Positions 1 through 64,000 of a stretch of DNA of 64,000 nucleotides are shown piece after piece. The DNA is from Mycobacterium branderi (GTDB lineage: Bacteria; Actinomycetota; Actinomycetes; Mycobacteriales; Mycobacteriaceae), in the NCBI RefSeq assembly GCF_010728725.1, contig NZ_AP022606.1, positions 4,836,001 to 4,900,000 of the forward strand, given 5' to 3'. The translations under genes and the position numbers were made by a program. Each line of letters starts with the position of its first letter. Position 1 is the stretch's first letter. Below the pieces are notes generated by a model, which ran no database searches, was not told the origin of the DNA, and worked only from the letters and a program-made list of their open reading frames with translations.

Positions 1-655
1 CGCCGCGAATCAGCACCGGCATGGCGTCGGCGCCGCCCACCGTGGCGATCGGGACGATCGGCACGCCGGCGCGAATTGCCATCTTGACAAAGCCTTTTCG
101 GCCGGCGAGGTTGGCGCGGTCGCGCTCGCTCCACGGCCGAAGGGAATCCACCTCGCCGCCCGGCCACACCGCGACGTCACGCCCTTCGGCCAGCGCCGTG
201 GCTATGGCGTCCGGCGCTGCCGGCAACACGCCCATCGAGCGGAAGAACCGGCCGAAGCCCGGGATGGCCATCAGCGCATCGTGCGCGGTGCCGTGCAGCG
301 TGCGCTCCGAGCCGAACCGCCGCCACCATTGCAGCCCAACGGTCCAGGCGTCCCACACGAACGGCGCACCGGAATGGATGCCGACCAGCAGCACCGGCGG
401 CTCGCCGACGTTCTCCCAGCCGTCGATTTCCATGCGGAACCAGTAGTCCACCAACAGATTCCAGAAGAACTTTTGGCGGTGCAAGCGAGATTCGTCCTGA
501 CGGGAAAGGTCCCAGCGCCCGGCGCGGCGGGCCACCCAGCCGCTCAGGCCGCCCTGCGCTCCGCTGCGCCGGTCCTCCATCGCGGCACGGGCCTGGTCGG
601 CGTGTTGTTGTGCCTGCCGACGCACATCGGCGGGTCTGTGGTCGCTAGTCGTCAT
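1..655 (-). CDS. Lysophospholipid acyltransferase family protein (C-terminus beyond left edge)
   Basis: Reading the minus strand from the ATG at 655 gives 218 residues with no stop before the window edge, so the gene is cut here. The segment around residues 93-102 (IHSGAPFVWD) has the His...Asp spacing of the mycobacterial Rv1920-type acyltransferases rather than the compact HX4D box. WPGGEVDS near 164-171 resembles the glycine-rich phosphate-binding motif. Such enzymes transfer acyl chains to lysophospholipids or glycerolipids at the membrane; the substrate here is unknown. In M. tuberculosis a related gene (Rv1920) lies a few genes from mpt63 (Rv1926c), and an MPT63-like gene is the next gene here, which supports the assignment by synteny. 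Confidence 0.75.
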   Translation of the reverse strand, partial: MTTSDHRPADVRRQAQQHADQARAAMEDRRSGAQGGLSGWVARRAGRWDLSRQDESRLHRQKFFWNLLVDYWFRMEIDGWENVGEPPVLLVGIHSGAPFVWDAWTVGLQWWRRFGSERTLHGTAHDALMAIPGFGRFFRSMGVLPAAPDAIATALAEGRDVAVWPGGEVDSLRPWSERDRANLAGRKGFVKMAIRAGVPIVPIATVGGADAMPVLIRG

Positions 656-724
656 GACGGTTCGGGTACCCCATAACAGCCTCCCCGCGCCGAAAACTGA
701 CGCGGGGAGGTCGCCGATAACCGG

Positions 725-1222
725 TCAGGGATGGGTGGCGTTGGACGGTGTCGTCCAGATCAAGACGTCCTCTACGCCGTCGTTGTAGACCACGCCGTTC
801 GGCGGCGCCCCGGTCACGTCGAAGTAGATCTTTCCGTTGGCCTGCTGACCCTGGCTCAGCGGTGCCGGCGGCACGCCGTTCGGGACCGCCACGGTGTCGA
901 TCACCCGGTAGGTTGTCCCGTCGGCCGCACGAGCGTTGAAGTCCGAGATCAGCGGTGTGACGGTTCCACCGTCCGACCGTACGGTGACGTCGGCCTGATA
1001 GAGCTTGCCCTGCGGGGTGTAGCCGGGAATCGCCGTATTGCTCGGCTGCAGGTTGTTCACCGTGTAGTTGGTGACCATCGGGCCGTCGAATAGCGATTCG
1101 CTGGTGCCCAAGGACTGGACGGTGGGGGGCGCGGCCGACGCCATGCCAGCGCCGAAAACACCGGCAGCCGCGAGCGCAGCGGCGCCGATCCCCGTTTTCA
1201 CAGTTGTCGAGGTGAACTTCAC
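725..1222 (-). CDS. MPT63/MPB63-family secreted immunogenic protein
   Basis: This 165-residue protein has a classical signal peptide: basic start, alanine-rich core and likely cleavage after ASA near residue 30. The mature part shares characteristic MPT63 phrases, including NARAADGTTYRV, GKIYFDVTG and a C-terminal EDVLIW. MPT63 is a small secreted beta-sandwich antigen of mycobacteria whose biochemical role is unknown. It is followed downstream on the same strand by the acyltransferase at the window edge, with a 69-bp gap. Family assignment is firm; function is not. Confidence 0.85.
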   Translation of the reverse strand: MKFTSTTVKTGIGAAALAAAGVFGAGMASAAPPTVQSLGTSESLFDGPMVTNYTVNNLQPSNTAIPGYTPQGKLYQADVTVRSDGGTVTPLISDFNARAADGTTYRVIDTVAVPNGVPPAPLSQGQQANGKIYFDVTGAPPNGVVYNDGVEDVLIWTTPSNATHP

Positions 1223-1443
1223 GCTAACTCCTTTCGTTCGCGTCGTTCAGGATTCGTTTCTCGATGCGACGGCCACACTTCAGTGGTCGCCGCCCGCAAT
1301 CGCCGCATACCCACCTGCACCGGCCTCAAACACAATGTGGACGCCCCGCCGGCAAACACGTCTTTTACTGCCGGATAGGCGCATGACTTCGGTGATTAGT
1401 CGTTTCTGGTCGCGGGTAGCCCACCGACGGGAGGTGAACAAGC

Positions 1444-1785
1444 GTGGCCCAACATGTGCGGATCGACCCGCAATTGTGGGACGAGTTCCACCGCGTGGTG
1501 AACATGTCGTCACGGGAGTTGTCCGATTGGTTGCGCACGCGCTCGGCCGGCGAACACGGCGAAGCGCTGCCCGACCGCGCGGGGACCGAGACGGGGCGCA
1601 AGGTCCTGCAGATCCTGCAGAAGCGGCGGGTCGACCTCGACGAGCAGGACGAGCAGACGATGCGCAAGGTGGTCGAGCGAGTGCACGCGCAGCGCAGCGA
1701 GGACCTGGAACCGAAAGCCGGCCAAGAGAATTGGCGATACCGGCTGATGACGATCGGTCACGACCCGTTGAAGGAGACGCGCTGA
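1444..1785 (+). CDS. DUF3140-like small soluble protein
   Basis: This 113-residue, charged protein starts at GTG 1444. It begins with a WDEFHRVVNMSSRELSDWL-type segment and continues with a helical, Lys/Arg/Glu-rich stretch (KVLQILQKRR, MRKVVERVHAQR). No signal peptide or membrane segment is visible. I associate it with the small actinobacterial DUF3140 group, often found near stress-related genes; no biochemical function is known. Its stop codon overlaps the start of the next small gene by one base, so the two are probably co-transcribed, with the SDR gene 9 bp further on. Confidence 0.65.
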   Translation: MAQHVRIDPQLWDEFHRVVNMSSRELSDWLRTRSAGEHGEALPDRAGTETGRKVLQILQKRRVDLDEQDEQTMRKVVERVHAQRSEDLEPKAGQENWRYRLMTIGHDPLKETR

Positions 1786-1958
1786 TGGGACGCGAAAGCG
1801 CCAAACACAACCCACGTGAGGATGACGAGCTCAAACACGAGTTGCGCGGGACCTTGCAGGGAAACCGGTCCAGCCGGGCCGAAGAATGGCGCGACCCTGA
1901 ACCACCGGCCGACGACGACCCGGATATCCCGACCGCCGGTCCGGCGGGCCAGCAATAG
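1785..1958 (+). CDS. Small hydrophilic hypothetical protein
   Basis: This is a 57-residue ORF starting at ATG 1785, overlapping the previous stop (TGATG) and ending nine bases before the SDR gene. The product is very charged and proline/aspartate-rich at its C-terminus, with no hydrophobic core, so it may be disordered. Its placement between two co-directional genes without gaps is the main support for it being real. No function can be inferred. Confidence 0.55.
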   Translation: MGRESAKHNPREDDELKHELRGTLQGNRSSRAEEWRDPEPPADDDPDIPTAGPAGQQ

Positions 1959-1967
1959 GCCACTGCG

Positions 1968-2807
1968 ATGAGTTTTCCCGAGCAGCAGCAACCGGTGCCC
2001 GGCGTGCAGGCTCGGATGAACCCGGTCCCCGATTGCGGCGAAGAAAGCTACCGTGGCTCGGGAAAGCTCACCGGCAAACGCGCGATCATCACCGGCGGCG
2101 ACAGCGGAATCGGGCGGGCCGTCGCGATCGCTTATGCCCGGGAAGGCGCCGACGTGCTGATCGCCTACCTCAACGAAGACGACGACGCGCACGACGTCGC
2201 TCGCTACGTCGAGGAGGCCGGCCGAAAATGCGTGCTGGTGCCCGGGGACCTCTCCGAACCGTCGCATTGCCGCGCAGTTGTCGACCGGGCGGTACGGGAA
2301 TTCGGCGGCATCGATGTCCTGGTCAACAATGCCGGCTTCCAGATGACCCACCAAACGCTGGAAGAGATCAGCGACGACGAGTGGGATTACACCTTCAAAC
2401 TCAATGTGGGGGCTTATTTCTACCTCACGAAGGCGGCTCTGCCGTTCATGGGTCCGGGCTCGTCGATCATCGGCAGCTCGTCGGTCAACTCCGACATGCC
2501 CAATCCCACCTTGGCGCCGTACGCCGCCACCAAGGCGGCGATGGCGAATCTCTCGGCTAGCCTCGCGCAGCTTCTGGGCGATAAAGGGATTCGCGTCAAC
2601 AGCGTGGCGCCGGGTCCGATCTGGACGCCGCTGATCCCGTCGACGATGCCGGCGGAGAAGGTGAAATCGTTCGGGGAGAACGTGCCGCTGGGCCGCGCCG
2701 GTCAGCCGGCCGAGCTGGCATCCGTCTATGTGCTGCTGGCCTCCGACGACGCCAGCTATGTCTCTGGAGCGCGGGTGGCGGTCACTGGCGGCCGGCCGAT
2801 CCTCTAA
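1968..2807 (+). CDS. Short-chain dehydrogenase/reductase (extended-N-terminus glucose-dehydrogenase-like)
   Basis: This 279-residue protein is a classical SDR oxidoreductase. The NAD(P)-binding TGGDSGIG lies at residues 42-49, NNAG at 120-123, the catalytic serine region near 170-172 and the YxxxK motif at Y185/K189. The N-terminal 35 residues preceding the Rossmann fold are typical of a general-stress subgroup related to B. subtilis YhdF/YhxD-type dehydrogenases. It probably oxidises or reduces a small alcohol or carbonyl substrate in the cytosol; the substrate is unknown. The compact arrangement with the two small genes upstream suggests one transcript. Confidence 0.85.
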   Translation: MSFPEQQQPVPGVQARMNPVPDCGEESYRGSGKLTGKRAIITGGDSGIGRAVAIAYAREGADVLIAYLNEDDDAHDVARYVEEAGRKCVLVPGDLSEPSHCRAVVDRAVREFGGIDVLVNNAGFQMTHQTLEEISDDEWDYTFKLNVGAYFYLTKAALPFMGPGSSIIGSSSVNSDMPNPTLAPYAATKAAMANLSASLAQLLGDKGIRVNSVAPGPIWTPLIPSTMPAEKVKSFGENVPLGRAGQPAELASVYVLLASDDASYVSGARVAVTGGRPIL

Positions 2808-2925
2808 CACCTCGCAATCCACCGCCAAGCCCCAACGCCGTTGGGGTGCACCGGAATTGGTGTAGACTGGTGACTGTGCGGGCGGAGTGATTCCACTCCC
2901 CTGACTCCCCGCAGTTAGGCAGCTC

Positions 2926-4086
2926 ATGCATCGTCGGACGGTCCTGAAACTGCCGGTGATGCTTGTTGCAGGCGCAGCACTGGCCCAACTACCGCGCGCC
3001 AATGCGGAGGAACCGGGCCGCTGGCCGGCCGAGCGTGCACACCGGTGGTACCAAGCGCAAGGCTGGCTTGTCGGGGCGAACTACATCACCTCCAACGCGG
3101 TCAACCAGCTCGAGATGTTCCAGGCCCAAACCTACGACCCGGGCCGCATCGACATCGAGTTGGGCTGGGCGCGGTTGCTCGGTTTCAACTGTGTGCGCGT
3201 CTTTCTGCACGATCTGCTGTGGGCCCAGGATTATCGCGGTTTCCAACGACGTCTCGCGCAGTTCGTCGACATCGCGGCGCGCCACGGCATCAAACCGATG
3301 TTCGTGCTGTTCGACTCGTGCTGGGATCCGTTCCCCAAACCGGGTGAACAGCCCGCACCGAGGTCCGGGGTTCACAACTCCCGCTGGGTTCAGAGCCCGG
3401 GGGCCGACCACCTCGGTGACCGCGCATACATCCGCGTTCTCCAGGACTACGTTACCGGGGTGTTGGCCCAATTCCGCAGCGACGATCGCGTTTTGGGCTG
3501 GGACCTGTGGAACGAACCCGACAACCCCTCTCGCGTTTACCGCCAAGTCGAGCGAACAGACAAGCAAGAACTCGTCGCAGACCTGCTTCCCCAGGTGTTC
3601 CGGTGGGCGCGCAACGTCGATCCGGGTCAACCGCTGACGAGCGGGGTGTGGCGCGGCGTATGGGGAGATCCGTGGCGGCGCAGCGTGATTGTGGACATCC
3701 AACTCGCCAACTCGGACATCATCACGTTCCACAACTATGGCCAGCCGGCGGCGTTTGAGGCACGCATCGCCGAGCTGCTGCCGTTCGGGCGACCGATCAT
3801 GTGTACCGAGTACATGGCCCGGCCCCTGGGCAGCACCATTGAGGGGATAGCGCCAATTGCAAAGCGGCACAACGTTGCCGCACTGAACTGGGGTCTGGTG
3901 GCCGGCAAGACCCAAACATATTTTCCGTGGGACTCATGGGATCACCCCTACCCATCGATTCCGGACGTGTGGTTCCACGATCTGTTACAACCGGACGGAC
4001 GGCCCTATCGAGATTCGGAAATCACTGCGATTTCGCCCGTCGATCGCCTGGTGGTCCCGCCGGGCGCTCGAGAGCAAAGCCACTAA
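2926..4086 (+). CDS. Secreted GH5-like glycoside hydrolase with Tat-type signal
   Basis: The 386-residue product starts with RRTVLKLPV, a twin-arginine signal, followed by a hydrophobic stretch and an ANA cleavage site near residue 27. The mature part looks like a (beta/alpha)8 cellulase/mannanase-type hydrolase. DLWNEPDN places the candidate acid/base at E197, and MCTEYMARP places a candidate nucleophile at E295. A Tat signal implies export in folded form. The polysaccharide substrate cannot be read from the sequence. The gene ends 81 bp from the 3' end of tnpB, so the IS inserted immediately downstream without interrupting the reading frame. Confidence 0.75.
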   Translation: MHRRTVLKLPVMLVAGAALAQLPRANAEEPGRWPAERAHRWYQAQGWLVGANYITSNAVNQLEMFQAQTYDPGRIDIELGWARLLGFNCVRVFLHDLLWAQDYRGFQRRLAQFVDIAARHGIKPMFVLFDSCWDPFPKPGEQPAPRSGVHNSRWVQSPGADHLGDRAYIRVLQDYVTGVLAQFRSDDRVLGWDLWNEPDNPSRVYRQVERTDKQELVADLLPQVFRWARNVDPGQPLTSGVWRGVWGDPWRRSVIVDIQLANSDIITFHNYGQPAAFEARIAELLPFGRPIMCTEYMARPLGSTIEGIAPIAKRHNVAALNWGLVAGKTQTYFPWDSWDHPYPSIPDVWFHDLLQPDGRPYRDSEITAISPVDRLVVPPGAREQSH

Positions 4087-4089
4087 TCG

Positions 4090-4260
4090 ATTCGCGCCTG
4101 AGTCGGTAGAGTGCACTGAGAGGTACGGCGGTGACTTCTCCGGCCGCTGGATGCGACCGGCTTGTTTTCACGCGGCGTGCGCGTGACGGGCCAGTCCAGC
4201 CCGAAGGATGTTGCGTGCGGCATGTTCGTCTGCCTGTGCGCGATGACCGCAACATTGGCA
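4090..4260 (-). ncRNA. Candidate omega RNA / right end of the IS200/IS605 element
   Basis: In IS200/IS605 elements the guide RNA of TnpB is transcribed from the 3' end of tnpB through the right end of the element. The 80 bases after the tnpB stop are GC-rich, contain short inverted repeats (CGGCCGG against CCGCCG on the minus strand) and hold no ORF. The exact boundary and guide cannot be set by eye. The call rests mainly on family knowledge. Confidence 0.35.
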
Positions 4261-5346
4261 TTCGAATACCGCTTGGCTGACGCGATTCGCCCGGGCTGCA
4301 TGTCCACAGTTCTCGCAGCCATCGGAGGTGTGGCGGGGGTCGACCTCAATCCAGATACGCCCAGCGTCTTCCGCTTTGGCGCGCAGTATCGAGACGAACC
4401 GTCCCCAGCCAGCGTCACTGATGCTTCGATTCAGCCCGGACTTCGCCCGGGCGCCATTGGCCAGATGTTGGCCAGGATTGTCGTCGTCGGGCACCGGTTT
4501 GGGCCGACGTACCATGTTGGCGATCTTGAGATCCTCCACCACCAACACGTCATAGGACTCCACGAGTTGGCGTGCTTGCTTGTGGTGAAAGTCTTTGCGC
4601 TGGTTGGCGATCTTGCGGTGCCGCGCTCCCACCGTTTCCCGTTTGGCCGCCCGGTTGTTCGATCCGCGCTTGGCGCGGGCAAGCCGCTGCTGCGCCGCCG
4701 CCAGTTTGTCCTGTGCAGCCCGGCCCCATCGCGGGTTCTCGACCTGGGTTCCGTCGCTAGTCGTGGCGAAACTCGCCACCCCGACATCGATCCCGGCCTG
4801 CCGGCCGGTCGCAGGCAGCGGGCTGGGGGGCACGTCGTCACAGGAAAGCACCAGTACCCAGCGGCGCCCCTGACGTTTGATCTGGATCGTCTTCACTCGC
4901 CCTTGAACCTGGCGGTGCACGTGAACCTTCACCTGGCCGACACCTTGTAAGTACACGCGTTTGTGTTCGGGCAGCCAACGGGCGCCGTCACCGTCTTTGG
5001 GCCACTCCACCGAATCGAAGCGGGCCTTACCCTTAAAGCGTGGATATCCGGGCGTCTGGCCGCGTTTGACCCGGCGGAAGAATCCGTCGAACGCCTTGGC
5101 CAAGCGGCGCAGCGTCGCCTGCTGGCTGGAGAACGACCACACCGCCTGATCCGCACGCACCGCGCGGATTTCGCTCAGCTGCGCCGACTGATCCCCGTAG
5201 AAGACGCGGGACTTGCTGTGTGACCACGCATCCCGGCGTTCCTGCAACGCAGCGTTGTACAACTCGCGATGCGCATCCAAGCACGCCGCCAACGCCTGGT
5301 GTTGGCGTGCGGTCGGGCGCAGCCTAAACACATACGCGCGCCTCAC
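4168..5346 (-). CDS. tnpB: TnpB, RNA-guided nuclease of an IS200/IS605-type element
   Basis: This 392-residue protein begins at GTG 5346, whose GTGA overlaps the tnpA stop. The RuvC-like active site is complete: D187 (GIDVGV), E271 (VVEDLKI) and D373 (ADEHAARNIL). The zinc finger is present (C344/C347 and C363/C366). TnpB proteins are omega-RNA-guided DNA endonucleases that help retain IS200/IS605 elements after excision. No frameshift or missing catalytic residue is seen, so it may be active even though its partner TnpA is damaged. Confidence 0.9.
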   Translation of the reverse strand: MRRAYVFRLRPTARQHQALAACLDAHRELYNAALQERRDAWSHSKSRVFYGDQSAQLSEIRAVRADQAVWSFSSQQATLRRLAKAFDGFFRRVKRGQTPGYPRFKGKARFDSVEWPKDGDGARWLPEHKRVYLQGVGQVKVHVHRQVQGRVKTIQIKRQGRRWVLVLSCDDVPPSPLPATGRQAGIDVGVASFATTSDGTQVENPRWGRAAQDKLAAAQQRLARAKRGSNNRAAKRETVGARHRKIANQRKDFHHKQARQLVESYDVLVVEDLKIANMVRRPKPVPDDDNPGQHLANGARAKSGLNRSISDAGWGRFVSILRAKAEDAGRIWIEVDPRHTSDGCENCGHAARANRVSQAVFECQCCGHRAQADEHAARNILRAGLARHAHAA

Positions 5347-5657
5347 GCCGCCACCACACCCCACTGGTGCCCGATGCAGCGGCGTACCGCCGCCTCCGAG
5401 ACGTATCCGACCGCGGCGGCAAAATACGACGGCGACCTCAGCAGCTCCACCAACCGCCGCAGATACGCGAACTCAGGCATCACTTCCTTGGCCACGACCT
5501 CCCACCCATGCCCGTCAGCGATCTGCTCGGCCAGCTCGCCGCAGCGGGCCAATACCCGGCCACCCAGAGCCCGGCGTCGATATTTCGGGCACCACACCAG
5601 GCGCAACCCCAATGAGCACACACCACCATGTGTGCGACGAAACCGGCGCTGCGACAT
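5343..5657 (-). pseudogene. tnpA: Internally deleted IS200-type TnpA transposase
   Basis: The N-terminal part (SLGLRLVWCPKYRRR, then the AEQIADGHGWEVVAKEVMP segment) and the C-terminal part (SPSYFAAAVGYVSE) are recognisable IS200/IS605 Y1 transposase sequence. The middle is missing: after KEVMP the sequence jumps to FAYLRRLVELL. The expected DHVHLF-type HUH motif and about 35-40 following residues are absent. Without the metal-binding HUH histidines the 104-residue product should be catalytically dead, although the frame is maintained. It overlaps tnpB as in intact elements. Confidence 0.8.
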
Positions 5658-6169
5658 ACCGTGAACCCTACGAGACAGGACCGACAAAACCCCGAGCACA
5701 GACTGTTCACATGGCCGATTCCCCCGACCGCTCAAGCCGCCAGTCCCGTCGGGCTGCACTGATGGGAACATCTGCGGCACATGGTGGTTTACTGGTCTAA
5801 TGGAGCCGGGGACTGCACCGGAATTACTCCGCTTGCTACACGTCGACCATGAGCCGGTCGCTAAACAGTGGCCGGCAATCACCGAGTGGTTGTCGGACCA
5901 CAAAGCGACCATTTCGCTGAGGTGCAGCCTGCGCGCCAATGGCTACGGTTATCTACTGAGAAAGGCGCGCCAGGGCGCTCCCCCAATCGGCAGCATCACA
6001 GCACCCACCCACCATCCATAGTCTGTCGGCCGTTACAGTTCGGCAGTCAATTCCCCTAAAGCCTGGACATCGTGGGCCATCGGGGCTACTAATGAGTATT
6101 CCGCTGTCTTCAGAAACGTAGGGCCAGCATCCGTCGAATGCGCCCCTGGGCGCACAACTGGAGTGCGTT
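5658..6169. other. 512-bp stretch holding the IS left end; no gene recognised
   Basis: This interval lies between the truncated tnpA and the STAS gene. It must contain the left end of the IS200/IS605 element; a palindromic stretch around 5735-5770 (on the minus strand, GCCCGACGGG followed by GGCGGCTTGAGCGG) could be its subterminal hairpin. A 73-codon plus-strand ORF at 5800-6021 has no recognisable features and poor support. The precise element boundary was not determined. Confidence 0.4.
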
Positions 6170-6589
6170 TTGGGCTCTGCAACAATCAAAGTTTCTCGCT
6201 CCCGGGCTAATTCGAGCCCACGGTCGAGTTCCGACCCTGGCGCGCTGAGCGTCACCACATCACAACGCGGCCGGGCACTGGTCATCTGCGTCGCGGGTGA
6301 AGTGGACGCGAGCAACGAACGCGACTGGAGATATCTGCTGGCCGAGATGGTCGCGATCGCCGCCGTGCCCGGTCGGGTCGTGGTCGATGTCCGCAACCTC
6401 GACTTCATGGGCTGCTGTGCCTACGCAGCGTTGGCCCGCGAGGCAGAACGGTGCCGGCGCCGCGGTGTGACCCTCTGCTTGGTCAGCCAGGACCCGATCG
6501 TCGCGCGAATTGTGGCGGCGTGCGGACTTCGCTGGCTACTGCCGATGTATCCGACGATCGACGCGGCGCTGGGCGTCAAAGAGGAGTAG
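6170..6589 (+). CDS. STAS-domain anti-sigma-factor antagonist-like protein
   Basis: The 139-residue product has a single STAS domain: a conserved beta strand ALVICVAGEVDASN, then VVVDVRNLDFMGCCAYAALA, where anti-anti-sigma factors carry the phosphorylatable serine in a D-x-S-G context. Here the position reads DFMGCCAYAAL, so a typical serine is replaced, and phosphorylation control is doubtful. Start is proposed at TTG 6170, preceded by CTGGAG at a suitable distance; no in-frame ATG is available upstream. Its role would be partner switching in a regulatory cascade; no cognate anti-sigma factor is nearby. Confidence 0.7.
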   Translation: MGSATIKVSRSRANSSPRSSSDPGALSVTTSQRGRALVICVAGEVDASNERDWRYLLAEMVAIAAVPGRVVVDVRNLDFMGCCAYAALAREAERCRRRGVTLCLVSQDPIVARIVAACGLRWLLPMYPTIDAALGVKEE

Positions 6590-6591
6590 CG

Positions 6592-7907
<1,316 letters not shown>

Positions 7908-8663
7908 ATGATCGCACATCACACCCTCATTCGTTACCTTGGTCCGGCCGCAATTGCCGCGGGCGGCCTCGGTGCCTGCTACCTCGCCGGCCTCGCTGCC
8001 GCCCCATCGGCTTCCGCCCAGCCGTGCCCCGACGTCCAGGTGGTGTTCGCCCGGGGCACGGGCGAAGAGCCCGGCGTGGGCCCCACCGGACAGGCATTCG
8101 TCGACGACCTCCACAACCGTGTTGGCCCAAGGTCGTTCGACGTCTATCCGGTCAACTACCCGGCCACCGAGCAATGGGAGACCGGCCTCGATGGCATTCG
8201 AGACGAAGGCGCTCACGTCGTTTCGATGGCGAGCAACTGCCCGAGTACCCAGATGGTGCTCGGCGGGTACTCCCAGGGCGCGGCCGTGACGGGCTTCGTC
8301 ACGTCGGCCGCAGTGCCGGATGGCGTGGACCCGGCGACCGTCCCGAAACCGCTGGACCCCAAGATCGCTGACCATGTGGCGGCGGTCGTCCTCTTCGGGA
8401 TGCCCAACGTCCGGGCCATGAACTTCCTCGGTGAGCCACCGGTCGTTATCGGCCCGGCGTATCAGAACAAGACCATCAAGATTTGCGCGCCCGAGGACCC
8501 GATCTGCTCTGACGGGATGAATTTCGCCGCGCACGACGCCTACGCCGACGACGGCGCAATCATCGACCAGGGAGCGGCATTTGCCGCCAGTCGCCTTGGC
8601 GCAAATTCCACCGGGCTGGCACCGGGCACCTCGACCGGAGGTACCGGGGGGTTCGGCGAGTGA
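7908..8663 (+). CDS. Secreted cutinase-like serine esterase
   Basis: The 251-residue protein carries a signal peptide ending near ASAQ at residue 38. The mature cutinase fold shows VVFARGTGEEPGVGPTGQAF, the nucleophile elbow GGYSQG with S122, the acid D197 in APEDPIC and the histidine H209 in AAHDAYADDG. Cysteine pairs (C40/C111 and C193/C200) match the family disulfides. Mycobacterial Culp proteins hydrolyse lipid esters at the cell surface. ATG 7908 is chosen because it gives a compact signal peptide. The C-terminal 20 residues are Gly/Thr-rich and probably flexible. Confidence 0.88.
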   Translation: MIAHHTLIRYLGPAAIAAGGLGACYLAGLAAAPSASAQPCPDVQVVFARGTGEEPGVGPTGQAFVDDLHNRVGPRSFDVYPVNYPATEQWETGLDGIRDEGAHVVSMASNCPSTQMVLGGYSQGAAVTGFVTSAAVPDGVDPATVPKPLDPKIADHVAAVVLFGMPNVRAMNFLGEPPVVIGPAYQNKTIKICAPEDPICSDGMNFAAHDAYADDGAIIDQGAAFAASRLGANSTGLAPGTSTGGTGGFGE

Positions 8664-8967
8664 GTTGACGGCTGCTCGCAGCCGGCTCACGCACCCGGGC
8701 GGTATGGCGCACCTCGCTGTGACGGTGCGCCATACCGGGCTCAATTAGCGCTTCCCATGCCGGCGAGCGGATGGAATCGGTTCTGTCCCAGTTCGATAAC
8801 AAACCGCGGCGAGGAAGCCGGTTTCACTAGATGTCCCGCACCCCTCAGGCAGCGCCGCTAGCCGGCGAGCCGCGAACACCCGGGCACGCTCGCGGGACGA
8901 GTCGAAAACAACCAGCCCCCAAGCTGATTGGCGCTGCACGACCCATTACGGGTCAACTCTTGGCGCA
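8664..8967. other. Gene-free stretch after the cutinase gene
   Basis: This 304-bp interval between the convergent cutinase and Eis-like genes has the terminator hairpin at 8700-8737 (listed separately) and otherwise no ORF, repeat or RNA gene that I recognise. Confidence 0.4.
8700..8737 (+). terminator. Perfect 14-bp-stem hairpin terminator after the cutinase
   Basis: GGTATGGCGCACC at 8701-8713 is exactly complementary to GGTGCGCCATACC at 8724-8736, with one further C-G pair and a 10-nt loop. It lies 37 bp past the cutinase stop. There is no U-tract, as is common for mycobacterial intrinsic terminators. Confidence 0.75.
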
Positions 8968-10212
8968 TCAGAAAAGGGTCCCGCAATAGGGTGCGCGTTC
9001 GGTACAAAACGCGGCATCAAGGTCGTGAAGCGAACCGGCATTCAGTTCGGTGACGCGCCCCGCTCGGTGAAGTTCCGAAGCGCGATGCGCGCCCATGTAA
9101 ATCGTTCCCAATTCACCCAGCCCGATTCGGATGTCCGGTGAACCTTCGTCTGGCACGCATTTTCCGACGCCGTCGCGAGTCTGCAGCAAGAATTGTCCTC
9201 CGGCGACGCCAAGCGGATCGGTGACGTCGAGTACCACGTCGACATCGGCGGAGTACTCCCGTGCTCCGAGGGCTTCGGGCACATTCATGATCCGCAGCCA
9301 CAGAAAATCGCCCAAGCATGTCGTTTGGGCAGCGGCCTGATCCTGGAATTTGAGCGGAAGCGGATCATCGACCGGCACCTCGATCTCAATACTGTCGAAC
9401 ATTTCCAAGCCAGATAACGTCGCCAACAGCTCGGTATGCGCTTCGTCCGTCACAGCGCAGAAGTCTTGAATAACCACCGAGCCGAACGGTGGCCGAAATG
9501 CATGCGCCGGCGCTCCGACCACCCGATACGTCAGAAACCCGTCTGGATGAATAACGAAATTCAGCGGCGATCCATCATCGCGTTGCGTCATTCGGTCTTC
9601 CAGAAAATCGGCCCACCACGCGCTGTCCCGGCTCAGCGCCCCGGGGGTGGTGGCACACCACCGATCGTAAATGCGGGGTAAGTGGCTTTTTGCCTCGGCC
9701 GCCACCACCTCCCGGGCCGGGTTTCGGCTGGGCGCAGCACGCAGCTTCGCGGAATGCGGATCAACGTGGAATGTCCGGGCATAGCTCGCCACGCCGGCAC
9801 CCAAGATTTCGTAGACCGGCGGCCGGGTCGGGACACCACAGAGGATGGGGTAACCGCGGTCTTGGAGTATTCCGAAGCCCTGCAGGCTGATCTGCTGCCA
9901 AATCCCCCTTCTTTGATGTGTTGCCGCGACCGTGATCATGGCCAGCCAAGCGGCGTCGAGCGTTGCACCACCTGGCACGGTAAGCCGCAGCCGGTAGTAA
10001 AGGGACGTGGCGACTAGGAATGGGTTTTCCGGATCGGAGATATCCTCGGCGACCAGGATGTCTTCAGGATTGACTTTGCGTTTCCAGGCTTCGATATCGG
10101 CCGGCTCCACGGAATTCCCATATACCCGGGCCTGATTCTCGTAGACCGCCTGCAAGTCGTCGTCGGTTGCAAACCTTATCTTGATGGTGTCGTCCATATT
10201 GTTCATCGGCAT
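8968..10212 (-). CDS. Eis-family GNAT N-acetyltransferase
   Basis: The 414-residue product has the Eis layout: an N-terminal GNAT domain with the acetyl-CoA motif TVAATHQRRGIWQQI near residues 93-107, a second degenerate GNAT region containing FLTYRVVG, and a C-terminal sterol-carrier-like domain. It ends in PYCGTLF, the free C-terminal carboxylate of Eis proteins taking part in catalysis. M. tuberculosis Eis acetylates aminoglycosides and host proteins; whether this paralogue does so is unknown. ATG 10212 and ATG 10197 are both possible starts. The gene is monocistronic and divergent from the mmpL gene. Confidence 0.82.
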   Translation of the reverse strand: MPMNNMDDTIKIRFATDDDLQAVYENQARVYGNSVEPADIEAWKRKVNPEDILVAEDISDPENPFLVATSLYYRLRLTVPGGATLDAAWLAMITVAATHQRRGIWQQISLQGFGILQDRGYPILCGVPTRPPVYEILGAGVASYARTFHVDPHSAKLRAAPSRNPAREVVAAEAKSHLPRIYDRWCATTPGALSRDSAWWADFLEDRMTQRDDGSPLNFVIHPDGFLTYRVVGAPAHAFRPPFGSVVIQDFCAVTDEAHTELLATLSGLEMFDSIEIEVPVDDPLPLKFQDQAAAQTTCLGDFLWLRIMNVPEALGAREYSADVDVVLDVTDPLGVAGGQFLLQTRDGVGKCVPDEGSPDIRIGLGELGTIYMGAHRASELHRAGRVTELNAGSLHDLDAAFCTERAPYCGTLF

Positions 10213-10370
10213 CCGTTGAGTCGTATTTATGGAGACGTGTCAAGGGTGCAGCTTCGGTTTGCGTACCCACCAATCGGTGCGGCCAACCACGGCGACGGCC
10301 GCGTGGTCGGGCGACCCGGATCGGGTATAGCCCGTAGGGACCCGGAAATCGACTGCGGGAGGACGCCGAG

Positions 10371-12689
10371 ATGCTGCATGCAATCACCCGACTCGCCATC
10401 GCGGCGCCCCGACGGATCATCGCAGTGGCAGTCCTGGTGGTGTTCGCGGCCGCTGTGTTCGCCATCCCGGTGGTCAACAGCTTGTCGGCCGGCGGTTTTC
10501 AGGACCCGACGTCCGAGTCGGCCCGGGCGACCGAGCTCCTCCGGGACAAATTCGACCAAACCGATCAGAAGATGATGATCGTGGTCACCTCCCCCGGCGG
10601 TGCCCGCAGCGCGCAGGCCCGCCGGGTCGGTACGGACATCGTCGACCACCTGCAACGGTCGCCGTGGGTGCTCAACGTGTCGTCGGCGTGGACGTCACCC
10701 CCGCAAACAGCCGCGCGCCTGCTCAGCCGGGACAACAAGTCCGGCCTGATCGTGGCCAACCTCAAGGGCGGAGAGAACGATGCGCAGAGGTACGCCAAAA
10801 CGCTTTCCGCACAACTGGTGCACGACCACGGCGGGGTCACCGTGCGCGCCGGAGGCATGGCTGTGGCGTACGCCGAGGTGAATCAGCAAAACGAGCGCGA
10901 CTTGCTGACGATGGAGGCGATCGCGATTCCTCTGAGCTTCGCGGTATTGGTCTGGGTGTTCGGCGGCCTGGTGGCGGCAGCGCTGCCGATTGCCTTGGGC
11001 GGACTGGCCATTCTCGGCACCATGTCGGTGTTGCGGCTCATCAGCTTCGCCACCGACGTGTCGACCTATGCGCTGGACCTGAGCATCGCAATGGGTCTGG
11101 CTCTGGCGATCGACTACACGCTGCTGATCATCAGCCGCTACCGCCAGGAACTGGCCCAGACCAGCGACCGCGACAAGGCGCTGTTTCGGACCATGGCCAC
11201 CGCCGGGCGCACCGTGTTGTTCTCTGCGACCACCGTCGCGTTGTCGATGGCCGTGTTGATGGTGTTCCCGATGTACTTCTTGAGATCGGCCGGCTACACC
11301 ATGGTCGCCACCGCGGTCATCGTTGCGATGGCCGCCGTCGTCGTGACCCCTGCGATCATCGCGGTGCTGGGCCCTCGGCTCGACGCACTGGACGTGCGCC
11401 CGCTGGCGCGACGACTTCTGCCCTCGCGCCCCGACTACGCGCGCAAGCCGGCAAATCCGATGTTTTGGTACCGCTCAACCAAATTCGTGTTGCGCCACGC
11501 CGTTCCGGTCGGCCTGAGCGTGGTCGCGCTGTTGCTGTTGCTCGGACTCCCGTTTTTGGGAGTGCGCTGGGGTTTTCCCGACGAACGCGTGCTGCCGCCG
11601 TCGGCGTCGTCGCGTCAAGTCGCCGACATGCTGGACCACGATTTCGCCGACGACCTGGGCACGTCGGTGTTCGTCGTCGTTCCCGACGCCCGCCGGGTGA
11701 GCCCGGTCGAGCTGGATCGCTACGGCGCCGAGCTGTCGCGGGTGCCGGACGTGTCGGCGGTGACCGCCCCAACCGGGACATTCGTGGCCGGACGCCGGGT
11801 GGGCCCGCCCGCCGCGCCGACCGGTATCGCCCACGGCAGCGCATTTTTGACCGTGGCCAGCGCCGCGCCGCTTTTCTCCCAAGCCTCCAACTCGCAGCTC
11901 GACCGGTTGCACCAGGTCGCCGGACCGTCAGGACGGTCGGTGCAGATAGCCGGGCTGGCACAGACCAACCGCGACAGCGTCGACGCACTCACCAAGCGGC
12001 TGCCGGCGGTGCTGTTGCTGATCGCCGTCATCACCTTCGCGCTGTTGTTCTTGCTCACCGGCAGCGTGGTGCTGCCGCTGGAGGCGTTGGCGTGCAACGT
12101 GTTGTCGCTGACGGCGGCATTCGGCGCAATGGTGTGGATTTTCCAGGACGGTCATCTGGGCGCACTGGGCACCACCCCCACCGGAACATTGAACGCCAAC
12201 ATCCCGGTGTTGTTGTTCTGCATAGCTTTTGGGCTGTCCATGGACTACGAGGTGTTTTTGGTGTCGCGCATCCGTGAGTACTGGCTGGCATCCGGCGCCG
12301 CCCAGGAGTTGCCACCGAGTTCGGCCGAGGCGCGCACCGCCAACGACGAGAGCACGGCGTTGGGCATATCCGGTATCGCGCGGGTGGTCACCGCGGCCGC
12401 GCTGGTGATGTCGATTTCGTTCGCCGCCCTGATTCCGGCACACGTGTCGTTCATCCGGATGCTCGGGCTGGGGTTGACACTCGCCGTGCTGGCCGACGCC
12501 ACCCTGGTGCGAATGGTCCTGGTTCCGGCCTTCATGCACCTGTTCGGTCCGTGGAGCTGGTGGGCGCCAAAACCGTTGGCATGGCTGCACGAACGGTTCG
12601 CGCCTGGCGAAGCGGCGGCCACCGCGGTGGGGCGCCGGCACTGGGCGGCCGAGGCGTCGCAACCGCGGTTAGCGGGTCAACCGCGTTAG
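10371..12689 (+). CDS. mmpL: MmpL-family RND transporter
   Basis: This 772-residue integral membrane protein has the MmpL arrangement: one N-terminal transmembrane helix, a large periplasmic loop, a bundle of five helices (about residues 185-340), a second periplasmic loop and a final bundle (about 545-735). SIAMGLALAIDYTLLIISRYR and FGLSMDYEVFLVSRIREYW are the paired Asp-Tyr proton-relay motifs of MmpL proteins. It is short, without the long C-terminal tail of MmpL3 or MmpL11, and resembles MmpL13-like members. MmpLs export lipids or siderophores; the substrate is unknown. No mmpS is attached. Its stop overlaps the convergent DMT gene by 21 bp. Confidence 0.85.
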   Translation: MLHAITRLAIAAPRRIIAVAVLVVFAAAVFAIPVVNSLSAGGFQDPTSESARATELLRDKFDQTDQKMMIVVTSPGGARSAQARRVGTDIVDHLQRSPWVLNVSSAWTSPPQTAARLLSRDNKSGLIVANLKGGENDAQRYAKTLSAQLVHDHGGVTVRAGGMAVAYAEVNQQNERDLLTMEAIAIPLSFAVLVWVFGGLVAAALPIALGGLAILGTMSVLRLISFATDVSTYALDLSIAMGLALAIDYTLLIISRYRQELAQTSDRDKALFRTMATAGRTVLFSATTVALSMAVLMVFPMYFLRSAGYTMVATAVIVAMAAVVVTPAIIAVLGPRLDALDVRPLARRLLPSRPDYARKPANPMFWYRSTKFVLRHAVPVGLSVVALLLLLGLPFLGVRWGFPDERVLPPSASSRQVADMLDHDFADDLGTSVFVVVPDARRVSPVELDRYGAELSRVPDVSAVTAPTGTFVAGRRVGPPAAPTGIAHGSAFLTVASAAPLFSQASNSQLDRLHQVAGPSGRSVQIAGLAQTNRDSVDALTKRLPAVLLLIAVITFALLFLLTGSVVLPLEALACNVLSLTAAFGAMVWIFQDGHLGALGTTPTGTLNANIPVLLFCIAFGLSMDYEVFLVSRIREYWLASGAAQELPPSSAEARTANDESTALGISGIARVVTAAALVMSISFAALIPAHVSFIRMLGLGLTLAVLADATLVRMVLVPAFMHLFGPWSWWAPKPLAWLHERFAPGEAAATAVGRRHWAAEASQPRLAGQPR

Positions 12690-13580
12690 CGCACGGCGCC
12701 GTCGGGTTTTCTCCTCGGCGCCCAACCGCGCTGCGATAGCCTCCACGCGCGCGAGCTGGACAATGGCCGTCGCCATGACCAGCGCCGCGACTACCAGACC
12801 GACCGCCCCGAGCGGCCCGGTGTTCAGCGTCTCGCCGAGAACCACCACACCCAGCACCGCCGCTACGACCGGCTGCGACACCTGCAGGGTGGGCATCGAG
12901 GCGGTCAGCGGCCCGGCTCTGAAGGCCGACTGGCTCCAAACCAAACCACCCAGCACGGCCAGTAGACAGGCGTACAGCTCAGGTGTGCGGATCAGCGCCC
13001 ACCCGCCATCGCCCAGGCGAGCGACAACCTCCTTGGCGAGCACCGCGAAAACCCCCCACAGCGAACCCGACACGAAGGCGAACAGAACTGCGGCCACGGC
13101 GCCGCCTTTGACGCCGCCGGCCACGGCGCATCCGACCAGTAGCGGCCCCAGCACCGCAACGACGGCGGCCCACGTGTGCAGCGACGCGCCGGAACGACCG
13201 GCCTGCGGGTGGCCGACCGTGACGATCACCGCCACCGCCACAGTCAACAGGCCGGCCCAGACCCATTCCTGGCCGGTCACCGCACGCTGCGACAATCGCG
13301 CGTTGATCGGCAGCGCGAACAGCAGCGAACACGTCAGCAACGGCTGTACCAGCAACACCGAACCCTCACCCAGCGCGGCCGCCTGCAACCCGATGCTGGT
13401 GATCAGCACCAGGGCGCCCAACCACCACCGCCCGTCGCGCAGCAATTTCGCCAGCAATTCGATGTGGCCCACCGGTCTGTCGCTGATCCGGTGCGCCGCG
13501 CGTTGCTGCACGACGTCGCCGATCGCCACGCACAGCGCAGAACTCAACGCGAGCACGGCCGCCAGGTGCGTCGGGGTCAT
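12669..13580 (-). CDS. DMT-superfamily permease with about ten transmembrane helices
   Basis: The 303-residue protein is almost entirely hydrophobic helices separated by short loops, with the AIGDVVQQRAAHRI beginning and an internal duplication characteristic of the drug/metabolite transporter fold (EamA-like). The mycobacterial relatives are usually described as conserved membrane proteins with DMT topology. The tail (EEKTRRRRALTRLTR) is strongly basic and should be cytoplasmic. Substrate is unknown. The gene is convergent with mmpL and divergent from rtcB, with 67 bp between the latter two starts. Confidence 0.75.
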   Translation of the reverse strand: MTPTHLAAVLALSSALCVAIGDVVQQRAAHRISDRPVGHIELLAKLLRDGRWWLGALVLITSIGLQAAALGEGSVLLVQPLLTCSLLFALPINARLSQRAVTGQEWVWAGLLTVAVAVIVTVGHPQAGRSGASLHTWAAVVAVLGPLLVGCAVAGGVKGGAVAAVLFAFVSGSLWGVFAVLAKEVVARLGDGGWALIRTPELYACLLAVLGGLVWSQSAFRAGPLTASMPTLQVSQPVVAAVLGVVVLGETLNTGPLGAVGLVVAALVMATAIVQLARVEAIAARLGAEEKTRRRRALTRLTR

Positions 13581-13647
13581 GAGCGCTAGTTACCCCTTTT
13601 TCCGGGTGCGAAAGCCACCTCGCGCGTAACGAGCGCACGATGGTGAT

Positions 13648-15084
13648 ATGCGGATCTCATCGTCGGCGCTGATAGCGGAAACACCGTTTCGCTTCCGGAT
13701 CGACCGATCCGGCGCCATGTTGGTGCCCGGGGTGATCTTCGCGTCGCGCTCGCTGCTTCCCGAGACCAACCTGGATCCGCTGCTGCAGCAAGTGGCGAAC
13801 GTCGCGACCCTTCCCGGAATCGTCGAGGCCTCGTATGCGATGCCGGACATCCACCTGGGATACGGGTTTCCGATCGGTGGTGTGGCGGCCACCGATGTGC
13901 GCGACGGCGGCGTGATCTCGCCGGGCGGAGTGGGATTCGACATCTCGTGCGGTGTTCGGCTGCTGGCCGCGGACATCGACCGAGAGGACTTCGTCGCTGC
14001 CGCCGGCAAGGTGATGGACGGATTGAGCAGACGCATCCCGCGGGGTGCGGGCCCGGGAGCCGTGTGGTCGCAGGTGAGCGAGAGTGAGTTGGACGAGGTG
14101 CTGCGCGGCGGCGCGCGCTACGTGGTCGAGCATCGCGGGGGCTCTGCGCTGGACCTGGATCGCTGCGAAGACGGCGGCGCGTTCGACGACGCCGACCCCG
14201 ACGCGGTGAGCGAGCAGGCACGTGCCCGGGGGATCCGTCAGCTCGGCAGCCTCGGTTCGGGCAACCACTTCCTGGAAGTCCAGGCCGTATCCGAGGTGTT
14301 CGACGAGCCGGTTGCCAAAACGTTCGGCCTGCGCGTCGGGCAGGTCTGCGTGATGATCCACTGCGGCTCGCGGGGCCTTGGACACCAGATCTGCACGGAC
14401 GCGGTGCGCACCCTCGACCAGAGCATGCGGCGACACGGCGTGCAGGTCCCCGACCGGCAATTAGCCTGTGCACCAGTTGATTCCACCGAAGGCGGCCGCT
14501 ACCTGGCGGCGATGTCGGCCGCAGCCAATTACGCTCGCGCCAACCGTCAGCTCCTCGGGTCGTCGGCAAGCGATGCATTCAAGGCCATCACCGGCAAGGG
14601 GCTGGAATTGGTGTACGACATCTCGCACAACCTTGCCCGGATCGAGCACCACGAGGTCGACGGCCAGACACTCGAGCTTTGCGTGCACCGCAAGGGCGCA
14701 ACACGCGCGTTGCCACCCGGACATCCCGATCTGCCAACGGATTTGGCTGACGTGGGGCAACCAGTGCTGATTCCCGGCTCGATGGGGACGTCGTCGTACG
14801 TGCTCGCCGGCGTGCGAGGCGGCGGTGCGTTTCATTCGACGTGTCACGGCGCCGGCCGGCGGCTCAGTCGACACCAGGCGGCTCGCTCGGTGTCGCCGAA
14901 GGTCCTGCTGGACCAACTCGAGCGGCAGCAGGGCATCCATGTCAGGGGCGCCTCACGGCGCGGCCTGGTCGAGGAGGCGCCGGCGGCCTACAAGGATGTC
15001 GCCGAAGTCGTCGCCGTCGCGGAACAGGCCGGGCTGTGCCACACAGTCGCCCGACTGGTGCCCCTGGGCGTCGTGAAAGGCTGA
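13648..15084 (+). CDS. rtcB: RtcB-type RNA ligase
   Basis: The 478-residue protein contains the signature elements of Rtc[28 protein letters not shown] with the metal ligands D98 and C101, [26 protein letters not shown] and the [10 protein letters not shown] block near residue 400 containing the histidine that is guanylylated. RtcB joins 2',3'-cyclic phosphate RNA ends to 5'-OH ends using GTP and Mn2+. The archease gene follows two bases after the stop codon, giving a two-gene RNA repair operon. Confidence 0.92.
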
Positions 15085-15086
15085 TC

Positions 15087-15503
15087 GTGGCCGGCAGCGG
15101 GCATCGAACTGTGCCGCATCCGGCCGATGTGACGATCGAGGCATGGGGACCCACCCGTGAGGCGTGTCTGGCCGAGGCGGTTGTCGGCTTGTCCGCCAGC
15201 TTCGTCGACCTCTCCCACGCGAAGCCCGTCGACACCGTCACCTTGGAATTGGCCGCCGCCGACGACGAGGATCGCCTGGTGGCGGCGCTGGACCAACTGA
15301 TCTATCTGCTTGATACACAAGGAGTTATCCCGCTACGCGCCGACGTGGACATCGGAGCGCAAACATTCCGGCTGACCATGCAGGTGGCGTCGATAGACAA
15401 GGTCAGAACAATCGGCGCGTCGCCGAAGGCCGTTGCGCTTTCCGGACTGGAGTTCCGCCACACCGGCGACCAATGGCGCTGCAGCGCCACGATCGACGTG
15501 TGA
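15087..15503 (+). CDS. Archease, RtcB cofactor
   Basis: This 138-residue product, starting at GTG 15087, is small, acidic and matches the archease fold: HPADVTIEAWGPTREACLAEAV near the start and an ASPKAVALSGLEF segment before the end. Archease speeds up RtcB guanylylation and allows multiple turnover. Direct linkage to rtcB (two-base gap) supports the call. The next gene is convergent with only eight bases between stop codons. Confidence 0.85.
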   Translation: MAGSGHRTVPHPADVTIEAWGPTREACLAEAVVGLSASFVDLSHAKPVDTVTLELAAADDEDRLVAALDQLIYLLDTQGVIPLRADVDIGAQTFRLTMQVASIDKVRTIGASPKAVALSGLEFRHTGDQWRCSATIDV

Positions 15504-15511
15504 TCGCCGGG

Positions 15512-18400
15512 TCACGGCGTCGGGCGCTTGGACGCGCGCGAGGGTTCCGCCAGCAGTGCCCGCACCAACGGCCGGGGACCGACAGACCTCAGCATCTGGC
15601 TGGCCGGCCGGGTACGCACCTTCTTCGGCCACCAGAACCAGCGGCCCAGCAGGGTGGCGATCGACGGTGTGATGAGCGAGCGCACAACGAGCGTGTCGAA
15701 CAGCAACCCGAGGCCGATCGTGGTGCCGAACTGACCGATTGAACGCAGGTCGCTGGTGATCATCGATCCCATCGTGAAGGCGAACACCAGGCCCGCCGCC
15801 GTCACCACCGGGCCGGTGCTGCCCATCCCCCGGATGATGCCGGTCTTCAACCCGGCGCCGATCTCTTCCTCGAAGCGTGACACGAGCATCAGGTTGTAAT
15901 CGGACCCGACGGCCAACAGCACGATCAGGGCGAACTCCAATGCCACCCAGTGCATTTGGAAATGGACGATGTGCTGCCAGATGAGATTCGAGAAGCCGAA
16001 CGCGGCGCCCAGCGACACGACGATGGTGCCGACGATCACGAACGCGGCTACCAGGGCTCGCTTAATGAGAACCATGATGATGAAGATCAGCATGATCGAG
16101 GCGACTGCTGCGATCATCAGGTCGAATTTGGCGCCGTCCCGAATGTCTTTGTAGGTGGCGGCGGTACCGCCGAGCTCGATGTTGGCGTTGGACAACGAGG
16201 TCAACTTCAACGCCTCCCGTGCCGCCTGACGCTCGGCGTCGACGGTCGAGATGCCTTCTGTGGTCGCGGGATCGACGGCGTGGGTGATGATAAGGCGGGC
16301 GGCCTTGCCGTCCGGCGACACCATCAGTTTCAAACCCAGCTGGAAGTCGGGGTTGTCGAACACCTCCGGCGGCAGGTAGAACGAATCGTCCACCTTTGAG
16401 TCGTCGAATGCCCGCCCCATCACGGCGCTGGTGTCGGTCAGGCGATCGAACTGGGTGATCAAGCTGTTGAACGTGCTGTACGAGGTCAACGTGATGTCGC
16501 GGATCGACTTCGACACCGCGATCATCGGGGGGATCTGCGCAAGCAGTTGCGGCTGCAGCCTGTCGATCCGCTGCGCGTCTTGAACAAGTGCCGCAGTCTG
16601 TTCGGCGAGCTGGTCGACCCCGTCGGTTGCGTCGTAGAGAGATCGAAACGCCCAACAGATCGGGATATCGAAGCAGTGCTTCTCCCAATAGAAATAGCTG
16701 CGGATCGGACGGAAGAAATCGTCGAAGTCGGCGACATTGTCTCTGATCTTGTCCGTGACCGCTTGCAGCTTCTGCAGATCGCCCGTCGTGTCGTGCGTGG
16801 CCTCCGTCAGCTGGCGCGTCAAGTCGTATGTGCGCTCCAGAATGGCGATCATCGTGTCGAGCTCACCGACTGTCTTCAACGTGTCGGCGACCCGATCTTT
16901 CAGATATTGCAGGTTGTCTCGGATCGGCGCGCTTTGCACGCTGAGCTGAAACGGTACCGACCCGTGTTCGATGGGCGGACCGAGCGGTCGGGTGATGCTC
17001 TGTACCCGTTCGATACCCGGTAACCGGAAGATGTTTTTGGCCACCCGGTCCAAGACCAGCAGATCGGTTGGATTACGCAAGTCGTGGTCGGTCTCGATCA
17101 TCAGCAGGTCGGGATTCAGGCGGGCCTCCGAAAAATGCTGGCCCGCTGCATCGTACGCCTTCTTCGATGAGACGCGGCCGGGCAGGTAGTAGCGCTCGTT
17201 GTACAGCGGGTTGAACCCGGCCAACCCCAATGCACCGATCATGGCGACGACGAGTGCGGTGGTAAGAATCGGCGCCGGCCAGCGAACGATGGCGGTGGCC
17301 AGGCGGCGCCATCGCCGATAGTTGAACTCCCGCTTGGGATCGAGCAGACCGAAGTGGCTTGCCACGGTCATGACGGCAGGCCCCAGCGTGAGCCCGGCGG
17401 CGACCACCACGAACAGGCCGACCGAGCATGGAATACCCAGCGAATTGAAATAGGGCAGGCGGGTAAAACGCAGGCAGAACAACGCCGCAACGATGGTCAG
17501 GCCCGAACCCACGATGACTTTGGAGACGCCGGTGAACGTGTCGTGATAGGCGGCTTCGGAATCCATGCCGCCGCTGCGGCCCTCCTGGTAGCGCCCGAGC
17601 CGGAATACCGCGTAGTCGGTTCCCGCGGCGATCGCCAGCGCGGTGAGCAGGTTTACGGCGAACGTTGACAGGCCCAGCAGGCCGCTGTATGCCAGCAGCG
17701 CGACGACGCCCCGGGACGCGGCCAATTCGACGAAGACGACGAACAACAGAAGCAGCACGGTGGAAACCGAACGAAAAACGAAAAGCAGCATCATCGTGAT
17801 GACGAGGACCGTGATCATCGTCATCTTCAGCATGCTTCTGTCGCCGGCCTCGATCGTGTCCGCGGTCAGCGCTCCTTGACCGGCCACGTAGGCCTTGACG
17901 CCTTTCGGCGGTGTCGAATGCTCCACGATCTTGCGGACCGCGTCGACCGATTTGTTGCCGCGGGCCCCGCCCTGATTGCCGACCAGGTTGACCTGAACGT
18001 AGGCGGCCTTGTGGTCATAGCTCTCCACGCCCGATGAGGTGAACCGGTGCCCCCAGAAGTCCAGGAGGTACTGGACGTCTTCGCTGTCTTGCCTCAGCCG
18101 ACGTACCAGCTCGTCGTAGTACTTGTGGGCATCGTCGCCCAGCTCGTGGTCGCCGACGAGGGTCACCAGTACGAGGTTGTCGGAGTTGTATTCCTTGAAC
18201 TTCTCGCCTATCCGCTTCATCCCCTTCACCGACGGCGCATCGGTGGGCGAGAGCGGAACAGACGTTTCTGCGGCAATCTTTTCCAGTTGCGGGATGAACA
18301 CATTCAGGGCAACGGCGAACGCCACCCAGACAACAATGATGGGAACCGCCAGTAATCGGATCGTGCGCGCGATCGGGTGCGTTGTCTGGTTGTCGCTCAT
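15512..18400 (-). CDS. mmpL: MmpL4/MmpL5-like RND transporter
   Basis: The 962-residue protein belongs to the long MmpL class paired with an MmpS. It has an N-terminal helix, a first periplasmic domain containing the conserved FWGHRFTSSGVESYD block, a helix bundle with IAAGTDYAVFRLGRY, a very long second periplasmic domain with a coiled-coil region (about residues 470-640) and a second bundle with LLAVGSDYNLMLVSRFEEE. MmpL4/5 export siderophores and some drugs. Start ATG 18400 overlaps the mmpS stop (ATGA), so the two are translationally coupled. No regulator gene is adjacent. Confidence 0.92.
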   Translation of the reverse strand: MSDNQTTHPIARTIRLLAVPIIVVWVAFAVALNVFIPQLEKIAAETSVPLSPTDAPSVKGMKRIGEKFKEYNSDNLVLVTLVGDHELGDDAHKYYDELVRRLRQDSEDVQYLLDFWGHRFTSSGVESYDHKAAYVQVNLVGNQGGARGNKSVDAVRKIVEHSTPPKGVKAYVAGQGALTADTIEAGDRSMLKMTMITVLVITMMLLFVFRSVSTVLLLLFVVFVELAASRGVVALLAYSGLLGLSTFAVNLLTALAIAAGTDYAVFRLGRYQEGRSGGMDSEAAYHDTFTGVSKVIVGSGLTIVAALFCLRFTRLPYFNSLGIPCSVGLFVVVAAGLTLGPAVMTVASHFGLLDPKREFNYRRWRRLATAIVRWPAPILTTALVVAMIGALGLAGFNPLYNERYYLPGRVSSKKAYDAAGQHFSEARLNPDLLMIETDHDLRNPTDLLVLDRVAKNIFRLPGIERVQSITRPLGPPIEHGSVPFQLSVQSAPIRDNLQYLKDRVADTLKTVGELDTMIAILERTYDLTRQLTEATHDTTGDLQKLQAVTDKIRDNVADFDDFFRPIRSYFYWEKHCFDIPICWAFRSLYDATDGVDQLAEQTAALVQDAQRIDRLQPQLLAQIPPMIAVSKSIRDITLTSYSTFNSLITQFDRLTDTSAVMGRAFDDSKVDDSFYLPPEVFDNPDFQLGLKLMVSPDGKAARLIITHAVDPATTEGISTVDAERQAAREALKLTSLSNANIELGGTAATYKDIRDGAKFDLMIAAVASIMLIFIIMVLIKRALVAAFVIVGTIVVSLGAAFGFSNLIWQHIVHFQMHWVALEFALIVLLAVGSDYNLMLVSRFEEEIGAGLKTGIIRGMGSTGPVVTAAGLVFAFTMGSMITSDLRSIGQFGTTIGLGLLFDTLVVRSLITPSIATLLGRWFWWPKKVRTRPASQMLRSVGPRPLVRALLAEPSRASKRPTP

Positions 18401-18822
18401 GCCGATTTGTCCAGACACGAGATCTGGGCGTTGCGCTGGTTGGCCGATTGCTCGTCGACGAGCTTGCCGTCGACGGTGATGCGGCAACCGATGTAGTCGC
18501 TATCGCCTTGGGCAACCACGTAGGCGAAGATTCCGGGTAGCCGCGCGGTGATGGTGTGTGTCCACGGCAATGTCGTGAAATTCGCCCGCTGTGGTTGGGC
18601 GTTTTCGTCCATCCAGTTGACGACGCCGACCGTCCCCGGCGGGCCGATGATCTCGTAAGTGGCGCTTTTCGGCGCGTACGGCGGGGTCTGGCTGCGCGGG
18701 TCGAGTTTCGACGAGGTGGTTATCGGAAAGATCCCGTGGAGACGTTCGACGGCGAATCCGCCCACTGCAAGCGCGACGGCGACAACCAGTGGTATCCATG
18801 CCCGCTTGAGGACGTTCACCAC
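18397..18822 (-). CDS. mmpS: MmpS-family accessory membrane protein
   Basis: The 141-residue protein begins at GTG 18822 (GTG 18819 is also possible), has one N-terminal transmembrane helix (about residues 5-27) and an extracytoplasmic domain ending with two cysteines (IGCRI and ISCLD) that probably form a disulfide. The VNWMDENAQPQRANFTTLPW region is typical of MmpS4/5. MmpS proteins assist their MmpL partner in lipid or siderophore export. A 188-bp gap upstream separates it from the ethA homologue and should contain the operon promoter. Confidence 0.9.
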   Translation of the reverse strand: MVNVLKRAWIPLVVAVALAVGGFAVERLHGIFPITTSSKLDPRSQTPPYAPKSATYEIIGPPGTVGVVNWMDENAQPQRANFTTLPWTHTITARLPGIFAYVVAQGDSDYIGCRITVDGKLVDEQSANQRNAQISCLDKSA

Positions 18823-19010
18823 AGAATCCCCTAGCTCCGCCGGCGCGCGGGGCACACCCAGGGTTGTTCACGCTTGTGCCACAGCCCGTACGGTCGTCAA
18901 TGTCCTATATGTATGTATGCCTCCACATTCCAAGGCCGAGCCGCGGTAGACGGCAAAGGCATCTTGAACTTACCGCTTCTTGACTGCAAGAGGGAGGCAA
19001 CAGGAAACTT

Positions 19011-20480
19011 CTACGCCGCCAGCGAGACAGGCTTTGTGGTGAACCGCAGCCCCTCGTCGTCGACCTTGCCGCGCCTGATCATCTGCACGTCGAGCAGATA
19101 GTTCTGGTTCAGCCGCCACGGCTTGCGTGAACCCTGCTTGGGCAACTCGTCGAGTTTGCGCAGCACGTAGCCCGGTGTGAATTCCAGGAACGGCCGCTCC
19201 TCGACGTCGGGCGCCGGCCGCTCCGGCACCACGACGTCGTAGCCGTTGGCGTCCATGTAATTCAAGATGCGGCAAACGAATTCGGATACGAGGTCGGCTT
19301 TGAGGGTCCACCCGATATTGGTGTAGCCGACGGTGTAGGCCAGGTTGGGCAGGCCCGAGAGCATCATGCCCTTGTAGGCCATCGTCTGCGTCAGGTCCAC
19401 CTCCTGCCCGTCGATGGTGCCCGTGGCGCCGCCGAAAAGCTGCAGGTCGAGACCCGTTGCGGTGACGATGATGTCGGCGGCCAAGTCGCGGCCCGAGCCG
19501 AGCTTGATGCCGGTCGGGGTGAACCGGTCGATGGTGTCGGTGACCACGTCGACCGTTCCGTGGCGGATGGCACGGAACAGGTCGCCGTTGGGCACGACAC
19601 ACAGCCGTTGGTCCCACGGGTTGTAGCGTGGGCTGAAGTGCTTTTCGACGTCGTAGCCCTCGGGTAGCTGGCGTTTGACAAGGCCCATCAGAATCTTCCG
19701 CATCCGCTGCGGGAAGCGGCGGCACAGCTGATACAGCGCCACCTGCAGGACCACGTTCTTCCACCGAACGATGGTGTAGGCCTTGCCGTTGGGCAGCACC
19801 CGGTTGAGCCCGGCGGCGACGGGATCACGCTCGGGCTGGGAGATGATGTAGCCCGGTGAGCGTTGCAGCATCGTGACGTGCTTGGCGCCCGAATTAGCAA
19901 GTGCGGGAACTAAAGTCACCGAGGTGGAACCGCTACCGATCACGATGATGTTCTTGCCGGTGTAGTCAAGATCTTCGGGCCAGTGCTGCGGATGGATGAT
20001 CGGGCCGGTGAAGTCCTCGGAGCCGGGAAACGTTGGCGTGTAACCCTGCTCGTAGTTGTAATAGCCGCTGCACAAGAACAGGAACGAGCCGCTGATCGTA
20101 CTTTCCTGCCCGTGCGTCTCGACGCGCACACTCCAGCGGCTCTCGGCGCTCGACCAGTCGACACCGACGACCTTGTGGTTGAACCGGATGTTCCTGTCGA
20201 TGCCATAGGTGGCTGCGGTGTCCTTGATGTACTCCAGGATGGCCGAGCCGTCGGCGATGGACTGGCTGCCGCTCCAGGGGCGGAAGCGAAAGCCGAGCGT
20301 GTACATGTCGGAGTCGGAACGGATGCCCGGATACCGGAACAGGTTCCAGGTGCCGCCCATGTCCGGCCGCTTCTCCAGGATGACGTAACTCTTCGTGGGA
20401 CAACGCTCCTGCAGATGCCAGGCGGCACTGATCCCCGAAATGCCGGCTCCCACGATGACGACGTCGAAGTGTTCGGCCAT
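19011..20480 (-). CDS. ethA: EthA-like FAD/NADPH Baeyer-Villiger monooxygenase
   Basis: The 489-residue length equals that of M. tuberculosis EthA as I remember it, and similarity runs the whole length. Visible features are the FAD motif GAGISG, the family blocks GGTWNLFRYPGIRSDSDMYT and NPWDQRLCVVPNGDLFRAIR, and the NADPH motif GSGSTS. EthA oxidises ketones and activates thioamide prodrugs such as ethionamide. ATG 20480 gives the MAEHFDVVIVGAG start. In M. tuberculosis the divergent ethR repressor precedes ethA; here the upstream neighbour is nmtR on the same strand, so the usual regulator is not adjacent. Confidence 0.87.
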   Translation of the reverse strand: MAEHFDVVIVGAGISGISAAWHLQERCPTKSYVILEKRPDMGGTWNLFRYPGIRSDSDMYTLGFRFRPWSGSQSIADGSAILEYIKDTAATYGIDRNIRFNHKVVGVDWSSAESRWSVRVETHGQESTISGSFLFLCSGYYNYEQGYTPTFPGSEDFTGPIIHPQHWPEDLDYTGKNIIVIGSGSTSVTLVPALANSGAKHVTMLQRSPGYIISQPERDPVAAGLNRVLPNGKAYTIVRWKNVVLQVALYQLCRRFPQRMRKILMGLVKRQLPEGYDVEKHFSPRYNPWDQRLCVVPNGDLFRAIRHGTVDVVTDTIDRFTPTGIKLGSGRDLAADIIVTATGLDLQLFGGATGTIDGQEVDLTQTMAYKGMMLSGLPNLAYTVGYTNIGWTLKADLVSEFVCRILNYMDANGYDVVVPERPAPDVEERPFLEFTPGYVLRKLDELPKQGSRKPWRLNQNYLLDVQMIRRGKVDDEGLRFTTKPVSLAA

Positions 20481-20637
20481 AGCCCACGGTAGCAACAGAT
20501 TGAGTTGGGGTTTCGGTTATCGACGACGACTCCGCGAGCTCCCCCCGCGCCCGTCACAGGGCACTGGTGGAACCCGTTCCCGAGCCGCCCGACAGCCAAC
20601 TGCTTGTCCCCGCCGATCCGAGGCCTGGCCAAGACGT

Positions 20638-21000
20638 TTAGCCGGTGGTCCGGGATCTGTCAGACAATCCCAGGCGCAGGTGTTCGCTGTGGTAGACGGC
20701 CTCATCGAGCAGTTGGGCGACGTGATCGTCGTAGAGGTGATAAACGATGCTGCGGCCGGTGCGCACCCCGACCACCAGCCCCAAGTTGCGCAGCAGCCGC
20801 AGCTGATGCGATACCGCCGACTGCTGCATCCCGATCGCCTCAGCCAACTCAGTCACCGGCCGCGGCCCCTGCCGCAGCTCGGTCAGCAGCATCAACCGAC
20901 TCGGGGTGGCCAACGCCTGCAGCGTGGTAGCGACCTGCGCCGCGCCATCGGCGTCGAGCCGTGCGGCCGGTCGGTTACGGCCCTGGACCCCATGTCCCAT
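20638..21000 (-). CDS. nmtR: NmtR, ArsR/SmtB-family nickel/cobalt sensor repressor
   Basis: The 120-residue winged-helix protein aligns without gaps to M. tuberculosis NmtR as remembered, including MGHGV...GRNRP at the N-terminus and ATPSRLMLL, GMQQSAVSHQLRLLRNLGLV. Known metal ligands G2, H3, D91, H93, H104 and H107 are present, but positions 109 and 116, histidines in the tuberculosis protein, are arginine here. It represses the divergent ctpJ and releases DNA on binding Ni or Co. The 94-bp intergenic space contains a perfect palindrome. Confidence 0.9.
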   Translation of the reverse strand: MGHGVQGRNRPAARLDADGAAQVATTLQALATPSRLMLLTELRQGPRPVTELAEAIGMQQSAVSHQLRLLRNLGLVVGVRTGRSIVYHLYDDHVAQLLDEAVYHSEHLRLGLSDRSRTTG

Positions 21001-21032
21001 ACCCAGGCAGCTTATCCTATCCGACTATGCAT

Positions 21033-21052
21033 GAAGACATGTTCATGTCTTC
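21033..21052. promoter_or_regulatory. Perfect 20-bp palindrome, probable NmtR operator
   Basis: GAAGACATG at 21033-21041 and CATGTCTTC at 21044-21052 are exact inverted repeats around TT, between the divergent nmtR and ctpJ starts. This is the expected place and form of an ArsR/SmtB-family operator controlling both genes. Confidence 0.7.
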
Positions 21053-21094
21053 TGATACCGTGGTTGGCTTCGAAGGCGATGTGTTGGAGGTGAC

Positions 21095-23193
21095 ATGCCG
21101 GTGCCCACCCTGGCCCAACGGCGCCCGGCCCCGGCGCGACAGCTGGTGGCGGTGCGCCGGACCCGGCTATTCGCGCTGCCGGAGATGCGTTGGGCCGCAG
21201 CGGCATTGACCCTGTTCCTGGCTGCTCTACCCATCCAGCTCACCGGTGGGCCACAGTGGGTGTGGTGGGCGCTGTACCTGGCCTGCTACGCGGCCGGCGG
21301 CTGGGAACCCGCGCTGGCCGGGCTGCGCGCACTACAGAACAAGACCCTCGACGTGGATCTGCTGATGGTCGCCGCAGCGATCGGCGCCGCCGCAATCGGC
21401 CAAATCACCGACGGGGCGCTGCTGATTGTCATCTTCGCCACCTCCGGCGCCCTGGAAGCGCTGGCAACCGCCCGCACCGAGGATTCCGTGCGCGGACTGC
21501 TGGATCTAGCCCCCGACACCGCAACCCGAGTGCACGCCGATGGGAGCGAGGAAAAGGTCAAGGCCGCCGACTTGCAAGTCCGAGATGTGGTGGTCGTGCG
21601 TCCGGGTGAGCGAATCGCCGCGGACGCCACCGTAATTGCCGGGGGCAGCGAGGTGGATCAGGCCACCATCACCGGCGAACCGCTACCGGTCGACAAGAGC
21701 GTCGGCGATGAGGTTTTCGCCGGAACGGTCAACGGAACCGGGGCGCTGCGCATCCGAGTCGACCGCCGCACCCAAGACTCGGTGGTGGCCCGGATCGCCT
21801 CGCTGGTGGAGCAGGCCAGCCGAACCAAGGCCCGCACCCAGCTGTTCATCGAGACCGTCGAGCAGCGCTACTCGATCGGCATGGTGGCCGTCACCCTGGC
21901 GGTGTTCGCCATCCCGCTGCTGACCGGAGACGCACTGCAGCGCGCACTGCTTCGGGCGATGACGTTCATGATCGTGGCCTCGCCGTGCGCGGTGGTGCTG
22001 GCCACCATGCCGCCCCTGCTGGCCGCAATCGCCAACGCCGGCCGACACGGCGTGCTCGCCAAATCGGCCGTCGTGATGGAACAGCTGGGCGCCACCACCA
22101 AGATCGCGTTCGACAAGACCGGCACGCCCACCCGCGGCACCCCCGAACTAGCCGAAATCTGTTGTCTGGAGCCACAATTCGACAAAGGCGAGCTGCTGCG
22201 ATTGGCGGCCGCGGCCGAACATCCCAGCGAACACCCCCTCGGGGGAGCGATCGTGCGCGCCGCGCACAACCGTGGCCTGAACCTGCCCCTGGTCGACGAC
22301 TTCACCGCCCATCCCGGCCGCGGCGTCACCGCACGAATCGAGGGCCGACGCATCAGGGTCGGATCCCCGGCCGCGCTGTTGGCACGTAGCAACGCCCAAC
22401 AGGCCGGCCCGCTCACCGCCGCCATCGATGCACAACAGGCCCGCGGCCACACCGCCGTCATCGTGACCTGCGACCACCACCCGGTCGGGGTGCTGGGTCT
22501 TCGCGATCAGCTGCGCCCCGAAGCCGCCACCACCCTCGCGGCCGCACGATGGCTCACTGGCACCACACCGACTTTGTTGACCGGTGATCACCCCGCCACC
22601 GCCGACCGACTCGCCACCGAAGTCGCAATCACCGATGTGCGCGCTTCACTGCTGCCCGACGACAAAGTCACCGCCGTCCACCAACTACAAACCGGCGGGC
22701 ACAACGTGACCGTGGTCGGCGACGGCATCAACGACGCGCCTGCCCTCGCCGCCGCTGACACCGGAATAGCCATGGGCGGCGCCGGATCCGACCTGACCCT
22801 GCAAACCGCCGACGCCGTCATTGTCCGCGACGACCTCACCACCATCCCCACCGTGATCAACCTGTCCCGCCAAGCTCGCCGCGTGGTCGTCGCCACCCCA
22901 TCATCGCCGCCACCTTCATCACCATGCTGGTCATCTGGGACCTCGCCGGGACCCTTCCGCTGCCGCTCGGCGTCGCCGGCCACGAAGGCTCCACCATCAT
23001 CGTCGGACTCAACGGCCTACGCCTGCTACGCCAAAACGCCTGGCGCCGCTCAGCCCACTGGGAACACAGGCCAACTCGCACCGTTCTGGATGCGACTGGG
23101 GCCCAAGCCCGCTCACTGGGGCCCAAAACACTTGACGAAACTCAGACCCGCAAACGTGCCCGGGTGTTTTCGGTCCCACTCCCGCCGAAGTAA
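21095..23193 (+). pseudogene. ctpJ: CtpJ-like P1B-type Co/Ni ATPase with a C-terminal frameshift
   Basis: The frame from ATG 21095 (RBS GGAGG) encodes the actuator domain (TITGEPLPVDKS), the SPC metal motif (VASPCAVVLATMPP), the phosphorylation site FDKTGT, the HP motif SEHPLGGAI and the hinge GDGINDAP. At about 22895-22900, after RRVVVA, the frame is lost. The expected ending resumes in another frame as FITMLVIWDLAGTLPLPLG, then GHEGST near 22980. In the original frame the protein runs on uselessly to 23317. SPC in helix 6 and HEGxT in helix 8 define P1B-4 ATPases, so the shift separates the two metal-site motifs. One missing base explains it; a sequencing error is possible. Confidence 0.8.
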
Positions 23194-23265
23194 TGGCGTT
23201 TGCCGCGCAGTGGACCGGGCAACCCGTCCCCAAAGGCTGGCGCGCTTTTCAAGGAGGTCACGCCG

Positions 23266-23520
23266 ATGGCGATCTGCGACACCTGTGGCAACGACTATGA
23301 CAAGGCCTTCACTGTGACGTGGGTGGATGGCCGAACCGCCACATTCGACAGCCTCGAGTGCGCGGCGGTCGAGTTGGCGCCGACCTGCGAACACTGCGAC
23401 TGCCGGATCCTTGGCCATGGGATCGAGGCCAATCAGGGAATCTATTGCTGTGCGCACTGCGCCCGGGAGGCCGGCAACCCCGACGTCAACGACCGCTATC
23501 CCGTCCCGGACGGCGCCTAA
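23266..23520 (+). CDS. Cysteine-rich, probably zinc-binding small protein
   Basis: The 84-residue product starts at ATG 23266 behind a near-perfect AAGGAGG ribosome site. Eight cysteines occur in CDTCGNDYDKAF, then CEHCDCRILGHG, then CCAHCAREAG, consistent with a zinc-ribbon or treble-clef fold. The central VDGRTATFDSLECA segment resembles small actinobacterial metal-binding proteins of unknown function. It lies directly downstream of the metal ATPase gene and three bases before a membrane-protein gene, so it may be part of a metal-responsive operon. Confidence 0.7.
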   Translation: MAICDTCGNDYDKAFTVTWVDGRTATFDSLECAAVELAPTCEHCDCRILGHGIEANQGIYCCAHCAREAGNPDVNDRYPVPDGA

Positions 23521-23522
23521 CC

Positions 23523-23894
23523 GTGAACACTCCCACCATGTCGTCGGGTGGCGACAGCCTCGAAGCCAGGCGGACGTTCGCGCGGGCTGTCCGGTTCACG
23601 GCGATCGACGTCGCCGCCGCTCTGGTCGTGTTGGGACTAGCGTTGTGGTCGGTTGCCGGCTGCAAATCCGGGCAGGGCATCGGCGTGCTGGACCGCTGCG
23701 GGGCGCTGCAGCGCAACTTCCTGGCGATCGGCGCGCCGCTGGTGTTGTTTCTCGGCGGCGTGTGGGCATTCGTCCGCACCATCCAGGACTGGCGGGCCCG
23801 CCGGCGCTGGTGGATCTGGCAAGGCGCGGGATGGTTCATGTTGGTGCTGATGGCCGTCGTCCTGGTGATGACTGCGCCGGCGGCCCTGCAATAG
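23523..23894 (+). CDS. Small membrane protein with three predicted helices
   Basis: Starting at GTG 23523, two bases after the previous stop, the 123-residue product has hydrophobic helices around residues 28-46, 68-85 and 98-118, with a short cysteine-containing loop (AGCKSGQGIGVLDRCG) after the first. The two cysteines could form an extracytoplasmic disulfide. No family is recognised with confidence. The tight spacing suggests co-expression with the cysteine-rich protein. Confidence 0.6.
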   Translation: MNTPTMSSGGDSLEARRTFARAVRFTAIDVAAALVVLGLALWSVAGCKSGQGIGVLDRCGALQRNFLAIGAPLVLFLGGVWAFVRTIQDWRARRRWWIWQGAGWFMLVLMAVVLVMTAPAALQ

Positions 23895-23999
23895 TTTCGG
23901 CGCCGTCGCGCCGGACAGCCCGTTGGTGGTGAGCTGCGCGGTTAGGTCGATGGCAGGAGCGGGTAGTCGAAAAGGCATGCCGAACCCTGGAAGTCACCG

Positions 24000-25796
24000 C
24001 TAGTGCAGCTGCAGGCTCAACACCGCCGCCAGCACGGTCAGCGCAGCGAACATCCATGCGACGTAGTCGCCGACGTGCCCGGAGTGCGCCCTGTGTAGCG
24101 CGGCGACAGCCGGCCGGTATACGCGCTGCAGCGCAGACTGGTTGTCCCGCAAGCCAATAGCAGCCACGCCGGCAGCGGCGGCGACTCCGATCACCGCGAG
24201 GACTATCCCCGGCGCAGACCAACCCGACGCCGGACCGGTCGACGCAGTTGGGGCGCTGTGCCCGAACATCGCGGCCAGGTAGCCCGCGGTGTCGACGAAA
24301 TGCCGCCCGGCCGCGTCGGCGGCCTCGGACACCCACGGCAGCACCCCGGCGGCAAGGCAGCCGGCCAACAGCACGGCGATCGCCATGTACATGCTCGGCG
24401 GGGTGCGGCCCAGTACCGTGTCCGGTTCTTCCTCGCCTTTGGTCGCGCCCTCCGTGGGTTCCTCCACGCCACTGCCCCATCGGCTGAAGCAGCGCACGCC
24501 GGCACGCAACACCGCGCCGCCGGTCGCCGCCGACGTCACCAGGAACAGCGCAGCACCCCAGCCTGATCCAACTGCCTCCTCGCACAACGACTTTCCCAAC
24601 GCCGTGCCGAACGGCGGCAACCCGGCCAGCGCTACCGCCGCCAACAGATAGAGCCCGCCCAACAGCCACTGGCCACGCCCGCGCCCGGACAGCTCGAACT
24701 CGTCGACGGTCTGATGGCGGTCGAGCAGCAACCCCACGATCAAGAACAGTGCCGACTTCGCCCCGGCATGGCCCACCACGTAGACGGCAGTCCCGCCGAT
24801 CGCATCAGGGCGCAGCGACGCAGTGCTCACCAGAAACAACCCGATGTGACCGATCGTGGAATAGGCGAGCAGCCGCTTGAGATGCCGTTGCAGCAGGCAC
24901 ATTACGGCGCCGACCGCCGCGGTCAGCACCCCCACCACCACGAAGGTGTGTTCGACCGCGGAGCGTGGCAGCGCCCCGGCGAACGTCACCCAGTACACCC
25001 GCCACATTCCGTAGAGGCCGAGCTCTACCATCACGCCGGAGAACATCACGCACACACCGGCCGGCGCGACGGCGTGCGCGTCGGCCAGCCAAAAGTGCAG
25101 CGGCACAATGGCGCCCTTCACCAGCAGCCCGGCCAGGATCAGCACGAACGCGGCGACGGTGACCGCCTTGGGCCCGTCGCGCGCCAGCGACATCCCAGCC
25201 TGGGCCATGCCAAGCTGGCCCACCTGCGCATAGAGCATCGCGATGCCGACCAGTGACAGACAGGCCGAAAGCGACTGGATGATACCGAAATTGAGCGCTC
25301 CCTGGATCGCCGACTTGTCTTCGATCTTGATCCCGGTCAAGGCATATGCGACGGCGCCCATCAGCTCCAGGAACACGAAGAGGTTGAACACGTCACTCGC
25401 CAGCACAAAGCCGTTCATTGCCGCCAAAAACAGCAGCATCAGCGCATCGAAGCGGGAACCGGCCTCGTCGAGGCCCCGACGGCTGTAGAGCGCGGCGCAG
25501 GCCATCAACATGCTCACCAACGTCGCCAGGCCCGCGGCCAGCGGGTCCGCGGCGAGCGCGATCCCGACTGTTGCGTGCCGCAGCATGGACCAGCCGCCGA
25601 TCCAGGTGACGAGCATGTGCTCGCGCGCGGCCACCGCAGCGAAACCGGCGACGCCGGCCGAGCCGACCGAGACGGCCACCGTCAGCCACGTTGCTGTCGT
25701 GCGCGAGATCCGTGCGCCGAGTGCGAGCAGCAGGCAGCCCGTCACGATGGGCACGGCGACCAGCAGCGGCAACAGCGCAGCCGCGGTGGTCTGCAC
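24000..25796 (-). CDS. mrpD: MrpD/MnhD-like proton-conducting antiporter subunit
   Basis: The 598-residue polytopic protein belongs to the NuoN/MrpD proton-translocating family. Conserved charged residues lie in helices: [11 protein letters not shown] with the helix-5 Glu, [21 protein letters not shown] with the helix-7 Lys, and [17 protein letters not shown]. About fourteen helices can be counted. It starts at GTG 25796, seven bases after mrpC. Together with the following small subunits it would exchange cations for protons. A charged insertion ([15 protein letters not shown], about residues 435-450) sits between helices late in the protein. Confidence 0.85.
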
Positions 25797-25803
25797 GGCC
25801 GAG

Positions 25804-26154
25804 TCAGCCTTTCAGCGCCGACAGCTCGTCGGGATCCACAGTGCCGTGGCGTTTGTGGATCTGGATGACCAGCGCCAGCAACAGGGCAGTGACGGTGGCC
25901 TGGATGACGATGTCGGTCAAGGTCATCGCCTGCACCACGGGATCGACGACATTAGAAGGTGGCGGCGGGTTGGGCCCGGCGAAAACCGGTGGGGCGGCGC
26001 CGCGCTGAAATCCGATCGCCAGCAGGAGGAGATAGGTTCCGGACTGTGCCACCGACAGACACACCACCGCGTGGATCAGGTTGTGGCTGCGCGTGATTCC
26101 CCAGGCGCCGATCAGCACAAGCCAGCCGGCCACGCAGTACGGGTAGACGCTCAT
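25804..26154 (-). CDS. mrpC: MrpC/MnhC-like antiporter subunit
   Basis: The 116-residue, three-helix protein resembles NuoK and Mrp[25 protein letters not shown] followed by [25 protein letters not shown]. NuoK-like subunits carry membrane glutamates for proton transfer; MrpC keeps only part of them. Its start overlaps the mrpB stop by four bases (ATGA). Confidence 0.85.
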
Positions 26155-26894
26155 CGGCGATCACTCCGCTTGGCGACAGTGATTTCCTGGGCCAGGAATT
26201 GCCCCAGCAAAACCGTCATGCCGCAGGCGACCTCCACGCCGACGGCGATGTTGAGCAGCACCACGGAGCCCGACGAGAACAGGTTGCCCATGGTCCCGGT
26301 CGGCAGCAGGTTGGCGAAAAACACGCCGCCGACCACCATCCCGGCCAGGCCGATCGCCACGAACGCCGCTGCTCCCAGCGCCTCGCCGATGTCGAAGACA
26401 TTGAGGGGCCGCAGGCGATCCAGTGCCCGGAAGCTGCCGGTGATGTACAGCAGGTGCAACCCGGCGGCCAGCACCACGCCGCCCTGAAATCCGCCGCCCG
26501 GCGTGAGATGGCCGTGCACGACGATGTCGATGCCCAGCGCGATGGTCACCGGCAACATGAGGTAGCCGACCAGGCGGGTCGCGTCCAGCGCTGCGCCGCG
26601 GCCCGGCGCGTTGTATTCACGCTCCTCGATGGCGGGGCGTAGCAACGCCATCACCCCAGTCACCGAACCCAGCAGGATCGTCTCCTCCCCCATGGTGTCC
26701 AGCGCGCGCTGGTCGAAGTTCACCGAGGCGACGACATTGGCGGTCGCCCGCGAAAACGCCGCCGGCACAGCCAAATTCCGGTACAGGTGACGGGCCTGCC
26801 CGAACGCCGGCAGTTGCGCGAAGCCCAACCAGAGCAGTGCTGCCAGCCCGCCGGCCCCGGCCAGGAAAAGCGCCGTTCGCGCACCGCGATTCAT
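26151..26894 (-). CDS. mrpB: MrpB/MnhB-like antiporter subunit with an N-terminal MbhE-like extension
   Basis: The 247-residue protein contains the MnhB domain in its C-terminal half, with GHLTPGGGFQGGVVLAAGL as the signature, preceded by about 100 residues with a signal-anchor helix and the NFDQRALDTMGEETILL segment. That segment corresponds to the MbhE-like region which in many Mrp systems is the C-terminal end of MrpA. ATG 26894 overlaps the upstream stop (ATGA). Confidence 0.82.
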   Translation of the reverse strand: MNRGARTALFLAGAGGLAALLWLGFAQLPAFGQARHLYRNLAVPAAFSRATANVVASVNFDQRALDTMGEETILLGSVTGVMALLRPAIEEREYNAPGRGAALDATRLVGYLMLPVTIALGIDIVVHGHLTPGGGFQGGVVLAAGLHLLYITGSFRALDRLRPLNVFDIGEALGAAAFVAIGLAGMVVGGVFFANLLPTGTMGNLFSSGSVVLLNIAVGVEVACGMTVLLGQFLAQEITVAKRSDRR

Positions 26895-27151
26895 CGGCTG
26901 TCCTCTTCGGCTTCGGCGCTGTGGCGGCGCAGGGCACGCAACGTCAGCATGACCATCAACGGCACCACGACCCCGCCGATAACCAGCTGCGACAGCGCGA
27001 CATCGGGGGCTTGGAGCACCACGAACAACATCGTCAGCGCCAGACCGAAGACGGACAGCGGTATCGCCTGCTGTTCGGGGCGGCCGGTCAGCGCGACCAC
27101 CGTGCCGGTCACCCCGGTCAGCGTCACCACCGCAAGCAGCAGGGCCGTCAC
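26891..27151 (-). CDS. MbhD-like (DUF4040) antiporter subunit
   Basis: This 86-residue, three-helix protein has the motif VFGLALTMLFVVLQAPDVALSQ, characteristic of the MbhD domain, normally the C-terminal part of large MrpA subunits. Here it is a separate gene, with four-base overlaps on both sides. That organisation is typical of Mbh/Mbs-type or split Mrp complexes. Confidence 0.8.
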   Translation of the reverse strand: MTALLLAVVTLTGVTGTVVALTGRPEQQAIPLSVFGLALTMLFVVLQAPDVALSQLVIGGVVVPLMVMLTLRALRRHSAEAEEDSR

Positions 27152-27441
27152 GACGGCGACTCTTCTTCGACCAGTCCCTCATGCTGTGCGGCCAGCCGGC
27201 CCGTCGCGGCCGAGATCACCGGGGAACCCAACGCCACCAACACGATCGTCACCGCGATCATCGCCGACGATTCGCTCCACCCCTGTGAAATCATGAGTCC
27301 CACACCGGTCAACGGCACACCGAGCGACGTCGTGACCGCCAGCAGATGCAGGCGGTCAAATACCCGCGGCAGCGTGGCTGCCCCCAGCGCGGACAGCACC
27401 ATGACCACGACCCCCGCGAAAACCACATACCACGAGATCAC
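27148..27441 (-). CDS. mrpG: MrpG/MnhG-like antiporter subunit
   Basis: The 97-residue protein with three helices contains LGAATLPRVFDRLHLLAVTTSLGVPL, the MrpG signature of a short loop between helices with Arg and His. It is a required small subunit of Mrp antiporters. Both ends overlap neighbouring genes by four bases. Confidence 0.82.
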   Translation of the reverse strand: MISWYVVFAGVVVMVLSALGAATLPRVFDRLHLLAVTTSLGVPLTGVGLMISQGWSESSAMIAVTIVLVALGSPVISAATGRLAAQHEGLVEEESPS

Positions 27442-27692
27442 GTCTTACCCGCCAGCAGCCGCGTGAACACCAAGGTGCCGGGCAGCGTCACCAACGCCAA
27501 CACCAGCGCGACGATGAGAAATGAATTCCGTTGCCAGGCAACGGCAACCATGATGACCGTCATCACCGCAGCAACTCCGGCGAACTCCAACCCCACCAAC
27601 CGGCGCCGCGGCTCACCACGGGATGCCATCCAGGCGCCGGGCACAAACACCCCGAGCAACAACGCCAGCGCCGCCAACTCCCCCGCATTCAT
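27438..27692 (-). CDS. mrpF: MrpF/MnhF-like antiporter subunit
   Basis: This 84-residue product has three hydrophobic helices and the VALVLALVTLPGTLVFTRLL ending typical of MrpF. It overlaps mrpE and mrpG by four bases each. MrpF is a structural membrane subunit; no catalytic residues can be pointed out. Confidence 0.78.
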   Translation of the reverse strand: MNAGELAALALLLGVFVPGAWMASRGEPRRRLVGLEFAGVAAVMTVIMVAVAWQRNSFLIVALVLALVTLPGTLVFTRLLAGKT

Positions 27693-28159
27693 CGCTGCAC
27701 CGCCCTTGCCAGCCGACCAGTGCCCGGCCGGATACGGTGCAGCAGCACCTGTGAATTACAGTCCAGCACAACGGTTCCCGGCGTAGTAGCGAAGGCCAGC
27801 ACGACCACCGCACGACGCGCGTCCGCAACCGGTTCCGGTTCGGCCGGCAGGCTCACCGCGCTGATCACTCCCCGCCGGCGTCGCATCAGCACATACATCC
27901 ACGTCTGGAACGCTTGGAGCGGTACGTCACGCAAAATGGTTGCCGCCCAACGAAACCAGTCGACACGGAACCGCCAGTAGCCCCGATTAGCCCGTCGGGC
28001 GGACCGTGCCGCCACGGCGCAGGGCAACGTAGCACCCACTGCCACCGCAAGTTCGGCGGCGGTGAACGACGTCAGCGTCGCCAGCCACACCGCCGCTGTG
28101 AGCGCCCACCACAGCAGGATTTCGGTCAGTGCCGCGAACCGGTCACCGGGTCCGGGCAC
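27689..28159 (-). CDS. mrpE: MrpE/MnhE-like antiporter subunit
   Basis: The 156-residue protein starts at GTG 28159, has two N-terminal helices and an MrpE-type soluble domain including FQTWMYVLMRRRRGV and FATTPGTVVLDCNSQVLLHRI. It is the first gene of the seven-gene antiporter operon, and its start overlaps the ChaB-like gene by 17 bp, so transcription may begin further upstream. Confidence 0.82.
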   Translation of the reverse strand: MPGPGDRFAALTEILLWWALTAAVWLATLTSFTAAELAVAVGATLPCAVAARSARRANRGYWRFRVDWFRWAATILRDVPLQAFQTWMYVLMRRRRGVISAVSLPAEPEPVADARRAVVVLAFATTPGTVVLDCNSQVLLHRIRPGTGRLARAVQR

Positions 28160-28556
28160 GACGATTGGCCTTTTTGATCGCGTCGACCAACTCGGCCTTG
28201 TTCATCGTGGAGCGTCGCGGAACGTCGAGCCGGCGCGCGACGTCCAGCAGATGCTTCTTGCTGGCGTTGGCGTCGACGCCCTCCGCCGACGGGGTCGGGT
28301 TGCGCAGGCCGCCGCGCTCGGCACGCTTGTCGGACGGGCCCTTCTTCTTTTTGGGCTCCCAGTGGTCGCCGACTTTTTCGAAGCTGTGCTTGAGCGCGGC
28401 ATAGCCGACCCGGTGGGCCCTCTGCTCGCTGCCGTACTCCTCGGCGGCCGCGTCGTGTGCTTTGGCAAACGTGCGCTGGGCCTTGGCGCCGGAGCGCTGA
28501 AGCGTGCTGGGCAGCTCGCTCTTCTTGGCCTTGCCGCCCTTCGTCGTTTTGGGCAT
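28143..28556 (-). CDS. ChaB-domain protein with a C-terminal Rho-N/SAP-like domain
   Basis: The 137-residue basic protein has a ChaB domain at residues 14-60 (LPSTLQRSGAKAQRTFAKAH and the following AAEEYGSEQRAHRVGYAALK) and a small C-terminal helical domain (KKHLLDVARRLDVPRRSTMN, KAELVDAIKK) similar to Rho N-terminal or SAP-type nucleic-acid-binding domains. ChaB was first named next to the ChaA cation/proton antiporter. It is intriguing that here the gene is joined to another cation antiporter operon. Its function remains unknown. Confidence 0.8.
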   Translation of the reverse strand: MPKTTKGGKAKKSELPSTLQRSGAKAQRTFAKAHDAAAEEYGSEQRAHRVGYAALKHSFEKVGDHWEPKKKKGPSDKRAERGGLRNPTPSAEGVDANASKKHLLDVARRLDVPRRSTMNKAELVDAIKKANRRARTR

Positions 28557-28574
28557 GACTCCTCCTTGTTCTCC

Positions 28575-29099
28575 TCAACCCTCGGCGGACTGCTGTGCCA
28601 TCGCGTAGGCGAGCTGTAGGAAATCGGCGCCGGCCAGCGCGGTGAAACTGCCTGCCACCAGCCGAGTGAACCGCGGCGCGAAGATCAGGCCGATGACAAA
28701 GACGGTGGCCACCCACATGTCCAGGCAGAACGGGCATGTCAGCAACTCGCCCAGGCTGTGCCGCAGCTGGCTGTCGTGCCGGGTTTCCTCGTGCAGCTCG
28801 GCGGGGCCGCCGGTCCCGGCATAGTGGGCGAACGGTGCCCGCAGCGGGCTTGTCACCGCGTCTTTGGACAATGTGCGCGACAGCTTGTGCGTCCCGCACG
28901 TCACCATCAGAAGGTCTTGAGTCAGCCACCGTTCGGGCAGCCTGCGCGCGGTGAGGGAGGCAACGATCGCCGTCACGGCGATCACCGTGCCGTACACGAA
29001 CAGCACTACCAGGTATCCGCCCAACGGACGCGGATTGTCGCCGCGGTAAGCCTCGGCCTCCTGACGCGCCCGTTTGCCGATTTCCCTAACGTCGCCCAC
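28575..29099 (-). CDS. DUF1360 membrane protein
   Basis: Starting at GTG 29099 behind GAGGAG, the 174-residue product has an N-terminal helix (about residues 30-50) and a second hydrophobic pair near the end, with a TCPFCLDMWVA motif where two cysteines precede a helix. This CPxC-containing C-terminal part is typical of DUF1360, known in Bacillus (YjcA-like) and actinobacteria. Function unknown. It lies 18 bp before the ChaB-like gene on the same strand. Confidence 0.7.
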   Translation of the reverse strand: MGDVREIGKRARQEAEAYRGDNPRPLGGYLVVLFVYGTVIAVTAIVASLTARRLPERWLTQDLLMVTCGTHKLSRTLSKDAVTSPLRAPFAHYAGTGGPAELHEETRHDSQLRHSLGELLTCPFCLDMWVATVFVIGLIFAPRFTRLVAGSFTALAGADFLQLAYAMAQQSAEG

Positions 29100-29234
29100 A
29101 ACCACTCCTCGAGGTCGGCTCCCGGACCCGGTTACCCGATGTCGACGCACGGCAATCACCGCAATTGGGTTGACTGGTTGCCGACGGGGTATTCACAAGC
29201 CGGCAAACCACCACAACGAAAGGATCGCGCGGTC

Positions 29235-31085
<1,851 letters not shown>

Positions 31086-31131
31086 TGGTGGCGACCCGCC
31101 GCGCCCGGCTCCGCCGCGCTTGCGATCGCCA

Positions 31132-32538
31132 CTAAACCTGGATGCGCGCCCACGGGCGCGCCTCCTCCAGCTCATAGCCCAGCTCCAGCAGCCGCGCCTC
31201 CTGCCCGAGGTCGGCCGAGAGCATCATGCCCACTGGCAGGCCGTCCGCCGATTGGGCCAGCGGCAGTGACATGGCGGGCTCGCCGGTGACGTTTTGCAAC
31301 GGCGTGAAGGCGACCCAGTCGATCAATCGGTCCATGATCTGCTGATAGTCGGCGGTCGGGTCGAGGTGACCGATCAGCGGCGGCCGGTCGGCCAGGGTCG
31401 GCGTGAGAACCGCATCATAGGTCTCGAAAAACTGGGCAGTGCGCCGCCGCATTGCGCGCAGCCGCATGATCACCCGCGGCATCCGGTGCAGGTTGCGGCC
31501 GGCGTGTCGATACAGGCCCAGGGTCAGGTTGTCCAGCCGGGTGCGGTCAAAGCTCGCGCCGAAGAAATGCCGGCCGGTGCGCACCTGAAGCAGGGACAGC
31601 AGCGACCAGTACAATACGAAGTCGGCGATGAAAGTGCTTGGGACCGGCGGGTTTTCGACATGCTCGACCCGGTGGCCCAGCTCCTCGAGCAGTGCCGCGG
31701 ACTTCAGTGTGAGGTCGCGGACCTCGGCGCTGCATTCGCGTTGCACCGAGCGCGTGATGACCGCGATCTTCAGCCGCTGACGTGCGGGATGCCGGACATC
31801 CCCGATCGGCGGCAGATGCCGATGCCGGCGGACGCGCTCGGCCTCGCGGTAGAAGGCCGCGGTGTCGCGCACCGAGCGGCTCACCACGCCGTTGGCGACG
31901 ATGCCGACCGGCAGCCGGCGCAACTCGCCGTCGACCGGCAGCCGGCCCCGCGAGGGCTTCAACCCCACCAGCCCGTTGCAGGAGGCGGGGATGCGGATCG
32001 AGCCGCCGCCGTCGTTGGCGTGGGCGATCGGCACCACGCCGGCGGCGACGAACGCCCCGGATCCCGACGACGACGCCCCGGCGGTGTAGTCGGTGTTCCA
32101 TGGGTTGCGCACCGGCCCCAGCCGGGGATGCTCGGCCGAGGCGCTGAAACCGAATTCCGACATCTGCGTCTTGCCCAGCGGCGCCAGGCCGGTGGCCAGA
32201 TACAGCCGCGCGAAATCGCTGTCGGCGCGCGCCGGCGTGGGCAGCCACGCGTCGGTGCCGTGCATCGTCGGCATCCCGGCGACCTCGACGTTGTCTTTGA
32301 CGAACGTCGGCACGCCGCTGAAGAAGCCGGGCTTGGGCGGCTGGGCCGCCTCGGCGCGCGCCCGGTCGAACGCCTGGTAGGCCAGGCCGTTCAGAGCTGG
32401 GTTGACGGCTTCGGTGCGAGCGATCGCGGCCTCGACGAGTTCGCCGGGCGAGACGCGGCCAGCCCGCAATTCCTCGACGAGTCCGACGGCATCCAAGTCG
32501 CCCAGGGCGTCGTCACCGAACGCGTGCACATGTCGCAT
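31132..32538 (-). CDS. amiC: Amidase signature family enzyme AmiC
   Basis: The 468-residue protein has the Ser-cisSer-Lys arrangement of amidase-signature enzymes: K81 in TFVKDNVEV, the serine-rich ASSSGSGAFVA at 155-165 and the nucleophile region GGGSIRIPAS with S180. It hydrolyses an amide substrate in the cytosol, identity unknown. The position next to tsf and rpsB is the same as Rv2888c in M. tuberculosis. It starts ten bases after the tsf stop, suggesting read-through from the ribosomal operon. Confidence 0.9.
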   Translation of the reverse strand: MRHVHAFGDDALGDLDAVGLVEELRAGRVSPGELVEAAIARTEAVNPALNGLAYQAFDRARAEAAQPPKPGFFSGVPTFVKDNVEVAGMPTMHGTDAWLPTPARADSDFARLYLATGLAPLGKTQMSEFGFSASAEHPRLGPVRNPWNTDYTAGASSSGSGAFVAAGVVPIAHANDGGGSIRIPASCNGLVGLKPSRGRLPVDGELRRLPVGIVANGVVSRSVRDTAAFYREAERVRRHRHLPPIGDVRHPARQRLKIAVITRSVQRECSAEVRDLTLKSAALLEELGHRVEHVENPPVPSTFIADFVLYWSLLSLLQVRTGRHFFGASFDRTRLDNLTLGLYRHAGRNLHRMPRVIMRLRAMRRRTAQFFETYDAVLTPTLADRPPLIGHLDPTADYQQIMDRLIDWVAFTPLQNVTGEPAMSLPLAQSADGLPVGMMLSADLGQEARLLELGYELEEARPWARIQV

Positions 32539-32548
32539 CCGGCTGATG

Positions 32549-33364
32549 CTACTGCTGGCCCACCTCGAAACGGGCGAACCGCGTCACGGTGACGCCTGCC
32601 TCGTCGAGCAGCGCCTTGACGGTCTTCTTGTTGTCGGACACCGAAGGCTGCTCGAGCAGCACGACGTCCTTGAAGAACCCGTTCAGCCGGCCCTCGACGA
32701 TCTTGGGCAGCGCCTGCTCGGGCTTGCCCTCGTTCTTGGCGGTTTCCTCGGCGATGCGCCGCTCGTTGGCGACGACGTCGGCCGGCACGTCGTCGCGGCT
32801 CAGGTAGCGGGCCTTGAGCGCGGCGATCTGCAGTGCGACCGCGTGCGCGGCATCTTTGTCCGAGCCCGTGTACTCGACCAGCACGCCGACGGCGGGCGGC
32901 AGGTCGGCGGCCCGCTTGTGCAGGTAGGTCTCCACGGTGCCGTCGAAGTGGGCTACCCGGCGCAACTCGAGCTTTTCGCCGATCTTCGCCGACAGCTCGG
33001 CAATCGCCTGCTCGACGGTCTTGTCGCCGATCGGGGCTGCCTTGAGCGTGTCGACGTCGGCGGCCTTCGCGGTCGCGGCGGCGCTCACGATGTCGTCGGC
33101 CAGCTTCTGGAACTCGGCGTTCTTGGCGACGAAGTCGGTCTCGGAGTTCAGCTCGATCAACGCGCCGGCCTTGGCGGCGACCAGGCCCTCGGCGGTGGCG
33201 CGCTCAGCGCGCTTGCCGACGTCCTTGGCGCCCTTGATGCGCAGCGCCTCGACGGCCTTGTCGAAGTCGCCGTCGGTCTCGGCCAGCGCGTTTTTGCAGT
33301 CGAGCATGCCGGCGCCGGTGAGCTCACGCAGCCGCTTGACGTCGGCAGCGGTGTAGTTCGCCAA
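32549..33364 (-). CDS. tsf: Elongation factor Ts
   Basis: This 271-residue protein begins [20 protein letters not shown] and continues with the [19 protein letters not shown] repeat-like helix and the [14 protein letters not shown] block that contains the TDFV EF-Tu contact. EF-Ts releases GDP from EF-Tu during translation. The gene is three bases downstream of rpsB, the usual bacterial order. Confidence 0.97.
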
Positions 33365-33367
33365 TCC

Positions 33368-34195
33368 TCAGCCCTCCGTGGTGGTGGTGGTGTCGGTGGT
33401 GGTCTCGGTGCCGGCCGCAGGGGTCGCCGAAGCCAGCAGTTCCTGCTCCCATTCGGCCAGCGGCTCGGCCGCCTCGGCCTCGGGCTTGCCGTCGCCGCGG
33501 CCCAGACCGGCGCGGGCCTGCAGGCCCTCGGCGACCGCGGAGGCGATCACCTTGGTCAGCAGGGCGGCCGAGCGGATGGCGTCGTCGTTGCCCGGGATCG
33601 GGTAGTCGACCAGGTCGGGGTCGCAGTTGGTGTCCAGGATCGCGATCACCGGGATGCCGAGCTTGCGGGCCTCGCCGACGGCGATGTGCTCCTTGTTGGT
33701 GTCGACGACCCAGACGGCCGAGGGCACCTTGTTCATGTCGCGGATACCGCCGAGGCTGCGCTCGAGCTTGTTCTTCTCGCGGGTCAGGCCCAGGATTTCC
33801 TTCTTGGTGCGGCCCTCGAAGCCACCGGTCTGCTCCATGGCCTCGAGCTCCTTGAGGCGTTGCAGCCGCTTGTGCACGGTGGAGAAGTTGGTGAGCATGC
33901 CGCCCAGCCAGCGCTGGTTCACGTAGGGCATGCCGACGCGGATGGCCTCGGCAGCGATCGACTCCTGCGCCTGCTTCTTGGTGCCGACGAACAGGATGGT
34001 GCCGCCGTGCGCGACGGTCTCCTTGACGAACTCGTACGCCTTGTCGATGAATGTCAGCGTCTGCTGCAGGTCGATGATGTAGATGCCGTTGCGGTCGGTG
34101 AAGATGAACCGCTTCATCTTGGGGTTCCAGCGACGGGTCTGGTGCCCGAAGTGGGTGCCGCTGTCAAGCAGCTGCTTCATGGTCACAACAGCCAT
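33368..34195 (-). CDS. rpsB: Small ribosomal subunit protein uS2
   Basis: The 275-residue protein begins [19 protein letters not shown] and has the conserved [21 protein letters not shown] and [11 protein letters not shown] segments of S2. The C-terminal 30 residues are low-complexity ([12 protein letters not shown]). S2 binds the head/body junction of the 30S subunit. ATG 34195 is chosen because upstream in-frame codons belong to the leader. Confidence 0.97.
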
Positions 34196-34252
34196 GAGTC
34201 CATGGTTCCTTTTTGTCGGTTGTCGCCCGGCGACGGGTGAAGCCGGGCCCTG

Positions 34253-34312
34253 GTGTCTGCGGGATGCCCGACCCTTGCGGGGACCGAGCGGCATCCGGTC
34301 GGCTGCAGACAC
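34253..34312 (-). promoter_or_regulatory. rpsB: Long hairpin in the rpsB leader
   Basis: GTGTCTGC at 34253-34260 pairs with GCAGACAC at 34305-34312, and GGATGCC (34262-34268) pairs with GGCATCC at 34290-34296, giving a two-part stem about 58-117 bases before rpsB. It may be an autoregulatory S2-binding leader or an upstream terminator. Only the pairing is observed. Confidence 0.5.
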
Positions 34313-34424
34313 GCGAAGTCAGCCCGCTTGGCGCGAACTGCGGAGATGAGTTTACACGCTGGTAGAGGGTGCTTTGTCCACAGCCCGGCTGGCGGGGCGG
34401 CGTGCGACGCGCTGAACTGCCCGG

Positions 34425-34910
34425 GTGCGGTTCTGGGTGCTCGCGCTGGCGGCGGTGGTCTGCGCGGCCCCGGCTGTTGCCGACGACGTGCGGTTGGAGT
34501 GGCCGCTGCGACCGCGCCCGGCGGTGGTGCGGGCCTTCGATGCGCCGTCGCCGGATTGGAACCGGGGCCACCGCGGCGTCGACCTGGCCGGTGCGCCCGG
34601 CCAACGGGTGTACGCGGCCGGGCCCGCGACGGTGGTGTTCGCCGGTCTGCTGGCCGGTCGGCCGGTGGTGTCGCTGGCCCATCCGGGCGGTCTGCACACC
34701 AGCTACGAGCCGGTACGTGCCGCGGTCCGGGCCGGCCAGCGGGTGGACGCCGGCTCAGTGATCGGCGAGTTGGTGGCCGGCCATCCGGGATGCGGCGCCG
34801 CGGCGTGCCTGCACTGGGGCGCGATGTGGGGCCCGGCGTCGCGCGCCGACTACGTCGACCCGCTGGGGCTGCTGGCGTCGACGCCGATCCGCCTCAAGCC
34901 GCTGTCTTGA
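34425..34910 (+). CDS. Secreted M23-type (LytM-like) peptidase, Rv2891 homologue
   Basis: The 161-residue product starts at GTG 34425 with a short signal peptide (cleavage after AVA near residue 18). Zinc ligands of M23 peptidases are visible: H48/D52 in GHRGVDLAG and the HWG near the C-terminus (CLHWGAMWG); the SLAHPGGLHTSYEPV segment corresponds to the H-x-x-x-Y loop. Such proteins cut or bind peptidoglycan cross-links. Divergent from rpsB, as in M. tuberculosis. Confidence 0.83.
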   Translation: MRFWVLALAAVVCAAPAVADDVRLEWPLRPRPAVVRAFDAPSPDWNRGHRGVDLAGAPGQRVYAAGPATVVFAGLLAGRPVVSLAHPGGLHTSYEPVRAAVRAGQRVDAGSVIGELVAGHPGCGAAACLHWGAMWGPASRADYVDPLGLLASTPIRLKPLS

Positions 34911-34911
34911 T

Positions 34912-34974
34912 CGCCGAGTGTGGGGTTGATGCACGCATTCGACGAAAAAGCGTGACACAAGCCCACACTCGGCG
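34912..34974. repeat. Perfect 13-bp inverted repeat, bidirectional terminator or REP-like unit
   Basis: CGCCGAGTGTGGG (34912-34924) and CCCACACTCGGCG (34962-34974) are exact complements around a 37-nt loop containing a second stem CACGC/GCGTG. It sits between the convergent M23 and xerC genes. The structure could terminate both transcripts; its elaborate form also suits a small dispersed repeat. Confidence 0.65.
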
Positions 34975-34978
34975 AGCG

Positions 34979-35881
34979 CTAGGCGCGGGGGTGCGCCTGG
35001 TCGTGTACTGCCCGCAGCCGCGCGACGGTCACGTGGGTGTAGAGCTGGGTGGTGGCCAGGCTGGAGTGGCCGAGCAGCTCCTGGACGACGCGCAGGTCGG
35101 CTCCGCCTTCCAGCAGGTGGGTGGCGGCGCTGTGCCGCAGCCCGTGCGGGCCCATGTCGGGTGCGCCGTCGACCGCGGCGACGGTCTGGTGCACGACGGT
35201 GCGCGCCTGCCGCACGTCAAGCCGGCGGCCCCGCGCGCCCAGCAACAGCGCCGGCCCGGACTGCGCAGTGGCCAGCGCCGGACGGCCGTCGGACAACCAG
35301 GCACCAAGCGCCTCGGCCGCCGGCTCTCCGAATGGCGCAGTGCGCTGCTTGTCGCCCTTACCGAGTACGCGCACCAGCCGATGGCCGGTGTCGACGTCGT
35401 CGATGTCCAGGCCGCACAATTCGCTGACCCGGATGCCGGTGGCATAGAGCAGCTCGACGATCAACCGGTCTCGCAGCGCGAGCGGATCACGTTGCTGCGC
35501 ACCGGATTTCGCTGCGGCCATGGCGGCCAGGGCGTGATCCTGACGCAGTACGGCCGGCAGCGTGCGATGCGCCTTGGGCATCTGCAGCCGGGTGGCCGGA
35601 TCGGTGCTCAACAGGCCGCGGCGCGTCGCCCACGCGGTAAACGCCTTGACCGCCGAGGTGCGACGGGCCAGCGTCGTGCGGGCAGCACCCGATCCCGCTT
35701 GCACCGCGAGCCACGACCGCAGCGTCGGCAGGGTCAACCCGTCGAGACCCGAACCCAGGGCACGCTCTTCGATGAAGGCGAACAGCGACCGCAGGTCGCC
35801 GAGGTAGGCGCGCCGGGTGTGCGCCGACCGTCCGCACTGCAGGTCCAAATAGTTGTCGAACTCCTCGAGGATCGCCTCCAC
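34979..35881 (-). CDS. xerC: XerC tyrosine recombinase
   Basis: The 300-residue protein has the complete catalytic set: R151 (TGIRVSEL), K175 (GKGDKQR), H246/R249 ([12 protein letters not shown]), H272 and nucleophile Y281 ([15 protein letters not shown]). An N-terminal SAM-like domain binds dif. With XerD it resolves chromosome dimers. Position downstream of viuB/dprA corresponds to Rv2894c. Confidence 0.95.
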
Positions 35882-35913
35882 GCCCCTACGGTCACAGACC
35901 CCGGGCGTTGCGC

Positions 35914-37074
35914 TCAGGTGACGCGCCGCAGCGCGTCGCGATCGAGATCTTCCCGGGTCGCATACCCGTCCACGGCCATGATCAGGTCGGCTTCGGCCAA
36001 CAGGGTGCGCAGCACGTGCACAATCCCCTCGACCCCGCCGAGCGCCAGCCCGTAGGCATACGGGCGGCCGACGCCGACCGCCGTCGCGCCGAGCGCCAGC
36101 GCCTTGACGACGTCGGCGCCGCTGCGGATCCCCGAGTCGAACAACACCGGCAGCCCGTCGGCAGCGTCGATTACCGCCGCCAGGCAGTCCAGCGCGGGCA
36201 GTCCGCCGTTGGCTTGCCGACCGCCGTGGTTGGAGCAGTAGATGCCGTCGACGCCGCCGTCCTTGGCACGACGGGCATCCTCGGGATGGCAGATGCCCTT
36301 GACGATCAGCGGCAGGCTGGTCAGCGACCGCAGCCAGGGCAGGTCGTCCCAGGTGAGCGGGTTGCCGAACAGCTGCGCCCAGCGCAGCACCACGGCCCGC
36401 GGGTCGGCTTCCGGCGGCTGTGCCAGGCCGGCCCGGAAGACGGGGTCACTGGTGTAGTTGGAGAGGCAGTGTCCGCGCAGCTGCGGGAAGTTGGCAGTGG
36501 TCAGGTCGCGCGGTCGCCAGCCCGGCACCCAGGTGTCGAGCGTGACGACGATGCCCCGGTACCCGGCGGCCTCCGCGCGGTGCACCAGACTGGCCGCCAG
36601 CTCGCGGTCCTTCGGGGTGTACAGCTGGAAAAAGCCTGGGGTGTCACCGAATTCGGCGGCGACGTCTTCCAGCGGGTCGGCGGTAAGCGTCGATACCACC
36701 ATCGGCACACCGGTGCGGGCCGACGCGCGGGCGGTGGCCAAATCGCCGTGGCCGTCCTGGGCGCAGATGCCGATGACGCCAATGGGCGCCATGAACAGCG
36801 GCGACGACAGGGTCATCCCGAACAGCTCGACGGACAGGTCGCGTTGGTCGGCGCCGACGAACATCCGCGGGATCAGCCCCCAGCGGTCGAAGGCCTCGCA
36901 GTTGGCCCGCTGCGTGCGTTCGTCGCCGGCGCCGCCGGCCACGTACGACCACACCGACGGCGACATCGCAGCCTGCGCCTTGGCCTCCAATTCGGCGTAC
37001 GCGATCGGCAGCGACGGCACCACTCCGGCCAGGCCCTGCAGGTAGATCTCGAACTGGTAATCGCCGAATGCCAT
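35914..37074 (-). CDS. Lactate 2-monooxygenase-like FMN enzyme
   Basis: The 386-residue flavoprotein follows M. smegmatis lactate 2-monooxygenase over its length: [55 protein letters not shown], and [19 protein letters not shown] with the catalytic histidine, then [20 protein letters not shown]. It converts lactate to acetate, CO2 and water using FMN. The gene is not present between xerC and viuB in M. tuberculosis as I recall, so it is an addition to the conserved block. Spacing to viuB (23 bp) and xerC (32 bp) allows co-transcription. Confidence 0.85.
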
Positions 37075-37097
37075 GTGCTGAGAATGCCAGGCCGCGG

Positions 37098-37943
37098 TCA
37101 GTCGCCGGCCTCAGCCTCGGCCAGTTCCTTTTTCCACTGCCGAAATGTCTCCTCGGTGCGGCCGCGGCGCCAGTACCCCGAGATCGAGGCCCATTTGGCG
37201 TCGACTTCGCGGTCTTTGCGGATGTAGGGCCGAAGGTTGTGCATCACGGTCTGGGCTTCGCCGTGGACGAAGGCGTGCACCTGACCGGGCAGCCACTGCG
37301 TGGTCTTGACCGCCTCGATCAGCGGGGCATGGTCGCCGGCGCGATCCTCGGGAACCAGGTCGGCGCGCCCGCCGCGGTAGATCCAATTGATCTGCACACC
37401 TTCCGGGGCGGTCAACGGGATCTCGTCCTCGGGGTCGGCGACCTCGATGAACGCCTTGCCGATTGCGTTGGCGGGCAAGGCTTCCAGGGCCACGCTGATC
37501 GCCGGCAACGCGCTTTCGTCGCCGGCGAACAGATGCCAGTCGGCAGCCGGGTCCGGGGCGTAAGCGCCGCCGGGCCCCATCAGGTACGCCGGCTGGCCGG
37601 GCTCAGCCGCCACGGCCCACAGCCCGGCTACCCCGTGCTCGCCGTGCACCACGATGTCGATCGCGATCTGCCGGTTGGCCGGGTCGACGCGGCGCACGGT
37701 CATGGTGCGGATGACGGGCTGCCGTTCGGCGGGCAGCTCGGAAAAGCTGTCCAGTGTCAGCGGCTGCGGCAGGGCGGCCACGTCGACGTCCTCGGCGACG
37801 AACACCAGCTTGACGTAAGAGTCGGTGAACTCGCTGGGCCTGAAGGTGTCAAAGCCGCTGCCGCCGAGCACCACTCGGATCATGTGCGGTGTGAGCTCTT
37901 CGGTGCGTACTACTTCGAAGGTGTGTACTGGTCGACCGGCCAC
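37098..37943 (-). CDS. viuB: Siderophore-interacting protein ViuB
   Basis: The 281-residue protein starts at GTG 37943, eight bases after the dprA stop. It has the SIP-family FAD domain (RTMTVRRVD, then [16 protein letters not shown]) and the NAD(P)H domain ([32 protein letters not shown]). Such flavoenzymes reduce ferric siderophores to release iron. The longer frame to 38342 runs through dprA and is rejected. Corresponds to Rv2895c. Confidence 0.9.
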
Positions 37944-37951
37944 GTCGTCGA

Positions 37952-39094
37952 CTATACGGCGGCCTCCTTTCGCCGCCGGATGATGCGCCAGCCGCCGTCG
38001 CGGCGCTCGGCCAGGCCGGCCATCTCCAACATCGCCAGCGGGCCGAGCACTCGCTCCGGGGCCAGGCCAGCGGCGACGGCGATCTGGTCGACGGTGGCGA
38101 TTCCACGGCCCGGCAGCGCCTCGTACACCTGCCGCTCGCCGTCGCTGAGCCCGTCGAGCGCTGTCGCCGGCCGGGGTTGTTCGGTCGCCAGCTCGCCGAT
38201 GCGGCCCACGAGTTCGACGACGTCGGCGGCGCGGGTGATGACCTCCGCCCCGTTTCGCAACAGGGCGTGGCAACCCGCCGACGCCGACGATGTCACCGGC
38301 CCGGGCACCGCGCCCACCACCCGGCCCAGGGCTCGGGCCCATGCGGCGGTGTTGGTCGCGCCGCTGCGCAGACCGGCCTCGACCACCACCGCCGCGCCGG
38401 CGAATGCGGCCACGAGGCGATTGCGGGTCAAGAACCGGTATCGGGCCGGCCGCACGCCCGGCGGGTATTCGGTGACCAGTAGCCCGTTTCCGGCGATGCG
38501 GTGCAGGAGTGCGGAATGCCCTGCGGGATACGGAACGTCGATACCACCGGCGAGAACCCCGATGGTGACGCCGTCCGCGGCGAGCGCGGCGCGGTGGGCC
38601 GCCCCGTCGATTCCGTAGGCCCCGCCGGAGACCACCGTCACGTCACGCTCGGCCAGCCCGGTCGCCAGGTCTGCCGTGACGAGCTCGCCGTAGGTGGTGG
38701 ACGCGCGAGTCCCGACGAGGGCGGCCGCCCGCTGGGTGATCTCGTCGAGCCGTTCCGCGCCCAGCACCCATAGCACCATCGGCGGGCCGCTCCGCGGTCT
38801 GCTCGCCATCGCAGGGCCACCGAATGCGCTGAACGCCAGCACCGGCCACTCGTCGTCCTCCGGCGTGATCAGTCGCCCGCCACGACGGAAGAGCAATTCC
38901 AAATCCTCTGCGGCCCGGTTGATTTCGCGCCTCGCCGCGGTGTGCTGTGCCAAGGTGTCGTCGACCTGCTCGCGCCGGATCCGTTCGGCGGCGTCGACCG
39001 GACCGACAAGGTCCACCAGCGCGGCGAGTTCGGGGCACGGCGGTTCGGCCACCCGCGACAAATACGCCCATGCCCGCAGCGTCGGATCGCTCAT
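37952..39094 (-). CDS. dprA: DprA/Smf DNA-processing protein
   Basis: The 380-residue protein contains the Rossmann-like DprA core: VGTRASTTYGELVTADLATG, VVSGGAYGIDGAAHRAAL, GGIDVPYPAGH, TEYPPGVRP and RNRLVAAF, plus a C-terminal winged-helix domain (about 315-380). DprA loads RecA onto single-stranded DNA in transforming bacteria; its role in mycobacteria is not settled. ATG 39094 overlaps the comM stop (ATGA), so comM, dprA and downstream genes were one operon before comM was split. Confidence 0.93.
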   Translation of the reverse strand: MSDPTLRAWAYLSRVAEPPCPELAALVDLVGPVDAAERIRREQVDDTLAQHTAARREINRAAEDLELLFRRGGRLITPEDDEWPVLAFSAFGGPAMASRPRSGPPMVLWVLGAERLDEITQRAAALVGTRASTTYGELVTADLATGLAERDVTVVSGGAYGIDGAAHRAALAADGVTIGVLAGGIDVPYPAGHSALLHRIAGNGLLVTEYPPGVRPARYRFLTRNRLVAAFAGAAVVVEAGLRSGATNTAAWARALGRVVGAVPGPVTSSASAGCHALLRNGAEVITRAADVVELVGRIGELATEQPRPATALDGLSDGERQVYEALPGRGIATVDQIAVAAGLAPERVLGPLAMLEMAGLAERRDGGWRIIRRRKEAAV

Positions 39095-39570
39095 CGCGAC
39101 GCTCCGGCTTGGCGGAAGCTCAATGCGGCGGCAACCTCGTCGCGCCCAGGCGATGTGCGACCGGCCAGATCCCCCAATGTCCAAGCGACTCTTAATGTTC
39201 GGTCTACACCGCGGATGGACAGCAGTCCGCGGTCGAGCGCGGTGCGCAGCGGCTCCATGGCGGCGTGGCTGAGCCGGAACTTCCGCCGCAGCAGCGGGCC
39301 GTTGACTTCGGCGTTGGTGGAAAAGCCGTGTGCGCGCCAGCGTTCCGCGGCCGCCGCGCGGGCCGCGGCCACCCTGGCGCGCACCTGCGCCGTCGACTCG
39401 GCCGGCGTGGTTGCGAAGGCTTCCCTGCGCACTGAATGCATTTCGACGCGCAGGTCGACGCGGTCCAGCAGCGGGCCGGACAGCCGGCCGAGGTAACGGC
39501 GTTTGACCGCAGCCGCACAGATGCAGTCCTGCGGGTCCGTCGGCGCGCATGGACACGGGTTGGCGGCCAG
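39091..39570 (-). pseudogene. comM: comM (YifB Mg-chelatase-like ATPase), 3' fragment
   Basis: These 480 bases encode the last 160 residues of ComM, from LAANPCPCAP to the C-terminus. They include DCICAAAVKRRYLGRLSGPL and LLDRVDLRVEM. The 5' fragment lies at 55274-56307; host parts add to about 504 codons, the expected full length. The fragment could be translated from GTG 39591 inside the element end (VAYYPHKLAANPC) but lacks Walker A and B. Its stop still overlaps the dprA start. Confidence 0.9.
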
Positions 39571-39605
39571 CTTGTGGGGGTAGTACGCCACTGACCATTG
39601 ACCGC
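39571..39605 (+). repeat. Left terminal inverted repeat of the comM element
   Basis: Reading inwards the end begins CTTGTGGGGGTAGTACGCC and continues to CATTGACCGC. The right end read inwards on the minus strand shares CTTGTG, TAGTAC and CATTGACCG in the same order with different spacers, so these look like recombinase-binding subsites. Confidence 0.75.
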
Positions 39606-39712
39606 ATCTCTTTCAGGGCGTTTGCGTCGGAGTCATCTGTATTGGGTAAAAGGTTGCGGTAACGGTGTTTCCGGTTAGGGGTTGATTGGCGTGTGCTGGT
39701 CGATGCGACGTT

Positions 39713-40261
39713 TCAGGAGCCCATCATTCCGCGGCCGCCCATCATGGGGCCCATCATGGCGGGCATGCCGTCGGTGACGAAGCCGGTGACTTCTTGCGCG
39801 TGGGCGCGGATGGCGTTGGTGAGGTTGGGGTCGGTGGCGGTTTCGGTGGCGATTACACCGTTGGGAGTCAGCGTGATTCGGCGCTGGTAGTCAGGTGCGC
39901 GGCGAAACAGGGTGGGCAGGCTTTGGCTCATGCATGTCACTTCGGCGTCCTGGTCGAGATGTTGATACATCGACCCGACATGGGCGTGCAGTTGCGCGAC
40001 GAGGTCGGGCGCGTCGGATTCGGTGGTGGTGCGCACGCCTCCGGGGATGTTTTCGACGGTGCGCCGCAGTTCGCCGTGGCGAGCGAACATGGTCATGTAA
40101 CGGTCCATGTCGGTGCCTGAGACTCCACCCATCATGCCTGGCCCGTTGGCTCGACCGGCAGGCGTACGAATGGTGTTGGTGCGCAACAGGTATCCCACCA
40201 CGCCGATGGCGCCGGCAGTGCCGATCACGGCTAGTGCGGTGCGTCTGGTGAATTCGGGCAT
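39713..40261 (-). CDS. Exported Met-rich, probably metal-binding protein
   Basis: The 182-residue protein starts RRTALAVIGTAGAIGVVGYL, a Tat-like or anchor signal. The mature part has PGMMGGVSG, several conserved His residues (ARHGELRR, HAHVGSMYQHLD) and a C-terminus MPAMMGPMMGGRGMMGS. Met-rich clusters outside the cytoplasm commonly bind Cu(I)/Ag(I). No enzyme fold is recognised. It is the last gene at the left end of the element and probably belongs to the cargo. Confidence 0.65.
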   Translation of the reverse strand: MPEFTRRTALAVIGTAGAIGVVGYLLRTNTIRTPAGRANGPGMMGGVSGTDMDRYMTMFARHGELRRTVENIPGGVRTTTESDAPDLVAQLHAHVGSMYQHLDQDAEVTCMSQSLPTLFRRAPDYQRRITLTPNGVIATETATDPNLTNAIRAHAQEVTGFVTDGMPAMMGPMMGGRGMMGS

Positions 40262-40316
40262 GTGCGGCTGCTTTCGTGAGGGTGTCCTGCTCAGACCGCT
40301 TTGGCCACCGGGCAGA

Positions 40317-40955
40317 TCAGGTCATGGCGGCGGTTTTGTGGGCGACGACGCGTTCGACGAGGCCGAGTGTGAATCGTTCGACGCGGTCGATGTCGAGGTC
40401 GTTAGCGGCGCGGAGGTGGTTGAGGGGTCGGCGTAGGAAGTGTTCGCCGCCGAGCGGAACGGTGAATAGTTCGAGGAAGCGCTGCACGGCTCTGACGGGG
40501 GCGGCGCTGCTGCGGATGTGGTCGACCAGGATGAGCCTTCCGCCTGGGCGGAGTACTCGGGTCATTTCACTGAGGGCCTGGGTGTGGTCGGGGATGGCGC
40601 ACAGCCCGAAGGTGCAGACGACGGTGTCGAAGCTGGCGTCATCGAACGGCAGGTGGTGGGCGTCGGCTTGTTGCAGGGTGGCGGGGTGGCCGAGGTCAGC
40701 GGCGCGTTCACGGGCGAGGTCGAGCATCTGCTGGCTCCAGTCGATCCCGGTCAGCGTGACCTCTTTGGGGTAGAAGGGCAGGTTGAGGCCGGTGCCCACG
40801 GCGACTTCCAGTGTGGCGCCGGCGGCTTGGCTGCAGACCCACTGGCGGGAGTCGCCGAACAGGTGGCGGTCGAAGAAACCGATCTCCCGGTCGTAGGTGG
40901 CCGATTTCTTGTCCCAGTATCGGTTCCAGCGGGCGGCTCGATCATCCGTGGCCAT
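40317..40955 (-). CDS. Class I SAM-dependent methyltransferase (UbiE-like)
   Basis: The 212-residue enzyme contains the SAM motif TLEVAVGTGLNLPFYP, followed by TGIDWSQQMLDLAR, QADAHHLPFDDASFD and VLRPGGRLILVDHIR. It resembles methyltransferases often carried in metal-resistance clusters. It lacks the three conserved cysteines of ArsM, so it is not an arsenite methyltransferase by sequence. Substrate unknown. It follows the ICMT-like gene by 29 bp. Confidence 0.78.
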   Translation of the reverse strand: MATDDRAARWNRYWDKKSATYDREIGFFDRHLFGDSRQWVCSQAAGATLEVAVGTGLNLPFYPKEVTLTGIDWSQQMLDLARERAADLGHPATLQQADAHHLPFDDASFDTVVCTFGLCAIPDHTQALSEMTRVLRPGGRLILVDHIRSSAAPVRAVQRFLELFTVPLGGEHFLRRPLNHLRAANDLDIDRVERFTLGLVERVVAHKTAAMT

Positions 40956-40984
40956 AGTTCACCTCGCGGTCGGCGGTCAGATGG

Positions 40985-41587
40985 TCAGGCGTGTCTGATG
41001 TGGGGAACAAACCGGCCGACAGCTTCACAGTAGTCGCGGTAGGCCTGGCCGTGGACGGCGTTGAGGTAGGGCTCTTCGACCACGCGGACCTGCAGTTCGA
41101 TCGTGACCAGCAGGACGAGGAATGCCACCAGGGCGAGCGGGTTGGGGGTCATGAGGGTGATGCCGGCGGCGAAGATCAACATGGCCGTGAAGATCGGGTT
41201 GCGTACCAGCCCGAAGACACCATTGCGCACCAATGTGGTGGTTTCACTGGGGTCCACGCCGATGCGCCAGGACTCGCCCATGTCGCGTTGGGCGTAGAGG
41301 GTCGCGGCGATCCCGGCGACGGCGAGCACGGTCCCGACCGTCTGGATCCACAACGCATTCAACGTGGCGACTGGGGTGAGGATGCCGAGCAGCTGCAGCA
41401 GCGGTGCGGCCGCCCCGGTCGGGATGGCGGCAACGAATCCGGCGCCGGCGAACCATTCCAGCGATCCGGGCCGCCCGTGGATGCCACGGAATCCGGTCGA
41501 GCCGGTGTGGCGATATTGGGTCCAGCTGCGCCAGCCAAACCCCAAGACGGCGAAGACCAGGTAGAGGATGAGCGCGGTGATGGGCAT
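40985..41587 (-). CDS. Isoprenylcysteine carboxyl methyltransferase-like (ICMT/PEMT) membrane protein
   Basis: From ATG 41587 the product has 200 residues with about five transmembrane helices. The C-terminal catalytic region shows LVRNGVFGLVRNPIFTAML and RVVEEPYLNAVHGQAYRDYC, typical of the ICMT/PEMT fold with SAM bound between helices. Bacterial members are frequent in heavy-metal islands, but their substrates are undefined. It is divergent from the CmtR-like repressor and so probably metal-induced. Confidence 0.75.
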   Translation of the reverse strand: MPITALILYLVFAVLGFGWRSWTQYRHTGSTGFRGIHGRPGSLEWFAGAGFVAAIPTGAAAPLLQLLGILTPVATLNALWIQTVGTVLAVAGIAATLYAQRDMGESWRIGVDPSETTTLVRNGVFGLVRNPIFTAMLIFAAGITLMTPNPLALVAFLVLLVTIELQVRVVEEPYLNAVHGQAYRDYCEAVGRFVPHIRHA

Positions 41588-41675
41588 CGGGTGACGCTTC
41601 CTTCTGCTGTCGGGTCGGCCAACCGAGCGTGGCATCGTTTGTTGTCGATGTTGCCCGGTTTGACCGATCAGTAGT

Positions 41676-41691
41676 GATGAACGCTATCATC
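41676..41691. promoter_or_regulatory. Candidate CmtR-like operator
   Basis: GATGA (41676-41680) and TCATC (41687-41691) form an inverted repeat with a six-base spacer just before the GTG start at 41697, in the divergent region shared with the ICMT-like gene. Short arms make this tentative. Confidence 0.35.
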
Positions 41692-41696
41692 GTCGC

Positions 41697-42074
41697 GTGG
41701 CGATGAAAAGTGGTTCGGTCGATACCCCGGCGTGCGGGAGCCTGGATGCGGCGACGACGTTGTTTCACAGCCTCTCCGATGGCACCCGGTTGGCGATCCT
41801 GCGCCGCCTGGCGGGTGGTGAGGCTCGGGTGGTGGATCTGACCGGCGAGTTGGGGTTGGCGCAGTCGACGGTGTCGGCGCATCTGGCCTGCCTGCGGGAC
41901 TGCGGGCTGGTGGATTTCCGGCCGCAGGGCCGTGCCTCGGTGTATCGGCTGGCCCGCCCGGAACTGCTGGAGATGTTTCGGGCCGCCGAGGCGGTCTTGG
42001 AGGCCACCGGCAACGCGGTGGCGTTGTGCCCCAACTACGGCCACCCCACGGCACGGAAGAAGGCGGCGCGATGA
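41697..42074 (+). CDS. cmtR: CmtR-like ArsR-family Cd(II)/Pb(II) sensor
   Basis: The 125-residue winged-helix repressor begins at GTG 41697. C65 and C69 (HLACLRDCGLV) lie on the recognition helix and C111 (ALCPNYG) near the C-terminus. M. tuberculosis CmtR uses C57, C61 and C102 for cadmium and lead, with nearly the same spacing. The TGA overlaps the ATPase ATG, so sensor and pump are translationally coupled as in the CmtR-CtpG system. Confidence 0.85.
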   Translation: MAMKSGSVDTPACGSLDAATTLFHSLSDGTRLAILRRLAGGEARVVDLTGELGLAQSTVSAHLACLRDCGLVDFRPQGRASVYRLARPELLEMFRAAEAVLEATGNAVALCPNYGHPTARKKAAR

Positions 42075-44077
42075 GTGAGGCGTGCGGCTGCGGTGGCGAC
42101 GACCGCCCCAGCGAGGACGATCACGAACCCGAACGGCTCTGGGAGGTCAGCGAATTGCGCGCCGCCGCGGTGGCCGGTGTGGTGCTGCTGGCCGGGTATG
42201 TGGTCGGCTGGTCCGGCGGGCCCCGGCCGGTCGAACTCGGCCTGTATGCCGTGGCGCTACTGATCGGGGCTTACACGTTCGTGCCGTCGACGCTGCGCCG
42301 GTTGGCGCGGGGCAAGATCGGGGTGGGGACGCTGATGACGATCGCCGCGGTCGGCGCGGTGATCCTCGGCGAGGTCGGCGAGGCCGCCATGCTGGCGTTC
42401 CTGTTCTCGATCAGTGAGGGCCTCGAAGAATACTCACTGGCCCGCACCCGCCGCGGCCTGCGCGCGTTGTTGTCTCTGGTGCCCGATGAGGCCACGGTGC
42501 TGCGCGCCGGCACCGAAATCACCATCCCGGCAGGCGAGTTGGCGGTGGGTGACCGGATGCTGGTCAAGCCCGGTGAACGGGTCGCGACCGATGGCATCAT
42601 CGTTTCGGGCCGCACTGCGCTGGATGTTTCGGCGATCACCGGCGAATCCGTGCCGGTGGAGGCCGAGCCCGGCGATGAGGTGTATGCCGGGTCGATCAAC
42701 GGCACCGGAGTCCTCGAGGTCGAGGTCACCTCCACTGCCGCGGACAACTCGCTGGCCCGCATCGTGGCGATCGTGGAGGCCGAACAGTCCCGCAAAGGCG
42801 AAGCCCAGCGCCTGGCCGACCGCATCGCCCAACCCCTGGTCCCGGCGATCATGATCGTCGCGGCCCTCATCGCCGCCATCGGTTCCGTCGTTGGCGATCC
42901 TTTGGTGTGGATCGAACGGGCCCTGGTCGTGTTGGTGGCAGCTTCACCGTGTGCGCTGGCGATCTCAGTCCCGGTCACCGTGGTCGCTGCGATCGGCGCG
43001 GCCTCCAAGCTGGGCGTACTGGTCAAGGGCGGCGCTGCCCTGGAAGCTCTCGGTGCGGTCCGCACGATCGCGCTGGATAAGACCGGCACCCTGACCGCCA
43101 ACACACCGACCGTCATCGACGTGGCCACCACAGAGGGAGCGACCCGCGAGCAGGTCTTGAATGTCGCGGCCGCGTTGGAAGCGCGCAGTGAACACCCTTT
43201 GGCCGCAGCGATTCTCGCCGCCGCAGACCCGGCCGTCCCGGCGCAGGACGTGGAGGCGGTGACCGGCGCCGGTCTGATCGGGTATCGCGATGGCGGCCGG
43301 TTGCGGCTCGGGCGGCCCGGCTGGCTCGATGCCGGCCCGCTGGCCGAACGGGTCGCCGCGATGCAGGCCGCCGGGGCCACCGCGGTCCTCGTCGAAGACC
43401 ACGACACGCTGATCGGGGCGGTCGCGGTGCGTGACGAACTGCGTCCCGAAGCCGCCCACGTCGTCGCCCAGTTGCGTCGCGGCGGCTATCGGGTGGCGAT
43501 GCTCACCGGTGACAACAACGCGACCGCCCATGCCCTGGCGAAGCAGGTGGGGATCGATACCGTGCATGCCGACCTGCGGCCCGAAGACAAAGCCACGCTG
43601 ATCACTCAACTGCGCCAACACTCCTCGACGGCCATGGTCGGTGACGGCGTCAACGACGCCCCCGCCCTGGCCACCGCCGACCTGGGCATCGCGATGGGGG
43701 CGATGGGCACCGACGTGGCCATCGAAACCGCCGACGTCGCCTTGATGGGTGAAGACCTGCGCCACCTCACCCAAGCACTGGCCCACGCCCGGCGAGCGCG
43801 GCGGATCATGCTGCAAAACGTCGGCCTGTCCTTGGGTTTGATCACCGTGCTGATCCCGCTCGCCCTCACCGGCGTCCTCGGACTGGCCGCCGTGGTCGCA
43901 GTGCACGAACTCGCCGAAATCATCGTCATCGCCAACGGTGTCCGCGCCGGACGCACCAAACCCCTGGCAATCGCAGACCCGAACCGAGCGGCCGCCCCCC
44001 GACATTCTCAATCTGGGGACCGCACGTCACGGATCACCCCAGATTCAATGACAACGCGCATCCGCGGAACCAGATAG
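42071..44077 (+). CDS. ctpG: CtpG/CadA-like P1B-type metal-exporting ATPase
   Basis: Starting at ATG 42071 (overlap ATGA with cmtR), the protein has 668 residues. The N-terminus is short and metal-binding (SEACGCGGDD) rather than a full HMA domain. Visible motifs are AITGESVPVEA, the metal-site SPC (AASPCALAISVPV), phosphorylation DKTGTLT, SEHPLAAAI, GDGVNDAPALATADLGIAMG and helix-8 VAVHELAEIIVIANGVRAGR. SPC plus HE-type motifs point to the cadmium/cobalt/zinc-exporting branch. It would expel Cd, Pb or related cations across the inner membrane. Confidence 0.88.
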   Translation: MSEACGCGGDDRPSEDDHEPERLWEVSELRAAAVAGVVLLAGYVVGWSGGPRPVELGLYAVALLIGAYTFVPSTLRRLARGKIGVGTLMTIAAVGAVILGEVGEAAMLAFLFSISEGLEEYSLARTRRGLRALLSLVPDEATVLRAGTEITIPAGELAVGDRMLVKPGERVATDGIIVSGRTALDVSAITGESVPVEAEPGDEVYAGSINGTGVLEVEVTSTAADNSLARIVAIVEAEQSRKGEAQRLADRIAQPLVPAIMIVAALIAAIGSVVGDPLVWIERALVVLVAASPCALAISVPVTVVAAIGAASKLGVLVKGGAALEALGAVRTIALDKTGTLTANTPTVIDVATTEGATREQVLNVAAALEARSEHPLAAAILAAADPAVPAQDVEAVTGAGLIGYRDGGRLRLGRPGWLDAGPLAERVAAMQAAGATAVLVEDHDTLIGAVAVRDELRPEAAHVVAQLRRGGYRVAMLTGDNNATAHALAKQVGIDTVHADLRPEDKATLITQLRQHSSTAMVGDGVNDAPALATADLGIAMGAMGTDVAIETADVALMGEDLRHLTQALAHARRARRIMLQNVGLSLGLITVLIPLALTGVLGLAAVVAVHELAEIIVIANGVRAGRTKPLAIADPNRAAAPRHSQSGDRTSRITPDSMTTRIRGTR

Positions 44078-44100
44078 GCGGGTTCGGCGTCTAATCGGTT

Positions 44101-44223
44101 GTGGATGCTGAGGAACGTCAAGCGTTGGCCGATGAGGGTCTTGACCCCGACGACCCGCGGGTGCTGGAGGGGATTGATTTGGTGCGGTGGGAGTTGTCGC
44201 TTCTGCTCGATCAGGATGACTGA
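44101..44223 (+). CDS. Small acidic ORF (40 residues)
   Basis: GTG 44101 opens a frame ending TGA 44223: it begins VDAEERQALADEGLDPDDPR and continues through VLEGIDLVRWELSLLLDQDD. The composition is acidic and helical. It is 23 bp after the ATPase stop and overlaps the end of the convergent arsC-like gene by 13 bp. Its protein-like composition is the only evidence; no family is known to me. Confidence 0.4.
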   Translation: MDAEERQALADEGLDPDDPRVLEGIDLVRWELSLLLDQDD

Positions 44224-44630
44224 TCGGCGAGTTCGGCGGCGAGGGCCTGAACGCGAGTGTTGATGTCGTCGCGGATGATTCGCATGCGTTCGATCCCGTC
44301 GATGCCGCGTAGGGAGGGTTCGTCGGTGTCCCAGCGCTGGATGGTGGTGCCGGGGTGGTCGAGTTCGGCTTGGGTGCCGACGATGACGACCAGGTCCGCG
44401 TCGTCGAGCATCTGGTCGGTGAGTTGAACCGGTCGATGGTCGCTGATGTCGACGCCGATTTCGGCCAGAGCTTGTGCTGAGAGATCGTTGACGGCGGTCT
44501 TGGCGCGGGTGCCCGCCGAGGTGACGTGGATGGTTGGTCCTGCGATGTGGCGCATGAGTCCTGCTGCCATCACTGACTTTCCGGCATTGCTGACGCAGAT
44601 GAACAGGACGGTTGGGGGTGTGGTGGTCAC
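44211..44630 (-). CDS. arsC: Arsenate reductase, LMW-phosphatase fold with a CX5K loop (arsenate-mycothiol transferase-like)
   Basis: From GTG 44630 the product has 139 residues. The active loop reads FICVSNAGKSVMAAG: the nucleophilic cysteine and the Asn are present, but the arginine of CX5R is lysine. Corynebacterium ArsC1/ArsC2, which use mycothiol and mycoredoxin, have a similar CVGNGGKS loop as I remember. TSAGTRAK, the GVDISDHRP segment and LVVIVGTQAELDHPG follow. It lies last in the ars operon, 25 bp after arsN. Confidence 0.78.
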   Translation of the reverse strand: MTTTPPTVLFICVSNAGKSVMAAGLMRHIAGPTIHVTSAGTRAKTAVNDLSAQALAEIGVDISDHRPVQLTDQMLDDADLVVIVGTQAELDHPGTTIQRWDTDEPSLRGIDGIERMRIIRDDINTRVQALAAELADQSS

Positions 44631-44655
44631 CGGGTGTCTCCTTCGTGGTGGGCAG

Positions 44656-45159
44656 TCAGATGATGTGTGGGCTGCGCCGCTCCAGGAGGACGACGTCACG
44701 CCAGTGGCCGTGGAGTCGGCCGTGGCGCTCGCGCACCCCGACGACGCGGAATCCGGCCCGGTGGTGCAGGGCGAGCGTGGCGGTGTTCTCAGGAAACACC
44801 TGGCTTTGCAGTGTCCAGATTCCGGCGTTCTGGCTGGAGGTGATCACCGACTCCAGCAGCAGCGTCCCGATACCTTGGCCGCGCGCGTGCTCGGCGACAT
44901 ACACACTGAGCTCGATCACCCCGGCATGCACGCACCGTGAGGAGACAGGCGAAGCGGCAACCCATCCCATGACCTGTCCGCCAGGATCGGTGGCGACGAA
45001 GCGGTGATCCGGGAGGTGCTCGGCCTCGAAGGTTGCCCAGTCCGGAGCGTCGAGGTCGAAGGTGGCGTTTGCGGTGTTGATCCCGGCTTGGTAGATCGCC
45101 AGGACGGCATCGGCATGTTCGGCGGTCATCGGCGCCACCCGATGTTGACTGCGGATCAT
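44656..45159 (-). CDS. arsN: ArsN-like GNAT N-acetyltransferase (PAT family)
   Basis: From ATG 45159 the enzyme has 167 residues and matches the phosphinothricin acetyltransferase family: VAPMTAEHADAVLAIYQAGI, the acetyl-CoA loop ARGQGIGTLLLE and the ending HGHWRDVVLLERRS. In ars operons such enzymes (ArsN1) acetylate arsinothricin, an arsenic analogue of phosphinothricin, and confer resistance. That substrate is inferred from operon context. The longer frame to 45708 runs through arsC and is rejected. Confidence 0.75.
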   Translation of the reverse strand: MIRSQHRVAPMTAEHADAVLAIYQAGINTANATFDLDAPDWATFEAEHLPDHRFVATDPGGQVMGWVAASPVSSRCVHAGVIELSVYVAEHARGQGIGTLLLESVITSSQNAGIWTLQSQVFPENTATLALHHRAGFRVVGVRERHGRLHGHWRDVVLLERRSPHII

Positions 45160-45187
45160 CGCGACGGGTGCTTGTGCGGTGTGCTGG

Positions 45188-45856
45188 TCAACGGGTGACG
45201 GCGACGTTGAGGTCAGCAAGTAGCCGGTGGACGCGTTCTTCGATGTCGTCGCGGATCGGGCGCACAGCGTCGAGGCCTTGGCCGGCCGGATCGGGAAGCT
45301 CCCAGTTCTCGTAGCGTTTTCCGGGGAAGATCGGGCAGGCGTCCCCGCAGCCCATGGTGATGACGACGTCGGCGGCAGCCACGATTTCGTCGGTCCAGGG
45401 TTTGGGATATTCGCCGGTGATGTCGATACCGACCTCGGCCATGGCGGCGATTGCAGCCGGGTTGATCTCGTTGCCGGGTTCCGATCCACCGGACCAGGCC
45501 ACGGCGCGGTCACCCGCCATATGAGTGAAGTATCCGAGCGCCATCTGGGAGCGGCCGGCGTTGTGGGTGCACAGGAACAGCACGGTGGGTTTGCCGTCGC
45601 TGATCTTGCCCTCCACGCGGGCCAGGGCGTGCAGGCGTTGGCGGGCGAACCGTTCGGCCAGCAGCGGCAGGAAGTTGGGAATGGTGGCGCGGCCGGCGAA
45701 TTGGTCATACGACGAGCAGAGGAACCGTTCGATGGTCTCGGTGCCGAACGTGCCGTCGAACTCGCCGTGCAGCCGGGTCGCCGCGGTCTTCAAGGCGAGC
45801 TGTTGGTCGATCGAGAGGTCGTCGCGCAGTTGGTGGGTGACGGGGCTGTCGGTCAT
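45188..45856 (-). CDS. arsC: Arsenate reductase with an N-terminal three-helix domain
   Basis: The 222-residue protein has about 85 N-terminal residues forming a helical bundle (DQQLALKTAATRLHGEF, ERFLCSSYDQFAGRA) followed by an LMW-phosphatase-like domain with the complete loop LCTHNAGRSQMA, the WSGGSEPG segment, and MGCGDACPIFPGKRYENW where the second and third redox cysteines are expected. It reduces arsenate to arsenite for export by Acr3. The start overlaps the acr3 stop (ATGA). It differs clearly from the second arsC downstream. Confidence 0.87.
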   Translation of the reverse strand: MTDSPVTHQLRDDLSIDQQLALKTAATRLHGEFDGTFGTETIERFLCSSYDQFAGRATIPNFLPLLAERFARQRLHALARVEGKISDGKPTVLFLCTHNAGRSQMALGYFTHMAGDRAVAWSGGSEPGNEINPAAIAAMAEVGIDITGEYPKPWTDEIVAAADVVITMGCGDACPIFPGKRYENWELPDPAGQGLDAVRPIRDDIEERVHRLLADLNVAVTR

Positions 45857-46971
45857 GGGGTGGGTTCCGTTCTCGTCGTCGAGCCGTCGCTGGGCAGGTG
45901 TTGGGAGGTGTGGTGGTGAAACCGTTTACGCAGTGCCAGCGAGACGTAGACCAGCCCGACCAGGACCGGCACCTCGATCAGGGGGCCCACGACTCCGGCC
46001 AGGGCTTGACCGGAGGTGGCGCCGTAGGTGGCGATCGCCACCGCGATGGCCAGTTCGAAGTTGTTGCCGGCCGCGGTGAACGCCAGGGTGGTGGTCCGCT
46101 CGTAGCCGAGATCCAAGAAGGTGCCGAGCAGGTAGCCCCCACCCCACATGATCGCGAAATACGCCAGTAGCGGCAGGGCGATGCGGGCCACGTCCCAGGG
46201 CTGGTGGGTGATCTGATCTCCTTGCAGGGCAAAGAGAATCACGATGGTGAACAGCAACCCGTAGAGCGCCCACGGCCCAATCCGCGGCAAGAACTTCGAC
46301 TCATACCAGTCGCGGCCCTTGGTGCGTTCCCCGATGCGCCGCGACAGGTAGCCGGCCAGCAGTGGAATGCCGAGGAAGATGAGCACGGATTTGGCGATCT
46401 GCCACGGCGAGGTGTCGATGGTGGTTTGTTCCAAGCCGAGCCAGCCGGGCAGCACCGACAGGTAGAACCAGCCCAACGCCGCGAACATGATCACCTGGAA
46501 GATCGAATTGAGGGCGACCAGGACGGCGGCGGCTTCGCGGTCACCGCAGGCCAGATCGTTCCAGATGATGACCATGGCAATACATCTGGCGAGGCCGACG
46601 ATGATCAGCCCGGTGCGGTATTCGGGCAGATCCGGCAGCAGCAGCCAGGCCAGCGCGAACATCAACGCCGGGCCGAGCACCCAGTTCAACACCAGTGAGG
46701 ACAGCAGGAGTTTGCGGTCTCCGGTGACGGTGTCGAGGCGGTCGTAACGGACCTTGGCCAGGACCGGATACATCATGATCAACAGACCGAGGGCGATCGG
46801 CAGTGAAATGCCGTCGATCTGAACGCGTTCCAGCGCGGTGTTCAGGCCGGGGATCCAGCGGCCCAGCAGCAGGCCGGCGACCATCGCTGCGCCGATCCAG
46901 AGCGGTAGGAACCGGTCGAGGGTGGAGAGCTTTCCGACCACCGGCGGTGCGGCAGTCGTGGTGTCGGTCAT
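45853..46971 (-). CDS. acr3: Acr3-type arsenite efflux permease
   Basis: The 372-residue protein has ten transmembrane helices. The conserved GLARCIAMVIIWNDLACG contains the cysteine essential in Acr3 proteins, and AGNNFELAIAVAIATYG holds the conserved glutamate. Acr3 exports arsenite driven by the proton gradient. ATG 46971 overlaps the arsR stop, and its stop overlaps arsC, giving a coupled arsR-acr3-arsC unit. Confidence 0.92.
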   Translation of the reverse strand: MTDTTTAAPPVVGKLSTLDRFLPLWIGAAMVAGLLLGRWIPGLNTALERVQIDGISLPIALGLLIMMYPVLAKVRYDRLDTVTGDRKLLLSSLVLNWVLGPALMFALAWLLLPDLPEYRTGLIIVGLARCIAMVIIWNDLACGDREAAAVLVALNSIFQVIMFAALGWFYLSVLPGWLGLEQTTIDTSPWQIAKSVLIFLGIPLLAGYLSRRIGERTKGRDWYESKFLPRIGPWALYGLLFTIVILFALQGDQITHQPWDVARIALPLLAYFAIMWGGGYLLGTFLDLGYERTTTLAFTAAGNNFELAIAVAIATYGATSGQALAGVVGPLIEVPVLVGLVYVSLALRKRFHHHTSQHLPSDGSTTRTEPTP

Positions 46972-47351
46972 GCCGGCACTCCCGCCATGGTGTGAGCGGT
47001 GGTCGTTCCGAGGAGTACTGCCAGGCTGGCCAGCGTTTCGGGCACCACCGCGTAATACACCCAGGAGGCCCGGCGCTGCGAGGTCAGCAGGCCGGCGTCG
47101 CGCAAGACTTTGAGGTGGTGGCTGATGGTCGGTTGTGACACCTCGATGTCGGCGGAGATGTCGCAGACGCAGGCCTGGCCGCCAGCGTGGCTGGCGATCG
47201 CCGAAAACAGCTGCAGCCGCACCGGATCGGCCAGGGCTTTCAGTTTGACCGCCATATCGGCGGCGGCCGCGGCCGTGAGGGGTTCGTGCAGCAGCGCCCC
47301 GGGTGGGCAACACGCATCTTGGTCGGGCAGCAACTCCTGCGGTTTCGACAT
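46968..47351 (-). CDS. arsR: ArsR arsenite-responsive repressor
   Basis: The 127-residue winged-helix protein has the ArsR core LKALADPVRLQLFSAIASH and SQPTISHHLKVLRDAGLL. The As(III) site is suggested by ACVCDIS just before the recognition helices, and DACCPPG near the N-terminus provides a further cysteine pair. It is the first gene of the ars operon and probably autoregulatory; an inverted repeat lies just upstream. Confidence 0.88.
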   Translation of the reverse strand: MSKPQELLPDQDACCPPGALLHEPLTAAAAADMAVKLKALADPVRLQLFSAIASHAGGQACVCDISADIEVSQPTISHHLKVLRDAGLLTSQRRASWVYYAVVPETLASLAVLLGTTTAHTMAGVPA

Positions 47352-47352
47352 A

Positions 47353-47379
47353 CATCGATATTGATGGATGTCGAATCAA
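47353..47379. promoter_or_regulatory. Probable ArsR operator of the ars operon
   Basis: CATCGATATTGATG (47353-47366) is an imperfect palindrome directly upstream of arsR, followed by a second TTGAT/ATCAA pair up to 47379. The core CATCGATAnTTG recurs in front of the chromosomal arsM/arsR pair at 61774, suggesting similar repressor recognition. Confidence 0.5.
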
Positions 47380-47519
47380 TCGTCAAGGTGGCCGACGGTG
47401 AACAACACCCCAACGAATCGTGGCCGCGGTGGTGTGGTTGCGCTGGCTGCGCGGATGTGCGAGGTTGCGCTGCGTGTTCTTGGATCAAGGGCGGGTCGGG
47501 TCGTCGCATCGGGTTAGTG

Positions 47520-48347
47520 ATGGGTAGTACCGGTGCTCAGGATCGTCGCGCGGCGGTGTATCGGTGGTCGGGCTCGCCGGTGCTGGTGGTCGCGGCGGGA
47601 ATGGCGATCGGCGTTCTGGGCGGTCTGATCGGGTTGGGTGGGGCCGAGTTTCGGCTTCCGTTGTTGATCGGGGTGTTCGGTTTCGCTGCCTTGGAGGCGG
47701 TCATCCTGAACAAGGCGATGAGCTTGATCGTCGTGGTGACCGCGTTGCCGGCCCGGCTGGTCGCCGTCTCATGGAGTGATGTGGCCGGGCACTGGCCGGT
47801 GGCGCTCAATCTGCTGGCCGGCAGCCTGATGGGGGCTTGGGTGGGGGCGTCGTGGGCGACCCGGATGCGTTCGGCGACCCTCTACCGGGTGTTGGCGATC
47901 CTGCTGGTACTGATCGCGACAGCGTTGATCATCACCCACCTGGGCCAGCTCCCCGCGGTGCAGTTGCCCTCGGCAGCGCGGATTGTGGTGGGCATCGTGG
48001 CCGGCGCGCTCATCGGTGTCGTGGCGTCCCTGATGGGGGTTGCCGGTGGCGAATTGATCATCCCGACGATCGTGTTGCTGTTCGCCCTCGACATCAAAAT
48101 CGCGGGCACCCTATCGCTGGCGGTCTCACTGCCCACCATGCTCGTTGCGTTCACCCGCTACAGCCGCGACGCCAGTTTCAGCGTGCTGCATCACAACCGG
48201 CGATTCGTCATCCTCATGGCGGCCGGCTCGATCGCCGGGACCATGCTGGGCGGCCTGCTTCTCGGCGTCGTTTCCAGCACCGTCCTGATCCCGCTGTTGG
48301 CCGCTCTGCTGGTGCTGTCCTCGATCAAAGTCTGGAGACACCACTGA
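47520..48347 (+). CDS. TauE/SafE-family (TSUP) permease
   Basis: From ATG 47520 the product has 275 residues and about eight helices in two repeats, with GVLGGLIGLGGAEFRLPLLI and GVVASLMGVAGGELIIPTIV as the matching repeat motifs of the TSUP family. These permeases move sulfite, sulfonates or related anions. Being divergent from arsR it may be arsenic-induced. An in-frame ATG at 47364 would add a Cys-rich stretch (CGCAGCADVRGCAAC) but overlaps the operator. Confidence 0.75.
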   Translation: MGSTGAQDRRAAVYRWSGSPVLVVAAGMAIGVLGGLIGLGGAEFRLPLLIGVFGFAALEAVILNKAMSLIVVVTALPARLVAVSWSDVAGHWPVALNLLAGSLMGAWVGASWATRMRSATLYRVLAILLVLIATALIITHLGQLPAVQLPSAARIVVGIVAGALIGVVASLMGVAGGELIIPTIVLLFALDIKIAGTLSLAVSLPTMLVAFTRYSRDASFSVLHHNRRFVILMAAGSIAGTMLGGLLLGVVSSTVLIPLLAALLVLSSIKVWRHH

Positions 48348-48414
48348 CCGGCCCGATTGCGCTGAGGTGGCGGTACTGCGCCAGTCTCGGTCGGCGACAG
48401 CGCTCAATGTGCGC

Positions 48415-48452
48415 CGGGGTTGCCCATCATCACGGTGCGATGGGCAACCCCG
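48415..48452. terminator. Perfect 14-bp hairpin between convergent genes
   Basis: CGGGGTTGCCCATC (48415-48428) is complementary to GATGGGCAACCCCG (48439-48452) around a ten-base loop. It lies between the TSUP permease and the cadI-like gene, which point at each other, so it can serve both. Confidence 0.75.
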
Positions 48453-48467
48453 AGCCCTAACGAGTAC

Positions 48468-48956
48468 TCAGCAGCACGACGCGGCGCTGGCCGGCTGGCC
48501 CGCCTCGCTGGCCGCGGCGGCACCGCCGCAGCACACCCCGCCGGTGTCCTCGCCGGATTCGTCGAGGTGCTGGGGGCTGGTGCCGAAGGTGTCGGAGTCG
48601 GCCAGCACGGTGTAGACCTCCCATTTCTCCCCGGCCGGGCCGGTCACCCAGACCTTGTCCTGGGTGGCGAAGCAACAGGTGGTGCCGATTTCCTCGTCGG
48701 TGAACAGGCCCTCGCCGGTCAGGCGGGCGATCTCGGCGTGCACCTTGTCGCTGGACTCCACCTCCACGCCGAGGTGGTTGATGGTGCCACCCTTACCGGG
48801 GTTTTCCAGCAGCACCAGTTTCAGCGGCGGCTCGGCCACGGCGAAGTTGGCGTAGCCCGGCTTCACCTTCGCCGGATCGACGCCAAACAGTTTGGTGTAG
48901 AACGTGATCGCCTCATCGAGATCGTCGACGTTGAGGGCGAGTTGAACACGGGACAT
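48468..48956 (-). CDS. cadI: CadI/ArsI-family VOC metal-resistance protein
   Basis: From ATG 48956 the protein has 162 residues with a vicinal-oxygen-chelate fold (SRVQLALNVDDLDEAITFYT, INHLGVEVESSDKVHAEI). The pair GTTCCFATQDKVWV corresponds to the vicinal cysteines of ArsI C-As lyases. The C-terminus is cysteine-rich (GVCCGG and a final ASCC), probably an extra metal site. M. tuberculosis CadI (Rv2641) is cadmium-inducible and lies next to arsR Rv2642, the same pairing as here. Confidence 0.85.
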   Translation of the reverse strand: MSRVQLALNVDDLDEAITFYTKLFGVDPAKVKPGYANFAVAEPPLKLVLLENPGKGGTINHLGVEVESSDKVHAEIARLTGEGLFTDEEIGTTCCFATQDKVWVTGPAGEKWEVYTVLADSDTFGTSPQHLDESGEDTGGVCCGGAAAASEAGQPASAASCC

Positions 48957-48978
48957 GATCCACCTCCACTGGTGATGA

Positions 48979-49033
48979 GACATATATCGAACTGACGCGT
49001 CGACCTCAGAATGCCACCTTTTCGATATATGTC
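48979..49033. promoter_or_regulatory. Two identical 13-bp ArsR-type sites in inverted orientation
   Basis: GACATATATCGAA at 48979-48991 and its exact reverse complement TTCGATATATGTC at 49021-49033 lie 29 bp apart between the divergent cadI-like and arsR genes. Each gene start thus has its own copy, a clear two-site operator arrangement for the adjacent repressor. Confidence 0.75.
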
Positions 49034-49056
49034 AAGAGTTGTGGCAGGATGGGCGC

Positions 49057-49416
49057 ATGCCCAAAGCGCTGCCCGTGATCGACATGTCTGCGCCGGTGTG
49101 CTGCGCCCCGGTGGCTGCCGGGCCGCTCAGCGATGCCGACGCGCTGCAGGTGGCGATGCGGCTCAAGGCGCTCGCCGACCCCATGCGGGTCAAGATCATG
49201 TCTCTGCTGTTCAGCTCGCGCCCCGGGGAGGAGACTAGCGGGGATCTCGCGGCTGTTCTCGACCTGAGCGAATCCACGGTCAGTCATCACCTGGGCCAGC
49301 TCCGCAAAGCCGGGCTGGTGATCTCCGACCGACGCGGCATGAACGTTTTTCACCGGGTGAAACCTGAAGCGCTGCAAGCACTCTGCGTGGTTTTGGACCC
49401 TAACTGCTGTACCTGA
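49057..49416 (+). CDS. arsR: ArsR-family repressor paired with cadI (Rv2642-like)
   Basis: From ATG 49057 the product has 119 residues: a winged helix with LKALADPMRVKIMSLLF and SESTVSHHLGQLRKAGLV. The usual CVC motif is replaced by GEETSGDL, while cysteines occur at the N-terminus (PVCCAPV) and at the very C-terminus (PNCCT). So the metal site may be formed by terminal cysteine pairs. It probably controls itself and cadI through the sites at 48979-49033. Confidence 0.83.
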   Translation: MPKALPVIDMSAPVCCAPVAAGPLSDADALQVAMRLKALADPMRVKIMSLLFSSRPGEETSGDLAAVLDLSESTVSHHLGQLRKAGLVISDRRGMNVFHRVKPEALQALCVVLDPNCCT

Positions 49417-49446
49417 TCATTGGGTTGCCTGCGGTTGCTCGATCTA

Positions 49447-49857
49447 TCAGTTCGATGGCGGTCGGCTTGGTCGTCGCCGATCGATCGAGGTCGTATTGGT
49501 AAGCGCCTCGATTTCTTTGCGGAGGTCGTGGTTCTCCAGCGTTAGTCGTTGGATGTTGGCGATTGCGAGTTCGCAGTTGCTCTTCCAGTCGCGTAGTTCG
49601 CTGCGTAATCGGTCGTTCTCCTTTTTCAGTTGGTCGAATCTGGTCGGTTGCGTGTCAACATCCGGGCTGGTCTCCCGCTGGGGTTGCTTGAGTTCGGCGA
49701 CGATGTCGGGGAAGTTCCGCCGGAACGTGGTGTTGGCGATTCCGAGCCGACGAGCGACGGCGAAGGCCGTCGCGGGGCGCCCGGTCGCATCGCTGACGGC
49801 AGTGATCGCTGTGTGCACCTCGTCGATCGTCGGCAGGTGTGTCTGACGAGGGCTCAC
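49447..49857 (-). CDS. Small HTH/coiled-coil transposition accessory protein (TnpC/DUF6262-like)
   Basis: The 136-residue protein has an N-terminal helix-turn-helix-like part (DATGRPATAFAVARRLGIAN, TTFRRNFPDI) and a long coiled coil with heptad Leu/Ile (DQLKKENDRLRSELRDWK, IQRLTLENHDLRKEIEAL). Such proteins accompany tyrosine recombinases in Tn554-type transposons as TnpC. Its start overlaps the end of the third recombinase by four bases. It probably shapes the synaptic complex or directs orientation; this is inference. Confidence 0.7.
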   Translation of the reverse strand: MSPRQTHLPTIDEVHTAITAVSDATGRPATAFAVARRLGIANTTFRRNFPDIVAELKQPQRETSPDVDTQPTRFDQLKKENDRLRSELRDWKSNCELAIANIQRLTLENHDLRKEIEALTNTTSIDRRRPSRPPSN

Positions 49858-51922
49858 GATGCTGGGCTTGTCCCTTCGAGGAATGCCTGGATACGGTCCC
49901 GTCGTCTGACGAGTCGCGCCCGCAGCAGTGGCGGTAAGTGGTCCGGGTGTTCGAGCTGGGTGTTGATCTTGTCGGCTTCACGGCCTAACGCGGCGGTGTT
50001 GTCTTGGGTGAGGGCCACGTTGGCGCAGTCCAGGGGTTGGCAATCGGCGAGGTTGGGCGTGTCAGCACGGGCACCTTTCTTCAAACACAATGCCTTGGAC
50101 GGATCGAAGACGCAGTTCACGTATGTGCCGGGATAGATTTCGGGGTCATTGCGCTTCATCAGGCGTTTAAGTCGGTGGGAATCGGTGGTGGCGATGCCTT
50201 CAAATCGCGCTGTGCGGCCGAGTTCGTCGAGTCGTCGCGTGGCTTCCTCGGCGGCCGGGCCGACCAAGGGGTGCTGGTGGGCGTCGGTGAGCGGGAGCAA
50301 TCGCTCACCGCGGGCCAGCGCCTGTTCAGACTCGACCTCGGCGCGGAAACCCGATGCCGACGTTCCTGCATAGCCCTCGAACATTTGGATGCTCAGGTGC
50401 CGGTACTGGATAGCCCCCGCGATCGATCCGCCTGGTTGGCGGGCGATGAACCATGCCAGTGTTCGACGGAACTGCCGGGTCGACAACGTCCAGGGCTTGC
50501 GTTGACCAGTGGGATGTCGTCCGGTCGGCCATGGGTGGCGCAGTAGTCGTTGATCCAGCTGACCAGCTCTTTGAACCGCTTGTTGGTGCACTTGGTGGTT
50601 TGTGCCCTGTTCGGTGAGTTCTTGGTCGGGCCAACGGCATTGCTGTGTTCCAGATGCGAGAACAGCAGCGGCCGGTCGGCGGAATGGAGACGTCCCAGGA
50701 CTCGCGCTGCGCGGGCCGCTGGGTGACCGACAACCCATGTCGCCGCGGTGCCCGAGGGATCCTGCTGGGCTTTGAACGCCCGGCCTGCGATACGCCATCG
50801 ATAGGGTTCGCCGTCAGCGGAGCGGAGTTCGGTCACGCATCCCCGTTGCAGGTGTTTCATTTCGCTGTCGCGCATCCCGGACAAGAAGGCGATGACGACG
50901 TAGCAGCTGGTTTGGAGCAGCCGGGCAAGTTGGCTTAGCGATTGGCTGGGGTGTTCCAAGGCTATGCCGTCAACCCAGGGCCGGTCATCGATGCGTCCCG
51001 TGATCGTGATGGGTAGCCATGTGTGGTCGGCGATTCCGAGTTGGTCGGCTGCCTCAGCGAGCTGCGGTGCGTAACGGTGCAGACTGCTGTAGTGGCAGCC
51101 GACCTCGGTGGAGATGAACTGCAGATTGAGCTCCCCGTTTCGCCCCGGCAAAGGCTCACCCCTGCCGATGGCGGTGGCGAGGTAGCGCTCAACGTCGGTG
51201 CCGATGCCGTCGTTGCGGCCGACACGGCCGTTGGCGACGCTCGATCGGTAGCGCCGCCACGATGCGTCTGCCGCGAGGATGTCTGCAGCGAAGTCGTCGA
51301 CGAATCTCAATGCCCACGCCAGCAGCGGCCCGAGAACCGGCTCGGGGATGCGGTCTGTGGTGTTCTCGGCCGTCGTGCGTGAGCGCTGCGACCAGCCGTC
51401 GATCGTGCGTGGGTTGACCAATAGCGGGTCGCTCATCGCGGTGCGATATCGCCATAGCAGCTGCACGGCGCCGCGGGCGCCCGCCTGTCCGGCTGTCATC
51501 GTGGCGATGTGCCGGTTGTAGTCCTCGAGATGGCCTTCGTTGAGCTCTGCCAGCTTGTGCGGCTTGGGCCGGCGCGGACGGTCATCGGGTAGGTCGTCGA
51601 CCCAATTGAGGAACTGGCACACGCATTTGAAGGCTGTGCGGATCGTCAGAACGGAGAGGCGACGCTCACCCGGGGGCAGTGTTCCCGACAGGATGGCCAT
51701 GCATAGCTCTTTGGCCTGGTGTCGGAAGCGTGGGCGGACTGTATCGAAGTAGAGAGTCACAGTGGGCCAATGGTGTTGCAGCACTGCGGGAGCGAGATCC
51801 CACCGGTCATCGTCGAACACCGACGTGTCAGCCAGCTCGACCCCTGGTCTGAGCTGACGGTTGGCCAACACCCACCGCGGCTTCTCCTCGTGCGCCGATG
51901 CATCGGCCAACGGATGCGTCAT
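49854..51922 (-). pseudogene. Third tyrosine recombinase of the element, with a single-base frameshift
   Basis: The frame from ATG 51922 encodes a core-binding domain and the first catalytic Arg region (IAFLSGMRDSEMKHLQRG). Near 50499-50500, after DIPLVN, the frame shifts; the expected continuation KPWTLSTRQFRRTLAWFIAR with catalytic Arg and IQYRHLSIQMFEGYAG with the probable Tyr lies in the frame ending 49854. One missing G restores LVNGKPWTLS. Reconstructed length is about 690 residues, similar to the large TnpB of Tn554-type elements. C-terminal CVFDPSKALC and CQPLDCANV may bind zinc. The start overlaps the second recombinase (ATGA). Confidence 0.8.
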
Positions 51923-53724
51923 GGCCGCTCCCAGGGACCTTCGGCGACCTCCAGCAGCTGGTGCTGGGCGGCCTGTTCGGCTGCAGCATCGACTTCTTCC
52001 GGAGTGAACTTCGGAAGTACGTCATACCGTATTGCCGCCCAGGCTGACCCGTAGCGTTGCCACCACTCGTCCTCGCCAAGGGTGGTTCGGCGCCGAGTAA
52101 ACGTGTCCATGAGCGCCACCAGGGCGGGCAGGTGCGTGCGGGTGATCAACGCGTTGGCGCAGTGAAAGCAGTCAAGAAACGACACATCACGGCAGGGGCG
52201 CCCCGTCTCGGGCCGTTGCTCAGGGTCGGTGCATGCCGTCCAGGCCCCGTGTTGCAGATCCGTATCCTGCGCATCAGGCTCGACGACGAGTTCGGCAATG
52301 CGTTTCCGATGCGCGGCCAGAGCGGACTGCTCGGCATCGACAACGGCATCGCTGACGACGTCTTCGGCCCAGTCTTTCACCGTGGGATCGCCCTGTAGGT
52401 AATTGCTGAACAGCACGTTGGTGGTGTTGGACCGAATCGACGACGGCAGATGTCCACCGAGTCGTCGTGTTCGCCGGACCTCCACGGTGGTCCGGATACG
52501 CCCTATGTCGATCGCCAATGCCGGCGCTGGACCATCCGTTTCACTAGGCTCGGCCCGCAGGTCATGCGTTGCCGCCCACCGCCGAAACTCCAAGCCGGCG
52601 TCTAACCGGCGGGCGAACGGGTCGTGGTGTTCGCGCAGAGAACCGATCGGCGGATCGGTGCGGCCGTTGCGCCAGACCGACCACACCGACTGCGATCCCG
52701 TCAGGGCTCGCCCCCGAGCCATCAGCCGATGCATCAGCAGGTAAAGCCCACCCGGTGTGTGCAGCTCACGATGCGGCGGGCCGATCTCCCAGGTGACGGT
52801 GTCATGCCAGCGCTGCAGTCCACGACGCCGCTTCACGACCAACAGCTCGACAGCCAGACCATCGTCGAGAATCCGGTGCTCGACGGGCAATTCCTTGATC
52901 GTTTCGGCGTTGCGACCGCTGAGGGCTGCCATCAAGACGAGTAGGGGTTCCCGGTCCGAGCGTGTTACGAAAATCTGCTGGGCCAGCTGCGTTCTTCGGA
53001 TCCGCTCCTGATCGTTCAGGGTGACCGGAATCCGAGGCACCAGACCGGTTTCAGCGATGCCGGCAAGCGTCCGCATCACCTCCGCCTGCTCTGGACTGAA
53101 AACCTCGGGTGTGGACTGCCACGTCGCCAACTGCGCCTCACCATGGTCGATACGGTCACGCAGGGCCGCGACATCACGACGTGCGGCGGCCGTTAGTGCG
53201 GCGAACTCGCCGTCGGAATAACCCGGCCGCGGCGGCAACGTCAAGTTGATCCTCTGGGCGGCAAGACTGTGCACCGCCGACGAGATCATCGAGGCCAGCG
53301 GCTCCTGACGAAACAGCAACCGCAGTTCCTCCAGCTCCTTCACGCCCCATCGGTCACGATCGGTGAGGAACTGCTTGACGTGCTCCTCGACAAGTTCACC
53401 AGGAGATGCCGGCGGAGAATCAGCCCGGGCCAGGAAGTGCACGAAACGCTGCACCGGGTACCACGCCGCCCTCGCCGAGGCCAGCGTCCGACGCCGACCA
53501 GAGGGTCCAACGAATGCTGCGAAAGCTGCCGCCACCGGCCGTCGCCACTGCGGTAGCGGCAGCTTGCTGACATCGAAAGTTCCTGTGCGCCCGTCATCCC
53601 CGGTGAACAACACCCGTAGTCCCCGGCCATCGTCGATCACCGTCGCAGCGTGCTCGTAACCTGGCGCAGGCAGCTGTGCAGCCCGACCAGCATGGGTTCC
53701 CCCACCACGTTTGCGGTCCGCCAT
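51919..53724 (-). CDS. Second tyrosine recombinase of the element, divergent
   Basis: From ATG 53724 the protein has 601 residues. A core-binding-like domain (ARAAWYPVQRFVHFLARADS) precedes a large catalytic-like half with LLVLMAALSGRNAETIKEL (first Arg) and RRLGGHLPSSIRSNTTNVLF followed by SNYLQGD (candidate Tyr). The usual HxxR box is not obvious, so it may be a partner subunit rather than a catalyst. C-terminal CRDVSFLDCFHCAN may bind zinc. It overlaps the first recombinase stop by one base and the third start by four. Confidence 0.8.
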   Translation of the reverse strand: MADRKRGGGTHAGRAAQLPAPGYEHAATVIDDGRGLRVLFTGDDGRTGTFDVSKLPLPQWRRPVAAAFAAFVGPSGRRRTLASARAAWYPVQRFVHFLARADSPPASPGELVEEHVKQFLTDRDRWGVKELEELRLLFRQEPLASMISSAVHSLAAQRINLTLPPRPGYSDGEFAALTAAARRDVAALRDRIDHGEAQLATWQSTPEVFSPEQAEVMRTLAGIAETGLVPRIPVTLNDQERIRRTQLAQQIFVTRSDREPLLVLMAALSGRNAETIKELPVEHRILDDGLAVELLVVKRRRGLQRWHDTVTWEIGPPHRELHTPGGLYLLMHRLMARGRALTGSQSVWSVWRNGRTDPPIGSLREHHDPFARRLDAGLEFRRWAATHDLRAEPSETDGPAPALAIDIGRIRTTVEVRRTRRLGGHLPSSIRSNTTNVLFSNYLQGDPTVKDWAEDVVSDAVVDAEQSALAAHRKRIAELVVEPDAQDTDLQHGAWTACTDPEQRPETGRPCRDVSFLDCFHCANALITRTHLPALVALMDTFTRRRTTLGEDEWWQRYGSAWAAIRYDVLPKFTPEEVDAAAEQAAQHQLLEVAEGPWERP

Positions 53725-55241
53725 CAGCGGGTGACCGCATGGCCGGAAGCAGGCGCGTGATCGACTTCGGCGGTCCGCCCCGGGTGCTCCCATGTCTCGG
53801 GCACCAGCGCCATCCGTGTATGCATCTCAAGTTCGGCCAAGGCGTGCAAGTACTTCTGCGTAGTCACCACCGAACGATGGCCTAGACGGCGTCGCACCCA
53901 ATCAAGAGGGTCGCCGAAGATTCGGGTGTAGTGGCCACGCTGGTCAGGGTTGAGGTCGCCAAGCGCAGCGATACGGCCGCGTTGCAGCTGCTCCAGGGTA
54001 ACGACCGCGAAGGTATGCCGAAGCATGTGGGCATGTGCCGCCAACGTGACCCCCGCACGCACGCACCGATCATTGGCGTCCGCGAACATCTTCTTCCATG
54101 AGTCGACCGATATCGGTGCACCGAACTCGCCGAGCCAAATCGCTGCTGGCTCAAGTCCTGACGGCCTTTCCACGAACAATCGACGGCGCTCGGCTAACCC
54201 AAGGTGCGCAACCTTCACTATGGACTTGGCGCCGCTGCCAAGCCCGACCGTCGCAACAGGCCGCGCTGGATTCTCGACCACATAGGGGCGCCGCACCCGC
54301 CGATACCTGCCATCACTCTGAGCGAACTCGATCACCGCCCTCCGGTCATCCCGCATGTACGCGGCCATTTCCCTTACCAGCGACGAAGGCACGTAAATCC
54401 AGCGCGCAGAGCGCCCCTTCGCAATGGCCGGAGGCAGCCAAAATCGTTGATAACCCTCACTCTCGACGATCGAGGGAACGTCAAACACAGTCAGTGCAGC
54501 CTGCTCGGAAATCCGCAGCCCCGTCCGGACCATGAAATCGCAGAACAATGCGTTGCGGTCAGCCCATCGACCTCGAAAGCCCGTTTGAGGCAGTCCTTTC
54601 GAGCTAAACCCACGCACACCGACATCTCGCCACCGCCGATAGTCCTCGGGAGGTAACCATTTCGTTCGATCGCGAACCACGTCCGACGCATAGGTGGCTG
54701 GGCGCAGCTCATCAAGCACACCGCGGTAACCTCGGCCCGCGCTAACAGGCACAGGTCGTCTCGATGCTTGCGGTATCGGACTTGCATGGACAAGTCCCTG
54801 TTTCAATGCCCAGCGAAAGAACTCATTGACCGCAGCGACTTCACGGTTCCACGTCGCACCCAACACATTCGGGCCTGAAGGATCACGCCGACGCCAGAAG
54901 TGGTACGCAATGTGATCAGCTTCGTCGAGATCTTTCCAGGATCGCCCGGACCGTCGCCGCTCAGCAAAAGTCAAGAAGGCAGCGAGATCGCGAGCGTAGC
55001 CCTCCTGAGTCTTGAGGGCACGACCAATCATCGCCCCGGATTGGAAGTACGCATTCAACTCGATGTCGTACTCCAGTCGCGGGGACAAGAGGAACGGCGT
55101 CCCCGGCACAATCGCAGCTCGCCGAAGCCACCCGTCCCAGTCACCGGGCAAGTCGGCCACGAACGGCAGTGGGGCGATCACCGCCTCCGGCTCCATAGGA
55201 GTGGACCTCACCAACCACCGGTCTGCAGCCACAGCCAGCAT
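53724..55241 (-). CDS. First tyrosine recombinase of the element
   Basis: From ATG 55241, just inside the right terminal repeat, the protein has 505 residues. It has an N-terminal core-binding domain (KTQEGYARDLAAFLTFAERR) and a complete catalytic domain: FMVRTGLRISEQAAL, HAHMLRHTFAVVTLE and RRLGHRSVVTTQKYLHALAE with the nucleophilic Tyr. It is the most canonical of the three and probably performs strand exchange. TTG 55253 is an alternative start lying within the repeat. Confidence 0.88.
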   Translation of the reverse strand: MLAVAADRWLVRSTPMEPEAVIAPLPFVADLPGDWDGWLRRAAIVPGTPFLLSPRLEYDIELNAYFQSGAMIGRALKTQEGYARDLAAFLTFAERRRSGRSWKDLDEADHIAYHFWRRRDPSGPNVLGATWNREVAAVNEFFRWALKQGLVHASPIPQASRRPVPVSAGRGYRGVLDELRPATYASDVVRDRTKWLPPEDYRRWRDVGVRGFSSKGLPQTGFRGRWADRNALFCDFMVRTGLRISEQAALTVFDVPSIVESEGYQRFWLPPAIAKGRSARWIYVPSSLVREMAAYMRDDRRAVIEFAQSDGRYRRVRRPYVVENPARPVATVGLGSGAKSIVKVAHLGLAERRRLFVERPSGLEPAAIWLGEFGAPISVDSWKKMFADANDRCVRAGVTLAAHAHMLRHTFAVVTLEQLQRGRIAALGDLNPDQRGHYTRIFGDPLDWVRRRLGHRSVVTTQKYLHALAELEMHTRMALVPETWEHPGRTAEVDHAPASGHAVTR

Positions 55242-56307
55242 GTATACGGTCAATGACCGGTACTACACAAGTGAGCACCAGCTGAAACCGGGCCGGGTAG
55301 CAGGCCACCCCGTCGCGACGGGCGAGGCGAATCTGCCCGTCCTCCAACGGTGTTCGCAATGCCTCCAATGCGCTGACGCCGATCTCGGCGCACTCGTCGA
55401 GGAACAGCACGCCGCGATGCGCCCGGCTGACGGCGCCGGGCCGGGCGAGTCCCGACCCGCCGCCGACGAGCGCGGCGACGCTGGAGCTGTGATGCGGCGC
55501 CACGAACGGCGGCCTGGTGATCAGCGGCGTGGCATCCGACAGCAGACCGGCGACCGAGTGGATCGCGGTGACCTCCAGCGACTCGCTGTCCGACAGTGGC
55601 GGCAGCAGACCCGGAAGACGTTGGGCCAGCATCGTTTTGCCGACTCCCGGCGGGCCGGTCAGCATCAGGTGATGCGCGCCGGCGGCGGCCACCTCGACGG
55701 CGAAGCGCGCCTGCGCCTGTCCGACGACGTCGGCCAGATCCGCCGTGGGCTCCGGCGCGGTGATTGCCCCGGTGATGCGCTCGGCCAGTTTCGCCTTGCC
55801 GCCGAGCCAGGCCCGCAACTGGCCCAGCGTCTGCAAGCCCAAGACCTCGATGCCGTCGACCAGGCTTGCCTCGGCCAGGTTCTCGACCGGCACCACGACG
55901 GTGTGCCAGCCGTCATTCTTGGCCGCCAGCACCGCCGGCAGCACGCCGCGCACCGGCCGGACCCGGCCGTCCAGCGCCAATTCGCCCAGCAGCACCACGG
56001 ACTCCAGCCGCCGCCACGGTTTTTTTCGCTGCGCGGACAGCACGGCCGCCGCCAAGGCGACGTCGTACACCGAGCCCATCTTCGGCAGGGTGGCCGGTGA
56101 GAGCGCCAGTGTGAGGCGGGCCTGCGGCCATTGGTTGCCACAGTTGGTGATCGCCGCCCGCACCCGGTCGCGGGATTCCTGCAGCGCGGCGTCCGGCAAG
56201 CCGACCAGGTGCACGCCAGGCAGTCCGGAGGTGATGTGGGCTTCGATCTCCACGATCTCGCCGTCCAACCCACGCACCGCCACCGAAAATGCGCGTCCCA
56301 GCGCCAT
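55141..56307 (-). pseudogene. comM: comM (YifB Mg-chelatase-like ATPase), 5' fragment
   Basis: ATG 56307 overlaps the yraN stop (TGATG). About 345 host codons encode the N-terminal Lon-protease-like domain (MALGRAFSVAVRGLDGEIVE onwards), Walker A GPPGVGKTML and Walker B GVLFLDECAEI, ending at YPARFQLVL at 55274. The frame continues 44 codons into the element (TCVVPVIDRIHAGCGC) to a stop at 55141. The product lacks the C-terminal third including NPCPC. ComM is a helicase acting on branch migration during recombination in transforming bacteria; it should be inactive here. Confidence 0.92.
55244..55271 (-). repeat. Right terminal inverted repeat of the comM element
   Basis: On the minus strand the end reads inwards CTTGTGTAGTACCGGTCATT then GACCG. 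It matches the left end in three blocks (CTTGTG, TAGTAC, CATTGACCG). Immediately outside, after two extra bases, host comM sequence AGCACCAGCTG resumes. Confidence 0.75.
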
Positions 56308-56537
56308 CAGCCGACTCCCTGCAGATGAGTGATTTCGGGGGTGCGCCGGCGACCGATACGTACACCGACCACATCGATCCGGATCGCCGCCCACCGTCGG
56401 TCCTGACTGGCCAGCCACAGCCCGGCCAGCCGGCGCAGCCGTCGCAGCTTCTGCTCGGTGACCGCGTAGGCCAGTCCGCCGAAGCCGTCCCCGGTGCGGG
56501 TCTTGACCTCGACGAAAACCACCGTGCGCGTTGAGGG
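56307..56537 (-). pseudogene. yraN: yraN (UPF0102 endonuclease-like), 3' fragment
   Basis: These bases encode PSTRTVVFVEVKTRTGDG to the C-terminus THLQGVG, the last 76 residues of YraN. The VFVEVKTR segment belongs to the conserved nuclease-like core. The frame extends upstream into the element but its sequence there is foreign. The 5' fragment is at 60766-60903. The stop overlaps the comM start by one base as in the undisturbed operon. Confidence 0.88.
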
Positions 56538-56549
56538 CACTGGTGGAAG

Positions 56550-56568
56550 GCACGTATTCGAAGTGTGC
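56550..56568. repeat. Left-end palindromic recombinase site
   Basis: GCACGTATTCGAAGTGTGC has arms GCAC/GTGC around TTCGAA, about 12 bases inside the yraN junction. A related site occurs near the other end. On the minus strand both share ACAYTTCGAA as a direct repeat. Confidence 0.5.
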
Positions 56569-56607
56569 GCTATTCGTCGCGTCAACATCTGAGTCACCCA
56601 CCACGTG

Positions 56608-56850
56608 TTATGTCGGGAAGTCGTATTCATAGCTGGCGATTCCGGTAACTTCGGCGCGGATCCCGCTGTCGACGCAGCTAATGGTGTGCGCGTGGCTGAT
56701 TGCCGAAATCCGAAAGGTGTTCAGATTCGTTTCCGCGTCGTGGATCTGTCGATCAAGGAGTCGAGTTACGGTGGCCAGCGCCGATTGGAGTGCCGCAACT
56801 GCGTCGTGACCAGTCTTGACCGATACGGCGTGAAAGATGCCATGAGGCAA
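56608..56850 (-). CDS. Small ORF at the end of the integrase operon
   Basis: TTG 56850 is preceded by AGGAG seven bases upstream and follows the zinc-ribbon gene by 17 bp. The 80-residue product (LPHGIFHAVSVKTGHDAVAA to the end ASYEYDFPT) looks globular but matches no family I know. It may be the last gene of the element's operon. An alternative ATG at 56898 would overlap the previous gene. Confidence 0.4.
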   Translation of the reverse strand: MPHGIFHAVSVKTGHDAVAALQSALATVTRLLDRQIHDAETNLNTFRISAISHAHTISCVDSGIRAEVTGIASYEYDFPT

Positions 56851-56867
56851 TGTCGTTCTCCTGTTCG

Positions 56868-59162
56868 TCAGCTTGCTCCGGGTTGGGCCGTGGATTGGCA
56901 TGCCTCGAGGTAGGCGGCCCAGCTGCTTTGGGCGTATTGCGCCCACTGGTAGGCCGTTGTCGGGTGTATGCCGAAGAGTTCTGCCACGACTGGTGGTGGA
57001 AGTGTGGCGGCGTTGGCGATCATGGCGGTGTTGCGTGCGTGGATGACCGGCAGTCCGTGTTTGGTCAGCCGTTGCTGCAGGGAGCGGGGATTTACGGGCC
57101 TGCTCGGCGGCCGGCCTGCCAGTAGGTAGGCGGGATTGTCTTCAGATACGTTGCGCAGCAGCGTGTTTACTGGACCTCGTGCGATGAGCTGTTCAATGAG
57201 GCGGGCCAGGGTTGGTGGTAGCAGGACCGGGTGGCGGCCGATCGTGAGATACGCGCCGTCATCGTCAGTGTGGTATCGGTCGGTGGTCAGTTCGGCGATG
57301 CGCACCAGGGGTGGGGCGTAGAGCCTGACCAGGGCTCCGACCACGCGAACATCGAGTGGCAGCGTGTCATCGGTGAGGCACCGCTTGAGTTGCTGCTCGA
57401 GCTCGTCGTCGGAGAGCAGGCGCGACGCGAGCTGGGATCCGCGTTGGGGAACGACGAGCTCTGCTTGTGTCAGGCGCTGCTTTTGCAGCCAGCCAATGAA
57501 TGCGGCCAGGTATTTGTGTTTGGTGGGATGGGCGTCCAACCAGCGGTCCAGGTGAAGTTGGGTGACGGAGCCCAGCGGGACTTCCTGGTCATCAAGCCAG
57601 GTCAAAAATGCGATGGTGGTGCTGATCTTTTGGCGGTCGTTGGCTGCTGAGCCGATGGTGTAGCGGCGTCGTGTGGCGCGTTTTCTCGCGTCACGGATGA
57701 CGCGCCATTCGGCAAACGGTCGGACGACACGGGATTGATGTGCTGGAAGGTCTTGGATTTTGCGGCTCGCCCAGATCTGCAGTTGGGCGAACTCTTCTTG
57801 GCGCGACGTCAGGATCCCGGTGGTGACCAACAGTTGGCGGATATAGCGGGTGACGTTGTCCTGGTCGAGTTCATCGAGAAGCTCATGGGAGATCGCGCGG
57901 CGCTCAGCGACGAGCTGCGCGAGCAGTCGAGCAGACGAACTTGCTCGCAGCCAGGTCTGCACCGATTCGGGATTGGCCGCCGAAAGAGCATCGGCCAACG
58001 GCTGCAGCTGCGGCACCACCGTAGCGTCGTCGAAGCTGAGTAGGTCGTTGACGCGGTCAGTCATCACGCAGCGCGTGCACTTCCCGTCGGCGTAGTTCAG
58101 GCCCTCGACCCCGCATGTCCTGCAGGAAAAGTCGAGGTCCACCCCACAGCACGCGGCGCAGATGTCCTGGGCATCGGCGTTGCGGCCAACCATCACCGCG
58201 GTGCGCTGACAGTTAGCGCACGGCTGCGGGTGCAGGCGTCGACGGTGATAGCAGTCCCGGCATACCATTCCTAATGGCCATGTGGCGCAAGCAATCCCTG
58301 GTTTATCGCAGCTGTCGCAGCGACGCGGGTGGTGCGGCCAGCAGGTAACGCAGTGAAACGGCCCTCCGCGATATTTACCGCCGGCGCGGGTTCGCCGGCA
58401 GACCACACACTCGCCGATGTTGCGGTAGCACCGCACACAGGTATCGGGGTGAGCGTCGGTGGCGCGAGCCTGGATTGGCGCGATCTGCCCGCATACACCA
58501 CATTTCCGTGCCGGTGATCGGTAGCAGCTCCGACAGATCGGGCCGTCTGCGCTCTGGGCGTGGACCCGGCGCACATCGCCGCAGCGGCAACACGATTGTG
58601 GGGGCGGCAGACTGCACCCTTGGCAGAGCACAGTGCCGTCGTCGCGGCGAACATTGGGCGGGCGCTTCCGTCCGCAGCCGGCGCATACCTGAAGGAACTG
58701 GGGGTCTTTGTTGTAGCAGCGACGACAAACCGGGCCGTCTGCACGACGAGCGATGATGTATCCGTCTTCGCCGCAGCGCGCGCAGGGCCGCAGTTCGGTG
58801 CGGATCACACACCAGGGACAACAGCGCCCCTCGGGGCTATTTCGCCGCAGCGCCAGATCGGTGCGACCGCATTTTGCGCATCCCAGCAGCCTGACCGCAT
58901 CCGCGTACCCGGCCGCGGCAAGCAAGGTCAACAGGCGGGGAAAGGCTGCCGGGCAGTCATGAGTGGGCGCGGTGAAGGCACCCGGATTCTCGCCGAGATA
59001 TTCGTGAAGGCGCCGGGCGTTGGCCGTGGACCACCCTTTGGCCTCCACTAGCAGCTGCTGCGCTCGTTCCCGGGTCACCCCCGGACCGACAGCGCTGATC
59101 ACAGACGACACCAAAGACTCGCGCACCTGCGCGATCGGCACCGTCGAGCATGCCCGTGTCAT
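56868..59162 (-). CDS. Nine-zinc-ribbon protein fused to a degenerate tyrosine-recombinase-like domain
   Basis: The 764-residue protein has a helical N-terminus (1-90), then nine consecutive CxxC...CxxC zinc ribbons at about residues 95-365 (first pair C95/C98 with C115/C118, last C347/C350 with C362/C365), a helical linker, and a C-terminal half (about 470-764) with recombinase-like layout. That half has a core-binding-like region (STTIAFLTWLDDQEVPLGS), APPLVRIAELTTD resembling the first Arg box, H708/R710 in IHARNTAMI, H733 and a candidate tyrosine Y743 in AYQWAQYAQ. The HxxR spacing is abnormal, so activity is uncertain. It overlaps the HTH gene by four bases. A DNA-recognition or target-selection role is inferred. 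Confidence 0.75.
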   Translation of the reverse strand: MTRACSTVPIAQVRESLVSSVISAVGPGVTRERAQQLLVEAKGWSTANARRLHEYLGENPGAFTAPTHDCPAAFPRLLTLLAAAGYADAVRLLGCAKCGRTDLALRRNSPEGRCCPWCVIRTELRPCARCGEDGYIIARRADGPVCRRCYNKDPQFLQVCAGCGRKRPPNVRRDDGTVLCQGCSLPPPQSCCRCGDVRRVHAQSADGPICRSCYRSPARKCGVCGQIAPIQARATDAHPDTCVRCYRNIGECVVCRRTRAGGKYRGGPFHCVTCWPHHPRRCDSCDKPGIACATWPLGMVCRDCYHRRRLHPQPCANCQRTAVMVGRNADAQDICAACCGVDLDFSCRTCGVEGLNYADGKCTRCVMTDRVNDLLSFDDATVVPQLQPLADALSAANPESVQTWLRASSSARLLAQLVAERRAISHELLDELDQDNVTRYIRQLLVTTGILTSRQEEFAQLQIWASRKIQDLPAHQSRVVRPFAEWRVIRDARKRATRRRYTIGSAANDRQKISTTIAFLTWLDDQEVPLGSVTQLHLDRWLDAHPTKHKYLAAFIGWLQKQRLTQAELVVPQRGSQLASRLLSDDELEQQLKRCLTDDTLPLDVRVVGALVRLYAPPLVRIAELTTDRYHTDDDGAYLTIGRHPVLLPPTLARLIEQLIARGPVNTLLRNVSEDNPAYLLAGRPPSRPVNPRSLQQRLTKHGLPVIHARNTAMIANAATLPPPVVAELFGIHPTTAYQWAQYAQSSWAAYLEACQSTAQPGAS

Positions 59163-59488
59163 GACTTGCCAGGCCGTCGCACGACTGTTTTTCTGGGCGT
59201 GACCGCCGGCGCACCACTCCCCCCAGCGCCGGCGGTCTTACGGACGGGCTTGTTGACAACCTCGAGGACGATGAGGTCATTGGGTGTGCATCCGAGGATG
59301 TCGCACAACGCCACCAGCGTGTCCATGCTCAAGCGCTGAGGAGGCTGTGTCACCAATCGAAAAACCTGCTCGCGTGAGAGCGTGATCCCGCGCTCCACCA
59401 GGTGCGGAATCAGATCAGTGGTCTTAAACATCTGCTGATCGGCCATCAAGTCACGCAGCCGCCAGCGATAACCCATCTTCTTGATCAT
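59159..59488 (-). CDS. XRE-like helix-turn-helix regulator
   Basis: From ATG 59488 the product has 109 residues: a Cro/CI-type HTH (LRDLMADQQMFKTTDLIPHL, RGITLSREQVFRLVT, LSMDTLVALCDILGCTPNDL) and a basic C-terminal tail (PRKTVVRRPGKS). The layout resembles YozG-type XRE proteins lacking an effector domain. The start overlaps the integrase stop (ATGA) and its stop overlaps the zinc-ribbon gene. It may regulate the operon or act as a directionality factor. Confidence 0.8.
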   Translation of the reverse strand: MIKKMGYRWRLRDLMADQQMFKTTDLIPHLVERGITLSREQVFRLVTQPPQRLSMDTLVALCDILGCTPNDLIVLEVVNKPVRKTAGAGGSGAPAVTPRKTVVRRPGKS

Positions 59489-60603
59489 GCCGGTGCTCCA
59501 TCCCAGTGCTCGCCGAGGCGGCCCATCAGCGAGGCCTTCAGCAGTTTGTTGCGGTACTCGTTGGAGACATGGGTGTAGATCGACGTCGTCGATGCATGCG
59601 CATGACCCACCTGTTCCTGAACAAACCTTGCGGGATAACCGAATTCGGTCCAGTGAGTTACTGCAGAGTGGCGAAGGCAATGCAGATTCAGTGAACGGTC
59701 CAGTCCCGCGTCGTCACGAGCGTCCACAAACGCTTCGTTGATCGATCGCGGAGATAGCCGGCCCCCGCGCTCGGTCACCCACAGCGCTGGATGGCGATCC
59801 GGCGGTGAAAACCGTGGACGGATCTCGGTGAGCCACTGATCCAATGTCTCGACCACCCAGTCCATCTCGGGGACGAGCAGCACAGTGCGCCGCTTAGGCG
59901 GTGCCCCCTTCGGGGCCTTCCCGTAGCGGACCATCACCACCCCGAAGCCACCGAACTGTGGTGCTTGGCTGTTACGGCGCAGATCGACCAAATCCAGCCG
60001 AGACGCCTCGGTTCGCCGAAGGCCAAAGGCGTAGATGGTTTTCAAAACCGCGGCATCCCGCGCGGCTCCCAACGCGCCCTTCACGCCGCGGCCCCGAATC
60101 GTGCCTGAGCGGGCATCGGCCGCGTCAAAGAGCGCTTGGATCTCGTCATAGCTAAGCGGGCGACGCCGCGGATCACCCTCGTAGTCCAGCTTGTGCTGAA
60201 TCGAATTGCCCTCATGAAAGATCGCCTGCGGGACATCGCCGAACTGATCGGCACACACACCGGCCCACCCGTAGCGGGGATCCAGCAAGTACTCCATAAA
60301 CAGGCTGATATCGATCTCGTAAGACCTCGCCGTCGACACCGCCTCCACCGTCGTCGACCGCAAGTGATCGATGAACGCCTCGCCGTCGGCCGGCGCCCAC
60401 TGCCACGGATACAGTCCGCTGAATGCTTCCAGCCGGCGAATCAACCGCAGCCTGGCACCGATCGTGCCCGCCCGCAGGAAACGCGCTGATTGCTGGCGGC
60501 GCCAGCCCTCCAACATCGCCTCGAACACCGCCGCAGCAGGATCGAGGTGAACCACATTCTGCGCCAACACCAGATGCGCCGAACCAGGCGCCGATAACGT
60601 CAC
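59485..60603 (-). CDS. Tyrosine recombinase (integrase) of the yraN element
   Basis: The 372-residue integrase has a core-binding domain (about 25-120) and all catalytic residues: R196 (AFGLRRTEASRL), H308/R311 (LHCLRHSAVTHW), H334 and Y343 (VGHAHASTTSIYTHVSNEY). It probably catalyses insertion into and excision from yraN. It is the first gene of the element's operon; the 163-bp region upstream, up to the yraN junction, contains iterated ATGCAA/TTGCAT motifs that could bind it. Confidence 0.9.
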   Translation of the reverse strand: MTLSAPGSAHLVLAQNVVHLDPAAAVFEAMLEGWRRQQSARFLRAGTIGARLRLIRRLEAFSGLYPWQWAPADGEAFIDHLRSTTVEAVSTARSYEIDISLFMEYLLDPRYGWAGVCADQFGDVPQAIFHEGNSIQHKLDYEGDPRRRPLSYDEIQALFDAADARSGTIRGRGVKGALGAARDAAVLKTIYAFGLRRTEASRLDLVDLRRNSQAPQFGGFGVVMVRYGKAPKGAPPKRRTVLLVPEMDWVVETLDQWLTEIRPRFSPPDRHPALWVTERGGRLSPRSINEAFVDARDDAGLDRSLNLHCLRHSAVTHWTEFGYPARFVQEQVGHAHASTTSIYTHVSNEYRNKLLKASLMGRLGEHWDGAPA

Positions 60604-60722
60604 CGCTCTGTTGTATCAGATGCAATGACGATGCGTTGGAAGTGACATGGCTGATCACGGCCCCAACGCTCCGATCCCGGACTCCGCCGCCGGTCCCCAC
60701 CACCTGGCACTAAGCTGATTCC

Positions 60723-60742
60723 GCAACCGTTCGAAATGTTGC
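60723..60742. repeat. Right-end palindromic recombinase site
   Basis: GCAACCGTTCGAAATGTTGC has arms GCAAC/GTTGC around the same TTCGAA core seen near the left end. It lies about 24 bases inside the yraN junction, between the integrase promoter and host sequence. Confidence 0.5.
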
Positions 60743-60765
60743 ATCCAATGCAATTCCGCGCATTT

Positions 60766-60903
60766 CTCGACGGCAATGACGTCGAGCTCGCCGTAACGGC
60801 AACGCCAGTTGCAGTCCAGCACCTGCAACCCCAGGCCCGTCAGGTGGTCGACGGCCAGCTGTTCACCAAGCGCTCCGAGTTGGGCCCGCGTCAACGTCGT
60901 CAT
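60766..60903 (-). pseudogene. yraN: yraN (UPF0102), 5' fragment
   Basis: These 46 codons encode MTTLTRAQLGALGEQLAVDH and continue to NWRCRYGELDVIAVE, the conserved N-terminus of YraN. Beyond 60766 the frame enters the element (KCAELHWMQHFERL) and ends at 60655. The E-x-x-D pair (GELDVIA) is separated from EVK by the insertion, so the nuclease-like core is broken. Confidence 0.9.
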
Positions 60904-60980
60904 GCGGACACACTGCGCGATGCCCCCGACACGACGGACCGGCCGCCATGCCGCAGCGGCGAGTTATCCCCAGTTGCAGG

Positions 60981-61754
60981 TCAATCCACAGGCTTGATCG
61001 CGCGGATGATTGCGGCGTGCATGCCGTCGGCGACTTGGTGAGTGAATTCGACCGCGGCATCGGTGAATCCGGCTGCGGTCAACCCGTCGAGATATTCCTG
61101 TCTGGACAGCGCCCCGGCGATGCAGCCGACGTAGGACCCGCGTTCGGCGCGGTCCGCCGGGCCCAGACGGTCTTCGGCGACCACATCGGAGACTCCGATC
61201 CTGCCGCCGGGAACCAGGACGCGGAACATCTCGGCAAGCACGGTGGGTTTGTCGACGGACAGGTTGATCACGCAGTTCGAGATGACGACGTCCACGGCGG
61301 CATCGGGCAACGGGATGTTCTCGATTGTGCCCTTGCGGAATTCGACGTTGGTGGCGCCTGCTTTGGCCTTGTTCGCCTCGGCAAGCGCGAGCATCTCGTC
61401 GGTCATGTCGACGCCGTAGGCGAACCCGCTCGGCCCGACCCGGCGCGCGGACAGCAGCACGTCGATGCCGCCGCCGGAACCCAAGTCCAGTACACGTTCG
61501 CCGGGATGCAGTTCGGCGACGGCTGTCGGGTTGCCGCAGCCGAAACTCGCCGCGACGGCCTCGGCAGGCAACTCGGAGTGCTCATCAACGCCGTACAGCC
61601 CGGCGCCGAAGCTCTCGTTGACGTCCGTCGGGCCACCCGATCCGCAGCAGCGCTCGGCGGTCACTGAACCGGTATCGCCGGCGGCAACCGCGCCGGCGGC
61701 CTGCGCATAGCGGACACGGACCTGCTCACGCAGCGCGGCGTCTCGGGCTGTCAT
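60981..61754 (-). CDS. arsM: ArsM arsenite S-adenosylmethionine methyltransferase
   Basis: The 257-residue enzyme shows the ArsM pattern: RCCGSGG near the N-terminus, VLDLGSGGGIDVLLSA as the SAM motif, ISNCVINLSVDKPTV with the first catalytic cysteine and GSYVGCIAGALS with the second. It methylates arsenite to mono-, di- and trimethyl species. It is divergent from an arsR gene. It lies just outside the yraN element, 77 bp beyond the yraN start. Confidence 0.92.
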   Translation of the reverse strand: MTARDAALREQVRVRYAQAAGAVAAGDTGSVTAERCCGSGGPTDVNESFGAGLYGVDEHSELPAEAVAASFGCGNPTAVAELHPGERVLDLGSGGGIDVLLSARRVGPSGFAYGVDMTDEMLALAEANKAKAGATNVEFRKGTIENIPLPDAAVDVVISNCVINLSVDKPTVLAEMFRVLVPGGRIGVSDVVAEDRLGPADRAERGSYVGCIAGALSRQEYLDGLTAAGFTDAAVEFTHQVADGMHAAIIRAIKPVD

Positions 61755-61773
61755 AGAGCAACCCTGGGCTATG

Positions 61774-61785
61774 CATCGATAGTTG
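61774..61785. promoter_or_regulatory. Candidate ArsR half-site upstream of arsM/arsR
   Basis: CATCGATAGTTG in the 56-bp divergent region matches the CATCGATAnTTG core in the ars operator of the comM element at 47353. A second half could be GTCAATGTG downstream. Tentative. Confidence 0.4.
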
Positions 61786-61810
61786 TCAATGTGTATGGCA
61801 GAATCGCGGT

Positions 61811-62167
61811 GTGGCGCGCGCGACCGGCTCCCTGCTTACTGCCGACTTGTCGGCGTGCTGCAGTCCGATCACCGGGACCGTGCTAGACATCGCCGCCGCA
61901 GAACGGCTTGCAGCAGTGCTCAAGGCGCTGGGCGAGCCGACGCGGCTTCGGCTTGTGTCGCTGATCGCCGCACATCACGGGGCCGAGGCATGCGTCTGCG
62001 AGCTGACCGAACCGGTCGGGCTATCCCAGCCGACCGTGTCGCACCACCTGAAGGTTCTCGTCGACGCTGGGCTGATCGAGCGAGAGCAGCGCGGCAAGTG
62101 GGCTTACTACCGCCTGGTCCCGGGAGTGCTCGATACATTGGCCAACATCCTGACTCGTCACGGCTGA
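61811..62167 (+). CDS. arsR: ArsR-family As(III) repressor divergent from arsM
   Basis: The 118-residue protein from GTG 61811 has the winged helix LKALGEPTRLRLVSLIAAHH and SQPTVSHHLKVLVDAGLIE, with the As(III) motif ACVCELTE and an N-terminal ACCSP pair. It resembles the arsR inside the comM element, including the position of CVC. It probably represses arsM and itself. Confidence 0.88.
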   Translation: MARATGSLLTADLSACCSPITGTVLDIAAAERLAAVLKALGEPTRLRLVSLIAAHHGAEACVCELTEPVGLSQPTVSHHLKVLVDAGLIEREQRGKWAYYRLVPGVLDTLANILTRHG

Positions 62168-62252
62168 TCGCCGGTCCCCGGCCCGGCCGACCCGGTATAG
62201 CGTGGGACCAGGCGCACCCGGTTGGCGGGACGCCGTTGAGACGAGGAACACC

Positions 62253-63020
62253 GTGGCAGACGAAGCACAAACCGGCGCGGAGGGATCGGTCCGGCCGGTC
62301 AAGGCGGATCCTGCGACGGTGTTCGCGGCGCTGGCCGAGATCATCTATCAGGGTTCGGACCCCGGCGAGCTGTACGCGGCCATCTGCATCGCGGCGACCC
62401 TGGTGGTGCCCGGCTGCGACCACGCCAGCCTGTTGACGCGCCGCGGCGACCGCTACGTCACCGTCGGCGCCAGCGACAGCCTCGCCAAACGCATCGACGA
62501 CATGGAGCGCGCCGTCGGCGACGGGCCGTGCCTGGACGCCATCGAGGAAGAAACCCCGCAGATCGAGACCGACCTGACCACGCCGTCGCAATGGCCCAAG
62601 CTGGCCGAACGGCTGCTCGCCGAGACCCCGGTACGCGGGGCCATGGGGTTCCGATTGCTGATCGACAGCCGCAAAGCCGGCGCGCTCAATTTGTTCAGCG
62701 ACAGCCCGAATCGCTTCAACACGGAGTCGGCCAGTCAGGCCATCGTGCTGGCGGCGTTCGCCAGCGTGGCCATCAACGCCATTGCTCAAGGAGAAGACGC
62801 CGCCACCCTGCGTCACGGGTTGCTGTCCAACCGGGAGATCGGCAAGGCCGTCGGCATGCTGATGCTGCTGCACAACATTTCCGAAGAAGAGGCGTTCGAC
62901 CTGCTGCGACGCAACTCCCAGGAGCTGAACATCAAGCTTGCCGACGTGGCACGGACGGTTATCGAAAACCGGGGCCAGCTGCAAATCGGCGACGACGAGC
63001 TCTCGCGCGATCGCCGGTAG
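62253..63020 (+). CDS. GAF-ANTAR putative RNA-binding antiterminator
   Basis: From GTG 62253 the 255-residue product has a GAF domain (about 25-170; VPGCDHASLLTRRGDRYV, GDGPCLDAIEEETPQIETD, GALNLFSDSPNRF) and an ANTAR domain at the C-terminus (NREIGKAVGMLMLLHNISEE, AFDLLRRNSQELN). ANTAR proteins bind dual-hairpin RNA motifs to prevent termination. Actinobacteria have many GAF-ANTAR proteins; the ligand is unknown. Confidence 0.87.
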   Translation: MADEAQTGAEGSVRPVKADPATVFAALAEIIYQGSDPGELYAAICIAATLVVPGCDHASLLTRRGDRYVTVGASDSLAKRIDDMERAVGDGPCLDAIEEETPQIETDLTTPSQWPKLAERLLAETPVRGAMGFRLLIDSRKAGALNLFSDSPNRFNTESASQAIVLAAFASVAINAIAQGEDAATLRHGLLSNREIGKAVGMLMLLHNISEEEAFDLLRRNSQELNIKLADVARTVIENRGQLQIGDDELSRDRR

Positions 63021-63028
63021 CGCTAGCC

Positions 63029-63334
63029 CTATTCAGGCAGCCGCAATTCCGGCTTCTCCACCTCTTCGATGTTGACGTCTTTGAAGGTGACCACCCGGAC
63101 CTGCTTGACGAACCGGGCCGGCCGGTACATGTCCCACACCCAGGCGTCGGCCAGCCTCAGCTCGAAATACACCTCGCCGTCGGCGTTGCGCGGCACCATC
63201 TCCACGCTGTTGGCCAGGTAGAACCGCCGCTCGGTTTCCACGACGTAGCTGAACTGGCCCACGATGTCCTTGTATTCGCGGTACAGCGAGAGCTCCATCT
63301 CGGTTTCATATTTCTCGAGATCTTCGGCACTCAT
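63029..63334 (-). CDS. DUF2469 protein (Rv2901c homologue)
   Basis: The 101-residue protein begins MSAEDLEKYETEMELSLYRE and continues with YKDIVGQFSYVVETERRFYL. This short, highly conserved actinobacterial family is encoded immediately downstream of rnhB in mycobacteria, as here (three-base gap). No function is known. Confidence 0.9.
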   Translation of the reverse strand: MSAEDLEKYETEMELSLYREYKDIVGQFSYVVETERRFYLANSVEMVPRNADGEVYFELRLADAWVWDMYRPARFVKQVRVVTFKDVNIEEVEKPELRLPE

Positions 63335-63337
63335 CTG

Positions 63338-64000
63338 TCAGCCGTCCTTCTGCTCGCCGTTCTGGTCCCATCTTCCTCCATCGGGTGAGCCTCGTTTGAA
63401 TTCGGCCACCACCCGGGTGCCCGATCGGGTTGCCACCCGGCGGACGTTGATGAACGAGTACCGGTGCTCGGCGCAAGGCCCCCGCTCGGCCAGCGCCGCC
63501 GAGTGAGCCGGAGTGCAGTACCCCTTGTGCTCGGCGAACCCGTAACCGGGATGATCGGCATCCATTGCCACCATCAACCGGTCGCGGCTGACCTTGGCCA
63601 GCACGCTGGCTGCCGCGATACAGGCCGCCGCGGCATCCCCGCCGACCACGGGCAGCGACGGCACCGGCAGCCCTGGCACCCGAAAGCCGTCGGACAGCAC
63701 ATAGCCCGGCCGCACCGAGAGCCCGGCCACCGCGCGCCGCATCCCCTCGATGTTGGCCACGTGCACACCGCGCCGGTCGACCTCGGTCGACGGGATGAAC
63801 ACCACGTGGTACGCCAGCGCGTAGCGGCGGATCAGCGGGTACAACTTCTCCCGCGTCTGCTCGGTGAGCTTCTTCGAATCGTCCAGGGCCGCAAGGCTTT
63901 CCAAGCGTCCCGGACCCAGCACGCAGGCCGCGACCACCAGCGGGCCGGCGCAGGCTCCCCGACCCACCTCGTCGACTCCGGCAACCGGCCCCAACCCGCT
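63338..64000 (-). CDS. rnhB: Ribonuclease HII (5' end beyond right edge)
   Basis: The frame contains [20 protein letters not shown] with the catalytic Asp-Glu pair, [18 protein letters not shown], and [20 protein letters not shown] with a further acid, then [15 protein letters not shown]. RNase HII removes ribonucleotides from RNA/DNA hybrids. The internal TTG 63994 is unlikely to be the start: the family continues about 30 residues upstream, past the window edge. Matches Rv2902c. Confidence 0.93.

What the first reader, a model, noticed from the sequence alone, without database searches (positions are those of the whole stretch)
39571..55273. comM split by a 15.7-kb three-recombinase element carrying cadmium and arsenic resistance
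Host codons on both sides rejoin to give ...QLVLAANPCPC..., the strictly conserved motif of ComM/YifB. The element has its own recombination operon and about ten metal-resistance genes. comM is also the site of AbaR-type resistance islands in Acinetobacter, which use unrelated Tn7-like transposition; here the machinery is tyrosine recombinases. A metal-resistance element of this build in a mycobacterial comM is, as far as I know, not described.
Basis: partly seen in the sequence, partly recalled or inferred. Interest (0 to 1): 0.92.

Follow-up and report, generated by a model that had tools for sequence, protein, structure and literature searches.

The report
Metal-resistance island splitting competence gene comM
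A 15.7-kb DNA island with predicted arsenic and cadmium resistance genes sits inside comM, a gene that helps other bacteria take up DNA, and two further species of the same genus carry distantly related islands within a few bases of the same spot, so comM is likely a recurrent landing site for islands of this kind.

Summary
comM is cut at Leu345 (QLVL|AANP) by a 15,702-bp island (39572-55273). Two relatives (90-92% identical around the site) have it uninterrupted and align up to both ends; a 3-bp repeat (AGC) flanks the island. Its operon has the order ginA-ginB-ginC-ginD of GInt islands (three predicted tyrosine recombinases plus a small protein), but ginC is frame-broken, so this copy is probably immobile.

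(1) The site is recurrent: among 392 genomes of the genus, two others (G665, G678) have comM split by divergent ginABCD islands (GinA 29% and 52% identical) in the opposite orientation, at the same codon or about 6 nt on. (2) Much of the metal block also lies on mycobacterial plasmids (about 88% identical DNA) beside unrelated recombinases. (3) Next door, yraN is split by a 4.2-kb element built like Tsy, a tyrosine-recombinase transposon that others found in comM.

So tyrosine-recombinase insertion into comM is not itself new; a ginABCD-type island in comM I did not find in print. Transfer, resistance and loss of ComM function are inferred.

The parts
55274..56307 (-). comM 5' part (codons 1-345, ends RFQLVL)
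39091..39571 (-). comM 3' part (from LAANPCPC to stop)
39569..39571 (.). AGC, left copy of 3-bp direct repeat
   Evidence: overlap of the two blastn halves
55274..55276 (.). AGC, right copy of 3-bp direct repeat
39572..55273 (.). whole island, 15,702 bp
   Evidence: absent from relatives L072 and L073 and from L125
55238..55273 (-). ginA-side end: CTTGTG..GTAGTAC..GGTCATTGACC; relatives have (C/T)TTGTGCA at the same place
39572..39663 (+). far end, 92 bp, G+C 0.52 against 0.65 for the island; imperfect inverted copy of the ginA-side end
   Evidence: weak: 15 of 500 shuffles reach the gapped score
53724..55253 (-). ginA-like tyrosine recombinase (509 aa ORF)
   Evidence: Phage_integrase 2.4e-10; A4
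51919..53793 (-). ginB-like recombinase (624 aa ORF, start uncertain)
50393..51922 (-). ginC-like, N-terminal part (first frame)
49854..50798 (-). ginC-like, C-terminal part (second frame); frame break lies between about 50450 and 50500
49447..49857 (-). ginD-like small protein (136 aa), coiled-coil-like
   Evidence: 36% to GinD of G678, 31% to G665; weak leucine-zipper hits below cut-off
39664..49414 (.). cargo stretch; most of it recurs in pieces on mycobacterial plasmids (not the ArsN1-like and TauE genes)
49039..49416 (+). ArsR-type regulator
   Evidence: plasmid copy annotated 'Rv2640c family'
48468..48983 (-). ArsI/CadI metalloenzyme
   Evidence: NF041414 222 bits, cut-off 116
47187..48347 (+). 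TauE/SafE-type permease (ORF start uncertain)
   Evidence: PF01925 1.4e-25
46968..47351 (-). ArsR-type regulator
   Evidence: NF033788 above cut-off
45853..47379 (-). ORF holding ACR3 arsenite efflux transporter (match residues 151-479)
   Evidence: TIGR00832 456 bits, cut-off 283
45188..45856 (-). arsenate reductase-like with N-terminal helical domain
   Evidence: below equivalog cut-offs
44656..45160 (-). ArsN1-type N-acetyltransferase (start approximate)
   Evidence: NF040503 135.5 bits, below cut-off 170
44211..44699 (-). arsenate reductase-like low-molecular-weight phosphatase
   Evidence: below cut-offs
42026..44077 (+). cadmium-family heavy-metal P-type ATPase
   Evidence: TIGR01512 513 bits, cut-off 313.5
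41697..42074 (+). ArsR/SmtB metalloregulator (CmtR-like, below CmtR cut-off)
40985..41635 (-). PEMT/ICMT-type methyltransferase
40317..40955 (-). class I methyltransferase
39713..40261 (-). 182-aa protein, no family; also in plasmid copy L127
56539..60765 (.). second, separate element (4,227 bp) splitting yraN
59485..60603 (-). yraN element: tyrosine recombinase (YRec position)
59159..59680 (-). yraN element: HTH_26 protein
56868..59162 (-). yraN element: 764-aa protein, cysteine-pair array plus tyrosine-recombinase fold (TnsF-like)

Best explanation
The island is a ginABCD-type (GInt-like) element that likely entered comM at codon 345 by site-specific recombination through its own predicted tyrosine recombinases, and it carries predicted arsenic/cadmium resistance genes, most of which also lie on mycobacterial plasmids. 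Shown by sequence: the exact insertion with a 3-bp repeat, the A-B-C-D operon at one end, cargo starting about 30 bp after ginD, a short AT-richer far end, and two divergent ginABCD islands at the same comM motif in other species. Inferred: the recombinases pair the island's circular junction (CTTGTG-type inverted ends on either side of a CT core) with the comM motif that encodes QLVLAANP; because both ends look alike, islands can enter in either orientation. Inferred: ComM is lost (the N-part keeps Walker A and B but not the C-terminal domain), and the cargo protects against arsenic and cadmium. Inferred: with ginC frame-broken this copy no longer moves by itself, since all four gin genes were needed in Pseudomonas (PMC5385486).
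For: Empty site in relatives and exact ends. Same motif cut in G665 and G678, each beside ginABCD. The three GinAs are 29-52% identical in pairs, so the entries are most likely separate. GinA Phage_integrase hit; GinB fold; GinC relatives keep SGMRDSE, TRQFRRTLAW, YRH and EGY-type residues (my reading), and 3 of 12 A2 members hit Phage_integrase at E <= 1, best 0.0011. Close ginA relatives begin with (C/T)TTGTGCA at different sites. Cargo on plasmids with other recombinases.
Against: ginC is broken in the window. The 10-17-nt imperfect direct repeats of described GInts are not there, only 3 bp. At 29 other ginA places in the family sample (L005-L036, three of them held twice) no comM half lies in the fetched flank (at L016 and L022 a contig end cuts the flank), so comM is not the fixed site of the nearest relatives (58-63% GinA). 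G665 is cut about 6 nt from the other two. The terminal inverted repeat is statistically weak. Profile comparison of GinA with GinB or GinC gave no significance, and Foldseek alone gave no GinB match under 1e-3. No excision or transfer was observed.
Confidence: 0.85

Rival explanations
1. The island is a Tn554-type transposon (TnpA, TnpB, TnpC) with an extra recombinase gene nearby.
For: Much of the same cargo rides beside two recombinases, in one record also a DUF6262 protein, on plasmids; Tn554-like elements are known in mycobacteria (PMC3414803, passages); G739 has a module that I read as Tn554-like in comM.
Against: The window has three consecutive large recombinase genes plus the small one; plasmid recombinases give no tblastn match to window ginA/B/C at 1e-4; the four-gene order recurs in G665 and G678.
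Confidence: 0.07
2. The island is an old, dead insertion fixed by descent in one lineage; its link to comM is chance and the other comM islands are coincidence.
For: ginC is broken; close ginA relatives use many sites.
Against: Three divergent ginABCD islands fall within about 6 nt of one another in a 1.5-kb gene; near relatives G673, G458 and G732 lack it, so it is probably recent in this lineage.
Confidence: 0.06
3. Assembly artefact joining two contigs.
For: No reads were available here.
Against: Both halves align with relatives right up to the junctions with a 3-bp repeat; the contig is 5.1 Mb in a 2-contig, 100% complete genome; the same arrangement lies within single contigs of two other assemblies.
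Confidence: 0.02

Closest known systems
GInt genomic islands, ginABCD (Bardaji et al. 2017, PMC5385486; main text parts 1-3 of 6 read)
   Same: Gene order and direction, three recombinases plus a small protein at one end, cargo right at ginD, short AT-rich far end, metal/antibiotic cargo, distant lineages sharing one site
   Different: Sites given there are an ABC transporter, ssb and a ribonucleotide reductase gene, not comM; phyla named there are Proteobacteria, Verrucomicrobia, Bacteroidetes, Firmicutes (search not exhaustive, by its own words); 10-17-nt direct repeats there, 3 bp here; ginC broken here; GinC relatives here appear to keep the recombinase residues
Tsy transposon and Tn6022 with TnsF (Faure et al. 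2023, PMC10293859; passages and section 13 read)
   Same: comM as target, by tyrosine-recombinase-related proteins, at a conserved ATPase motif
   Different: They hit Walker B; this island hits QLVL|AANP about 40 codons on, with different genes
Tn554-related transposons of Actinobacteria (Van Houdt et al. 2012, PMC3414803; passages read)
   Same: Tyrosine recombinases with a small TnpC-type protein; much of the same cargo beside such genes on plasmids
   Different: Two recombinases, not three; the plasmid recombinases give no sequence match to ginABC
AbaR-type islands in Acinetobacter comM (recalled)
   Same: Resistance island in comM
   Different: Tn7-like DDE transposition (recalled), no gin genes

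Membership tests
GInt | ginA-ginB-ginC-ginD in this order, one strand, at one end | tested here: met
GInt | three tyrosine recombinases | tested here: inconclusive
   GinA by Pfam, GinB by fold, GinC only by residues in relatives and weak Pfam hits
GInt | all four genes complete | tested here: not met
   ginC in two frames in the window; both pieces in one frame in 15 of 16 relatives examined, G665 and G678 included (L082 is truncated at its end, L089 is split)
GInt | cargo beginning at ginD and short AT-rich 3' end | tested here: met
   cargo begins about 30 bp from ginD; far 92 bp G+C 0.52
GInt | 10-17-nt imperfect direct repeats at the ends | tested here: not met
   3-bp AGC only; hence filed as GInt-like, not as a member
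GInt | excises as a circle and integrates | not testable with these tools
   needs DNA from the strain
GInt | sequence homology to the Pseudomonas GinABCD | not tested
   reference proteins not fetched
Tn554 family | two recombinases TnpA and TnpB plus TnpC | tested here: not met
   three large recombinase genes; no match to the recombinases beside the plasmid cargo
Tsy (for the yraN element) | YRec-HTH-TnsF order | tested here: met
Tsy (for the yraN element) | TnsF-like: Zn fingers plus tyrosine-recombinase fold | tested here: met
Tsy (for the yraN element) | inserted in comM Walker B | tested here: not met
   inserted in yraN
Tsy (for the yraN element) | sequence homology to the published TnsF | not tested
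   reference protein not fetched

The most novel reading that the evidence does not exclude
The yraN-comM-dprA competence locus of mycobacteria and their family is a shared landing pad on which unrelated recombination systems have converged (ginABCD islands at QLVL|AANP, Tn554-like islands and serine-integrase prophages at Walker B, a Tsy-like element in yraN), and the elements gain by it: breaking ComM keeps the cell from replacing them through DNA uptake, while swappable cargo blocks pass between their recombination modules.
Probability: 0.35. Interest if true: 0.82.

Novelty: new variant of a known kind. Interest (0 to 1): 0.63.

Why it matters
It adds a second conserved motif of comM, and a different kind of element, to the comM target described so far in the papers I saw (Walker B), and it puts ginABCD-type islands in Actinobacteria, which the GInt papers I saw do not list. 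comM would be a place to look for resistance islands well beyond Acinetobacter. Much of the same metal cargo beside two unrelated recombinase sets suggests that cargo moves between transposon types. Two other islands at the same site with ginC in one frame (G665, G678) make the specificity testable without using the broken copy.

Tried and rejected
Considered and rejected: misassembly; a plain Tn554 transposon; Tn7-like insertion (no such genes among the ORFs that I read or scanned; no dedicated search was run). The idea that the nearest gin relatives also sit in comM failed (0 of 29 places). Profile-profile tests of GinA against GinB, GinC and the 764-aa protein gave nothing; PDB sequence searches with the GinB and GinC profiles gave 0 hits, and with the 764-aa profile only weak zinc-site and cytochrome matches, best E 0.018. 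Foldseek alone gave no GinB match under 1e-3. The inverted-repeat test is weak. comM outliers G438, G463 and G504 had one uninterrupted span match; G037 and G193 look like local frame breaks, and G033 is a diverged but unbroken span. In G585 a second comM fragment lies some 7 kb on, not explained. Splits outside the 114-aa span would not show; there I picked outliers by eye from match number and score. My first comM_N, ArsN and TauE queries were out of frame; comM_N was corrected and all three; the comM_N rows used the wrong frame and are not used. Paper search matched words that begin with 'comm' and is uninformative.

Full report
The window lies in a 5.98-Mb, two-contig, 100% complete genome. 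No call names the species. The genus is taken as mycobacterial because copies of the cargo on plasmids (about 88% DNA identity) and a 93% match of the 764-aa protein come from named mycobacteria; the genus label of the genome tool is anonymous.

Observation. comM is split. The N-part (56307-55273, minus strand) has 345 codons ending RFQLVL; the C-part begins LAANPCPC at 39570. Against relatives G673 and G458 (90-92% identity) the two halves meet exactly, overlapping by 3 bp (39569-39571 and 55274-55276), so the island is 39572-55273, 15,702 bp. The relative L038 reads CAGCTGGTGCTGGCCGCCAACCC without a break. G732 also has an uninterrupted comM site. The ChlI search finds only two much weaker matches elsewhere in the genome, and the comM-span query only the two halves.

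Ends. The ginA-side end reads CTTGTG-GTAGTAC-GGTCATTGACC. All 7 relatives printed have (C/T)TTGTGCA there, followed by GGTCA-TGACC in three and a diverged form in four; near-identical operons show this end next to different flanks, which fixes the boundary. The far end is an imperfect inverted copy; a gapped alignment test is weak, 15 of 500 shuffles reaching the score. The far 92 bp has G+C 0.52 against 0.65 for the island.

Recurrence. A 114-aa query across Walker B and the cut site was run over 392 genomes of the genus, one per species: 374 matched, 18 did not. By match number and score, comM is split within this span in four: the window, G665, G678 and G739. In G665 and G678 the cut lies at the same motif, with about 26 and 25.5 kb between the halves, and next to the C-part begins a ginABCD: G665 GinA 583, GinB 584, GinC 702 aa and a GinD-like ORF; G678 524, 654, 742 aa and GinD 130 aa. 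Their orientation is opposite to the window's. GinA identities are window-G678 52%, window-G665 29%, G665-G678 31%. The window and G678 cross over in the Leu345 codon, G665 about 6 nt on (read). In G739 the cut lies in Walker B, with a three-gene module that I read as Tn554-like and predicted copper genes, both by eye except for a P-type ATPase match. In 251 genomes of the family (21 of them of the genus; 245 matched) I followed six outliers; three are cut at Walker B: G166, G070 and G084. The G166 and G070 inserts carry genes at their ends that I read by eye as serine integrases and phage-type genes; the G084 insert is about 2 kb.

Not every relative uses comM: at 29 other ginA places in the family sample no comM half lies in the fetched flank (two flanks are cut short by contig ends).

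Cargo. NCBIfam and Pfam give ACR3, ArsI/CadI and a cadmium-family ATPase above their cut-offs, three ArsR-type regulators, two arsenate-reductase-like proteins and an ArsN1-like acetyltransferase below equivalog cut-offs, and a TauE permease. Pieces of the stretch 39664-49414, together 49% and 45% of the island, recur at 84-93% identity on an M. intracellulare plasmid and at 86-90% (main pieces) on an M. gilvum plasmid. The ArsN1-like and TauE genes gave no match there, and both plasmid stretches hold extra genes. On the plasmids the block lies beside two recombinases, with a DUF6262 protein annotated in the first. Those recombinases give no match to window ginA, ginB or ginC at 1e-4. So much of one cargo is joined to two unrelated recombination sets; how it passed between them is unknown.

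Known or new. GInt islands, Tsy and actinobacterial Tn554 relatives are in print. I found no report of a ginABCD-type island in comM or in a mycobacterium (listings; passages), a library of open-access papers only. Because ginC is broken and the 10-17-nt repeats are missing, I call the island GInt-like rather than a GInt. That the motif QLVLAANP holds the sensor-1 asparagine of the ATPase is recalled; that ComM aids recombination of transformed DNA is stated in PMC10293859.

Noticed in passing
56539-60765: 4.2-kb Tsy-like element (recombinase, HTH, 764-aa cysteine-rich/recombinase protein) splits yraN beside comM; the same insertion is in G732 (L125), whose comM is whole.
   Followed up: yes
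L069, L070 (G739): comM split at Walker B by a 24-kb element that I read as Tn554-like, with predicted copper-resistance genes.
   Followed up: partly
L140-L143 (G166, G070), L139 (G084): comM Walker B cut in three other genomes of the family; two inserts carry serine-integrase-like and phage-type genes (read by eye), one is about 2 kb.
   Followed up: partly
L127, L128 (plasmids NZ_LT703506.1, NC_014811.1): Much of the window's metal cargo on plasmids, joined to other recombinases; ArsN1-like and TauE genes not matched there.
   Followed up: yes
L074 (G000:C2:468000-487000): A second ginABC-type operon in the same genome on the other contig (GinA 34%), ginC in one frame; site and cargo not worked out.
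   Followed up: partly
60995-62177: Stretch with an ArsM-like methyltransferase that has no match at this place in relative L073; a further small insertion or deletion beside yraN.
   Followed up: no
L126 (G585) 9290-9552: A roughly 260-bp comM fragment spanning the cut-site motif lies some 7 kb from the intact comM; possibly a trace of past insertion.
   Followed up: no
genomes G462, G494, G683, G559, G722, G472; also G423, G475, G655: No comM match in six genomes of 3.1-3.3 Mb of the genus, and none in three larger complete ones (4.0-5.9 Mb); lost or broken comM there was not followed.
   Followed up: partly
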